A stretch of 64,000 bases of DNA. Source: Sipunculus nudus (Eukaryota; Annelida; Sipuncula; Golfingiida; Sipunculidae). Where the stretch lies: the NCBI GenBank assembly GCA_026874595.1, contig CM049318.1, forward strand, positions 49,998,750 to 50,062,749, read 5' to 3'. The notes beneath the pieces are model-generated. The model was not told the DNA's origin and searched no databases. It saw nothing but the letters and a program-made list of their open reading frames with translations. Made by a program: the position numbers and the translations under genes. Positions 1 through 64,000 of the stretch are shown here, in pieces (the stretch's first letter is position 1; the number at the start of each line of letters is the position of its first letter).

Positions 1-814
1 TAATCTGGAAGGCACCTTTTCTGTTTGTGTTTGGTCAATTGCTGCCTATCCTTAGCAAGCACATACGGATGGGGGGGGGGGGGGGGGGGGTCCCATCGTC
101 AACAGGCCATGGACAGGAGTACCGCCCGGTAGAGAAAAATTATCGATCCCGTCCGCTGGCGCCACCTGGGAGAGAGATCATCTTACTAAATCGTTCATCG
201 TCCTACATTAGTCTCTTTCACAGACACACGATGGCGCTCCGCATCCCCCAATCTGAGCCTGGCCTGCGGAAGCGGCCACGTCCCACATAGGGTATGTGAC
301 AGATTACGAAGGCACGAATATGGACAAAGACATATCTTTATATGTCACGGGGATCATTTTTTTTACAATATTCCTTTTCCGTGCATCATAGAAGACAAAT
401 TTGCAAGAAAGAGCTTTACTTACAGCTGGAAGTGGCTGGCACACGAAAACGCAAAACGGGAAAATATAACAGCCAATGGCTAGAGAACGTCATTCTGAGC
501 TGTCCCAGCACACTGCAGAGGCGGATCCAAGAATTAAGGAAAGGGGGGGGGGGGGGGGGGGGGGGGTGAAGCAAACCCAAAAGTCCTATTGAAAAATCTT
601 AACAAAAGGTCCCCGGTTCCGGAAAGGGGGGGGGGGGGGGGGGGTCCAGGCCGCATAATTTCGTCTGAAACCTGCAGTGCGTGAAGCCTCTTTTTTTTTT
701 TTTCTTCGTTTTACACCCGACCAGCTGTACGCGAGCCCCGGAATTCTTCACTGTATAATTTAACATTCTTTCCACAGTATCCCTTCCCACCCCTCCCCCT
801 TGAGGGGGCACTGG

Positions 815-849
<35 letters not shown>

Positions 850-900
850 AGCGGATTCAGAGGGGCACAAGGGGCACATGCCCTCTTTAGCTTTCATTTT
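1..900. repeat. Low-complexity flank with poly-G and (CT)n tracts
   Basis: No convincing gene is present; every open frame here runs through homopolymers. Visible features are poly-G runs at 71-90, 543-566 and 626-644, a T run near 691-703, and a (CT)n tract at about 820-845. Short words of the form gcggat(c/t)cag precede G-rich sequence at 521 and 851 and recur elsewhere in the window. Confidence 0.7.
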
Positions 901-990
901 TAGCTCAGCTGACTATAAGGCCAAAATAAAAAAAAGGTATGGTTCTCAGGCACTTTTTTTTCAGAAATCAATGCGGGCGGGCGGTTTTTT

Positions 991-3598
991 ATGCCCCCGC
1001 CACAAAGTGGCCGGGGCATATAGTTTTACCCATGTCCGTCCTTCCGTCCTTCCGAAATAAAACAGTTGTACGGACTTTTTTTTCGCAATGCCTGCAGATA
1101 TTGGCCTGATTTTTGGTGTGTGGGCAGATAATGACCAGTTACAGATCGAGTTCGCGTTTCGTCCCGGTTGACCTACTTTTGACCGTTTTACGGCTCCTTA
1201 ACTTAGAAAATTGCATGAAAAATATAAATTTTCATGACTAATACACGTGTACGGACTTTTTTTCGCAATACCTGCAGATATTGGCCTGATTTTTGGTGTC
1301 TGGGCAGATAATGACCACTTACAGATCGAGTTCGCGTTTTGTCACGTTTGACCTACTTTTGACCATTTTACGGCTCCTTAACTTAGAAAATTTCATGAAA
1401 AATATAAATTTTCATGACAAATACACATGTACGGACTTTTTTTCGCAATGCCTGCAGATATTGGCCTGATTTTTGGTGTGTGGGCAGATAATGACCAGTT
1501 ACAGATCGAGTTCGCGTTTCGTCCCGGTTGACCTACTTTTGACCGTTTTACGGCTCCTTAACTTAGAAAATTTCATGAAAAATATAAATTTTCATGACTA
1601 ATACACATGTACGGACTTTTTTTCGCAATGCCTGCAATTATTGGCCTGATTTTTGGTGTGTGGGCAGATAATGACCAGTTACAGATCGAGTTCGCGTTTC
1701 GTCCCGGTTGACCTACTTTTGACCGTTTTACGGCTCCTTAACTTAGAAAATTTCATGAAAAATATAAATTTTCATGACTAATACACATGTACGGACTTTT
1801 TTTCGCAATGCCTGCAATTATTGGCCTGATTTTTGTAGTGTGGGCAGATAATGACCAGTTACAGATCGAGTTCGCGTTTCGTCCCGATTGACCTACTTTT
1901 GACCGTTTTACGGCTCCTTAACTTAGAAAATTTCATGAAAAATATAAATTTTCATGACTAATACACATGTACGGACTTTTTTTCGCAATGCCTGCAATTA
2001 TTGGCCTGATTTTTGGTGTGTGGGCAGATAATGACCAGTTACAGATCGAGTTCGCGTTTCGTCCCGATTGACCTACTTTTGACCGTTTTACGGCTCCTTA
2101 ACTTAGAAAATTTCATGAAAAATATAAATTTTCATGACAAATACACATGTACGGACTTTTTTTCGCAATGCCTGCAATTATTGGCCTGATTTTTGGTGTG
2201 TGGGCAGATAATGACCAGTTACAGATCGAGTTCGCGTTTCGTCCCGGTTGACCTACTTTTGACCGTTTTACGGCTCCTTAACTTAGAAAATTTCATGAAA
2301 AATATAAATTTTCATGACTAATACACATGTACGGACTTTTTTTCGCAATGCCTGCAATTATTGGCCTGATTTTTGGTGTGTGGGCAGATAATGACCAGTT
2401 ACAGATCGAGTTCGCGTTTCGTCCCAGTTGACCTACTTTTGACCGTTTTACGGCTCCTTAACTTAGAAAATTTCATGAAAAATATAAATTTTCATGACAA
2501 ATACACATGTACGGACTTTTTTTTGCAATGCCTGCAGATATTGGCCTGATTTTTGGTGTCTGGGCAGATAATGACCACTTACACATCGAGTTCGCGTTTT
2601 GTCACGTTTGACCTACTTTTGACCATTTTACGGCGCCTTAACATAGAAAATTTCATGAAAAATATAAATTTTCATGACAAATACACATGTACGGATTTTT
2701 TTTCGCAATGCCTTCAGATATTGGCCTGATTTTTGGTGTGTGGGCAGATAATGACCAGTTACAGATCGAGTTCGCGTTTCGTCCCAGTTGACCTACTTTT
2801 GACCGTTTTACGGCTCCTTAACTTAGAAAATTTCATGAAAATATAAATTTTCATGACAAATACACGTGTACGGACTTTTTTTCGCAATACCTGCAGATAT
2901 TGGCCTGATTTTTGGTGTCTGGGCGGATAATTACCAGTTACAGATTGAGTTCATGTTTTGTCCCAGTTGACCTACTTTTGACTGTTTCACGTTGGTCTAA
3001 CAGAAAATTTCATAAAAAAGTGCACATGTACGGACTTTTTTCGCAATGCCTGCAGATACGGGCTTGATTTTTGGTGTGTAGGCAGATAATGACCAGTTAC
3101 AGATCAAGTTCTTGTTTTGTCTCATTTGACCTACTTTTGACCATTTGACTGCTCCTGAACATAGAAAGTTTCATGAAAAATAGAAATTTTCATAACAAAT
3201 GCATATGTACCAACTTTTTTTCCTCAATGCCTGCAGATACCACCCTGATTTTTTAATGTGTGAGCAGATAATGACAGTTGCAGATTGAGTTTGCGTTTCA
3301 TCCCGGTTGACCTACTTTTCATTGTCTTACGGCTCCTAAACATACAAAATTTCATGAAAGACAGAAATTTTTATGGAAAATGCACATGTATGGACTTTTT
3401 TTCACAGTGCCTGCAGATACTGGCCTGATTTTTGGTGTGTTGCTTGATAATGACCCGTAACAGATCGAGTTTGCATTTTGCCCTTGTTGACCTACTTTTG
3501 ACCATATGACACCTCCTGAACTTAAAATTTTTCAAAATTTAACAAATGTTTCTAATTTGCCCTAGGCGGGGGCATTCGTGTCGTTCCGACACATCTAG
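991..3598. mobile_element. Helitron-like (pearl/HINE-type) element with satellite core
   Basis: The left end is a 13-bp-stem hairpin with one mismatch (991-1019, loop aaa), followed by a cgtccttccgtccttccg tract. The right end has the inverted word ggcgggggcat (3565-3575, matching 991-1001), a perfect 6-bp-stem hairpin (3578-3592, loop ttc) and then atctagt. Between them is a tandem array. A hairpin close to a CTAG-like terminus, short sub-terminal inverted repeats and a minisatellite core are the known hallmarks of non-autonomous Helitron-like elements such as the bivalve pearl/CvA group. Assignment from memory of that family is tentative. Confidence 0.5.
1070..3550 (+). repeat. 180-bp tandem satellite array, ~14 units
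   Basis: Units begin with acggacttttttt and start at about 1070, 1251, 1431, 1611, 1791, 1971, 2151, 2331, 2511, 2691, 2870, 3030, 3199 and 3390. The middle units are nearly identical and exactly 180 bp. The last four are shorter and clearly more diverged, so the array decays toward its right edge. Each unit contains cctgca(g/a), ggcctgatttttgg and a short palindrome-like atgaaaaatataaattttcat. No coding potential. Confidence 0.95.
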
Positions 3599-3894
3599 TT
3601 TATTTTTAATTTTTTGGTATGTTCAGATAAAAATGTCAAATGATAAGGGAAAAGCATGATAATAACACATTTATTTTGCTAAACAAGTAAAAGCTCTACA
3701 TAACAAAGGAAAGTGTTTGATTTTATCTTCTTGAAAGAAATGTCCGAGCGGCTATAGCTCAAAATTGGTATGTTTCTATTGAAATCAAAATAAAAATTTT
3801 TGATGCGGGGGTTTAAAATTGATGCGGGCGCTGCCTGAGAACCATACCTTTTATTTATTTTTTTTTTTGCCTAAGTCATCTGAGCTATAGTCGT

Positions 3895-3960
3895 GGTCCA
3901 TTGTCCGTCGTCCGTCCGTCTGTCTGACCGTCCGTCTGTCCGGATGTCCGTCCGTAAGAC
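3895..3960 (+). repeat. CCGTCCGT/CTGT simple-sequence tract
   Basis: This is a tetranucleotide-like run of ccgt, ctgt and ctga units. Similar tracts lie at 1035-1053 (ccttccgt) and 59999-60033 (ctgtctgtccgtccgt), each next to dispersed-repeat sequence. Confidence 0.7.
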
Positions 3961-3999
3961 TGGCCCGTTTCGACACCATTGGACCTACGAATCTGAAAT

Positions 4000-4612
4000 T
4001 TGCCATACAGTTCGATGTCCCAAAAATCTCCTACCATGCCGAAAATTGGGTCAGTAGGACTTCGTTCCTTCGAGATATTAAGGAAAAACCTCAATTTTTT
4101 ATTAGAAATCTATTTTCACACTTCAGGACTGCCTAATATCAAAACCACTCATCTGGTTTTCTTCATATTTACCATAAATATTCCACTATATATTTCCTAT
4201 GTACATGCCAGAAATTAAGTCCGTATTATTTAATTTTAAAAAGTTATGGGCCCAAACATAATGGACTTTGTAAAAAAATCAGGAAAGATATTTGGTCACT
4301 TAAGACCAAAAGTGTTAAAGGTAGGGACTTTTTTTCAGTAATACAACTTTAATTGATCAAAATTTAAATGTATACCAAAAAAATAGATCAAAATATGTTA
4401 AATTTTTTTAAATATTGGCAAAAATATAAAATTGGTACCTTACATTTTGCCCAAGTTTGACCATGGCACATTTTTTTCCTGTAAGTACTGTGGATTTAAT
4501 TTTCACAGCATGTTTTTGTTAGCATTTTGTCTGTTAACACCAAAAATTTGAAACCAGTTGATCAAAAACTGTAGATTTTATTCAAGTTTTTAAGCACCAT
4601 GTCACATCAAGT
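4000..4612 (+). repeat. Dispersed repeat, copy 1 (uninterrupted)
   Basis: This stretch aligns along its length with 4685-4921 joined to 9511-9888. Shared landmarks are taccatgcc, gactgcctaatatcaaaaccact, gggcccaaacataatg, ttttgcccaa(g/c)tttgaccatggcac and accatgtca. It supplies the empty-site sequence (around 4228-4246) for the Harbinger insertion in copy 2. Short open frames at 4000-4218 and 4698-4916 are this repeat and not genes. Confidence 0.85.
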
Positions 4613-4684
4613 TTACATCAAGCTAGTGTTATGCAGTTTGCTAGAGCTCAGCTCCCCAGCTTCAGCTCTAAGTTCCTTAAATTA

Positions 4685-4921
4685 AGCATACTGTTAGATG
4701 TCTCCAAAATCCCCTACCATGCCAAGAATTTTATCACTAGGACTTAATTCCTTCGAAATATTAATGAAAAACTTCATTTTTCCATTAAAAACCCATTGTT
4801 ACACTGTAAGACTGCCTAATATCAAAACCACTGATCTGACTTTGATCATATATAATATACATATTTTTCTGTACATTCGCTATGCACATGCCAGAAATGA
4901 TGTCAGTATTGCGTAATTGTT
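4685..4921 (+). repeat. Dispersed repeat, copy 2, left part
   Basis: This is the left portion of the second copy of the 4000-4612 repeat. It is cut at the transposon insertion point and continues at 9511. It differs from copy 1 by scattered substitutions and small indels. Confidence 0.85.
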
Positions 4922-4939
4922 TTAACACCGACGCCGAAT

Positions 4940-5460
4940 TGATGGCGAATTAAATCGGCGAGCAAAGCGGCGGCAAAGCTTAATTAATGCGTAAAGACCG
5001 TAACAGAGCGTGAGAAAGCTTTGAGCAATTCGGGACATTCGGCAAGAGCGCCCAAAAATTTTAAACTGTTTAAAAATTTGAGGCGATCTGTCACGAATTG
5101 CGTAAAGCGGGGAGAGCGTATTAAAGCTTATCAAAGCGTCAGAAAGCTTATCAAAGTTTTGCTCAAAGCGTAGGAAAGCTTAACAGAGTTTAACAGAGCT
5201 TGGTTCAAAGCGGTGACCCCACTTTGTACGCTCTGTCACCAATTGACACGCTTTGTTAAGATGTCTCAAGATTTGATAAGATCTGGCATCAAGACCTGAC
5301 ACGTTTTCCCACGCTTTCACCAAGGATTGACACGATTTTCCACGCTTTCATCAAGGATTGACACGCTTTGTTAGGCTCTGTCGCGCTTTGTTACGATTGG
5401 CAAGCTCTTTCACGCTCTCTCACGCTCTCCCACGACACACACGCTCTGTCACCATCCCTA
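4940..5460. repeat. Harbinger left sub-terminal short-repeat array
   Basis: This region is dense in degenerate (atc)aaagcgt and aaagctta words in forward orientation up to about 5215, then in inverted acgcttt/acgctct words to 5460. It contains no gene. In DNA transposons such sub-terminal arrays commonly serve as transposase binding sites; that role here is inference. Confidence 0.75.
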
Positions 5461-5466
5461 TAAATA
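5459..5466 (+). promoter_or_regulatory. TATA box of the MADF gene
   Basis: The sequence tataaata lies about 80 bp upstream of the first ATG (5545), just inside the sub-terminal repeat array. That spacing fits a start site near 5490 and a short leader. Confidence 0.55.
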
Positions 5467-5544
5467 CCGCTGGGACTCGAGTTCTTCTAATTCCAATTGT
5501 CCCAGTGAAAGAAGTTCTAAATCTGGTGAACCCTAAAGTAAAAT

Positions 5545-7022
5545 ATGGGACCCAAGAGAGGTCGAGGCACAACCAGGAAGAACCAGAGAGGGGGACGCAG
5601 AGGCCATGTCGTTGAAATTCAGAGGGCCAGATCTCCAACTCCACCGCAAGCAGAAGAAGACATACTGGTGCCAAAGCAGCCACAGCCTGTCATAGAGTCT
5701 GGGGAAGATCAGCCTGTCATAGAGTCTGGGGAAGATCTCCCAGAAATCCCACCGGTTCCAGCAGCCCGCAAAAAGCGTAAGAATAAGCCATATTATTATG
5801 CCCAGCTGACAGAGGCTCAGAAGGAAGAGTTGATTGATTGGTTAAAACAGAACCCGTGCATCTACTCCAAGAGGCTGACTGAGTACAAAGACGCACCCAA
5901 AAAAGAGAAGCTATGGGAAGACAAAGCCAAAGCGATGGGTTTGGAGGTGGCAGCCCTGCAAACCTTCTACAAATCAAACAGAACCCAAATGAGCCGCCTG
6001 AAGAAGAGTGTTGGGAAGTCTGGTGATGGTACAGATGTTCTAGAGGACCTGTCTGCTACTGATCGATGGATCTGGGAAAAACATTTCCTTTCTGAAGGAT
6101 CACATCGAGACAGTTGAGCACAGAAACGTCGTCAGCATCCATGGCAGAAATGGGAGGGAAGCAGGCAGGACAGCACCTACATCAACAGCTACTGGGTCAG
6201 CAGCAGCAGTACCACCTACAGCAGCCTCCAACATCCAGTCAGACTCTGGGTCAGAGTCACAGTCTACACACCCCTCCTCTCGAAGACACTCCACAGAGAG
6301 TGCTGACCTCAAACAAACTCTGATGGAATACTTTTCTGGTTCCAAGAAAGTGGGTCCCTCCCCCTTTGCGAGACATATAGACGAGGGACTGGCTGAGCTT
6401 CCCAGCGACATCAGACGCACAACACATATGAAGTTGATGGCCGTTCTCCACGAGGGGCAGAAACAGGCTGAAGAGCGCCAGGAGATGCAGCAGCAGGTGC
6501 CTAGTACACTGCAGCCTACCTTCCCACAGCAGCAGCAACAGGTTGCCCCCTTCCAGCCACACCCTCAGCCGTACCTTCCCAGCTCCACCAGTAGGCATGA
6601 CCCCCTCCAGATTGATTTCACAGAATCACCAATGGCAGCCTCCACCATCCCAGTGGCCAACCCAGATGACAGGACAACAGACCAGTCTCTGGCGCTCCCA
6701 GGACCCTCAGTTCATGAGTTCACAGTTCCCTGCCATGTACTCACAACCATCATTGAGATCCCCCGTCCTCATGGACCTGGACACGGGAACAACACGTCCC
6801 GTCTCACCAATAACAAGATCATCCACTCCCTTCACTGCTACCAGCTCCCAAGGGTATGCTGCTGCTGCTACTGCCGTTGCTGACAAGACCACTGACTCCC
6901 TGAATCTGACTGACATGGTCAACAGAGCCATGACCGCTGCAGGTATCTCCACCAGGTCACCATCTCCTGTGACTCCTCTGGGAACTCCTCCAGGACCAGA
7001 AGATGACACCACCAAGAAGTGA
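5545..7022 (+). pseudogene. Harbinger MADF/Myb-like DNA-binding protein, frameshifted
   Basis: This is the accessory protein that, in PIF/Harbinger elements, helps carry the nuclease to the nucleus and to the transposon ends. The first frame opens with MGPKRGRGTTRKNQRGGRR, a basic nuclear-localisation-like tail, and then has a MADF-type region at about residues 90-160 with LIDWLKQNPCIYSKR and LWEDKAKAMG. It reaches a stop at 6115-6117. The reading continues in the next frame from about 6088 (one extra base near 6086-6090), giving KDHIETVEHRN and a long Gln/Ser/Pro-rich tail. A second shift, between about 6600 and 6700, is needed to reach the frame that ends at 7022 (...GPEDDTTKK). Explanations are two indels in a decayed gene, sequencing errors, or an unrecognised intron. 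The coding signal is strong throughout, so decay would be recent. Confidence 0.7.
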
Positions 7023-7417
7023 ATTCAGTGACTTTTTTTAAATTGACACGGGAGACCTTTAATTTTTATGCTATATGTACTATTGATATTTTGATGTTAT
7101 AATATTTGTCTGTACATTGTATTATGTATGATAAGACATAGAAGGATTTTTGTTTGGTACAATGTTTTGGAAACATTAATAATAATGTTTGCTTTGAAAG
7201 TTGTATATGTGTTATATCAAGTTGGATATATTATTATAATGATTTGGAAACAGTGATTATAATGTTTGCTTTGAAAAGTTTAAATGTATCATATTAAAGT
7301 TGGATGCATTTTTTTTTTTTAAATTGTAAATCCTGATAAATATTTTTTTTGTTAAGTTTGATGCTTTTTGTACATAGTGATTACATGTTCCATTTGATAG
7401 TAAAAGAGAATATGTTT

Positions 7418-7439
7418 AATAAAAAAAATGCATTTTATT
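7418..7439. terminator. Convergent polyadenylation signals of the two Harbinger genes
   Basis: A plus-strand AATAAA (7418-7423) and a minus-strand AATAAA (read as tttatt, 7434-7439) sit 10 bp apart in the AT-rich spacer between the converging genes. A further minus-strand candidate lies near 7575. The rest of 7023-7700 is AT-rich spacer with no gene. Confidence 0.55.
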
Positions 7440-7703
7440 ATAAAATGTAATAAAAAAAATAGAAGATATTAAACTAAAATTATGTGAACAATACAAAATA
7501 CACACAAATCACATAACAACAACAATAACATTAATAATAATAATAACATCTTCACAAGTACACATAATACAAAAATTTATTTCAAACTTATATTAAAAAT
7601 AAACAAAGTGTGCATATGGGAGAATGTTCTTATTTTTTTAGACACACAAGTCTTTATCTTCATCATCTGCTTCTGACGATATCTGAGCCACTCCTTTCTT
7701 AAC

Positions 7704-9113
7704 TCAATCAGGAAGTACCACCCCAGCCATTCTTTGTTGCCAGTCAACAGCACCCACTTGGGAGACGAAGTATTCTGTGAGATGATCTCTCTGATGTCTG
7801 GCATCCACAGTGGCGAGGTTCCCCCTTGCAGGTGGTTGCGGAACATCTTCCCAGTGAGGTCCATCTCTCCAGGCGCCTGGTACGAAGTTGTGCTCTTCAT
7901 CTTCGTGGTCCACCTCATTGGCTGCCAGCGCCACCCTCTTCCTCAGCAGGTTGTGGAGCACCACAGCAGTCTCCACCAAATCTCTGACGTTATCTACCTT
8001 CTGTTCCATTGTTCCCAAAAGGCACCGGAACCTGTTGGCCAAGATGCCAAAGGCATTCTCCACCACTCTTCTCCCCCTTGAGATCCTGTAGTTGCAGATC
8101 CTCTGTTCTTCTGTCATCCCTCTTCTACTGTATGGCTTCATCATGTAGCTCTTCAGGGCAAAAGCATCGTCACCCAGGATGAAGTAGGGAATATCAGGAT
8201 GATTTTCTCCAGGGAGAGGGCATGGTAGGGGCAGCCCTATGGACCCATCTTCTAGGCATTCGAAGAGCTCAGAGTCTGTGAATATCTGGGAGTCAGACAT
8301 GTGTCCTTTACCTCCCAGCTCAATCCAGATGAACTTGTACTCTGCATCTACCAATGCCAGCAGTGGTATGGAGAAGAATCCCTTGTAGTTGTGGAAGAGA
8401 CTGCCTGTGTTTGCTGGCTTCTTAATGGCTATGTGCTTTCCATCCAAGGCACCAATTGCATGGGGGACATTCCATCTCTGTTCAAACTGCTGGGCAAGGG
8501 TGCTCCATGCTTCAGGGGTGGTAGGTATGTTGAAGACCTCATCTTTATACGCCTCTACAATGGCCCTGCACACTTCTGGAATCATCTCTGATATGGTTGG
8601 GATACCACATCTGAAACCATATGCCAGTGATCTGTAGTTGTCCCCAGTGGCCAGATGTCTCAAGGTGATTGCCAGTTTAAGGCCAGCTGACAAAGGGTGC
8701 CTGTAGTTAGTCTCTTGCTTCTGGATGACTGGTGCCACTCTCTCCAGGATCTCATCGAACACCTCAGGGGTCACTCTGGTAAAGTTTCTGAAGGCAACAG
8801 GGTCCTCTAATCTTAGTTGTGTGTCCAGGAGGCTAGTGTACTGGCCGTACTGCTGTCTTCTTTCTTCAGTGAGCCATGGCCTGGTCCAGCAGCTCCTGAT
8901 GAATGGTCTTCTCCCTCCTGCTGGTAGGTCAACCTCCTCTTGTCTTTGCTGTTCTTCCTCTCTCTCCTCCGCCTCGAGGGCTAGGATGTAGTTATAGAGC
9001 AGGGAGACAAAGGTCATGTCTACTTCATAAGATCGTTCATACTCTGGTACACCTTGAACTTCCATATCTTGTTCTGCTGCCAAAGATGCAATGATTTCGT
9101 GTTTCTGCTGCAT
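7704..9113 (-). CDS. HARBI1-like PIF/Harbinger nuclease (transposase), intact
   Basis: This 469-residue open frame has no break. It has an acidic, Glu-rich N-terminal region, a helix-turn-helix-like segment (about residues 140-190, with LAITLRHLATGDNYRSLAYG), and a DDE_Tnp_4 nuclease domain. The catalytic triad is visible as D in GALDGKHIAIKK, D in YFILGDDAF and E in RGRRVVENAFG, with GHMSDSQIF and RRGMTEEQRICNYRISR between. Length and motif order match autonomous Harbinger nucleases, which cut and join the element ends at TWA targets. Two methionines are plausible starts: M1 (9111-9113) follows a TATA-like tatataaag with no gap, so M17 (about 9065) may be the real start. The partner gene converges on it from the left. 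Whether the nuclease is active cannot be read from sequence. Confidence 0.93.
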   Translation of the reverse strand: MQQKHEIIASLAAEQDMEVQGVPEYERSYEVDMTFVSLLYNYILALEAEEREEEQQRQEEVDLPAGGRRPFIRSCWTRPWLTEERRQQYGQYTSLLDTQLRLEDPVAFRNFTRVTPEVFDEILERVAPVIQKQETNYRHPLSAGLKLAITLRHLATGDNYRSLAYGFRCGIPTISEMIPEVCRAIVEAYKDEVFNIPTTPEAWSTLAQQFEQRWNVPHAIGALDGKHIAIKKPANTGSLFHNYKGFFSIPLLALVDAEYKFIWIELGGKGHMSDSQIFTDSELFECLEDGSIGLPLPCPLPGENHPDIPYFILGDDAFALKSYMMKPYSRRGMTEEQRICNYRISRGRRVVENAFGILANRFRCLLGTMEQKVDNVRDLVETAVVLHNLLRKRVALAANEVDHEDEEHNFVPGAWRDGPHWEDVPQPPARGNLATVDARHQRDHLTEYFVSQVGAVDWQQRMAGVVLPD

Positions 9114-9123
9114 CTTTATATAT
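9114..9123 (-). promoter_or_regulatory. TATA-like box abutting the nuclease ATG
   Basis: On the minus strand catatataaag is followed directly by ATG. If it is a true TATA box, transcription would begin inside the open frame and the downstream methionine (about 9065) would be used. Confidence 0.45.
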
Positions 9124-9149
9124 GCTCTGGATTAGAGGCGGGATGCAAT

Positions 9150-9480
9150 CGCGATCTCGAAATTTTCCATTGCGTAACAGAGCTTAAAAGAGCCTATCAA
9201 TGCACAAGAGAGCTTGATAATCGTATCAGAGCGTTATTTAAAGCGTGATAAGCGCATCAAAGCTTATCAAAGAGTATTAAAGCATATCAAAGCGTGATTT
9301 AAAGCGTAACAAATCCTGATCAATCAGCATCAAAGCGTGAGAAGCCGTAGCGATTCGGGAAATAATTTGTCGCCCAAAGCGGGAACGAACTTCGTATCAG
9401 AGCGTATCAGAGCTTATTAGAGCATAACATATCTGAGGAGATCGTGAGATTTTTTTAAAAATGACGCCGAATTGATCGCC
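9150..9480. repeat. Harbinger right sub-terminal short-repeat array
   Basis: This region holds many copies of (at)caaagcgt, tatcagagcgt and tatcaaagctt, related to the words in the left sub-terminal array. There is no open frame of interest. Confidence 0.75.
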
Positions 9481-9510
9481 GATTTAAAGCGCGACATTCG
9501 GCGTCGGTGT

Positions 9511-9888
9511 GAACTAGCTATTAAGGGCCCAAACATAATGCACTTTTTAAAAGATCAAGAAATATATTTACTCCCTTAACAAGAGAATTGCTGAAGCTAG
9601 AGACTTTTTGTCAGGGATGTAACATTGTTTAATCAAGATTCAATTGAATACCAAAAATTAGTTCTGAATTTTTCACATTTTATAAGTTATTAGTATTAAT
9701 ATAAAGTTAGTACCTTAAATTTTGCCCAACTTTGACCATGGCACGTTTGTTTCCTGAGAGCACTGTTGATATAATTTTCATATCATGCACACATAAGGAT
9801 TTCATCTTTGTAGTTTAGAAAGCTGAAAGAAATTTGCCAAATATTGTAGCTTGTATTAATGTTTATATGAGACCATGTCAGACCCAGG
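9511..9888 (+). repeat. Dispersed repeat, copy 2, right part
   Basis: This continues the repeat from 4921 after the Harbinger insertion. It shares gggcccaaacataatg and ttgaccatggcac with copy 1 (4248-4470). Confidence 0.85.
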
Positions 9889-11659
9889 CTTAATCCAGCC
9901 CCTCTTCAGTCACATGTATGTTGACCTTGTTGACCTTTCATCAGATTATGCATGCTTGAGCGAAGCATACACTGGGGCAGCCAGGCAGCTAATGCCCGGC
10001 TACAGTTGATCCAGGTGTCCAACCCAACTCATCTAGTAGTTGTTTTGAAAAATAACATAACAATAAACAATAAATTAATAATTTTGTATTGGTTTTTTTA
10101 TAACAAATTAAAGAAAAAAATTAATAGAAAAGGAATTTGTTAGTTGATGAGTAACAGAAAATTAACTTGCAGTTACTGATGATGTAAGAATCTTGTATGG
10201 ATGGATAGAATGTCAATGTCAATGTTATTCCAAATAACACCATGCAGTCACCTATGGTATTTTTCAGTGAAATTTTAATGATAAAAAAAATCATTTTATT
10301 CATTACTAATCATTAGGGATCATATGAAGGAAATTAATGATAGACAAAGATGCAGTTGATAATATTAATATAGATTCCTACTGTGTCTAGTGTGTAGATT
10401 GATGTGAAAGTAGTCCAAAGTGAATATATATTACATTTATTTTTTTAATATAAATAAAAGCCATAAAACAAGGTACTTATGATCATTATTTAAATTTGTG
10501 AATTTTGTATATTCTGGATTCTCAACATCTTTGTTTGGCTAAAACTGAATAAATACTAGACATGGTGCGAATGCTTTGCAAATGTATTTGAATACGAATA
10601 TGAATATGTACTGCATTAAAAAAATTTATTCCATAAGAATGGGAATTCAGGTAAAAATGAAAGTATTTGAATACCAGTGCAGATACTTTCAAAATGTATT
10701 CATGAATGCATTCATGAATATATTCTATAATATTATTTCAATAATCATTTCAGTTATATTTTATTTTTAAAAATCATATGATTTTCTTATTATTTTTTTT
10801 ATAAAAATATATTGGCACAATATTTGTTATTAAATTTTAATAAATAGTTAAACTCTTTTATAATATGTGCTGCTTATAAGTTATATGGCCAAGTCAAAAT
10901 CTGTGTGACAATAGCACTCCATTTGTTAATAAAATAAATGAAATCAATCCTCTTCCCTGTCTCCAAAGATACTATCAAAATCATACATAAGCTAAACACC
11001 AACAACTCATAATAAAGCTTATATTTATTACCACACAAAACAAGCATGTGCCTCTTTCCCAAATCATATTTTTTATCATATATAACAGCTGAGAGTTGTG
11101 ACCCATGGGTCCCTTGTTTTTGGCTGCCTTGCATACTTCATACTTTCTTTCAGTCATTTGTTAATGCCTCTATAAACGACATTTTGAGATAAATCTTATA
11201 TCGTTTATCTCCTTCCTAACTATTTCTCCCAAATTATTCCCTCTGTCAGTCATTCTCTCTTCTAAGAAAACTCGGTGCGACCCAGTGGTTGGAAGCGCAG
11301 AGTAACCTCTTGTTTAATGAACTGTCACACGCAACTCGCATCTTTTTCACTATAACAAGTTTTGTTACAGTTTGTATTAGAACATGCAATATTTATGAAT
11401 ATTAACATATTTATATTTATTTTATTTATTTCCCCCCAATCATTTTGGCCGACAAATCCATTTTTTTTTTCGTACGTCAAAATTGGCTTAATATGCCACC
11501 GTCTTAACAAGTTCCATTATTTAAGGATGGGTGATATTTGTTTGAGGCATTTGATGTTCTTATTTATTAAGATGCTGAGTGAAGTATTGGTTGAAGTTTT
11601 GTCTTACCCCTGTGCACCCCCCCCCCCCCGCAGGTAGCATAATCCTGGATCCGACACTG

Positions 11660-11660
<1 letters not shown>

Positions 11661-11731
<71 letters not shown>
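11661..11731. repeat. Compound (CT)n-(TA)n microsatellite
   Basis: About 45 bp of CT repeats passes directly into about 25 bp of TA repeats. Open frames on both strands here are repeat translations. Confidence 0.95.
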
Positions 11732-11733
<2 letters not shown>

Positions 11734-12464
11734 GATTGCATGGGCTGTATATCAATATACCGATATTTCGATACATATCGATTCTTTAAATTCTCCAATT
11801 TCTCACATTTTACTAGGCCTACATGTTAACGGAGGACTCTTGTCTCGATGCTTGTTGCCGCGGGGCGGGGGGGGGAGGGGACGGATGTTGACACCGGTTG
11901 TTTTAAACTGGTTCTCTACCCTCGTTTTCCTTGTCTTTTATTCCTCTCAAACACCAGCTGTGTTATTTGACACAGTAACCGGTCTCCATGTCTTGACAAG
12001 TTGCAAGTTTCAAATTAATTACGGTAGTGTTTACTGCAATGAAACATTTAGGGACTTGCTGTATTCTAGCGTGAAGGGAAATGTATAATGTTATACGCTT
12101 GGCTTTGCTGGTATTACATGCAGCCTGAATAATGAATAGGCCTTTACTGTGCGATATAAAAAAAGTTGGTTAGAAGCTGCGAGGTATTTATAATAATGTC
12201 ATATATCATCTGAGGATTCCATCGCAGTAAGGCATAGGCCTATAGTGTAAATGGTTCATATATAAAAAAGATTGCAGTTTTAAAATATGTGACCCTTACG
12301 TAGCTTCATCCAAGTGAGGGTCGCACTGCAGATAATTTTCCTTATGTAACGCGCATGACTGAGAAGGAAGCCCGTGTCTGCAGTCATGATACGGGAAAAA
12401 ATGATACCACGTAAAATTGATTAACGCCTGTAATATTTTGATATTTAGTATATAATATCATAAA

Positions 12465-12537
12465 ATAATAATAATAATAATTATTATTATTATTATTATC
12501 ATTATTATCATTATTAGTATTATTATTATTATTATAG
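12465..12537. repeat. (ATA)n/(ATT)n inverted microsatellite
   Basis: A run of ataata units is followed by attatt units, so the tract can fold back on itself. Confidence 0.85.
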
Positions 12538-12898
12538 GACAAAAACAAAGAAAAACGGTGGTATAATATTCATCATATTGATTATAATTCTGGTCACTAG
12601 TATCATCTTCATGTCATATTTATATTTTTTTAATTTCCGTTGCAGCTTTGAATATTTTTTCCATAATTTCGAGTTCAAATAGGCTTCGCGATTCACAAGT
12701 AAATTTAATGTAATTGATGTTATAATATAATAAAAAATTCAATGCACCATGCTCTACAGACGCATTTTCTCTATGTATATATAATTCAAGCAATCATACG
12801 AACCAAGTACATTTATATTATAATAGTTAAATCTTTTCATCTATTATTCAGCTAAAATCCGGTGTTTAAAGTATGTAAAGTGACATTATATGTCGATC

Positions 12899-12902
<4 letters not shown>

Positions 12903-12934
<32 letters not shown>
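12903..12934. repeat. (AT)n microsatellite
   Basis: A TA dinucleotide run that abuts the left edge of the candidate pogo-like MITE. Confidence 0.95.
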
Positions 12935-12937
<3 letters not shown>

Positions 12938-13185
12938 CGAAACTCCTACTTGCGGACAACTAAGTAAGGCGGACAACTAAGTAAGGCGGACAACTCACTA
13001 ATGCGAACACTAAATCTCAGTCCCTTCAATTTTGCCTCTATATTATGTTTAACATAATCCCAGTAAAGCGGACAACTCAATATCTCGGACAACGGACAAA
13101 CTTTCCCGTCCCGCCAGCATATCCAGTACTTATTACGCAGCCCCGTAGGCTGACTGCTGAGTGGGAGGGTTCGTTTTCACTGATG
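12935..13185. mobile_element. Candidate pogo/Tigger-like MITE remnant
   Basis: The segment sits between two (AT)n tracts and starts cagcgaaactcctac. Near its right side, the reverse strand reads cagtgaaaacgaaccctcc, a similar terminus. The interior repeats gcggacaactaagtaa and gcggacaactca several times. CAG-starting ends and cggacaact motifs resemble pogo/Tigger-derived MITEs. A clean TA duplication at the right edge is not seen. Confidence 0.4.
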
Positions 13186-13192
13186 GTGGAAC

Positions 13193-13195
<3 letters not shown>

Positions 13196-13251
<56 letters not shown>
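13196..13251. repeat. (AT)n microsatellite
   Basis: About 55 bp of uninterrupted AT dinucleotides. Confidence 0.97.
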
Positions 13252-13253
<2 letters not shown>

Positions 13254-16231
13254 CGATGTTTTCTTTTAACGAAATAAAAACAATCCAAATAAGCTATTAT
13301 TAGCGGATTGTCCTTTTTCTCGCAGTGTGTAACGTTACTCAGAACGTCCCATCCAAAGCGTTTCGCAAGCTTCTGCTACAGCACAAGTATGCATGGTCAT
13401 AAGGAGGCTGTATATACGTGTACACTAAACAAAAAGTGCATTGGCATCCATTTCATTTCAGATTTGAAAAAAGAAAACAATCATATTCAATGTCAAACTC
13501 ACACCTCAGTCATCTGATATTCTCCGGTAGCTGTTCATACGAGTGATTATCACGTTAACTGACATTAAATGAGGTTTCTTGAGATTGATATCATTCAATG
13601 CAGATAACTTGTACATTAATATTCATGGAAAGAAATGAACCGGGCGATGTTTGGTGTTTCTACCTATACTTGAAATTTGCATTTATTAAAAAAGGACCAG
13701 CAGGCGAGGCAGTTAGAAGCTGAAAATGTCAGAATAACATTCAAATTCTTTTACAAATGAAGCGGTATATTGGACAGAACTGGGCCGGAGCTAGAACTTT
13801 AGGGGATCAATTAACATCCGGGGCATCTGAGAGTTCCGAATAAAAACAAAATGTGTAGACTGAACAATTTATGGGGTGTATAGCCTAAAAACTGACAAAA
13901 TAAACGATCAAAGTAACTTAGAGAGCCTTGGTGAATGAAATCCATGTTAATATTAAATATATTAAATGAAAATTATGTCATTCATCAGTCCCTTCAGGCA
14001 GGGGCACACACGCACACAGCAGGTGTGCTCCACTTCGCCATATATCTATACCAAATCGCCAGCTTGCCCTCCGGTACACTGTGGAGATGGCCTGTTCCCT
14101 GATCTAGATTACTCATAAATTATATAGTATTACCCCCCTGAAAACTCCCATACCTGACCAATTTTCTTTGGGTAACTGCATTAGAATTTCAGAACCAATA
14201 GCTTAATTCCATGTATTCATGGTATATTTGAAAATTAAATCACCAGTGATTACAAGAAACAATATGCGATTGTCAAAGTATAGGGTAAAATTCATGCATG
14301 GTAGTGATTTTACATTTGTTGATTACTATAAAAATACATTGAATTTCTGACCTTATCTCCGGTGTATATACTGACATCTAAATTAACTATATATTTATTT
14401 TCTGGATGAACTGAGCTCCAGCCTAAGCGGTTAACATATTAATTTAGTAAAAATATTTTCGACTAAACATATGATCTAGTCCCTAATTTTTTTAATTACT
14501 CAATCCTGACATAATTTTCCTCATATACAAGATAAACATTTTTTATATAAGGCAGTCTTGAATTAGTATTATAGGTTTTGAATGCAAACTGGTTTAGTTT
14601 AATTTTTCAAAGGAACAAAGCACAGTGACCTAGTTTCCGGTTTGGTAGAACTTCTGTACATCGTACTGTGTGTAAAATTTCAAATCCATAGGTAACGATG
14701 TAAAATCAGGCTTATCTAACGGGCAGACAAACTGCTGATAGGGCGACTAGACAGTGGATCATCGCCATATATATCTTCTGAACTAACGAAGTAATATGCA
14801 AGGCCCTCCTTTTAATTTGCAACACCAACAAATCGAAAAGTTCCATAAGCTCATGTATAAATCTCTATATGATATATTTTAACTTTTTGTTTGTTTTTTT
14901 TTTTTTCTTCTATTTATTATTCTTATGGAATCAGGTTTGGTTTGGACTCTTGACACGTGTGTCCCCTGTGCTCTATTGACAAAGAGGTCTTATTTACATC
15001 CTTTGGCCCGGAAACAAGAGGGTGCTACTGCCCTCTTTGCATGATACGCGGCAATCAACAATTTTCTCTTAATCCCCTCTCACACGGCAACAAACATCCA
15101 GTTCTTGACTATAATCAGAAGCAAGCAGTGAACGGGTTATTTAAAGCTTGTTTCAGAGGTAAAATTAAACATTTTGAACTGTAGGCTACTTGCAATCTAC
15201 ATCCCTGACAGAGCTAAATAAAGAGGCCGCTAATCGACGCTATAAACAATATTTATACAGAAATATGGTCTCTCCCTGTGAGGATATACATGGAACCGGA
15301 CGACAAAAATGGTTAAACATAAAGTTGTGTAATTTTCCCAGATTATAGCATGTCAGTATACGTCAGGCGGGATTCAGATGCTCAGCAGGGGGGGGGGGGG
15401 GGGTTCGTCCGAACCCGACGGGCCTGTTACGACCCTCTTAAGCGGACAGACATCGCATAGTTATCGAATTTATCGATTAACGACTTCCTTCAACTCGTTG
15501 TTTTGTTATGTACAGCCCTCTTTGCTTTATTAAGTGTGAAGTATTTGTAACTTTGTAAACCGTAAGACGTCAAGAATGACAAAAATAGTTTCCTTATCGA
15601 AATTTTCAGTACGATTTCCGATTTTACTCGTTCTGTCACTCTGACATATAGGCCTGTTGGAAAACTGTCTTGTGTTAGAGGGCCGAAACTTCTTACAATA
15701 GCACTTCAGCATTATATATTTATTTAATAGCACCATTTCTGTGGTCACTGTTTTAAAGATTAAATTCTTAATTCAAAATTTATAATTATACAAGTGATTT
15801 AATAATCTCCGCACCATCATGGAACCTTCAGTGAGAGATCACGTGACACTAGAGTCGTCTGCTGCGATGGGACGCTGCATCAAATTAGTGAGTCGATAGG
15901 TTTCTGTCAATTTAATAACGCAAATGATGGAACAATTTAAACTAATTGTTTGGTATCGTACCACCCAATAGCATTATTATGTAATGCGTACGTAAAATTA
16001 GGCTCCATGCAGTTCTTTGTTATGATGCATGCAGTGATGAGACGATATTTCTCCAATACTGCACAGCAATAATCCAAGGCTCCATATCATCGCTCACTAC
16101 TATGCTGCCACCTGTTGTGTTATTAGCTCTTTAAACCTTTTATCAGATGGTTTTTATTTGTTGTTACTCAAAATTGAATTGTCCGATCAAAACATTTAAA
16201 ATTTTAATCAAAGCCCGCGTCACAATTTATA

Positions 16232-16234
<3 letters not shown>

Positions 16235-16284
<50 letters not shown>
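16235..16284. repeat. (AT)n microsatellite
   Basis: About 50 bp of AT repeats. Confidence 0.97.
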
Positions 16285-16287
<3 letters not shown>

Positions 16288-16959
16288 TATATTCAAAGTA
16301 AACAAAGAACAAAAGGGTACCCACACTACAGTACAGTCTAAGATTCCCATGCTGTTTATCTATAATATCAACAAAAATAGTTTCCACAATAACAACTAGG
16401 CCTAAACAAATTTAAAGAGACACATTATAGGTAGTTTAGTCTAGTTGACAGATCAGCATGGCCGCCGCAGCCAAAGTGAGTGCAGGTGCCTTTTGATTAT
16501 CAAATATTTGGGATAACAGCAACAGATTGGTCCCTTCAATGATAAAGTCCCTAATGAAGTAATGTTAGGTGTCAGGTCGGCAATGGAAGCTGTTTCGATG
16601 CTTGATTCAATTAAACTTTTTTATATGCACATGCACTCTCACAGCTTATATGTATTCATATAGTATGCATCACGTGCCATCAAACAGATTGAAGCAACCA
16701 TTAAGCTTTTATAGGCCTACGTTCCAAGGTCAGCCACCATGTGCGATGAGGATTTATTAGATTAATTAAAATAACGACCTGCATTTGTTTGCATGTTGAA
16801 TACTGTGATTGGTTCTATATACTCGCGGGGTAAAATTTTGGCGAGTTTAATCTTCTGATAGGCCTAAATAACAAATTCGAAGGGTCGAGATTTCCTGATA
16901 CAGCGACCCACAAAAAATATATATCCATGAGTAGGCCTAAACCAGTTATTTTTTTATTT

Positions 16960-17042
<83 letters not shown>
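16960..17042. repeat. Long (AT)n microsatellite
   Basis: About 80 bp of AT repeats with one ttt interruption. Confidence 0.97.
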
Positions 17043-17045
<3 letters not shown>

Positions 17046-20000
17046 ATTGTGTGAACGAGTGGAAATTCCTATTCATTATTTGTAGAAAATACAAGACGTC
17101 TGATTATTCACAGTATCAATCACTGAGTAAGGTGTATACAACTCAAAACACGACATTTTATTCGACGATAAATGAAATATACATTACGCAGATGTGTCAT
17201 TCATATGTATAGTTCACCGCGATTCAGGTGTGGTAAAATCAAACTGTTGTATAAGGTCTTAAGTATACACCTTCAAATAATGTTTAAACTTAGTAGGACC
17301 GCCGAATAAATAATTTAGGGGCCCTAAGACTGACCCTTTGGGCAATATATTAATAGTGGGCTTATGGTTGATCCTATTGAAACTTTTTCAACATCATTTT
17401 TTCGATTGTCCAGTTAACTTTTGAACCAGCCGAATGAACTGTCACTTCAGCCATAAAATATCAGCTTCTGAATATTGTGAACTATTGTGTCAAAATTGTT
17501 TTAAAATGCAGAATATCACTCGTTTGTTTATCATTTGTTTTTCATTAACTTGCGATCTCAAAGGATGTTAACAGAACTGAGGCAAGATATCAAAAATGAT
17601 TTTATTAACTCTATTATAATTTTAAGACCACGAAAAGAATGAAAAACAAAGAATGTTGACGGTCCTATAAAGAAAATGCGCTGCACGGACAATACATTAC
17701 ATCTGCATATTCAAGTCCAGCCACTCTCAGTCTTTGTCAAGAATTATTCTTTAACAAATACTTTGGTGATTCAATTTATAAAAATAGCCAAATTTTAAAG
17801 TAACTGATAAAAACACCAACGGGTATATATAGCATTAAACGTGATGTACATATAATGTGAACGTAGTATATAATATATGAAAAGTGTACAGGCCTTCAAA
17901 TTCATGGATGCTTGTGTTCCGTGCTTTGCTCTCGGATATCTTGGCCGGACAAGTTTAGTGTTTATTTGTTGTCTAAACAAACACTTTCTACTTCGTAGTT
18001 TGTGTAATTATAGTTAAATACATCTAACGTAGGAACAGGAAAGATGTTATGAAGAATTGATAATAATAATCATAATAAAGCTTGTGGCTTTGTTCAACAC
18101 AGTTATCCATATAGATGTTGCTATAATGAGATCATAATGTTTTTAATGATACATTTTAAATGGCTTTAATCATTTAATCGGTCCGTTGGTTATGTCAGCT
18201 GAACAAAAAAATCCGGTTATTTTCCTTCATCATTTAAGTTTCTTTAAAACACCGCATGATTGTTGACAAAATACCATCTGACTTGTACATCTAAGTAACG
18301 GGGTGATCAATCATACCTGTCAACACCAGCCGTCAAATCTGGGTCAGGATAAATTCATATCACACTCTGTATGCTAAACGTACGATTTGCCAAGCATTGT
18401 TCTGGCACGAGGAGACCACGTGCACTCAAAGACGGAACTGTATGACCGAGAGCACAAGAAAATTTTGCATGTCTGTGTGTTGAATACACGTGTAATAACA
18501 TGCATCCTCATTTGTATAAATTAACTTTTCATAGATTATTTTGTCATTGTTTTGTGAAGAGTTAATCGATACGATATAAAATAAGTAATGCAAAAGTAAT
18601 TATCATAACTAACTAATGCAGAAGGCATCGGTATGCGTTATCTGATATACATATACTAGTATACACAGCATGTATTTATATATATATATATATTGAAATC
18701 TCTCCTGACGACCGTGCAGCCCGCTTTGACGCTTACTTTTTGTGTACCGGACTTATGTAAATCATCATAAAAAAACACATTATGTTGGATTCTCAGTATG
18801 TTGAAAAGGCATAAAATATCTTTATTTTTTTTCTATAATCATAGGGTACATATTAGGAAAAAGTAAATTGCAATATTTAAGTTTTTACGTTTTGATTTAA
18901 TAAAACGCTGAGTTTGGTTTTGAATTCTGATTCATGGTTCTAGCCATAAAAATATGACCTAAAGCATAAAAAATAATGGAAAGAATTGTCAATTAAATCC
19001 TAGCTGAACGTGTGTTTACCTACCGGTATGGCTAAAGGTGTTTCCCAGCAACGAAGTTGTGAGCATGTTCCGACCAAATATTAAAAAAAAATTTGAGGAA
19101 ATATATCCATTTTATTGGCCTATGTAAACTTATTTCAATATGTTATTTCGTTAAATGTTCAATTAGTAAACCCAATGAAGCCCTTTATCTTTCCACATTC
19201 ATGTGTAATTTTAATGGTATGAATAATCTATTTAAATAAGTTTTTCTGATGCCAGGTTGGTAATATACGTTAATGCATCGTCAGTTAGGGAGAATTAATA
19301 TTCCATTATTCCCATGCGCATTTTTAAATGTGACCTATAAAAAATTATATACGATCATAACCATTAGTACAGGAAACTAACTGGAAATTTTTGATGATAT
19401 TAATATGTATATATAGCATTGAATTAATTATGCTCATGGTCTGATAATTTTTTTTAATATTTATTGTTTAGTGGAAGTGACAAATTTCATAAAGTAAATA
19501 TTAAACAACATACTGATATATTGTCATGTCATGTCACACGATTTTTCCCTCGCTTAATTTAAAATGCACTCTTGATATAATCCAAGGTATATCAAATTCA
19601 GCAGGTGTGCCAGTACAGCACCCGAGATCATAATGGAATGTGTGGTGATTTCAATTTCGCGTATGAATATTCCCACATGACTGAGCACGTGAACGTGCTT
19701 ATAAGGGAGCGGTTTGTTTTTCTCCCATATTGACAGCTGCTGCCGGTCGTACAGAGTTGCCGGTGAATATATTCAGCTTGTTTGAGAACATCTGGTGCTG
19801 TTGTCAACGAAACGAGTCATTCTCGCATGTTAGATAACTTTTTCAAAAATTCAACCAATCAGCCCAACTTAAAATAAGAAACTAAACTAATAGGGTAATA
19901 ATGTAAAAGCTTCATATGGTACATATGAAGAAATAATCTTCAATTGATAATTTTTTTCAACTATGAATGACGACTTTTGATCTTAACATATTAAAACAGA

Positions 20001-20177
20001 AATATCAAACGATATGATCCTTCATCTCAAGATAAATTACAAATTTTAATATCATTATTATTATAAGCGATTGCTTATATTTATTCAAGGATATATACAT
20101 GTATCTATTAGTACGAGATTATACGTACTAATAATGACATTTACAGCAAACATATGAAATTTAATTAAGTTTATTAT

Positions 20178-20221
<44 letters not shown>

Positions 20222-21677
20222 ATAGAGTCTTGCAAAAGTCACATTAATGTTATAAGTATAGGCGATATGAACATGATGATTTATGCATGGAATCGTTAAC
20301 CTTGGCCTAAATAATGTAACAAGCCAAAGATGAAGTATATACCATGCATGCAGTGAATGTTAAATTAAAAAAAATTCACTATTTATCAATAAATGCTACA
20401 TTTTTACCAGATTCGTATAATTAGTTCACTTGGTGACTCGAATTATATCAGGGATACAGAATCTTTTTTCGGACATAAGAGGTGAATGCTGATCTATAGA
20501 AAATGAACTATAAATATATTTGCAGTAAATCAGTTAAGTTTAAAAATTATTTGCCCATTGTTAACCTATTTAAAGTATCCATATACCAAATTAATCTCTA
20601 TGTCCTGCATACTTATATTTTAATGAACTGCTACTGTATGCCGACAGCTTTGTTTGATGCACCTTAAAATTAAATAATAAGCCTAATTTTGTACATATTG
20701 TACCTTCATTGCTTCCCTCTATAATTTTCTCATTTTTTTTTATCCAGAGGATATCAACAAATATTTCATTTAGTTTAAATATTATATATATATATATATA
20801 TTTAAAATACATATTATTTATATAATCTTTATGAATATTTGACATGGTACTTTACCGATATAATGATTAATAATTAAATTAATTTTAAGATAATTTTGAT
20901 ATCGAATTCCACATCGAATTTATCTAAAAAAACAAATTGAGTAATATGATATTAATGCAAGGAGTGTTTTTATAACTACTAACCTGCGCTCATTGGAGAA
21001 TACTATATTATAATGTTGATTTATATAATTTGAGTCTGTAGATTTTTCATTCAAACCTCTACATAATACAACCACCCATAAACTATTTTGCATAATCAAA
21101 TCCAGCTTCAACCATTAAATTGATCTGAGAGGCTTCCTAAAATTTATTCATACCCGTTTATATAAGTTTAGGTTTTCAGTGACCCATTGTATAATTCAAA
21201 CAACTCCAAACTATTTTGAATAATCGAATTTCATAATCTGACCTCATGGTGAAGATTATTTTCAATAATTGCTGAATAAGCATTTACATCAGGTCAGCAA
21301 CTTTGGATCACGTGAACCGTGCATGTTTTCTATCAGAAGGACAGTGATAGATAATTAAAGATCATGCTAATGCTACATCCCGTCTCTTTGTAACCTAATA
21401 AACCATCCCCTTACGAGGTCAGTGGTCGCATAATAATTTAAATTTTCCATCAATATCCCAAACAGAATCTTTGAATCCCATCAAAGACCGTGGTCAGATA
21501 ATCGAAAGGATTAACCTGCTTGCAAAACAACTGTTATTCTATTAGATGACGCGGCCCAGTGAGATGTTTGACATATGTTGTTCATCCGACCTAAATCCGA
21601 TTATACTTTGTCAGAGCTGAATATTTGCTGAGGGAGGCATATCAATAGATTTTATAATCCATGCCCCTGCACTGGGG

Positions 21678-21685
21678 TATATAAG
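21678..21685 (+). promoter_or_regulatory. TATA box of the giant EMI/vWD gene
   Basis: The sequence tatataag in a G-rich setting (ctggggtatataaggggag) lies 185 bp upstream of the first ATG. A start site near 21710 would give an untranslated leader of about 150 bp with no upstream ATG before 21863. This is the best promoter candidate in the upstream region. Confidence 0.65.
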
Positions 21686-21862
21686 GGGAGGGAAATCAGA
21701 GATCGACAGTAGACTGGATTTTACCCGGTCTCGTCCGAGAGAGAAGAGAGAGATTTTGCGAGAAAACGTTCTTCTTTGCCTGCAAATTCTCTTATACTCA
21801 ACACTGGGATCAAACGACAGAGTGAATCACAGATTTTCCCCTGCGTCCTGACGCGCTTTACC

Positions 21863-21963
21863 ATGGGCATTTCAGCTCGGCCGATCTGGACTCTTCTGTT
21901 ATGGACCTTACTGACCTCACCGACCGACCGCCTATGGACAAGTGCTGCAGAGGGTGAAAATCC
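21863..21963 (+). CDS. Exon 1: signal peptide
   Basis: The first ATG after the TATA box is in good context (taccATGG). The first residues, [20 protein letters not shown], form a hydrophobic secretion signal with probable cleavage near residue 28 (after WTSA). The exon ends in phase 2 at a gtgagt donor. The large intron 1 (21964-23159) ends with an (AT)n tract about 50 bp before the acceptor and otherwise holds no feature I recognise. Confidence 0.85.
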
Positions 21964-23069
21964 GTGAGTTATCACCAAACACCCTAATATTAAACAAGTA
22001 CATTAATTTAATGATTTTTTTTTATCATAAGACATGGGAATAGGTAATGGTATACGTGGATAGAAATATCTCTACAAGGAGCGTGTATTGCATTAAGATT
22101 ATCAGTAGGGCAAGAGATGATCACTACAATCTATATAACTGTAATAATTTCACAACCCAATCCAGTCTTGAAATGAAACCGAATTTTTATTTGATTCTAA
22201 TGTGTTTCACAAGCTGACAATTGGTAAACTATTTACGCAAGTATCCTGAAGTCATAAAGTCATAGTACCGGTGAGCATTACCCCTACATCTAGTTAAAGC
22301 AAATATACCTACTTTAAGGAAAGTTCTTACCATGCAGTCCATTATCGACTGATTTACATAAGCCACTTAAAATGTGTTGACCAGGTTTATATCTTCAGAA
22401 TATGCACCCATCAGTCGCATGATATCCAAGTGAGATCATGCATGGTTTAAAAAATATAAGGAAACAATTCAGTATATCTTAGACATTGTCTAAGCATTGG
22501 GTAAACCTAACGCACAGCTGGAATCAGCTATCGATTTAAATGAGAAAGGATATTTTAATAAATTCCAAATATGAAATAAATACTTTAAAGGGTAATGCAT
22601 AATATTGTCATTGTTAGTTTTGATTGTCATAATCATTTATCGCTTTATTTTTTCTAATTGTTTTATCTGCTCTAGTTTGCTTTTGATGTGATCTATATTT
22701 CTTGAATTAGATTAAGAGTTAACATATGTTCTTATGTGTATTGTATCTTAGAATTTATGCCACCTATACTGCAGTGTGTTAACCGAAAGCTTAATCTTTG
22801 CTAAACAACTTTTAATCTTCATTCATACAGCTCATTCTTGTTTTCTAGAGGTATGATGTTATCTTAATGCATGTATGTATAGTAGTCTTTGATATTACAT
22901 GTACTTATCTATATTTCCATAAAGTCCAATATATATTATATTTTTCCATTAATAATTATCTGACATTTCTGTTTAAGTTTGATTTTGTTTTTGATCTATG
23001 TAACCTATAATCGGATAATGGCTTGTCATACGCAAGCATGCACTTTCTTTAGTATATTTTATGGGCACA

Positions 23070-23114
<45 letters not shown>

Positions 23115-26100
23115 ATCTGATCTTATCGTTTCTTATCTTCTGCATCGTTTGATTTTCAGCGATGGCCACTACTGTGATTATACCGAGACAACCAAAGACT
23201 CTAAGGAGGACAGATGCGGCAACTTTATGATGATGGTGTTGGACGGCTATAATCTAGACCGGAATGCCTCAGGTCTGAGTCACATGACCGACCAGCAGCT
23301 CCAGGGCTCCATCAGTCAATGGCAGGCCAGTCCTGACCAGAGCCCAACCTGCGTCTACGTCCGGTAAGAAAAACCATGATCCTCAGGTCACGCCAAAAAG
23401 TTCAGTGTTCTACAGACTCTTTGGAAAAAATATGGTGTTAGCGGGGAATTTATTATTATTTTGTAGGATCAAGTTAAGGTTGATAGGAAAATTATAATAT
23501 TTATTTCAGTTATTTAATGTTGGAAATAATGAACACAACATTCATCCATTTCTCTTATTTATATTTATATCTATACCAGTTCTGTCTTTAAACATGTCAG
23601 GTATTTTCTCAATGTTTTTTATTAAGGTTACTATTGAAGTATTATAAAAATATTGAACACTTTATACCAATGGTCAAGTAGTAGCCAGGCATCAAAAGGT
23701 TGTGTCTGAAATTTCTATGATTACACAAGTTTAACGTAAACAGAAACATACACAAAAATATAATTTACAAGCTGCAACTTTCTTTCTCTATGAATGGAAT
23801 CCTTCTCATTCACCAAATAGTTGATGTTTGACGTACAGATAATAAACCTCTGCAAGGTTGGGATGAATAAATTGTTTTATCATTTGATATTTAGTTCCCC
23901 TCTTTGCAGTTTTAGGCAAAAGTTCTGACAGGTTTTGATGAAATTTTGTGGAGGTTTAAAATAAAACCGAAAAAGAAATCCATCAAATTTTGAAGGTAAT
24001 CTGAATCACCATAATACGTTTAAATTCAAAGCGTTATTTCCCATTGATTCAAACGGCAGGTTCATTATAATAGAGATATTCATCGATTTTTGAGGACGGG
24101 TTTGTCCTTGAGTTAATCTCGGCTTTTAGATGACGTAGTGACAAGCCCTCCCTGTGTTGCTGTGTAGTTTAATTAGAATTCTAACGGAGCTTGTGGTCTC
24201 TGATAACTTTCTTTTTCTTTTTTTTACAGATATATTCGGCAGACAGTACGCAAGTGTTGTGGCGGCTGGAAAGGGGAAGGCTGCGATGAACGTAAGCCTG
24301 TTATTGACAAATAGATATATAATGTATCCTGTACTCTACTGTGCTATAACTATACGATATTATTCTATTCTATACTATACTTAACTGTACTATGCCTATA
24401 CTAAGTATATAAACGTAACAAAATATTATACTTTGTTACTAAATTACTTTAAATTACTTAACTAGTTTATACTGAGTATATAAACTTGACAAAATGCAAC
24501 GAAAGAAGTAAAATGCTTGTTAAAGTTATGCCTTTTCGACCTCTTAATATAACAATAAGTTGCACAAAAATGCTAAAAAGAAGATCACACATAGATATTC
24601 ACCAGGATGACCGGCATATAGTGCGATAATACACGGGAGTTTACATCATGTTGTTGTAGCTGAATGTAGCCTAGGCTGTGAAAACGGTGGTGTCTGTACA
24701 GCTCCCGGTGTCTGCTCCTGTCCAAGTGGATACGTCGGCTTGCGCTGTGAGGATTCACTAGACGGTAAGAAACTATACCTTTAGTAATACATTTAGTGAA
24801 CCAGATAACCTCGATAAAATGGTCGCATTTTCGAGGCAGTCGTCTAAGAGACACTATAAACGCTTCGATATCCGGCGTTTTTTTTTTTAATATTTGTAAT
24901 AATAAAAAGATATAGGAAAATAAATGTTGAATACGCTTTAAACCTATGTATATATGTACATCTCAGCGTGAATTTCTAAATTGTCCTAGGAACTGTCTTT
25001 AGTTAATGCTTTTAATTCTTTTGTTACTTAAGGCTAATCTTTTTATCTGTAAATTATCAATTTTGAATAGAATAAACTTGTCCAAAAGAAAATCTTGAGG
25101 AATTTAATTAATTACTTCTCTTGTATTGTGTAATCGAAATTGTGATATATATTCTGACACATTTTCCTTTCACTTTGGTATACGCCAGTTTATTTTAAGA
25201 ACAGTCCTATGACTTTAGAGAAAGTTGAAACCACATCAGCTAAAGACTTACCAAGATGAAACTTAGTTTTTTTTAAAATTAAACGGATATATCACCATCG
25301 TGTTGTAAAAAAAAATTATGCAAAATAAAGAAGCGTGTTTTTTGAGTATTCAATCATACGGCAACTTGTACATATCAAGATGTGACGACATAGAAATATA
25401 GGAAGTCACATGAAATCTGCCTCATTTTGAACCCGTTTGACCTTTGCGTTACTTTATGTTCTTTAACGTGTTTGGTTACTTTTTTAACGGTTACTTTACG
25501 TTTTAAGATAACATTTGTGATGTTTGCAGCAGTTACAGCTGAGCTCAAGTACTGTTACACCCGAAGCAGCTGTTTTGGAGACAAACCAGAGGGAGCTGAC
25601 GGTATTGTCATGACTCAGCAAGAGTGCTGCGACGGTAAAAAAGGCGGCGGCTGGGGGGTCCAAGGCCAGGAATGTAATGCTTGTCCAAAGGAAGGTGACG
25701 ATGATGAAGATGATGGCGGCTTCAATGGTCAACCATCCAGTAAGATTATCATTCTTTAATACTCATAACTTATATTTGCTTTATCTATATCTTATTTATG
25801 GCCACTATTCACTCTAAGATGTGGTCATGTTAGTGGTAACCATCGACAGAGCGCGATCACGTCACAGATAATAATGACGTCGCATTCAAACAGCTGTGTG
25901 GTGATATAGGGTGACTAATCTAAACAAAAACGAACGGCTCTTATTTCTTTATTTTTGTGTGCATGCATGTCCTCCCGTGCTACGATGTCACAGAAATTAA
26001 GTTGTTTTCAAACAGATTTTTATCATAAGAACGTTATTTACACTTATCAATGTGTACCTCTGCGTTAGGGGCCTAGTTCAATAACGGATTGAATGATCTC

Positions 26101-29100
26101 TGGAAATGTCAGATTATATATTCTGAATGTAATAAACAAAAATGTATGAAACAAACATGTTCTCAGCCTGGGAAAAGCTAGCATTGTTAAAACTCATTAT
26201 TTCCAAACTTAAGCTTATGTATATACGGGTAGTTTGAAATTAAATGATATGAAAAAAATATGATTCAAGTTATATAAACTAAAAAAAATGATATATCTCT
26301 TTTATATTGAAATATATGTAAATCTGGTATGTAAAGCAGATATAACAATAAAATGATACGTTCACGATAATAAGAAAATATCTAACAGTTACAAAATTAA
26401 TCTCAGAAAATTATTTTACAGTTGTTGACAACGACGCCGGCCTTGGATTCCGCACTTGTATAAGCTATGGCCCTAACTATTACCGCACATTTGATGGTTT
26501 GGAGTATCTGTTCTCTGGCCGATGTTCCTACACCGTGTTTAATGATGGTATCCGCTACGTGCTTGTGGAAATGGTTAACTGTCATAAATACAGCACCTGC
26601 CAGAAGGTAATGTTTTAATCTATCTGTCTGTCTATCTGTCTATATATAACTTTTTATGTTGTACGCAAGTGAATATACGTGATAATATAATTTCCATGAT
26701 ACGAAAATGTTCCGCCTATGAACATGAACAACGTGACGCCCACCCCCGGAAGCTTGCGTATTGGGATATTATAACTAGAGATGACCCTTTAGCTAAGACA
26801 TCAAGAGCATGCGATACTAACATTATTAATGCAAGCAAATTATCGCAGAGTCCCTTGAAGATACGGCATGGTTTAAACAATCACTCACACAACAAACACT
26901 AGCGCCCTCTGCTGAATACTATGTTAACTAAAGTTCTTTTAATGCAGCGATTGACCATCATGCCGAACCAGCAGGAGACCATTGTCGCCATGGGAGGCAA
27001 CATCACTGTCAACGGACAACCCATCAGTGTGTCAATGAGCAATGGCTATGCTTCTCCACACTCAGGTAAATATACTAACAGAACGAGTTTCTCAGTAGCT
27101 GACCCGGAGGTGGTTTAAAATCAATTTTTGTGGCCTCTGCCTTTTTTTCCGGAACTGAGGACCTTTCATTAGTCTTCTCTTGGTCGGAATCCCTCTCCTT
27201 CTAAAATTCTGGACCCGCCCTTGTTATTGTTATGTATGAGACCTGAGAAGACAAAAGCTGAATTCGAAAAGTCCTGCATTTAGAAACAGAGGATGGTAAC
27301 CGTTAATGATAAAAACAGCATGTCTCAAAATTTTTTAAACAGAAGCCCAGAGGGAGACAGTACTATGAAATAGCTATTTGTACTCTGGTTAGGATATGTA
27401 AATCTGTTGCTGCATTTGTTAATACTATCGGCTTCAGATTCATTCTTGTCCAGGAAGGCTTAATTTGGCAACATAGCACATCCGGGTCTTTCGCTGTAAT
27501 GATTAAAACACTGAAATCACGCGCCAGAATACAGCGTCGTCTGATTTAGGCTGGAATTCTTTATGGCCTTTTCCGGATTGAAAAGCATTTATTTATCAAA
27601 TAATAATCATAATATGATTTCTGATAAAGGTCCAGTAATATGCTAATTGATAAATGATAATAAATATTATAATTATCGGTGGTATCACTCGAACTATGTG
27701 ACGCAACTCCCCTATGCGGCCAAGCCTCGGAAATGACCATTTAAAGTCTTGAACAGTCTGGAACAATGCCAAGTGTGTCCTAAGGGATACCTTTTTAATA
27801 GTTAGCTGTGAATCAACACACATTTGACATTTTTCCACGAAGTGTCTGTCGCAACGCACCTATCAGAAACTACGCTTCTCTGTATAGGTGACTGAACTTT
27901 CAGCGCCATCTGTCGTATTTGGAATGAAACTCAAAATAATGGACATGAAACACTCTAGCACAGTCATGTAAAAAAATGGTTGTTTTAACAAGCCTGTTAT
28001 ATCTTATCATTGTCTTAAAATGCAAAATTCTTCCATTCAAAAAACTTCTCATCATTACAGGCACTCGTATCGAGGATCGTGGCGGCTTCTGGCTCCTGTC
28101 ATATGGCTTCATGAGGGTCAAGTGGGACGTTCTCTCCACATGGTATCTGACTTTGGACGAGAAGGCTAAAACAGAATCAGTCAACATGATCGGTCTATGT
28201 GGCAGTTACGATGGCAATCCATTGAGTAAGCCATTGAGTAACATTTAATACATGTACAAATCTCTTATATAATTAGGAAACTTATATAATTAGGAAGATT
28301 GTCAAAAGAATGCAATGCCTTTTTCCTAAAATATGGTAGTATATTAGAGCTTTTGGCTGCTTCTTTTGGGAAAAAAATACATTTCAGTATTGACTTTATT
28401 ACGATTATTACAGGATGAAAATATCTATTTTTTTTTCTAAATTAGGTTGAAAATAATTGCAGTGTTATAGATTTCGATATATTTTCGTTGTTGTACTTTT
28501 CCTGTTTTTTTTCACAAGCTATCCATATAAATCATGAAAAATATTCCAAAACATATTTTCAATCAAATGTAATGTGGATAAAAAAAGATGTGATCTGTAT
28601 TTCAGCACTAAATGCTTTTTTTTTAAATCGTGGTACTTGGTTTTACACATGTCTAGCTACACTGGTTCAGGATAGATATACATATGGTTTTTTACATCAG
28701 TTGATGTCCAAGGAATTTGTTACTGATGTTGATCCTGGTTCTGTTTATAGATGACATGAAGATGTTGAGCGGAAACATAGCTCGCACAGCTGCTGCCTTC
28801 GGCAACTCGTACAAGCTCCATTCAAGCGTAAGTCGGGTTCTTTTAAAGATTTGTTGAATTATGAATGCAAGAATATAGGAAAAAGCATGACTGATACATA
28901 TAATTATTATCATTTACGATGTCTTATATCAATAAATTATAAATTGCAATTTATCTACTGGTATGTGTGTAAACATATATTGAAATATATTGATTCAATA
29001 ATTGAACAGTTAATCGTTAAAATATTCAGTATTAAATGTATTTAATAAAAGATGTAAAGAGACAACTACTAAATAGGATATCATGATTCTTTCTCACAGT

Positions 29101-32100
29101 GCCCCGACGCCTCAAACAGTGAGTACATGTGCCAGACTCCAGAGATCGAACAGCAAGCTAAGCACGAGTGTGGCCGCCTGAGGGCTTCTCCATTCAGCTC
29201 CTGTCACAGCACGGTAAGCAGAGCTTTCCTCGGGCTTTACAAGGACTTTATTATTTAATGGCCCTTTTGTTTTTCAATTATTAATGCCATCTTGGGCCTA
29301 CGCTCAACAGCCCCCATCCTCTCTGTTCCATTTAAAATATAAAAAATAGAAATACACGTTTAATACAGAACAAAAATTGCATCTCACACGTTTGTTTCCC
29401 TTTTTCTGCATTCGGTACTGACTCAAAGCAGTACAATAATTATTGTTTTAGTTTGATCCCTGCAATGTAGAGACATAATTTAATTATCATGTTTTTATCT
29501 TCTGTAAATTTAAATATACTTGTTTTAAATCCAACATAAATATTAATTGTTTCTATGTTCTATAACTTATTGTATTTTTTATTACTGTCAAGCGCATAGA
29601 AACTTCATGTAATAATGCGCATCTAAGTATATATATTAATCATAATATTGTATAAAGTCTACTGGCATTCCCGGCACATTTGTCCACCTGGGCCAGGGTT
29701 TTGAGCCCCCCTCCCCCTTCGAAATTCCTTTATCCGCTCCTGCTAAATACGAGTCTTAATTTTTTTTTCTTGTTAACTTTAAACTGGTGCATGAATTGTA
29801 TTGATTTTTGCACGATAAATATAACCCGTCAAATTAAAATATGTTGATTTAGAGAATTATATATAAAGGAAGCTCCATTATTGAATACTTCATCGTAATT
29901 GTGTGTTATTTATGAACAAAGACAAAAAAGATTCAGTTTCAACGTTACTATTAACTTTATTCTCATCATGATAATTAGCATTAATACGAATTTAAACCTG
30001 TCACTAAACATACGTAACAAAGGTGTCAAATACATAATTTCAACGCATTCGTTTTTTTATTTACCTGTTGGTATGACTTCAGTTCTCCGTTGTATAAATA
30101 AAATAGCAATACAATGGATCGTCAAAGGAAGTTAGGTGAATGAAAAGTCAGATACCATATAATGGAATGAAGTCTTTCATTGCTAATGAGTAAGTAAATA
30201 AAATATATTTATAGCATCTTTGTTACCTTTGTTTAATGGCTAGCCAGCGGATGAATATATACGAAAGGAACACAATGTGCAATCTCTGTGTACTTCTGCC
30301 AGGTCGTTGTAAATCACTTTTACAACCGCTGCGTGAACGACTACTGCTCAGCGCACATGATGAACGGAGTAGAGGACCAGCAACAGGAAATGCAGGTGGC
30401 GCTGTGTAACTCCCTCAGCGCTTACAGCCAGGAGTGTTCCTCCCGCGGTGTCGTGGTGGAATGGAGAACAGCCAATCTCTGCCGTAAGTATCATAGATGT
30501 GACGTTATACGTGTTGTATTTGAGAGAAACAGTCTTCGGGTGTTTGTTTTAAATGAGACTGCTGGAAATTTTGTTCAGTTGCATCTACGTGTACTACCTT
30601 TTCCAATATATGCAGGCTAGTTGTACTACACACAGTACTGTAAAATGTAGAATTCACGTTTTTTTGTTTCCATTTTGAGGTAGTTTGCCTTTAGTCACTT
30701 TTAGTCATTTTGTATTTTATATAATAAAATGATATATCCATTTTTAAAAATACGGACTTGCTGACCCATAGGAGCTAACACCTTCGGCTTGAGAGGGTTG
30801 ATTCTTTCAGTCTTAGCTTTACATCTTTATACCAAAGTGAAAAATATATTGCAAGGAGAGCATATTATATCCGGCAAAAAAAAAAACAAGAAAGTGAAGT
30901 TTATCTTATTTCAGCATCAGCTTGCATTTACCTAAAGATTGATATACATTTTGATGGAATGTTTGTCATGAAACATATAAAGGGATATATGAAAGGAGAT
31001 ATTCTTGAATAGGGATTATGGAATTTTATACGAAAACTTTACGTGCCACCTTTCTCTCTTTCGCAGCTCGCTCTTGTCCAAATGCTATGCACTACACGGA
31101 GTGTGCCGCAGCTTGCCCAAGAACCTGTAACACCTTGTACAGCGTGATGCCCAGTGAGTGTGTGGGTCAGTGCTACCCAGGCTGTGAGTGCCCAGCTGGC
31201 ACTTTCATGCACAATAATAAGTGTATCGCCGCTGACGACTGCCCATGCTCATACCAGAAGAAAGACCACGAGCCAGGCAGCGTGGTCAAGATAGGCTGCA
31301 ATTCTTGGTGAGTGTCCATGTCAACATTTTCACGATTTCTGTTATTTACGGTATTATCTGCATCTGAGCGAAATTCTGTTTTCAGACGTTTAACAATTCA
31401 GATGGTATAAGTATCTCACGCCTCACGAAAACGGTAACTTGAATCATATTAGTGAAAATGCAACTGTTCTGGTGTGAAATCAGTTTTGCTTTATTAGAAA
31501 AAAAATAGTAATAATCCAGTAGGTTGTCATACACGAAGTGTTTCACGGAATGAACACAAGATGGCGCTGAGGCGCAGAAGTGGTTCTACAGTATTTAATA
31601 AGTGAGACATTTTAGGTATCCCATTACTAAGGGAAGATAGAGGGTTCGCATTTTCTTTTCAAAGCGCACTGTCATTACTTGAGATGAGAATGTACTTAGG
31701 CATTGGTTTGAGGCATTGGGTGGACATTTTCAAGCCCAGTAAAGACATAATTTTTTATTCAAAGACGCGCATGTGCGTCCTATAAAACACTCGTACTTTG
31801 ACAGGCTTAATACATTTAGTCCCAGGTAAAACCTGAACAAAAAACCGCAGAGGGAATGGTACCCGAAAGTCGACTAAACCGATTACAGCGTCAATGAAAC
31901 TGTTGTAAAAATTGTATTAATCTGAGCAAACTTACGCTTTTTTTTCACTAAAAAAAGTTTGTTGAAGTTATAATTAATATAAGTTAGTACTGAAGAATTT
32001 TGCCGACTGCTACTTTTCATTTGGCACTTCATTCAGAGTATCAGTTTTTAAGCCTTCCCAGCCCAGGCGATCTTAAAAACAAAATTTCTTACAATTCAGG

Positions 32101-33873
32101 TCTCTAGTTTGGTTCCATTAGTTCAGTATACTTTTTTTCTTCCAGCACATGCTCACGTGGTCGATGGGAGTGTACAAGGTCTACGTGCTCACACACATGC
32201 CACGTGATCGGTAACCAGCATTTCAAGACCTTTGACGGACACGAGTTCGAATTTCATGGTGGCGAATGTGAATATAACCTTCTGGAGGTAAGTGTACATC
32301 GAGATCATGCGCATATAAGAATTTACGAAACAATACTCTGTAGTTTCTCGCATGACAATGGAACTATAATTAAAGTCCATAATTATTAACACTGTTGCAA
32401 GTATTAGATTGATTTTTGGCCGGGTTACTCGGACATCGGCCATATGGAAGAAAGCACACGTCTTTAAACCAAAGAATTTGCATTAAACACTTTTATCAAA
32501 TTCCTATTTAAATTAATACTACATACAACAAATACATTAGGAACCTGTTTCGATAGAGTGACTTAAGTAATGTTTCGGACTACAGTCAAAAGGCATATTT
32601 CGATAAACATGGTCATTGTAATTACTTCATATAATTTTATCATTTATTTTGGCTAGCTATAAACTTGATACTATTATAATTATATTATTATATTTTAATA
32701 TTATTAATAATCTGATTGAAAAAAAAGTAAATTTAGATCTGTAATGAATATTTTTTACCTTTCGTAAATCAATAAATATGTTTTCCTTCCAATACAGCCA
32801 AACCCAGACATGATGGGAGATGACCCACGTGGACAACTCGTGATCAGCTATGAAGTCACGGACTGTACCGGAAAGTAAGTATTACAGAGAGTCACAGAAC
32901 ATCAGAGACCCGCTATGTTTTACTGACAGTATAACATACATATTGTTCCCACAGTTCTTTGATCCTCCTCAGGGAGCGAATGTCACCTGCAAGCCTGGAC
33001 CTTTCCTTTAAAAATTTCTTCCAAGCACTTTTTACGTGTTTAAAGTTAAATATGTGTAGAATTGTGGAAAAGCATCGGGGTTTTCAGTTGAAACATTCCC
33101 ATCCAATACTATCATTTAGACCAGATCGTTTATTATTGTATCGATATTTCAACGTTATGCATGTATGTTTGGCCCTCTATCATATTAATTTGTAATTGCT
33201 GATGCAAACTTTTCTTCATGAATGTATTACATGGTAGCTAAATGTAATCATTTTAACTATAATTTTAACACAGGTGTTATATTTTTTGTGTTAATATATA
33301 TATATAATTTTTTTTGTTATTATATTTTATCCAATTTTAATGGGAAATTACTTCAATTATCATGTATACTTACTTTATTATCAGGGGTATCATGTGCACA
33401 AAGAGTATCACCGTGAAACACCGTGAACACGTGGCAATCTTCAAGAAAGATTACTCTGTAATCATTGATGGTCAGATTCACAAGGATCCAATGTTTAACC
33501 CGTTCCATAGCGAGCACCTGTATATTAAGCGTGTGACATCACTCTTTATGATGGCTCGTGGATTTGGATTTACTATTCTGTATGATCCAAATGGCAGAGT
33601 GTACATCACGCTGGAACCATTCTTCTCTCGCAAGGTAGTTTTACCAAGTTTTTAGACTATGGCCACGTGGTCTTGTTGAAATTTTCAATATTACACCAGA
33701 ATAACAATATATTAGGTCATGGTAATTTTTGAGACATTTTAACAATGAATCTGGTATGAGTTGTTTTTCTAATTAATTTTATATATATATATCAAGAGTC
33801 TGTATTTTAATCATTTGGTAATGTCTCAGACATTTTTACAATGAATCTGGTATGAGCTGTTTTTCAAAATATT

Positions 33874-33928
<55 letters not shown>

Positions 33929-36900
33929 AGTCTGTATTTTAATCAGTTGTATATGCTATTATTGTATATAATAATCTGTTGGGGTGCTCCAATGTTGCTG
34001 ATAAGCGCCGGGGTGTATACTTAAACACACAATTAATTAACTTTAGATCAACATGACTGTGTTATTTTAACCTTTTGTAGATCCAAGGTCTATGTGGTAA
34101 CTACAACGGGGACATCAGTGACGAACAGATGGCAAAATCGGGCATCCTGCAGTCCGTTGCCTCATTTGGTCACAGCTACAGAAACAACCCACTCTGTTCC
34201 AGCCAGCCTCGCCCTGATCAGGACATCGAGCCGTGCGCCATCTTCATGCAGGTAAGCAAAGCGGACCTTGGACGCTGTGCCATGATGTCTTTTATTACAC
34301 GTTAGGACATCTGAAACAGATGTTTAGTGAATTACTTGTGATGTTACATTTGTGAGATTTAATGACCAAACATAATTACCTTATATGAAAATAGATTACC
34401 AAGTACCATTTCATTGCCATCGCCTTGGAGTAAAGCAGATTCTGCCTCTTTACATGGTTGGGTATAGTGAGATTTTCACTTTAAACCCATGATATTTAAA
34501 ATGTATAATGAAATCCTTCAATATTAGAGGACAGTGTATCAATATTTTGATTTCTTTCGGGCGACTGAAATGTATTTAGAATGCATGAGTTTTAGTCAAC
34601 AGAGTGAATGCAAATGGGACACAGAAAAATTCCCACAGGAAATTTTCAGTTGACAAAATATGGATCTGCTAACTTTTTTTATGCAACGTCACAGTAATAC
34701 CAATTTTGTCGATAAATTAAGGGATTTCATCAATGTACTGGTTGATATATAATTATGTTTACAAGATATCCTTCATAATGAATTTTACTCGACAAGTGAA
34801 CCTTGTTGTTCTTCTCATCTTTGTGGGCATTAACTATTTATATAATTTTGATAAATGTGATACGCTATTAACAACCGTGATTAATTGCATTTTTTTTTTA
34901 TTTCCATAACAGTCTGCATTAAAAGCTGAAGAATATTGCCAGCATGTTGGAAGTGCAGATATCTTTGGAGAGTGCCGCGCTGTTTTAGAATGGGAGAAGT
35001 ATCAAGATTTCTGTAAATACGATATGTGCTCCCAAAGCTCCGAGTCCGACTACACCCCCGTCTGTCTCATGGCTGCTGCCTTGTCCAAGGAATGCTATGC
35101 ACGTGGTGTTCAAGTGGACTGGTACAAAGACCCGACACTCAAGGCTCTGTGTGGAGGTAAGTCATCCGATCTATTTTCAAGTCTTTGTACATGCTTAACT
35201 ATGGGGTTTCCGAACACCGCCAACATCAAGATAAAATTTCTACTTCTAACATATTTTATATATAGTCTTTACAACAAAATGACAAAGTTTTTCCTCAGAA
35301 GGGGACTTTCCCACAAGAAAAGCCAGGGCAAGGAATGATTAGTCGCATACATATAATTACTCGGAGCCAGAAATGTTACAGTTGTTCCATCTTATAAGTA
35401 TTTACCTGAACAAAACGGTTTTACCTTAAAAAATTAGGAAGTGCACATGAAGCTAATATCCTGTCCCAACATTGCACAGGGGTGTTTTATTCTTATGACT
35501 GTCGTAAATGTGTATTCAAATATAAATATTTAATTTTTGTATTCGCAGGTACATCAGGATTCCAATGCCACGGAGGCCAGGAATACCAGGAGTGCGCCGA
35601 GACATGCAGCACCTGTGTTGACCAGCAGCTCCGAGAGTTCTCACTGAACTGTGAGGGAACTTGCGTCGCCGGTTGTATGTGTCCTCACCAGGAGCTCCTT
35701 GACAACGAGGGTACCTGCGTGCCAATCCAGGAGTGTCCATGTTATGACGCTTATGATGCTGCTAAACCATACAAAGAGCCAGGTGTCGTTGCCCGCCAGG
35801 CATGCTCAAACTGGTACGTGTTCTTATGAGGTCACACTGGCATAACTGGTATCCCTTCCAATGATACAGCCGCGGTTACAGGATAGTATTTCAAAAATTA
35901 TTATCTTTACACATTTGTAAGCGCTTAGCTGTATTCAAATACTACAAGGCTCTGAACTTTTAAAAAGCAATTTAAAAACCAAACATATCTTCGGCAATAT
36001 CCACTCAAAAGTAATAGTTAACCCACTTTCTATTAATATTAGAGAAGCCCCCCCCCCCCCCCCCCCCCACCCTCCCCCGCCACCAAGGACGGCGCTTTTC
36101 AGCCGTCTCAGATAGTATATGTTAAATATGTGTAACCAAAGTAATGACTGGAATTTAAATTATTTGGTTATATATTGGACAAAGCTAAATTATGGCACGA
36201 ACCAGACGCAAGCGATCAAAACATATTTTTCTTAATTTCAGTACCTGCGTGAATGCCACCTGGGATTGCGGTGATAAATCTTGTGCAGAGACGGTGACTT
36301 GCCCACAGAATCAGGTGTATCTCACCGCCACTAGACTGTGTGGAAACACCTGTGAGACTTATGGTCACACTGATGCCTGTGACAGCGAGATGGAGCGTGA
36401 AGGCTGTGGCTGTCCAACTGGCATGGTCATGAGACATGACGTAAGCAAATTTTACCCACAATCCTGTCCATTTTATATATTGAGGGCAGTTTCAATTAAT
36501 GCTAGTTTAGCCATTTGAAGTCTCACTAATCATGGTATTAGTAATTCTCTTAATGGTATTATAACTGTGCTTTAGTATCACAGTAATATACATGCCCGTA
36601 TGGTCTTCGTTTATAGGCAAGGAGTTTAATTTCCTGTATAAAAATGGTAAAGAAAAATACATGAATTATATATAAAAGCATCAATATATAAAAAATGCAT
36701 AACATTTTGAAACCAGATAGGTGTAAATAAGGTAATTAACCAGTTACCAATAGGTAACGTTTTTATATATTGGCTGTTCACCGCAAAAATAATGATAATT
36801 ATTAAACTATTGATTCACAACATTGTTTTTACAGGGTCATTGTGTGCAACCTGATACCTGCCCATGTTACTATAACGGAGAATTTTACGACAGAACCTCG

Positions 36901-39900
36901 ACAATTGTCATCGGCTGCAAAGAATAGTATGTCTCCTTTTTATTATAGGTTTTGACTGTGGTGTTATTGAGAGTTATTCTTGTTATAATGAGATGTCTTG
37001 ATTGTGGTATAATTTACAGTTATTATTCTTTTAATGATAGGTCTTGATTGTAATATAATTGAGAGTTAATAACAGATTTTTAGTTAACAATACTGACACG
37101 ATTTTTATAGTCATGTAATCTTTATGAATTGAACATTCAGATACCTTTCCTGTTTTATCCTGGAAGTTGTAATATTAATGTATCAAGTTAACAGCCAGAT
37201 CTTCGTTTATATTAGTAAACGTTAGCGAGCAATTAACTAAATTTAACATCAATGTTCTTGTTCTTTTCAGTACTTGTAGAAACGCGAAATGGGAGTTTGA
37301 GAGAGAACTTGACTGTCCAGGTGGGTAACAGTGATAGGTCTCCTGGAATAACCCGCGCCTTATATGTTTAAATTTCAAAGGATTTTGAACTTTCTTTTTA
37401 TCCATGTCCTCTTTGGAATGACATTATCCAAAAGTACTACGAAAATTTTAACCTTTCAGTGTCTTTTACTAAATGATACCTATATGTTTATAAATCACAT
37501 CTGGTTTTCCTCAATTTCTAAGGTTAACTTCTACTTATTTTTTAATTTATTTTCTTTTATTTTTAATTTATATTCGTGTTTCCTTGTGAGTATTTGCTTT
37601 AGCGTAACATTTTCTCATAGTCAATATGATATTTAGATATATGCTGGGCTGCCGGAGATCCTCACTACCGCACGTTTGACGGACTCCACTACGAGTTCCA
37701 GGGAGCTTGCTCTTACATTCTGACTCGCCACCTCCACGGAAAATTCACCATCACCACAGAGAATGTACCTTGCGGCACCACTGGTGTTACCTGCACCAAG
37801 TCTGTCAAGATCTCCGTTCAAGGCATCCCAGATATCCATCTGTTGAAGGGACTGGAGATCGAAATAGGAAACCAGAGTCTGAGTGCTGGCAGTATCAACT
37901 ACCAAGGTGTGAAAGTCGAGGTCGAAGGTCAAATTTTCACCCGTGTCAGCTATGATATTGGTATGGATGTGCTGTGGGATGGAGGTGAGAATACAAATTT
38001 GCAAACAACCACGCTATCTTTTTCTTTTAAGATTTTATAAATGGACAGTATGATAGCTATTTTTGAATACAAAGGACAACATATTTCTATGGTATATGTG
38101 CAAGAAATTGACTACCATTGAGTTCTTTTATGATCAGTAATTTAATAACACAGAAAGAGGCAAGGGCAATCAGGATACTATCACTGGTTCCTCTTACAGC
38201 TTATAGACATCCATGTGATAATGCCCAGTTTGATTTTTTGTTAGACTCCGGATTTTGCCTTTTAAGCTATAGAAAAAAAGAATGTTATTTACTTCTTATT
38301 CTTATTCACTTCTACTTTTATTTACTTATTTTATTTACTTCATATTAACTTCTAAATCCTCAGGTACCAGGGTGTACGTTTTCATGACCAAGCAGTACAG
38401 GGGCAAGGTGGAAGGTCTGTGCGGAGACTTCAACACGAAGGCTGAGGACGACTTCTATGAGGCTGCGCCTGAGGGCTGCATGGCTGATACCGGTCAGGCT
38501 TTCGGTAACTGCTGGAAGATCATGTCAACTTGTCCAGATGTCAACACTACAGGACCCCAGTACGAGAATCAGTGCAAGGTAACTTATTTTTTCCCCGTTG
38601 ATTTAATTCAATACAGCTATATGTGAAATTCCATCGGTATCATGCATTAGCCGAAGTCTATAGTTGTATAAGGAGGGACATATTATTCACACACAAAAAT
38701 TGACAAGGCATGTTTTGGTGCATCGGTATCGATCTGAATGTGTACAAAAAAATTAGAAATTATTGTCTCAAACGCATCACACTAATAAATGATACCACCC
38801 CCCACCCCCCAAAAAAAAAATAAAAATGTTGGGTGATTCCAATATATAGGTTTCCTTAAACATACAAGACAAAATAATGATATACCTAATGATAAGTTGC
38901 CATTCTTTGAAGATCAACTTTTATAATCTAGCTGCACAGATCGACGGAGGCCAAGATGAGCCGCATTCTACATTTGCTTTAACTAACATTTTGTTAGTAG
39001 AGAAGCATTATGATGTATGCTCAGCTTGGCGACCTCTTATATAGTCAAGCATGACAATATGTCATTGACAGGAACATCCTGAGAGAAGTCCATGGGCTCA
39101 CGCTGCTTGTAGCATTATCTATAGTGATCTGTTTGCCGAGTGCAGGGAGAAGGTCCTAGACCACAAGAAGTTCTATCAAGCTTGTCTTACTGATGCCTGC
39201 GGGTGAGCACAAACTATATCTTAATATAACAGTACCTTGAAGAACTAAGAATACGGGGTTCCCTTTGAAAGGATGAATATGCAAATGGTACTCAAAAACA
39301 CTTCATGTAAAATATTATAAATATTTTAACATTTATTTAAATATCACGTTATCATCATTTTGAGTTTAAGGAAAAAGGCATTGCTATAAGAATTTAATGT
39401 TCCATTCGGATTTATACATGTTAATTTGCACATCCAGTTGCAATCTGTTTTCCAATGAGGTCAGATATGAGGTCGTCAATACAGTATTCCAGTGTCACTG
39501 ATCTTAGGCTGTTTTTTAAGGAGGAATATATATATATATATATGTTAAATATTTGATTATGATTTTAAATGAAGCCAGAGCCATGTCACATTTTACCTCA
39601 AACTATCTCGATGATCTCCGTTTTCTCCAACAGCTGTGACAAGGGAGGTGATTGCGACTGTCTCTGCACGATCATCGCTAACTTCCACCAAGAGTGTCTG
39701 AAGCATGGCATCGCTGTGGAGTGGAGAAACAACCATCTCTGCCGTAAGTATACATACATAACACGTGAATGTTCATAAAACAGTGAGCATTACAGTAAAC
39801 TGTTGGAGTCCATGAATATCCGATATTTATTTATAATTAGTGTCTGGCTATAAAATATATGATCTTGTTGTATTTTTCATTTTCTACATGAACATCTTTG

Positions 39901-40082
39901 TCAATTTTAAATATTTCTTGAGAAACGTTAGTAACAAATTTTCAAGAAATAGATGCGTTTGAATATGATTTTGAAACCGAGCATGCTCTTCAAACTTTCA
40001 ATTTGAAAACAGCACATTTTAATGCAAAGAAAATTGAACAACAAAATAGAACAACCTGAATTAGTATTATTACGTAAAATAT

Positions 40083-40114
<32 letters not shown>

Positions 40115-43100
40115 TTATAATATTGTGAAGGGTGGCCTGTACCAGAATAAGAATTCTGTTATAAGCAGGACCCTCTTCCAAGATATACAAGATATTATAA
40201 ACAATGGAACATGATAATAAAAATACATAAAAGTACATGTACAATGCGAAAAATAAAAGACATTATGAGACTGTAAAATCATTACAAAGGAATGATAATA
40301 TCATAAAATTAATAAAAGGGACGGTACTAACAGCGGTAAGAGCAACGATTACATCTAGAACAATTTCGTGCTGTGAAAAGATTATGACATCATTGTAAAA
40401 TCGGAGAAATACGAACGTGATAATTTTTTAAAATGCTGCAAATTAGAAGCAAACTTAATGTGTCGAGGAAGGGAGTTCCATAGAGTACTGCCTGCATAAA
40501 AAGAGGTAGCCTTGAAGGCTTCAATACGCGGTTTCGGAAGGATACAGTTTTTGTTTTCGGTTAACCGCGTCGAATAATTATGAATGCCCTTCGCCATATG
40601 AAAATTCTTACATAAATATGAAGGGGCTAAATCATTTATGCATTTATAGGTTAAAATAGATAGGAGGTACAAATATCGCTGTTCAATTGTCATTAAGCCT
40701 ATTTCTTTCACTAAATCTAAACTTCTTTGAGTTGGGTCGTAATTTTTTGTTATTATCCTAGTCGCACGACACTGCATTCGTTGGATTGCGGCACGGAATA
40801 TGCTGGGACAGCTGCCCCATACTGTTAGGCTATAATTTATTGAGGGTTGAACAAAGGCGTGATATATAGTGACTAAAAACTTCTGTGGTAGAAATTTGCT
40901 GAGCCGATGTAAAAGTCCAATTTTGCAACATAGCTTTTTAAAAACGGTAGAAGTGTGAGATTTCCATGTGAGATGGGCGTCAATGATCAAGCCAAGGTGA
41001 GAAAATTCATCGACATTCGGGACAATATCTTTATCGATAATTATTTGTAATGAATTTGATTGTTTGCGTTGCTTGGAACTCACAAGCATAGTAGCTGATT
41101 TTGTGGCGTTTGCAATTAGTTTGTTTTTATTAAGCCATTTAGTAACTTGGTCTACAGCAGCCTGTAACTTATGTTGTGCTGATTCGCGATCGATGCCGTC
41201 TGCGTATAGCGTGATGTCGTCAGCATAAATCGAGCATTTTGCGTCTGTTACATTATCGGGCAAGTCATTAAGATATAGTAGGAAAATAATGGGTCCAAGT
41301 ACAGTGCCTTGTGGTACACCTGTATCGATGGTTTTCACCTCAGAATTATAGTTATTGAAGCAGACAAACTGCTTTCGGTCGTATAAATAATTGTAAATAA
41401 TTATTACTGATTTACGTCTAGATCAAGTTTAGCTAAGCTAGTCCGTCGAAATAATTCCTCTTAATTTCTTGAAATGATGACGATGTGCACAGTAATTTAA
41501 TACACACGTCTCTGTTATAGCCGTTATGTGTCTGAACGGCACCGTGTACAAGCCATGCGGACCACCGTGTCAGCAGACATGCCGTAACGTTGGAGATGAA
41601 CCCGAGTCTTACTGTAATAACACCCACTGTGTGGAGGGATGCTTCTGTCCTAACGGCTATGTTCTGGACGGTAAGAATTACACCGCACTTAAATGTATAA
41701 TTAATTACTATAGAACATATAGTAAATACTTTGTGAGTATAAAGTTTTAGACGAAAGTAATTAATCTGATATATTGTATACTATTATCATAAAACCATGT
41801 TTGTTATTTAAGACAACTTACAACCCAGTTACTGACCTAAATGTAGGTCACAATAGACTATTTGTTTTAGAAGTCATCATGTTAAATATTTTTACAAGTT
41901 TTCAAAATGACATTAATGCCAAAGGAACAAAGATTAAAGAAGTATATGGATGATATGACACAAGTAAGTAGACTAGAACCACGTTAATAATTACAGAGGC
42001 CACAAGGAAGTGTGTGCGGGACGATGAATGCCCCTGTTATCACCAGGGTCTTCCTTACCCAGCCGGTACCACCATGGTTATGGAGTGTAGGAACTGGTGA
42101 GTAAACTCTTAGTCCAGATAATATAAGAACGCTTGCGTAAACGCATATTTAAGCTCAAGCTCAAGCTCTCTCTCTCTTTCTATTGCACAAGATATTGGTA
42201 TAGACCTTTTCTAGCTATATTTTATTAGGCTGAAACATATATATATATATGCATTAGTATAATAGACTAATCTTAAGATAAAATGTATATTTTTTTCAAA
42301 TGATTTTAAAATAATTTTAGCACCTGCACAGAAGGGAAGTTTGAGTGCGTCGGTGAACCATGCGGTCCAAAATGTGAAGAAGGCGAGTTTTATTGTAACG
42401 GTACCGACAAATGCATCCCGCCAAATTTCCTCTGTGACGGAATGAATGACTGTGGGGACAACAGTGACGAGAAGAACTGCAGTAAGTGTTACGTATCTTC
42501 TCGCATTTTTTTATATATGGCTGTTACTTGCACCTGTACCTGTAGCAGTTAATTAAATTTTTACATGGATAGCTCACATTCGTTTTCGTAGTGCGATGGA
42601 AAAAAACGAAGACTACTCAACGGTTATTGTCCTCTTGAAAATGAGCCCCCAAAGTGTAATTATGTATTAGCCTAAACCTCACAACCTCATCGTTGCCTAT
42701 GTTTCTGTATATATTTCACCATAACTTCAACACAAAAGATGAAGACCAAATGACACAGCCATGCATATATATATACTAATAAACATAACCTGTACTCCAC
42801 ATATATACAGTTACCATATACATTTTATATATACCTGTTATACATGCGAAGTGTGCATTTATTAAGAGACTGCCGTGTTAAATCATGGAAAAAACATATC
42901 ACTACCATTTTTAATTTAAGACTCGTTACCTGAACACGTTTAAAGATTGGGACAGCATTTGTATGTTTCCCTTACCAACTGTGTTTCAGATTATACATGT
43001 CCACCTGGAGAGTTCCCTTGCACCATCGGTAACCGCTGTATCCCAGACAAATACAGGTGTGATGGTCTGCCGGACTGTGTGGATAACAGTGATGAAGTCG

Positions 43101-46100
43101 GATGCGGTGAGCTCCCTCATAATTATAATCCAGTAGAATGTCCGTTATCCAGGTGGTACTGCGGAAAGATTTTGAAAAGATAAAGTGTTTACCATATTCT
43201 GAAATCATCCGCAAAGGCACACTTTTATATGTAAGAATAACTTTACCTGACAGTAAAAATGCCTTCTGTGGACTTGTCTTTAGCGTTGTATTTAAGAATA
43301 GTTAAGAATCACTATGTTATGCTTATCTCATTCCCAGATATTAAGCAAATGCTTACTAAAAACAACCTACTTGGCTCCAAAATTAGTAGCGTCATATAGC
43401 CCCTTTGGCATTACGACCAGATTACTGGCGCAAGAGTGTCATTACATCCAAGTCAGAGGAACGCATTATAAGGCCTGATGGAGATGCAAATATTTTCGTC
43501 ATTTCTGACAAGGCTTTATGGCCTACAGATACACTGTCAATCAACATAAACCAGACCAATCATTAGCATTTTTTTCTACTTTTTAATAATACCAAACATG
43601 AGCGAGAAAAGTTCCGTTTTGACCCAGCACATTTGTAAACGCCTCGGCATGTTAGTTAAATTTATGACCGCATGAACAGAAGCATGGCCGCACGTGTTAC
43701 AGGAGGCAGGCAGCTTAAAAGCTATACAGATAATGACTAGTTTCCATGGATCAGGTGTTTTAGTTTGGGTTGTGACTTCACATGTACACTATTGTATTAA
43801 TTTATCATTTTTAGCATACTATTGAGAACATGGGCCGTTTACCACAATATGAATGCAACATGATGCAATACCACTGCGATACATTCCTCGATATTACTTG
43901 TATCACGACTCGAGTAGGCTTACCAGCCCAATTATCCGATTGCCTACTGAGTTGGGTTGTCACGGCTACAAAATGAGGTGAAATAGAGTTTTACCTTGAC
44001 CCCACCTTACTAGTGTCACGTGACGGTGATGATTGACACATAATGTTCGGATTCGTTGCATCAACAGCAAAAAAAATGTTGTTATATGATAACAGCTTTA
44101 TAGCCACGTTAGGTTCAGGTGCCTCGGGGTAGTATCTAATATCACTTATCACAGTATGTAACTCAGCAGACCATCCTTACATAACGCCCATGTGTATAGT
44201 GCAATGGTGTAAATGGTGACCTTTTTGCCTGCAGGACCTCCCACGTGTGACACCACATGGTTGTTCACTTGTGAAAACGGCCGCTGTGTCCCTACTGAGT
44301 TCTTCTGTGATGGCAAATACGACTGTGGTCCAGATGACATCTCGGATGAACGGAATTGTACAGGTAAGAATAAAGTATTTCTTTGAATATTATAATTGTA
44401 AACATAAAGTCGAGAAAGTTTGTTTTCATATAAAATATATACTCTGAAAGATAAGAATGTTCATTATTATTTTTTAAAGCGGGCGCATTTCCTAAGCGAT
44501 ATATTGTTTACTTTTTATTATGTCATAAAAATGTTGCGGTTGTATGATTTTTTCACGTAACTTTAAGCACCTCCAGTTCAACCATGTTTTGACGTCAGTT
44601 ACATAACAAATCTTCATTTTTTTAGTTCGGTCCATTGTGTATTAGAAACTGGCGGGATCTTCTACTGTCACAACGGACACAAGTATGTTAATAATCATAA
44701 CGATTGTTGAATTATTAAAATTCCATTTGTTTTACAGTCACTGATTGTCCGTCCGACGATTTCTTCCGCTGTCAGAACGGAGCCTGTCTGCCACTTATCC
44801 TGCGTTGTGATTACCATGACGACTGTGGTGATGGAAGTGACGAGATTGACTGTCGTAAGTTTTATAGGGGTATAACATGACCTGGTGGTTAAAGTTAAAA
44901 TCAATCACAATTTGTTGTTGGAACGAATCATCCTTGAACTCATCCTTGCCCGTCTAAGGAATAAATTGTTCTTCACGTAATCAGTTTAAATACTGCGGAC
45001 GTTTGTTTAATTCACCCAAGAACGACATCTGATACAGAGATAAATCGGTTGAAATCGGCGTCAAACTTAGATCAAAAGATTTGGAATCAAAATGTGCGAT
45101 TCACTAAAATATCTATGACTTATGGCCTGATCTTTAATAGTATGAGCAAATTTATATTTATGCCATAACCTTTTCTTGTATTTTCCTAATATGATTCCGC
45201 GAATTAACGAACATTGAGCTGAACTTGTATAAATTAGCCCGTTCTGTGAAAAACACCAAAAACAGAAGGGGGCTAGACACAAGCAAGTTTTACTAGCTAA
45301 ATGTAGCAAATTTCTTGGGCGGAGATGGTGACAGATATACCAGAAATTCAATTGTACGAATAATATTTTTTGTAAAAGTAACTTTTACATAGTGTTTTGC
45401 CAAACGAGGTGCGCTAAAGAGATCACACAGAAAATTTAGCCCACCTCAGATGTATATATATGTATACAAAAAACAACTAAATTTGATACCCTATTTCATA
45501 ACAGAAAAATGTGATGGCGTTTGGTTGGGCCACGGGAACCAATTCTTGGACATGGAACCCAACGAACAGACGGCGCTGCAGGGATCAGGTGGTCACCATT
45601 CTTTCAACCCCTCTACATCTATTGTACTGAAAGTCGTTCAGGCCGTCAACATCACCGTAACACAAGTTCACTTGTGGGTACGACGCGCCGATAAAGTGAA
45701 ATTCGAGTTTATGCAGGAGAATGGTGTCACCCCGATTGCGGGCACAGTAAGAAAAATTTCATTATTCATTAAATAAAAATGGAAACTTTCACGTGCATAT
45801 TTTTTGTGATGTGAATTGTTTTTAAGTTAATTTATCTTGTGTCCCGTACGTTCGGCACATCTGTTTTGCATTTTAATGTTAAATCAGAGGTCGCGTGCCT
45901 TTGCATTATTTTATCTTTTTTTATATATTCATATTTCTTTCTCTAGTAACCTTAACTAGAGCCTTGTTAGAGAAGTCAAACCCTAATTGTATTAACTCGT
46001 ATTATAATGATTATATCAGTTTATGCATAAATTATTCCATTGCTCATCATGTAAGCAGAGGCAACAGCAGTTTTTTTTAGAGTCGTCAAAACTCTGAGCA

Positions 46101-47695
46101 AATTACTCAAAACTACCGGTTAAAACGGGGAATCGATGTATTGAAATACCTTTAATGTTACTTACGGTGATAGCGCTTTTGCTTCTCGGCGCCATCTATT
46201 GTTCAAATTTGAAACAATTTGTTTTTAGATTTATGCTTATTTTCATAAGTTAGTGGTTTGAATTATATTAAATCATGATTATACTTTAATAGAACCAAGT
46301 GCATAAAGGGGGTCCTTGTTTAAAAAAAAGAAAAAACGGACTCCGGTTACGAAGACAAAAACAATAAAAAGACAGTTTGGGAATACTCTGCTTGTGCAAT
46401 TTACAGACTGCAGTGATAATTTTAATTCAGTGTATGAGCAGCATTAGTGTGATATATTAAACATAAATCCATAATCAATGCTTAACATCACCAGAAAGTC
46501 GTTCATATGACTTCAATTGATTGATAAGTGTGAACGTTTTATAAAGGGGATATTGTTAATTTTAATATTGACGCAATAAGAAGTTAAATGGCAGCATTTA
46601 TTCATTACTATTGAGATGGTCAAGGCAGATATGTTTTGTGGAAGAAGAAACATCTTTGTGCATCGTTAAATAATATTATATCGTACAAAATTATATCTGC
46701 ATCTACAGACGAGAGTTAAGTCAATAGAGCATGCAGACCAATGGCATTTCGTGACAGTAAAAGTTGGAGGTATGGAAGGATTGCAAACAGACACTGTTGT
46801 CATCAGTTTTGTCCAGACCACTGTTTCTGGAACGGTTGACGTCAAGGGACTGGCAGTGGAGTCTTGTTATACCCCATGTAAGTAACTGAAGTCACACGAG
46901 TACGTTTATCGTTTCACTAGATATTGATGAGCCACACATAACGTCAATTACCCATTCTTCCTTCTTTGCCATTTCGCATTGTTTGAAACTCGCGGGATAA
47001 TTGCAGGATATAATCTATTCATAAAAAATGAACTGGACACTATTTACTATCTATCATAAAAGAGACATATTCTGGTGACTTTCGTACACTCCCTAGTTTG
47101 CCAATTTGTACCATATTAGTGAGTGTGGGATCGGTTTGGAGAGATAAAATACCAATTAAATTGCGAAATTAACATTTTTTTAAAAGTTGTAAGTGCATTT
47201 CTATTTATAGAAGCAAGGATGTAAGTAATGACCTAAAACTCAATCATTACAAGCAAATCAATGTTTCTCGTGTCATATGTATCGAACATGTAAAGGTAGG
47301 GTTTTAATGGTAGGGTTTGAAAGGTCGCATGTCAGAAATCCATACAGATTATCTCTAAATGGCACTAAAACTGTTTCGAGACGGTCTTAACAGTTATAAG
47401 AAAAACTTTATCAGTAGAGATTTATTCAATCTCTACCGTTTTAAATACTTGAGGTTTTTTTAAAAATTAATTTCTTTTTTCTCCCCATTTGTTAACTCAA
47501 TATATTATATTACAACCATGTATACATTATGATTACATTATTCATTAAAATGTTGAAAGATTTTTCTTTTTTCGTTGTAGTTTCGGTCCAGACTACTACT
47601 CCATACATGTCAACAACACTAGCAATGACTACCACTGGTAAGTTTTCACAGATTATTTATACTCTGTATTTGGTTGAGTTAAATGAATTTTGTTT

Positions 47696-47736
<41 letters not shown>

Positions 47737-50474
47737 GATACGGTCAGGAAGCAGTCATTTGAATTTACAAAATAATTTTTGCAAACCAAAATGTTCACGG
47801 CATTGGAAATATGTAAACTCTTTATACGTTTCTTTCTTGTCAAGCAATACATGTTTGTTTACATACACGTCTAAAATTTATAGTATAAGCAACTGATGTA
47901 AAGAAACATGATATTGGAATGTTGAGTTAGGTAAAAATGTGACCCTGTCAGGGTTGTCGCAGCCTATATCAGACAGCATATCTAGTAATTTATTGTTAAT
48001 TTAGTTGTAATCTCATACTCACTACATATCCTAAAGTACAATTCCATCTTACAGTTGTGAATTCATAATAATCTTGAGAGCTTGATTCTTCTGACAATTT
48101 CTTTGTTTATTTCACAGCATCGTACTGCGTGGACGATCTGTACAGCCTGGTTTACGGAACAGCCGGTCTAGAGGTGACGTCATCCAACTCTGAGCCGTCT
48201 GATGCTTCCGGTGCGCTTATTGGCTCTTCCTCGTCCTGGATCGAGACACCCCCAATTGCCGGCGTCAATCCCATAATTCAGATCGACGTGACCGCCATGC
48301 AAGGCCAGACGACATTCAACAGTCTGACATTTAAAACTCACAACGTTCCTTCCGTTCAGTATGCTTTCGAAAATAACGGCGTTGAAGTGACATCGGGCAA
48401 CGTAAGGATCAATATTTATGTTGATTTATTATAATTGCTTTCTCTAATGTTTTATGAACCAACAGAAACATCTCTATCAAGTGGTGGTTGATTCAAATGT
48501 TAATAGTACATTGACTGGTGGTACCTTTAACAAATAGTATTGAATAGCAGATGTTCAAATAGTTTTTACTGCAGTATTTTTTATGGGTGTTATCTTCCTA
48601 GCTGTATATAAATATATATAATTTCTAAATGATCCTTTTTTTATCCTGCGTTTGTGTTTCATAAATTTTATACATGAAGCTGTAGAACCAGTATAACCCG
48701 TTTCATAAGAATATTACACAATCAGAGCCTGTGTCAATGTATAAAGTTGGACTTTACGGTATATCCAGAATGAAGGAATACGATTTTTAAATAAATGTTC
48801 TTCAACATCAGTGGTCCTTTTGCTATACCAAATATTAGAGGGAAATATCTTTCTTGGATGCACGCAACTCTTATCATTATCATCGTACCTCAATGTTACA
48901 GGTCGATATCACTGTCGGAAACGCTTACTGGTCAGAGGTGACAATCCACGTTCCTCCGCCAGGTGTCGTAGCTACCAGCGTCATCATCCAGCTGGTTCGT
49001 CATGAGGACGCTGAAAACGTAGCCGTGAAAGACTTGACCGGAGAAGCCTGTTTTAAGTCTCCAAGTAAGGATCATCATTTCAAATACCGTTATCTCTCTT
49101 ATACCAGGGAACACAGGTCATATGTTCTGATATACTTAAGATGATCACTAATGAAATATCACTTCCTACTTTTTTAGAATTCCCTAATAATGAGTACGAA
49201 TAGTTAAGAATTTGGATATTATTAGATGTCCTTCCTTATCTAAGCTCGGTTTCAAAAACAGGTCATTTTGTCAATAAATAATAGACTGAAACCGGATACA
49301 AAGCCTAAATCCGCAGTTAACAACCAGATCACACCGTAGATAATACTGACATTACAAGATAAACAAGATGTTTACCTGATATAGCTGAATAATCATTGAC
49401 ACATTTCATACTTTAACTAATAGTACAAATAAGTACGGTGTCCTGAAAGATCGGATTCTAGTTTTTTTACATGTTTTATTAAAAAGTAGAATGCTTTTTA
49501 AGTATTTAAATTATTTAAATCGTTCAGATTATTTCCGTCACTTTTCAAATCACATCTTTATGTTTAACAGCGGTTCCAACCACACCAGGCACCACACCAA
49601 GCACCACACCGAGCACCACCCCTGAAACAACAGTCACCACACCAGGCACCACAACAGTCACCACGCCAGGAACAACTCCACACATATGTGAGGAGCTGGA
49701 ATTCCAGTTGAACAACGAAGACTTTGTAGTGAGCGCAACGTCTGGTACTCCAGAAAACGGCCTTATTAGTGAGTTTTATTTACAAGACATAATGAATTTA
49801 CGGTAATACCACATGTATTTTGATCACACAAGAAGTAAATCTGCAACGTCACTCCTCCCTATACACAACCCTTTATGCCCTCCCTTCGCCTTGCTGAAGA
49901 CAATTGCACGCAGGTATGGTAACATTCTTCATATGTTGACTAACGCTGCTTACGAAAAACCTCAGTTATGAAATCGTCCCAGAATGGAATTGCAGCATCA
50001 GTGTTGTTGTAATAATTGTTCAGCAATTATGAATTTTACAAAGTTTCTACTAATTTCATATCTGTATACACATTTACTGTGATGTGTGTTAGCAATACAG
50101 CGCTAGTATACGCCTTGTAAAAAATTTAGCTGTAATGAATATCCTGCAAGATGTTACTGACTACTTTATATATCTACGGCACTTACGGGATGTCACAATG
50201 TTCATTTAACTATTGCAACTGCATGAGCATTTCAGAAAGTTAGTTTTTTTATACATATTTTTCTGCAATATTCTCATAAAAATTACTTCAATTCATACTG
50301 GAGGGAGACAGAATGGACACGTATCACCAGAGCACAAGCTCTGTTGACTACATATAAATCAGCGGATCATATACAAGATCTTGATACCGATGTATACAGA
50401 AAATCATACCCTGTGTCCACACCCAAGTATCTCGCCTTATTCTGAAGTCATACATTCGCGCTAGATAAAAGAAC

Positions 50475-50507
<33 letters not shown>

Positions 50508-53500
50508 GAACAATAATTTGAATTGTGCAATTTTATTTAGGTTCTGGGACTAGCTATGTCGCGGACCAGGACGATGAGAATCCCGAGTTCCAGGTGGTTA
50601 TGGCTGCCGAGCTTCCAGGATACCTGACCAAATTCTCTTATCAAGTGCGTTATGTGTCTACGGTCACCTACGAAGCCTTCTACCAGGGTTCATGGGTAGC
50701 TCTAACCACCTCTGTAAGTATTAAGTCAATTCACTTCTTTAATTTTCTTATGAAAGTTATGCTTCATAACATTAACCATATTGGATGTAGTAAATTGAAT
50801 TTCAAAGAATTTGACAAATGTTAGTATTATGAGTTTACTTTTATGTTCAACAAATTTCCAGCAAACAGAAGGCTTTGATAGCAGAGGTATTTAATTTTTT
50901 AGTGTCATGAAATAATCATCTGAACAGTATTTATCTAAACACAAAGACCAATTTCGAAACAACTGTCAAATGGTTTCTGTCCTGTTCTCTTTTCAAAAAT
51001 GACAGCGAGATGTAAGAGCAAAAATTTAATTATAACTGTTAATGTTTAATGGATGTGATGTTTGGTATATGGTATTAATAGAAAGACATGCGTCAGATAT
51101 AGAAAATGTAATGCGTTATCTTCATAGTGTAATTTATCATCTTGGATTGAATAAATATTTGTAGCACTTTATACATGAACTCCAAGTGAGTTGCACTCAT
51201 GATTTTTGTTTAGAAATCCAGTACTACTTTTCTGCCAAATGTATACTCATCTTTCTGACTCCAGTATTGAATCGGTGTTTCATTTCTGCAGGAGAACGTG
51301 ACGGGAACTGACTGGTATGATGCTGGAACCACGATGCTGCCAACAGAATACCAGCTTACCGGCGTCCGTCTTACTCTTCACTCTGTATACGGAAGCCCAG
51401 AGCCACAGATCAAGGACTTTACCGTTGAAGCCTGTGCCCAACCACCAAGTGAGTATATCGTGTAATGAACAATAGTGTTCAGCTATTAAACTTAAACCGC
51501 CTGAAAATATATGTTGTGGCCTAGTCAAGAGTATCTCATGTTCACTTTAAATATACTTAATACTCGTACATGCAGCATATCCCATGAAGTTGTACAGTGC
51601 ATAAAGCTGATGCAGGATAAAATAGTGATAGCATTATATAGCTGTAAAACAATGATAGCAAAATTATGTTCAAGGCCGCACATGCTTTTTTCTGTACTTC
51701 TTGTATAACTAATATTTAATAAGTTTCAATATACTCCACAAACGTGCCCAATTCTTTGTAAAAATATTTTTTAAGTATATTTTATATTATCATGTGGGAA
51801 TCATTTTTGTTATTAAAGCAATTCGATTCTCATAATGTATGAATGTGAATATGAATACAGTATACGTCAATGTGCAATCTGTTTATTTTTTTAAGCTACA
51901 GTAACAGCGACAGCCACAGCCATGTCAACGAGCTCAGGTAGGCCTTTATTAATAAATATATTAAATATTGTATATTATATGTATATTGTTATATATAAGT
52001 ATAACAATATGTTATTTTTTTTCGTGATTACAATGTAGCAAAGAACCAAGGGGTTAAAAGCTGTTTGAGTGTTATAACGAATGCTATAACAGTATCTTGA
52101 CAAGTATACTGTCAAGGGCTTATGATGGATGTTTCACATAAAACTTCCTACGGAGATAATATACTGTGTGTTTTTGTAATGTTTTGTAGCCACCACAACT
52201 CCAACAGTGACCACGACATATACACCAACAGCAACAGGTATGGACTAATTAACAGAATGAAAATAAATCGAAAATCTTATACAAAAGGGTACAGTTATAA
52301 AAAAGATAATAATAATAATAATCAGGAATAGAGCACGCTGATCCGTTGGATTTGTACAATGTGGTCTTTGTTCACAAAGTATACGTGTTTTAATTACCTT
52401 TCTACTGATTTTATAAATACTAATACTATCAAATAATGCAAGATCAAGCGTTAATAATTTGTGTTAATTGTGAATGTATACAGCATATGCTGCGTTAGGC
52501 AAAAATTATCTATGATAAAGCCATTACACCTTTCTGGAAAATCTAAATTTTAATACCGCTGATTACAAGGCTTTGTTTAATCAGTTTTTCTGTTAACTTG
52601 GCTAGTTATTTTTAAATATTCAGCATTAGAATATATCAGTAAAATAATTTCCTGCGGGCGTCAAAATGCAGATGCTTTTATTGCATGTGATAATTCTGTT
52701 TGTATTTAAATTGTAACAACATTAACATCTGATAATTTTGGTTTGTATTTGAGTTATTTGAAATATTACCATTCACATGCGCCGATTTGCATTTATACCC
52801 ACCTCTTCTTGAACAAATTGTTGAGCATAAAGCCTTTATTATTTAGGTACACCAACTGTTTCTCCAACACCCACTGTTACAAGCAGTGTAACACTAACAG
52901 TAACTCCTACAAGTACTGTCACATCGACCGCAACCTCTACAAGCACTGTAACATCCACTGTAACAGGTCAGTTGTCATTGGTGATTTATTGTTCTTATTT
53001 GTATCTGATAAAGATCTATAAATTAAATCAATCGATTATTTTGTGAAGTAGTTTATATTAAATCTTGCATGCGCTCTGTGTGAACTGCTTTACATACAAG
53101 TAAAAACAACATGCTGTGAGACATGCTGATTACATTCACTGTTTAAAAGACATTCCTCACTCAAATACCAACAGCTATTTGACGGTAAGACGCTAAGTTT
53201 GATATATTCTAAATGAGCACCTGTTTATTTGATTCGGTTTGGGCCGTCTAATTTCTCTTGCCAAATTAATAGATACACAATTTATAAATTTCAAAGAAAT
53301 TTGATCAACTTAAAAATGCTGAAATTTATTTTTTATTTAAATAAATAAAAACTTGTGCATGTGGTATGGTCTTTATATATAGTGTTTGTACATACCTTGT
53401 GAATGTTCACCGCGTTCAATGTCAATATTTACATAAGTTTAACATTTATTTATTTGTTTTATTTTCTTGCATTTTTTAGAAACAGCGCCTACAACGCCAA

Positions 53501-56092
53501 CACCTACAGTGCCCGTCACTACATGTGAGTAAATGTATAATTTTTAACCCATAGCTGCAGTTTGAAACGTTAAATGATTATAAATAAATATCCTAGCCTA
53601 ATAAGAATTAGTCTAATTAGCGGATAATGAAGAACAAAAACTTTGAATAATGAACAGAATAAAAAAAAAGTTATTTTATTGATTTACACTTATGCAAATT
53701 ATTAAAGAGCATATATTTATTCTCAGCTATGATGTCAATATTCATTGTTAAAGGTGTAAAGCGTTTTAAAGCATTGTGTGGTTTAACGCTATATACATGA
53801 AGCCAATAAGCATTCGAGTTGATAAAGTAAAATGAAAAGTTTTCATGTGAAAATGTATCTCTACCCATGAACCATTTTGTTCTTTTCACTGTACCTAGAC
53901 TAACGCTATCATGGTATATGATTTTAGCCAAATATGTGTGTGAGAGCGACGCGCTTTTGTACGTTGACTCTGACAATCGTGATCAGTTCAAGATTATGGC
54001 TACCTCTAACGGCGCGGATGCCCCGGATTCACTACTGAACTCTGGCACCGAATGGGATGCCTCCCTAGCCGGTGCCAACGAGGAAGAAATCTTCATCATG
54101 CTCTATCAAGATGACGTAGAACTCCAGGGTGTAACCTACACCGTTAAGGGTGTCGCTGCCACAACTATGCAGCTCGTAAACACCAACGGTGTGATTGTGT
54201 ATGAAAAGGTTAGAAATGATCAGCGCCATTGATATTTTTTATTTTTGTGTCATATTAAGAAGAATATGATTGTAAAATCATGGTTCATTCTTTTTCTGTT
54301 AACTGATATATCTGAGTGTGCATGATTTGTATTAAATTCCATAAACACGTCAGAGCCTTTGCAAATATAAGAGGGACGGATATTTGATCTTTCACTGATT
54401 GAACGGACTATAAACGAGCGTATTCGAAAAGAAAAAAAAAACATGCGTCATTAACACCGGCTTATAAATTTAAATACTAGATCAAAGATAACAGTGAATT
54501 GTTTCTGTCACAAAACTAATTCAGGTATCGAATTTTTATTAAAAGGACACATTTGGACATATATAATTAACAGCAGTCCCAATAAACTATATGGAATGAA
54601 TTGTATGCGATTTATTAAAAAAAAGTGATATATGATAAACTAAGAAAAATGTGGGAATTTAAAATTCAAATATATTACTTATTGTGAAAATTGAAAGAAA
54701 GCACATTCCAATCCCCAATTAATTAACAGTCTGCTCGGTTCTCTTTTAGCTTTGACAGATTATATTACTTATTTTGAAAACGCACGTTAACATCCCCACT
54801 TAAGTAACAACTTGCTTGTTTGTTTTCTTTCAGGCTTTCACAGACCTGGCAGGAGCTTCTACAGATATTGATGTCGATGTACCAGCTGGAAACTTTGGCA
54901 ATACCATCATGATCCGTTTGATCAGGCTGGACGGCTACTCACCAGTAGTTTCTAACCTTCAGGCTGTTTTCTGTGCCTCTCCGAGTACGTCAGGACTTAC
55001 ATTATAAGTACTCAAGGATATCTTATAAAAGATAAATGTAATTAGCACAAGTTTACCGTAAGGGATCATTGTCCACAGGATATATGTTATCGAATTGTAC
55101 ATGGTGCGCAGTATTTTCTTAATGATGTTATTAACGACAATAAAAACCGGAAATTCAACTTTAAAACCGGAAAATTCCATAAAAAAGTCACAAAACGCAG
55201 ACCAAAACATATTTAGGTATAAAATATTCAATAATGGGAATATAAATTCATTATATATAAATATATATGATATATAAATTCATATATATAATTTTAAGGT
55301 AAATGCATATATATTGCTTTTCAGTTACTACACCAACTGTCGGAACCACACCAGGCACTGGCACGGCCACCACAGGTATAATACGCCAATCACTTAATTT
55401 ACAATATGTAAAATCATGTAATATATAAAACTGTTATATGTAAAATTATGTAATATGTAATTCAATCAATACTAAAATACTTTGTGTTTAATTTACCGTT
55501 CAGGCAATTAAAAGGGCCAGGTTTTTGTCCATACTGCTAAATGTTAAAACTGTTTTATCAACATAACGTCGCATCACTTCCAGCTCTATACAGGGACCCC
55601 TGAATTTAAGTGGACTGGGGCAGGAGTTCGTCCTAGTACTAATGGATGTTGAGTCCTGTAATATCTCCAAGTCCTACAGGAATTACTTTCCTCTCTAAAA
55701 ATCAATTGAACCAAATTTATAACTTGGTAGAAAGCAAACTTAGATATTACAGTTTGGCAAAATAGATCAATTCTCACATAACCTTCATTTATTTATGTGT
55801 GCCCTGCTCAACTTTAGTTATGACGACTTCACCTACATCTGTGACAACACCTACGTCTACAGCAACCGGGACTCAACCAATCACAACTGTCACCGTACCA
55901 TCGACAACAAGTAAGGGATTCTTCCTTCTAGTTCTACCTGTCCTTTTTGATAAAAAACAATAGTGTTTATCAAGGACGTTTTAGGGAGAAATGCACGTAC
56001 ATTTCATGTGCCCAACATAAAACGGCACTCCTTTGATTATGCTGATAGAGAGCGGTAAACTAGTAAAATCATATTAAATATATATTTATAAA

Positions 56093-56134
<42 letters not shown>

Positions 56135-59100
56135 CACAGATGGGAGACCGTTCCCCCTCTTCATTACTAAATCAATGACATTCAATTCATTAGATAACAT
56201 TCGATTAGAAGACCTATGTATAAATTAAGATTATACTCTCATCATTCCGCTAAAGATAAAAAACGGTGTATTCTAAAACACAATGTAATATTTTGTCAGC
56301 TGGATATTACTGCGCTGAAGAAGACCTCCTGAAAGGAGACTATAGCGCTCTACAGGAAGGCCACATCTCCATTGTTGCTTCGTCGCATTCTTCTGAGACA
56401 ACTGCAGCTGATGCCCTGGAGAACTCCCCTGATGAGAAATGGGAGGCTAGATCCCATCATGCCTCTTCCGAGATGATCATGGTATCCCTGGACAGCAGCT
56501 ATGGCAACAACGATGTCGCCCGCATCATCTTCACCGTCTCTGGATCCGACCGCGTTCTCGTCGAGATTATGGACTCTGACGATGTTGTAGTTGACACTAA
56601 GGTAGTATTATCATTCCGGTTATGTTGTGTACAGCTGTTGTATCAAGGTAAGAACAAAAATAATATACATTCGGCGGCGCCAGCATAAATATCCATTCGC
56701 CCAGTTTGTACTATTGAATATTTTAACTTAATGAAACTTTATTTGTATTTTGCCGCAGATCCTTTTTATTTATGTTTTAAATAGAATAATATTGTTTATT
56801 TGGTATTTAGAAATGGTAGAACTATGGCTAAGTAGCTAATGAAACAGACATTCTAAATTTAATTATGCCTTATATTCTTTTTCAGGAATATAATGATCTG
56901 AACCCTCAAGAAGAATTCAATGTGAATGAGCACTACCCACTTGGTACAAGCGGACGTAAGATCAGAATCACGGTCTACCGTGTCAATGGACTTGTGCCAT
57001 GGATGTCCAACCTAGAGGTCAATTTCTGTACACCAAAAAGTAGGTTACCTGCCATCTCTATCCACGTTTGCGCTATTTGTTATCCACTAGTTTATTTTAC
57101 TAGAAAACAAACATGATTGCAGTAATTCTTGTGACTATAGTTATTATATAAACGCCAGGGCAAACATCTCTTGCATTATATGCTCATAATGCCAATAGCG
57201 TCATACTAAACATTTTTAGCGTTCCGTGAAAATCTAGCCCCATGCATTTTTTTCAGTTATTTTAAATACTTGCACCCCCTTGGTATTAAGATGTGTCCAT
57301 TTCAATATCATTTCGAGTTTAATCTGCTGTTAAATTAATCATTTTTTAACTGCCGTGATACTGAAGATACTAAAATAGATATATGGTATTTCAGAAACAA
57401 CGCCTTCACCGACCCAAACCCCTACCGTGTCTGTCACTCCAACAGGTTTGTACACTTTGATAGAAAACGCCCGTGTGTTTTACCACAATCATTCAATGTG
57501 TAAGACAGCAAAGTAAATCAACATAAATATGTGTTAATTTCTAAACAAATGATTAATAATAATACTAACTGAGATATGCGTTTGCATCAAAGATAGATGA
57601 TTAATAAATTCCTGTTGTCCTACCAAACACTTTAGCACGACGATGATTACAACCTGAAACAGTATCGGGTGTGTATGAATTAAAGCACGATCATATCTCA
57701 TCTTCCAGGGCCATAAAGAAATAGTGTTGTATATTCATATTAAATTATACATATTTGTCCACCATTCTTTGGAACTGGCACTTTAAATCCTTGCATAATC
57801 AAATAGCTGAGGTTTGTACAATAACCAAGATGTATATTTTTTTATATTTAACAGTGACCCCAACGTCGACATCCACCGGGACCAGCTACACCACGACCCC
57901 TATGACGTCAAGCACGCCCACAGGTGAGCATTTTGAAGTTTTTTTTCTAATTGCTCCGTCTTATCAGAAATAATTTGACACCTTTTTGTCAACCCTGATT
58001 GTCATCAAATATCATCTCCAAAATTTCCAAAGCTTCTTAAGATAAATTGTTAATGAAACTTCATTACGGTTTCCCTGTGTGGTGCATGCAATACTTTCAA
58101 GTAACTTATTCAGCTCTTATGACAACTCTTTGTTAGAACGTATTTTTATTATTGCGGCCACAGGTCAGTTACCCTTACCTTTTAACACTGATAATAAACA
58201 AAACAATATAGACTGAAATAAACGTGGGATAATAACTTGAGTTACAGTGAAGTGAATGCGTCATTTATGCTTATACGTATCATGTATATTTTTACTCACA
58301 GGGCCAATGTATTGCGAAGAGAACGATATCTTCTACGGAGACTACACCGCTGTTGTTGATGGCGATATCTCTGTGAGCGCTTCCAGCGTAGATGACGATT
58401 CGGCAGTAGAGGGCGCCATGCTCGGCAGTCCTGTGGAGACATGGATGGCGTCAGCAACTGAACAAACTCAGGAGACCTATACTGTCACGCTCGGGGCGGT
58501 ATATGGAGATCAAGAGATCACTCGTGTTGTATTTACTATTTATGGTGCCAGTACAGTTACCATTGACATCATGGACAGTGATAATCAGCTGGTGGATACG
58601 GAGGTATTTTTTATCGTTCCCTAATGCATATGAGAACTTACAATATCAGTAGCATGGAAATTAACATGATCCATTGCCGGTCGACTGTATTCTTTCACTT
58701 TGTGTTAAGCGTAGTTAAATATATTTAAATTAGTCATATATAATTAAATAAGTATATCCAAGACGTAAATACATACAATGTAGATCACACGTACATAGTA
58801 AAGATCTTAAAGTACTACAGGATGAAAATGACTTAAAAAATTTTACTTCAATTTGCTATGGACTGTACAATAATATATCTACATCTATGACTAGAAAAAT
58901 TAATACAATAAGTATCCTGCCTGGCAAAATATACTTTTTTAAATAAAATACGTATCATGAAAAAATGTGAAATTAGTGACCAGAGAGAAACCATGTAAAT
59001 AAGTAGCGTGCTGTTTTCAAGGTGTACGAGGAGTTGAAACCTCAGGATGAGAATGCCATCAACCAAAGATACCCTCTTGGTGTCGCTGGTAATCGTGTCA

Positions 59101-62100
59101 GAATAACCATTGACCGCGTCCAGGGCGTTGTTCCATATATTGATTCTTTGGAAGTCCACTTTTGCATGCCAGCTCGTAAGTATGCTAACTTCAAATAAGC
59201 ATCAACAGTTTTTTATGTATACTAAAGGGGTCCGTGTGTCGGAAAGATCCCATCGTGGTATAAAGTGGTTAGAAAGTCGCAAAGGATCTTAATTTTCAGT
59301 TCATGTATCAGTATATATATACAATATCAGTTTTTTTATGACAAGCAAGAACACCTATAAGAATGTGTTTGGCGTTGCTTTACACATTAGGTTGATGTCC
59401 TTGTGAAGTGCCTAATGTGCTCAATGTCCCGACTTTATATTCATATTTATATTGTAAAATCACATGAAATACTTCAACTATATTCATTTAAAATTATCTA
59501 TGAATACTTCTACGTAAGCACGTAGTAACACTTTTTAATAGACAAGTTAATGAATTTGTAGAGCATTTAATGATTTATTGATGTACATGGCAGCAACCAC
59601 AACACCAGTGCCAACAACACCGACGGTAACAGCATCACCAACAGTCCCAGTCACCTCAACGACACCAAGCGGCACGACAGTAACCACGCAAACCAGCACA
59701 TCAGCCACGTATACACCCACCGTACCCACGACAACCTACGTCACAACATTGAGCCCAACCACCCCTACATCCACGGCCACTATGGGAACTGGCTCTACAG
59801 GTAAGCCAGCCACCACTTGTAGGAAGCTGAACAAGCCTCTGTTTGGACAAAATATCATTTACTTTCGAAAACGCAGCATTTTACAGATATTTCGAAATTA
59901 TTATGGTTTCAATGTAAAAAATGTATTTTCATATAAATTGTCACATCCTTATTGTCCGCCGCTTCCTTGAAAGGAACGGGGATCATTGATTTGGGTTTGT
60001 CTGGCTGTCTGTCTGTCTGTCCGTCCGTCAGGTTTTTCGTTTCCATGCGATAGCTTGCCTTAATTTTAACCGATTTATTCTAATTTTGGTCTGTAATTGC
60101 TCTCATGCTTGCCTTGGTTGGGATTGGTTTAAGAGCGTCTGTCTCACAAGATAATAATACAATATGATATCTCATTTTTTATATGATGAATCAGCACATT
60201 TAGTTTCCCTATTCCCTAACAGGTGTTACTAGCGGTGTACATAAAATACTTGATTTTTTGCAGTACCTGCCGGGTGCTGCCATCTTTTGAGCGTGATTTG
60301 TACTTATCAAAAACTTTAAAATCAAACCGGACTTGAAGGCGAAAATACATTTTGACACATATTGATAAAATTAATATTTCCTAAATACACAACATACAGA
60401 TTTATGTGTAGAGATATTAAATATATCATTGATTCAAAAACTTATAAAAAATTAACCTCACAGCCTGATGTGTAATGTCACGTGACTTTGTTGTAGTTGC
60501 ATACTGTGAGGACGACGACGTCTTTTCTACTAACTACAGCTCCTTGGAGGATGGTATTATCTCTGTTGTGTCTTCTTCGCATACAAACCCATATACCACT
60601 GACATGGCCATGGACAGCAGTCCAGAGGGAAAGTAAGGGGTTCATATTTTGGTTTGTAGTTTTCTTTAATGTTTTAAATTTATATTTTATATAATGCTTC
60701 AATATCATAATAAAATTAATGTTCGATAATTCATATAACAAACAGATTTGATTATGTTTATTTGTAAGGATGATTTGTTTCAAACTTATATATTATTAAA
60801 TTTAGGCTGAGACAAAGTATCATATGCAAATAATACATATGTCATTAAACGGATTACTGGTGAAAAATAAAATTGCTCGGTTCGCAATACATTGAAATAA
60901 TTAATGTTTTATTTTCAGATGGGAGGCTTCATCATCACTCTCTTCCATGGAGCTATTTGTTCTGAAGCTAGAGCAAGGAGGTGAACCAGACGTTCACCGT
61001 GTGTACTTCAAGGTAGATGGCGCCACCACCGTGGAGGTCGAGATCCTTGATGCTGACGGTAACCCTGTGGATCTTAAGGTCAGTTATAAAAAAAATAAAA
61101 GTTTTAACTTGACACGAGTCAGTTGTGATAATTTTTATTAACTTAATTATAAGGTGCTATGGTAATTCTCTTTATCAATTATGTTAAAAAAGCAAGCAAG
61201 TTTATCGACTAACCCTATATGTTTACGATCATTTTCCTTGCATTACACCAGATGGGTTTTCACGGATGAATGCATTAGGTCAACATGCCGTGGACTGATT
61301 TAACCATTTCGAATCCAGTACTGCAGAAAATGTTCCTCTGTATATGTTTTCAAAACATGATAAATATGCATCATGATTTGTTTTGTTACTTGATTTATCA
61401 TCTTTTTTTGAAACTTGACAGTACTTTCAAATTACATCATGGCTTAAGTATAACTAAAATAAAATCCAGGCACACAAGACATGGACGAGCAATGTTAAAT
61501 AAAACCTTGAGGATTTTTAAAGCCAGTTATTAACTTGCCTTATCTGCAGAATATATGTGATATCCGGCCAACTCGGTGACCATATTAATAAACTTATGGT
61601 AATGCCTGCTAAGGTTGGTTCTTATAATGCCTCCATGACCTTGTTTATCTACACACTTTAAGTAAATACGTTACATGCTGAAATATTGACAAACAGAAAA
61701 ATTACGTAAATAAAGGTGGTTGTTTGCATGTATGAGAAAGTTGAAAGGTCACTAGCTGCAAATGCCCTTTGCAAAATTGGTTCTTCTGACTTGCCACCAG
61801 ATGTCCTTATTGAATATGTTCGATAATTTTGCCGTCTCCCACGTTATTAATACGTGTATGTAAAAGAACAACCTAGTGCGGTGGAATAGGCGTTTTTCCA
61901 GGCCTATCTTAATGAAAGTTCGAGGGTCCCTTGATCAATCACTTATCTTTTTCACAAATACTGGTCTTACAGACTTAACATTTACATATTTAGCAACAGA
62001 ATTCGTGCGCCTTCCAACAAAAATGTAACGATTATAGGACCAAATAAAACTGCTGTATGTACTCCAAGTACAAAATATATGGTGCGAGCGAGCTAGGAAA

Positions 62101-63922
62101 AATATAAATACTCGCTCCATTGTAAAAATGGTGCATATAATTAACATTATCCAGACCTCGCGAGAAATATCTCTTAAAATATCAAGAAATGAGAACAGTT
62201 TAACAACATTACATAGGACCTGTTCCTCGTTGCCGAAAAGGTATCTAAAAAATTGGAAGCAACAAATCCGTAAAACTACTTTTTGTGTGTGCCCTTAAAC
62301 ACTTGGAAATGTCCAGGATCGCTTTGACATTGATTTTTGGGACATTATTTTTTAAAGACATAATGACAATAGTTTTACGACCTTTTATGTGTAGGAATAC
62401 CTTGAGTTCAATACCAACGGGTGGACAGAGATTGACGAGAAGTACCCACTCGGTACGGAAGGAGATCAGATACAAATCACCATCTACAGGGCTTCTGGCA
62501 AAAACCCAGCAATCAAAGACCTCCATGTAGAGTTCTGTATACCCCCTCGTGAGTATTATCCTTACACACGTATAATTATGTGTCTCTCCTAATTTTAGTG
62601 TTTGAAGAGCGTATCTTTATACTTACGGGGTGATATGTTAAAAAATTGTTTCACATCATTCACAGCTGGTGTTGTATTATCGAAATATTAATTTTTATAC
62701 CACTGAGAATAAGTTGACGAAAAGTTTATTTGAATAAAAAAATCCATCGGGCCATCGTAAATGGCATTGATAATTACCTTTACTTAACTATTCCTTTCAT
62801 TAGTCCATGATTGATGTTGTAAAATGAATAAGAGAACGAGTACATTTCTTAGTGTTTATTATATAACAAACATATGAAGTATTTGAACATTACCTTCCTG
62901 GTATTGCATAGGGATTTTCATTATTTTATGGCTAATACAATAGTAAATGTCATCCTAATTTGTTTCGCGGACTGAAAATCAGTCGGCAGATGATGTAATC
63001 AGTCATATTTCAGAAGAGCACAAAATACCATATTTATAAAAGATGCACTTTATAAATTACACCTATGGACACAGCAAAGTAACGATAAAATCGTTATTAA
63101 CATCAGAATCATCTTAATAAAGTAATGGCATACTAAAAGACTGCAATAGTTAAGTGACGATAAGGGTACTTCAGATGTATATGTGTATGTGTTAATCATG
63201 GCAATGGAGACCTTATTTTGTTCCTCTTAAGCAGCAAGAGTAGAAAAACAATGGCAAAGCACGTACCTAATTTTACATACGGTTTTTAATATAGCGACCC
63301 CATCATATGTACCCACAACTCCAGCCAGCACAACACAGGCGACCACTCCGACGGGTCCTGCTACTACCCCTACTTCTACCGTGAAAACTACAACAATCGC
63401 TACAACTCCTGGCACAACCGTGACGGCAACGTCATCCTACTGTGTCATAATATGTGACGGAGTCTGCATCACTAACACGTAGGTCTTAACTTAGCTTTGT
63501 GACATAATCCGTATTCAGAGGATAACCACCATTAATAATCATGCACGATTTGAAAGTTGTCAAAATGTTATAAACCAATATATGTGACATAAGTAAAGGT
63601 TGTAGAAGTTTTGCATATAGTATAGAATTCTTCTATCGTGTATGACATATGTGCCATATGTCTACCTTTCACTCATATCACTCCTTAAAATGTTGACAGA
63701 TGTGTTATAGACGACCAAAATTGGTTCAGCTTAAGTGCTAGGTACATATACAAACAAACCACAGTACAATTATTAACAATTCTGTGTCAAATCAAACCCA
63801 CGAACAATTTGCCTGCCTGTGAGAGTGTGTAACTGCATACAACTGTGACATTGTTATCCGTAGTACCCAGATTTGTGATGAGATCATCGACTGTCCTGAC
63901 GGAGACGACGAGAAGCATTGTG
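21863..63922 (+). CDS. Giant secreted SCO-spondin/hemolectin-like vWD-mucin protein (3' incomplete)
   Basis: Fifty-nine exons were joined by hand at GT-AG sites. Phases agree at all 58 junctions and give 9,037 coding nt, about 3,012 residues, with no stop. The last donor (63923) leads out of the window. Domain order: signal peptide, EMI, EGF, a TB-like module, three vWD-C8-TIL units with one extra TIL, four LDLa, seven F5/8C-like modules alternating with Thr/Pro/Ser linkers, and a fifth LDLa. Such proteins are secreted, disulfide-linked gel, clotting or extracellular-matrix components. The EMI-vWD x3-LDLa-F5/8C order is that of SCO-spondin; hemolectin shares vWD, F5/8C and LDLa. No TSP1 repeat or cystine knot is in the window, so orthology is unsettled. 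Terminal exons, alternative splicing and single-base exon edges need transcript data. Confidence 0.88.
23160..24291 (+). CDS. Exons 2-3: EMI domain
   Basis: Exons are 23160-23363 and 24230-24291. Residues about 35-122 start [10 protein letters not shown] and end with the signature [10 protein letters not shown], preceded by [16 protein letters not shown] domains are small Cys-rich modules at the N-termini of secreted multimeric proteins, including SCO-spondin. The intron between (23364-24229) holds nothing recognisable. Confidence 0.85.
24660..24764 (+). CDS. Exon 4: EGF-like domain
   Basis: A single phase 1-1 exon encodes six cysteines in EGF order ([20 protein letters not shown], then GYVGLRC), residues about 123-157. 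It follows the EMI domain directly, a common pairing. Intron 4 (24765-25529) shows only AT-rich DNA. Confidence 0.9.
25530..25739 (+). CDS. Exon 5: TB/properdin-N-like Cys module with acidic tail
   Basis: This is a phase 1-1 exon, residues about 158-227. It contains CYTRSSCFG, a vicinal pair in [14 protein letters not shown], and CNACP, then an acidic Gly-rich linker ([13 protein letters not shown]). The CC...GWG...C..CP pattern resembles TB (TGF-beta-binding) domains and the properdin N-terminal module; assignment by pattern only. Intron 5 (25740-26421) holds nothing recognisable. Confidence 0.6.
26422..31307 (+). CDS. Exons 6-12: first vWD-C8-TIL unit
   Basis: Exons are 26422-26606, 26948-27065, 28061-28225, 28751-28827, 29100-29213, 30303-30483 and 31067-31307. 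The vWD domain (about residues 236-409) has [20 protein letters not shown] at its start and [11 protein letters not shown] later. C8 follows (410-507, with eight Cys-type spacing), then TIL (508-588: [38 protein letters not shown]). The oxidoreductase-type CGLC motif of vWF is reduced to IGLC. Exon 8 has a tandem donor 12 nt downstream. These units mediate disulfide assembly in vWF and gel-forming mucins. Introns in this block are AT-rich, with G/C-rich dispersed-repeat words near 27190 and 29705. Confidence 0.88.
26899..26915 (+). promoter_or_regulatory. CTCF-like motif in intron 6
   Basis: The sequence ctagcgccctctgctga matches the core of the animal CTCF motif (complement of CAGnAGGGGGCGC-type). 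Single match in an intron; occupancy cannot be judged. Confidence 0.3.
32146..35813 (+). CDS. Exons 13-18: second vWD-C8-TIL unit
   Basis: Exons are 32146-32287, 32798-32874, 33385-33634, 34081-34251, 34913-35156 and 35549-35813. A short VWC-like stretch ([15 protein letters not shown]) leads into vWD2 (about residues 605-790; [19 protein letters not shown], later [12 protein letters not shown]). C8 follows (about 790-882, with [13 protein letters not shown] and CKYDMC), then TIL (883-971: [25 protein letters not shown]). As in unit one, the first Cys of CGLC is absent (QGLC). Intron 15 (33635-34080) contains an imperfect 100-bp direct duplication with a long AT tract. Confidence 0.88.
33720..33946 (+). 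repeat. Imperfect direct duplication with (AT)n in intron 15
   Basis: Copy 1 (33720-33816) and copy 2 (33817-33946) share ggtaat, agacatttt, acaatgaatctggtatgag and gagtctgtattttaatca. Each has an AT tract in the same place, about 12 bp in copy 1 and about 50 bp in copy 2. Tract expansion after duplication explains the length difference. Confidence 0.85.
36048..36068. repeat. Poly-C tract in intron 18
   Basis: A run of about 21 C followed by accctcccccgccacc, in the intron between exons 18 and 19. Confidence 0.95.
36242..37320 (+). CDS. Exons 19-21: extra VWC/TIL unit
   Basis: Exons are 36242-36440, 36835-36926 and 37271-37320. Residues about 972-1085 encode [13 protein letters not shown], then a TIL core ([41 protein letters not shown]) and a VWC-like end ([14 protein letters not shown]). 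This TIL has no vWD/C8 of its own and inserts between the second and third vWD units. Confidence 0.82.
37637..42096 (+). CDS. Exons 22-27: third vWD-C8-TIL unit
   Basis: Exons are 37637-37984, 38364-38578, 39072-39202, 39634-39743, 41521-41670 and 41997-42096. vWD3 (about residues 1085-1270) begins [20 protein letters not shown] and has [10 protein letters not shown]8 spans about 1273-1352, and TIL about 1353-1436 ([33 protein letters not shown]). Only this vWD keeps GDPH, the site of acid-triggered autoproteolysis known in MUC2/MUC5AC; cleavage here is inference. The long intron 25 (39744-41520) carries the antisense retrotransposon. Confidence 0.88.
40075..41415 (-). mobile_element. 5'-truncated non-LTR retrotransposon in intron 25
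   Basis: The element is antisense to the host gene. Its 3' end (left) has a run of about nine TTTA units (40085-40120), read as (AAAT)n on the element strand. Short-repeat tails in place of poly-A are known in CR1/L2/Rex1-like elements. Upstream similarity to reverse transcriptase stops at about 41415 at in-frame stops, so most of the element is missing, the usual outcome of target-primed reverse transcription. Confidence 0.82.
40382..41338 (-). pseudogene. Reverse transcriptase C-terminal fragment (CR1/Jockey-like)
   Basis: This is an open frame of 318 residues holding the RT palm and thumb: [20 protein letters not shown], then the catalytic [12 protein letters not shown] box. The conserved C-terminal region follows ([45 protein letters not shown]). 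The frame continues in phase upstream to about 41415 ([15 protein letters not shown]), then ends. The endonuclease and N-terminal RT motifs are absent, so it cannot be autonomous. The frame has no internal stop, suggesting a fairly recent insertion. Clade is judged by motif style only. Confidence 0.88.
42321..44854 (+). CDS. Exons 28-31: four LDLa domains
   Basis: Exons are 42321-42481, 42990-43106, 44235-44363 and 44738-44854, each carrying one LDL-receptor class A repeat (about residues 1450-1611). Calcium-cage ends are visible: [32 protein letters not shown] and [10 protein letters not shown]. The first exon starts with the end of the preceding VWC-like segment (CTEGKFEC). The repeats are phase 1-1 and bind ligands or calcium in extracellular proteins. 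Intron 29 (43107-44234) is over 1 kb and shows no feature I recognise. Confidence 0.92.
45505..46877 (+). CDS. Exons 32-33: F5/8C-like module A
   Basis: Exons are 45505-45746 and 46709-46877, residues about 1611-1748. The module is Cys-bounded, beginning [17 protein letters not shown] and ending [15 protein letters not shown] phase-0 intron splits it in the middle, as in all later copies. It is the most divergent and shortest copy. The fold is inferred from copies E-G, which look like F5/8C (discoidin) domains. Intron 32 (45747-46708) holds a gcgccatctattg word near 46188 and no gene. Confidence 0.6.
47581..49064 (+). CDS. Exons 34-36: mucin linker and F5/8C-like module B
   Basis: Exon 34 (47581-47637) is a 19-residue Thr-rich linker ([18 protein letters not shown]). 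Exons 35-36 (48118-48401 and 48902-49064) encode module B, residues about 1767-1916, from [19 protein letters not shown] to [16 protein letters not shown]. Boundaries are phase 1-1, with a phase-0 internal intron. A (GA)n tract (47700-47731) lies in intron 34. Confidence 0.65.
47700..47731. repeat. (GA)n microsatellite in intron 34
   Basis: About 30 bp of GA dinucleotides just downstream of a linker exon. Confidence 0.95.
49571..51448 (+). CDS. Exons 37-39: mucin linker fused to F5/8C-like module C
   Basis: Exon 37 (49571-49768) begins with about 37 residues of [19 protein letters not shown]-type linker encoded by near-identical accacaccaagc units, and continues straight into module C ([20 protein letters not shown]). 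Exons 38 (50541-50713) and 39 (51292-51448) complete it, ending [14 protein letters not shown]. The extra intron inside the first half and the linker-module exon fusion set this copy apart. An (ATT)n tract at 50475-50507 precedes exon 38. Confidence 0.65.
51896..53524 (+). CDS. Exons 40-43: four mucin-linker mini-exons
   Basis: Exons are 51896-51937, 52190-52237, 52847-52966 and 53480-53524 (42, 48, 120 and 45 nt). All are multiples of three and phase 1-1, so each can be skipped or duplicated without a frame change. They encode about 85 residues almost wholly of Thr, Ser, Pro, Val and Ala (for example [15 protein letters not shown] and PTVPVTT), the expected substrate of O-glycosylation. Confidence 0.78.
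53928..54984 (+). CDS. Exons 44-45: F5/8C-like module D
   Basis: Exons are 53928-54208 and 54834-54984, residues about 2177-2321, beginning [20 protein letters not shown] and ending [16 protein letters not shown]. Inner features in F5/8C order: an [18 protein letters not shown] stretch, a W (EWDASL), and late [11 protein letters not shown]. Confidence 0.65.
55325..55910 (+). CDS. Exons 46-47: mucin-linker mini-exons
   Basis: Exons are 55325-55375 (51 nt) and 55818-55910 (93 nt), phase 1-1, encoding Thr/Pro/Gly/Ser-rich sequence such as [16 protein letters not shown] and [17 protein letters not shown]. Confidence 0.75.
56097..56132. repeat. (AT)n microsatellite in intron 47
   Basis: About 35 bp of TA repeats, 170 bp upstream of the exon 48 acceptor. 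Confidence 0.95.
56300..57039 (+). CDS. Exons 48-49: F5/8C-like module E
   Basis: Exons are 56300-56601 (302 nt) and 56886-57039 (154 nt), residues about 2369-2521. The module begins [20 protein letters not shown] and shows the F5/8C series: [26 protein letters not shown], a hydrophobic MVSLDSSYG strand, [10 protein letters not shown], and the terminal [20 protein letters not shown] followed by VNFC. Exon sizes are identical to module F, pointing to a recent duplication. Confidence 0.72.
57395..57923 (+). CDS. Exons 50-51: mucin-linker mini-exons
   Basis: Exons are 57395-57445 (51 nt) and 57855-57923 (69 nt), phase 1-1, encoding [16 protein letters not shown] and [20 protein letters not shown]. 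Exon 50 has the same length as exon 46. Confidence 0.75.
58302..59175 (+). CDS. Exons 52-53: F5/8C-like module F
   Basis: Exons are 58302-58603 (302 nt) and 59022-59175 (154 nt), residues about 2561-2713. It begins [20 protein letters not shown] and has [53 protein letters not shown] and [14 protein letters not shown], ending SLEVHFC. This copy gives the clearest F5/8C (galactose-binding-like) reading. Confidence 0.72.
59594..59800 (+). CDS. Exon 54: 69-residue mucin linker
   Basis: This is the longest single linker exon (207 nt, phase 1-1). It is almost entirely Thr, Pro, Ser, Val and Ala ([19 protein letters not shown] and onward). The coding strand is rich in acc/aca/cca codons in short near-repeats, so replication slippage could change its length in frame. 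Confidence 0.78.
59960..60290 (+). repeat. Dispersed-repeat fragment with CTGT/CCGT tract in intron 54
   Basis: A ctgtctgtctgtccgtccgtc run (59999-60033) followed by nonrepetitive sequence resembles the arrangement beside the satellite element near 1035 and the repeat at 3895. No gene. Confidence 0.4.
60497..62548 (+). CDS. Exons 55-57: F5/8C-like module G
   Basis: Exons are 60497-60632, 60919-61078 and 62395-62548 (154 nt, as in E and F), residues about 2782-2932. It begins [18 protein letters not shown] and has [44 protein letters not shown] and [20 protein letters not shown], ending VEFC. An extra intron splits the first half next to the conserved W. Intron 56 (61079-62394), over 1.3 kb, shows nothing I recognise. 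Confidence 0.72.
63295..63922 (+). CDS. Exons 58-59: mucin linker and split LDLa domain
   Basis: Exon 58 (63295-63478) encodes about 50 residues of Thr/Pro/Ser linker, then [13 protein letters not shown]. Exon 59 (63864-63922) adds [16 protein letters not shown], together a somewhat unusual LDLa repeat. Exon 59 ends in phase 1 at a gtaag donor, so the gene continues past the window. Intron 57 (62549-63294) and the last 78 bp hold no other feature. Confidence 0.75.
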
Positions 63923-64000
63923 GTAAGTGTCATTTACATCATTCGTTTAACATTAAATGAACATAAATATATGTATAATGTAACTCTACTTTTTCTTTAC

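Follow-up and report, generated by a model that had tools for sequence, protein, structure and literature searches.

The window, a stretch of 64,000 nucleotides from Sipunculus nudus, has the composition of animal-type genomic DNA (32-45% GC in 2-kb steps) and carries on its plus strand an open gene model that runs from a start ATG at 21863 to 63922 in 59 exons and 3012 codons, with zero stops and with GT-AG introns throughout. Exons were found by purpose-written splice-aware dynamic programming, trained on Cys-rich exons, and were then curated by hand. The in-window features, with the evidence for each, are as follows.

21863..21963, + strand: exon 1, with the start codon and signal peptide (gene model; second-copy counterpart 71% identical)
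23160..24291, + strand: EMI-like region, exons 23160-23363 and 24230-24291, with CC-G-W-G-C at its end (motif; no Pfam EMI)
24660..24764, + strand: EGF-like domain exon (EGF_2 E=0.0011, below cut-off)
25530..25739, + strand: TB-like domain exon (TB E=0.00056, 20.1 bits against a cut-off of 22.2)
26422..31307, + strand: D1 (VWD1, C8-1, TIL1, start of E1), exons 26422-26606, 26948-27065, 28061-28225, 28751-28827, 29100-29213, 30303-30483, 31067-31307 (Pfam VWD, C8, TIL, VWF; PDB FCGBP, MUC5AC, vWF)
32146..35813, + strand: D2 (VWD2, C8-2, TIL2), exons 32146-32287, 32798-32874, 33385-33634, 34081-34251, 34913-35156, 35549-35813 (Pfam; best match is D2 of vWF, MUC2, MUC5AC, MUC5B)
36242..37320, + strand: D' (TIL', E'), exons 36242-36440, 36835-36926, 37271-37320 (fourth TIL stretch; aligns with vWF and MUC2 D')
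37637..42096, + strand: D3 (VWD3, C8-3, TIL3), exons 37637-37984, 38364-38578, 39072-39202, 39634-39743, 41521-41670, 41997-42096, with the C8-3 intersubunit-type cysteine at 39653 (Pfam, structure alignments)
42321..44854, + strand: four LDLa domains, 42321-42481, 42990-43106, 44235-44363, 44738-44854 (Pfam LDLa, 4 stretches, E=2e-27)
45505..46877, + strand: module M1, A 45505-45746, B 46709-46877 (gene model, module alignment)
47581..47637, + strand: Thr/Pro/Ser linker exon L1, phase 1-1 (gene model, composition)
48118..49064, + strand: module M2, 48118-48401, 48902-49064 (gene model, module alignment)
49571..51448, + strand: linker L2 and module M3, 49571-49768, 50541-50713, 51292-51448 (gene model, module alignment)
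51896..53524, + strand: Thr/Pro/Ser linker L3, four phase 1-1 exons, 51896-51937, 52190-52237, 52847-52966, 53480-53524 (gene model, composition)
53928..54984, + strand: module M4, 53928-54208, 54834-54984 (gene model, module alignment)
55325..55910, + strand: Thr/Pro/Ser linker L4, 55325-55375, 55818-55910 (gene model, composition; acceptor 55818 low)
56300..57039, + strand: module M5, 56300-56601, 56886-57039 (gene model, Pfam sub-threshold, module alignment)
57395..57923, + strand: Thr/Pro/Ser linker L5, 57395-57445, 57855-57923 (gene model, composition)
58302..59175, + strand: module M6, 58302-58603, 59022-59175 (gene model, Pfam sub-threshold, module alignment; acceptor 59022 low)
59594..59800, + strand: Thr/Pro/Ser linker L6 (gene model, composition)
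60497..62548, + strand: module M7, 60497-60632, 60919-61078, 62395-62548 (gene model, module alignment)
63295..63922, + strand: Thr/Pro/Ser linker L7 and fifth LDLa, 63295-63478, 63864-63922 (LDLa E=0.009, below cut-off)

With phase ignored, no neighbouring site up to 30 bases away outscores the chosen one at 58 of the 59 donors and at 54 of the 58 acceptors, a ranking that serves as a consistency check rather than as proof because the splice matrices were partly trained on the same exons; acceptors 55818 and 59022 score low. The initial annotation had placed the gene at 21863..63922, which equals the first and last base of the in-window model, but the gene is not finished there: with 130 kb of the same contig downstream of the window added to the modelling, it runs 91 kb past the window end to a stop at 155477 (positions beyond the window are given in window numbering). 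The full model, on the genome's own assembly, comprises 123 exons over 133,615 bp, with 50,265 coding bases, 16,754 residues, a single terminal in-frame stop and no non-canonical splice site. Past the window come modules M8-M22 together with Thr/Pro/Ser exons, the longest of 5,805 nt, and then a C-terminal part in the order LDLa, TSP1, module, TIL, TSP1, cystine knot and last module. A first-pass model of 149 exons was rejected because it over-predicted small exons and contained 4 stops, and a His/Asn frame of the downstream Thr/Pro/Ser exons was likewise rejected and replaced by the Thr/Pro/Ser frame. Omitted from the full model are a spurious last exon at 175370 and a partial module at 81966-82145, an A exon for which no B exon was found and which is perhaps a relic of the M13-M20 type; the finder exons 65909-65915, 66221-66307 and 72564-72570 were swapped for two module B exons. 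Translation through the knot exon soon reaches a stop in both copies of the gene (the second copy is described below), and an earlier gene end, at the stop within the read-through knot exon, is possible.

Other elements lie near or within the gene. A Harbinger-type transposon pair occupies 5542-9131 of the window and consists of a MADF DNA-binding frame on the plus strand (5542-6114) and a DDE_Tnp_4 transposase frame on the minus strand (7707-9131), accompanied by a third frame (6044-6880, plus strand) whose match to NumbF is below cut-off. A reverse-transcriptase fragment, probably LINE-type (RVT_1, E=4e-18; 40385-41422, minus strand), sits inside the longest in-window intron, between C8-3 and TIL3. 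Scans for tRNAs and Rfam families found nothing.

The predicted protein begins with a hydrophobic N-terminus, taken as a signal peptide by eye, and continues into a head for which the proposal of three vWD-C8-TIL units with LDLa is borne out by Pfam matches above curated cut-offs in the window protein (VWD x3, E=6e-75; C8 x3, 3e-33; TIL x4, 7e-24; LDLa x4, 2e-27); the vWF-like domain PF23244 is also above its cut-off. The extra TIL is that of D', so that the head is a complete D1-D2-D'-D3 assembly, as at the N-terminus of gel-forming mucins, while the succession of three VWD-C8-TIL units and an LDLa array is that of SCO-spondin. The remaining N-terminal domains of the initial annotation stand less firmly. 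EGF and TB-like domains are matched by Pfam at the right place, the EGF lying between the EMI-like region and TB, but both fall just short of their cut-offs (EGF_2, 19.7 bits against 22.1; TB as listed above). Profile searches for EMI and vWD, on which that annotation had staked its reading, found vWD strongly; EMI has no Pfam match in the window protein and is represented by its C-terminal CC-G-W-G-C motif, 14 columns that 1 of 200 shuffles matched equally well.

Comparison of the head with solved structures returns FCGBP, MUC5AC, vWF and MUC2 via the D domains (E below 1e-149) and LRP2 through the LDLa part. The D2 part is closest to D2 of vWF and mucins and the D3 part to mucin D3; for D1 the matches are ambiguous. 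Over the last part of VWD3 together with C8-3, the best single matches among solved structures are MUC2 (117 bits), MUC5B (110), MUC5AC (103) and vWF (72). Dimers of MUC5AC D3 are joined by Cys1132 in C8-3 and Cys1174 in TIL3, and the C8-3 cysteine is reported to be partly reduced in MUC5AC and MUC2 D3 (PMC11933400). The equivalent of Cys1132, placed by counting on the alignment, is retained here as GGDC (codon 39653); Cys1174 falls within an insertion that is absent here, so that one of the two D3 intersubunit cysteines is kept. None of the three VWD domains retains the first Cys of CGLC (they read IGLC, QGLC and EGLC), and one MUC2 VWD likewise reads QGLC.

Seven Cys-bounded modules alternating with Thr/Pro/Ser linkers had been described beyond the LDLa array. 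In the window, M1-M7 each comprise 136-151 residues with one Cys near each end and none between (7/7), and there are indeed seven linkers (53-62% T+S, no Cys, 352 aa in total), with exons in phase 1-1 except for the last, which continues into LDLa. However, the alternation is not strict, as M1 adjoins the fourth LDLa directly, and the number seven is an effect of the window, the full model holding 22 modules, of which 13 were recognised by sequence and 9 placed by exon pattern. Pairwise identity is 37-43% among M5, M6 and M7, 24-28% between M4 and those three, and 13-26% between any of M1-M3 and any other, and M1-M7 are regarded as one family largely because of their shared gene structure: a phase-0 intron at alignment column 104 or 105 splits all seven, and a phase-1 junction follows each. 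M8-M12 and M22 resemble the window modules in sequence; for M13-M21 the count relies on the pattern and length of exons, supplemented in M13-M20 by the position of two Cys. M22 has no Cys and M21 has four. A 17-module profile (M1-M9, M12 and seven second-copy modules) finds M22 (27.4 bits) and its second-copy counterpart; M15, M20 and M21 (4.2, 4.3 and 1.4 bits) lie under the best of 120 shuffles (6.1), and none of M13-M21 scores above shuffled controls with a profile of the other modules.

The name F5/8C, originally given to these modules, is not fully supported. The Pfam F5/8C model (PF00754) matches M5 and M6 at 12.7 bits (E=0.14, profile positions 2-114 of 127) against a cut-off of 28.2, with no F5/8C match at E<=1 in M1-M4 and M7; of 12 modules taken from the two copies, 4 reach E<=1 (best 0.044). 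For a family named in advance, E=0.14 over 24,736 Pfam models amounts to about 6e-6 before any correction for the seven modules, a suggestive value. A hand-filled module consensus matches F5/8C at 17.1 bits (E 0.0064) and an unrelated coronavirus family slightly better (0.0058). The profile-built consensus of M4-M7 has no F5/8C match and reaches 23.2 bits for XRCC1_N (cut-off 21; 0 of 6 shuffled or reversed controls), and the M1-M7 consensus matches neither family. By hhalign, the XRCC1 N-terminal domain scores 33.5 against a profile of 12 modules (best shuffle 16.9) and 23.4 against 23 modules, equalled by none of 60 shuffles in each case, and 27.6 against M4-M7 (0 of 150 shuffles); its score of 16.9 against M1-M7 is not significant (6 of 150 as good). 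Classical F5/8C, represented in hhalign by six domain sequences, scores 13.3 with M4-M7 (100 shuffles: mean 11.4, maximum 17.0), 11.0 with M1-M7 (100 shuffles: mean 10.6, maximum 14.9), 13.3 with the 12-module profile (8 of 60 shuffles as good) and 14.9 with the 23-module profile (1 of 60). As a control, hhalign recovers discoidin from F5/8C at 98% and XRCC1 from F5/8C at 0.12%, and is thus insensitive across the superfamily. Profile search of the PDB returns, best first, a biofilm adhesin (8e-5, in several weak stretches), XRCC1 (0.005) and RNA-binding RRM4 (0.012), and further down chitosanase domains (0.065), an F5/8C protein (0.66) and concanavalin A (0.86); the searches with M1-M7 and with M4-M7 gave nothing below 0.03. 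XRCC1-N, the chitosanase domains in question and F5/8C form one jelly-roll superfamily. On this weak and partly conflicting evidence from sequence, the modules probably belong to the discoidin (galactose-binding-like) superfamily, and they are not assigned to the classical F5/8C family.

The long Thr/Pro/Ser region that characterizes gel-forming mucins is present downstream. Twelve large Thr/Pro/Ser exons, each encoding 182-1934 aa, contribute 10,635 aa in total (48% Thr, 15% Pro), and windows rich in T/S/P hold 66% of the full model (11,103 of 16,755 letters, stop included). A second frame of the long ACN repeats is nearly stop-free as well, so the reading frame of these exons rests on splice phase and composition. 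Between 83683 and 141939 lie eight near-identical modules with long Thr/Pro/Ser exons between most of them. DNA identity is 92.1-99.8% among M13-M20, 99.1% between M8 and M10, and 99.5% between M9 and M11, which points either to recent tandem duplication or to an assembly repeat.

At the C-terminus, Pfam recognizes TSP_1 in 3 stretches (3e-20), LDLa (1e-6) and TIL (2e-7), and a fourth TSP1, of the spondin type, reaches 26.3 bits against a cut-off of 41; TSP1 repeats and TIL thus occur in the C-terminal half, as in SCO-spondin. The cystine knot matches Norrin in the PDB (E=0.003 over 82 query residues); all five matching rows are Norrin, with no vWF or mucin CTCK among them, and there is no Pfam match to CTCK at the C-terminus. 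VWD4 near the C-terminus is a MUC2-type feature, and none is among the Pfam matches of the scanned C-terminal pieces. After the knot comes a Cys-free module (154181-155477) that both copies have, which means that the knot does not end the domain series of this model; a stop follows this module shortly after in both. The union of a SCO-spondin-like head and a mucin-like body in one gene, as first proposed, is supported. The TSP1, TIL and CTCK-like knot downstream are types of domain also present in SCO-spondin.

A second copy of the gene lies 8.7 Mb away on the same contig. With M6 as query, a search of the window's own assembly (1.43 Gb in 153 contigs) gave eight matches among the best candidates, which alone were scored, all at the window locus or at C13:41.31 Mb. 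In 120 kb at the second locus, matches at E<=1e-3 exist for 75 of 106 exon pieces, comprising 49 of 57 window exons (the eight misses are all linkers) and 26 of 49 downstream exons; among the 23 downstream exons that are missing are all 16 that encode M13-M20, an array without a match in the second copy's region. The order of the window exons is the same, with the exception of M4, whose best match lies further on. The two proteins are 86% identical over the head (dN/dS 0.086), 68% over M1-M7 (0.117) and 80% over the C-terminus (0.128). These ratios come from 63 of 79 exons, the 16 dropped being linkers, two linker-shared exons, very short exons, M4B and one short alignment; module dS, at 1.9, is near saturation. 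All three parts are under purifying selection. Between the copies, blastn covers 68% of the exonic and 2% of the intronic bases of the window gene. The conservation of exons in the second copy, the low dN/dS, the concentration of blastn matches in exons and the intron shared by the modules place the originally annotated pattern beyond chance. The next closest relatives of the D3 VWD in the genome are found at C13:11123518-11134741 on the minus strand, with 33-47% identity.

The second copy contains a single open Thr/Pro exon of 27,279 nt (C13:41323487-41350765, phase 1-1) that encodes 9,092 residues (49.6% Thr, 20.4% Pro, no Cys) with no in-frame stop. Another frame of the repeat is interrupted by just two stops, and the frame was set by composition and phase because openness alone proves little. 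The exon exceeds that of MUC16, at about 22 kb among the largest known for a mucin, and is possibly among the longest protein-coding exons of animals.

Taken together, these data make it quite probable that the locus holds one gene for a giant secreted gel-forming mucin of the SCO-spondin type. This reading is supported by the open 123-exon model, D1-D2-D'-D3 with its MUC2-like D3 and retained GGDC, the Thr/Pro/Ser exons, the TSP1, LDLa and TIL domains, the Norrin-like knot, the conserved second copy, and the related proteins in limpet pedal mucus and snail mucus. Counted against it are the absent TIL3 cysteine, the partial reduction in mucins of the cysteine that is kept, the loss of CGLC, the absence of VWD4 and CTCK from the Pfam matches of the C-terminal pieces scanned, the all-Norrin matches of the knot, the two near-open frames and modules M13-M21, which do not score above shuffled controls. 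Most likely the product is secreted as a polymer linked by disulfides, gel-like or adhesive in nature, and serves as an epithelial gel or adhesive mucus rather than in clotting or in brain fluid. Of the roles initially offered (clotting, mucus or matrix), mucus or matrix gains support, with nothing found that speaks for clotting.

By analogy with the assembly of vWF and mucins described in PMC9169620, chains of the putative mucin would dimerise through CTCK in the endoplasmic reticulum, and in the Golgi, at low pH, D1D2 would align two D3 parts. The aligned D3 parts would then join via the conserved C8-3 cysteine, as in vWF and mucins, a step that is less certain than the others because the TIL3 cysteine and CGLC are lost. 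Storage of the chains would be calcium-packed, perhaps with help from LDLa, and secretion would be followed by swelling, owing to dense O-glycosylation of the Thr-rich part. In the middle of the predicted chain, 20 Cys-bounded modules are interspersed with more than 10,600 Thr/Pro/Ser residues, two further modules being C-terminal; the modules would form disulfide-closed folded knots on a glycan brush, at the position of CysD in mucins, and would give carbohydrate, surface or chain-to-chain contacts.

A somewhat doubtful alternative, which overlaps with this explanation, is a protein for temporary adhesion or cementing whose activity resides in the modules and not in a gel, as perhaps also in sea urchin Nectin with its six discoidin domains. 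Tandem discoidin domains in Nectin, the recurrence of vWF D and discoidin domains in temporary adhesives (PMC10057474) and the occurrence of the SCO-spondin-like P-vulgata_3 in adhesive pedal mucus (PMC7333891) are consistent with such a role, but the account of Nectin in PMC10057474 describes no VWD or mucin parts, and by profile tests the modules are not classical discoidin domains. It is unlikely that the gene encodes a SCO-spondin orthologue of nervous, fibre-forming (Reissner-fibre-like) function with the Thr/Pro/Ser stretches as secondary spacers. This alternative differs from the mucin reading on function, not descent, a mucin being compatible with SCO-spondin orthology; the domain kinds held in common with chick SCO-spondin (PMC8487547) and the C-terminal TSP1 and TIL domains agree with it, but T/S/P-rich windows take up two thirds of the protein, and four TSP1 repeats (three above cut-off, one below) compare with 27 in chick (PMC8487547). 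Very unlikely is a division into two or three adjacent genes, with a SCO-spondin-like gene ending at about the fourth LDLa and one or more separate module/mucin genes beyond it. In its favour is limpet P-vulgata_3, a protein of 1604 aa with a stop for which C8, vWFD, TIL and LDLa are the only domains listed (PMC7333891). It is opposed by the lack of an internal stop and by phase consistent over 122 junctions (phases chosen by the finder and hence not independent), by the location of LDLa and TSP1 downstream of the modules, and by the second copy, which repeats the series from signal peptide to CTCK in conserved order. Nothing beyond the similarity of VWD and discoidin-like domains favours a clotting protein.

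As a bolder reading, we tentatively suggest that SCO-spondin and the gel-forming mucins may be one lineage and that this gene may be both at once, with ends of the SCO-spondin kind enclosing a true mucin middle. That middle would evolve very fast, built by tandem amplification of module/Thr units in one copy and as a 27-kb exon in the other. The gene is a genomic example, intact by model, of SCO-spondin-like ends joined to a mucin body, in groups usually kept apart, and it opens to expression studies and trees the question whether a slime polymer gave rise to the Reissner-fibre protein. A further suggestion is a mucin with modules of probable discoidin-superfamily membership where vertebrate mucins have CysD, and two copies that built the long Thr-rich region in different ways. 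The predicted protein is also a candidate for animal gels and underwater adhesives, and the gene suggests a reason why transcript assemblies of such genes may come out shortened. Literature searches on this architecture and its relatives turned up no account of such modules, joined in series by mucin linkers, between the head and the tail of a SCO-spondin, which is weak evidence of novelty.

Among known systems, sea urchin Nectin, a secreted adhesive of 984 aa with six discoidin domains, resembles the predicted protein in its tandem discoidin-type domains and differs in that VWD, LDLa, TSP1 and a mucin part are not described for it in PMC10057474. Limpet P-vulgata_3, a SCO-spondin-like protein of pedal mucus, 1604 aa long and with a stop codon, shares vWFD (x3), C8 (x2), TIL (x2) and LDLa (x5) with the gene, whereas modules and a mucin part are not among the domains listed for it (PMC7333891). 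Cornu aspersum Spondin1, from snail mucus, has alternating short Ser-rich and Thr-rich regions and 12% Cys and was judged a likely mucin (PMC10475054); it is spondin-like and Ser/Thr-rich, as is the present protein, and the VWD, module and CTCK architecture is not described for it in that source, which, citing others, terms vertebrate SCO-spondins orthologs of invertebrate mucins. Chick SCO-spondin comprises EMI, three vWF-D, one FA5/8C, 13 LDLrA, 12 TIL, 27 TSR, 7 vWF-C, 3 EGF and one CTCK (PMC8487547). The gene resembles it in three VWD with C8 and TIL, an LDLa array, TSP1, TIL, a CTCK-like end, an EMI-like start and modules that are probably of the discoidin superfamily, and departs from it in having 22 modules rather than one FA5/8C, Thr/Pro/Ser exons that add about 10,600 residues, four TSP1 repeats, an EGF between the EMI-like region and TB, and a second gene copy. 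With MUC2, MUC5AC and MUC5B it shares the N-terminal D1-D2-D'-D3, the Thr/Pro/Ser middle and the CTCK-like end, its D3 being nearest to that of MUC2; unlike these gel-forming mucins, it lacks the second D3 cysteine and CGLC, shows no VWD4 among the Pfam matches of its scanned C-terminal pieces, possesses LDLa and TSP1, and carries other modules in place of CysD.
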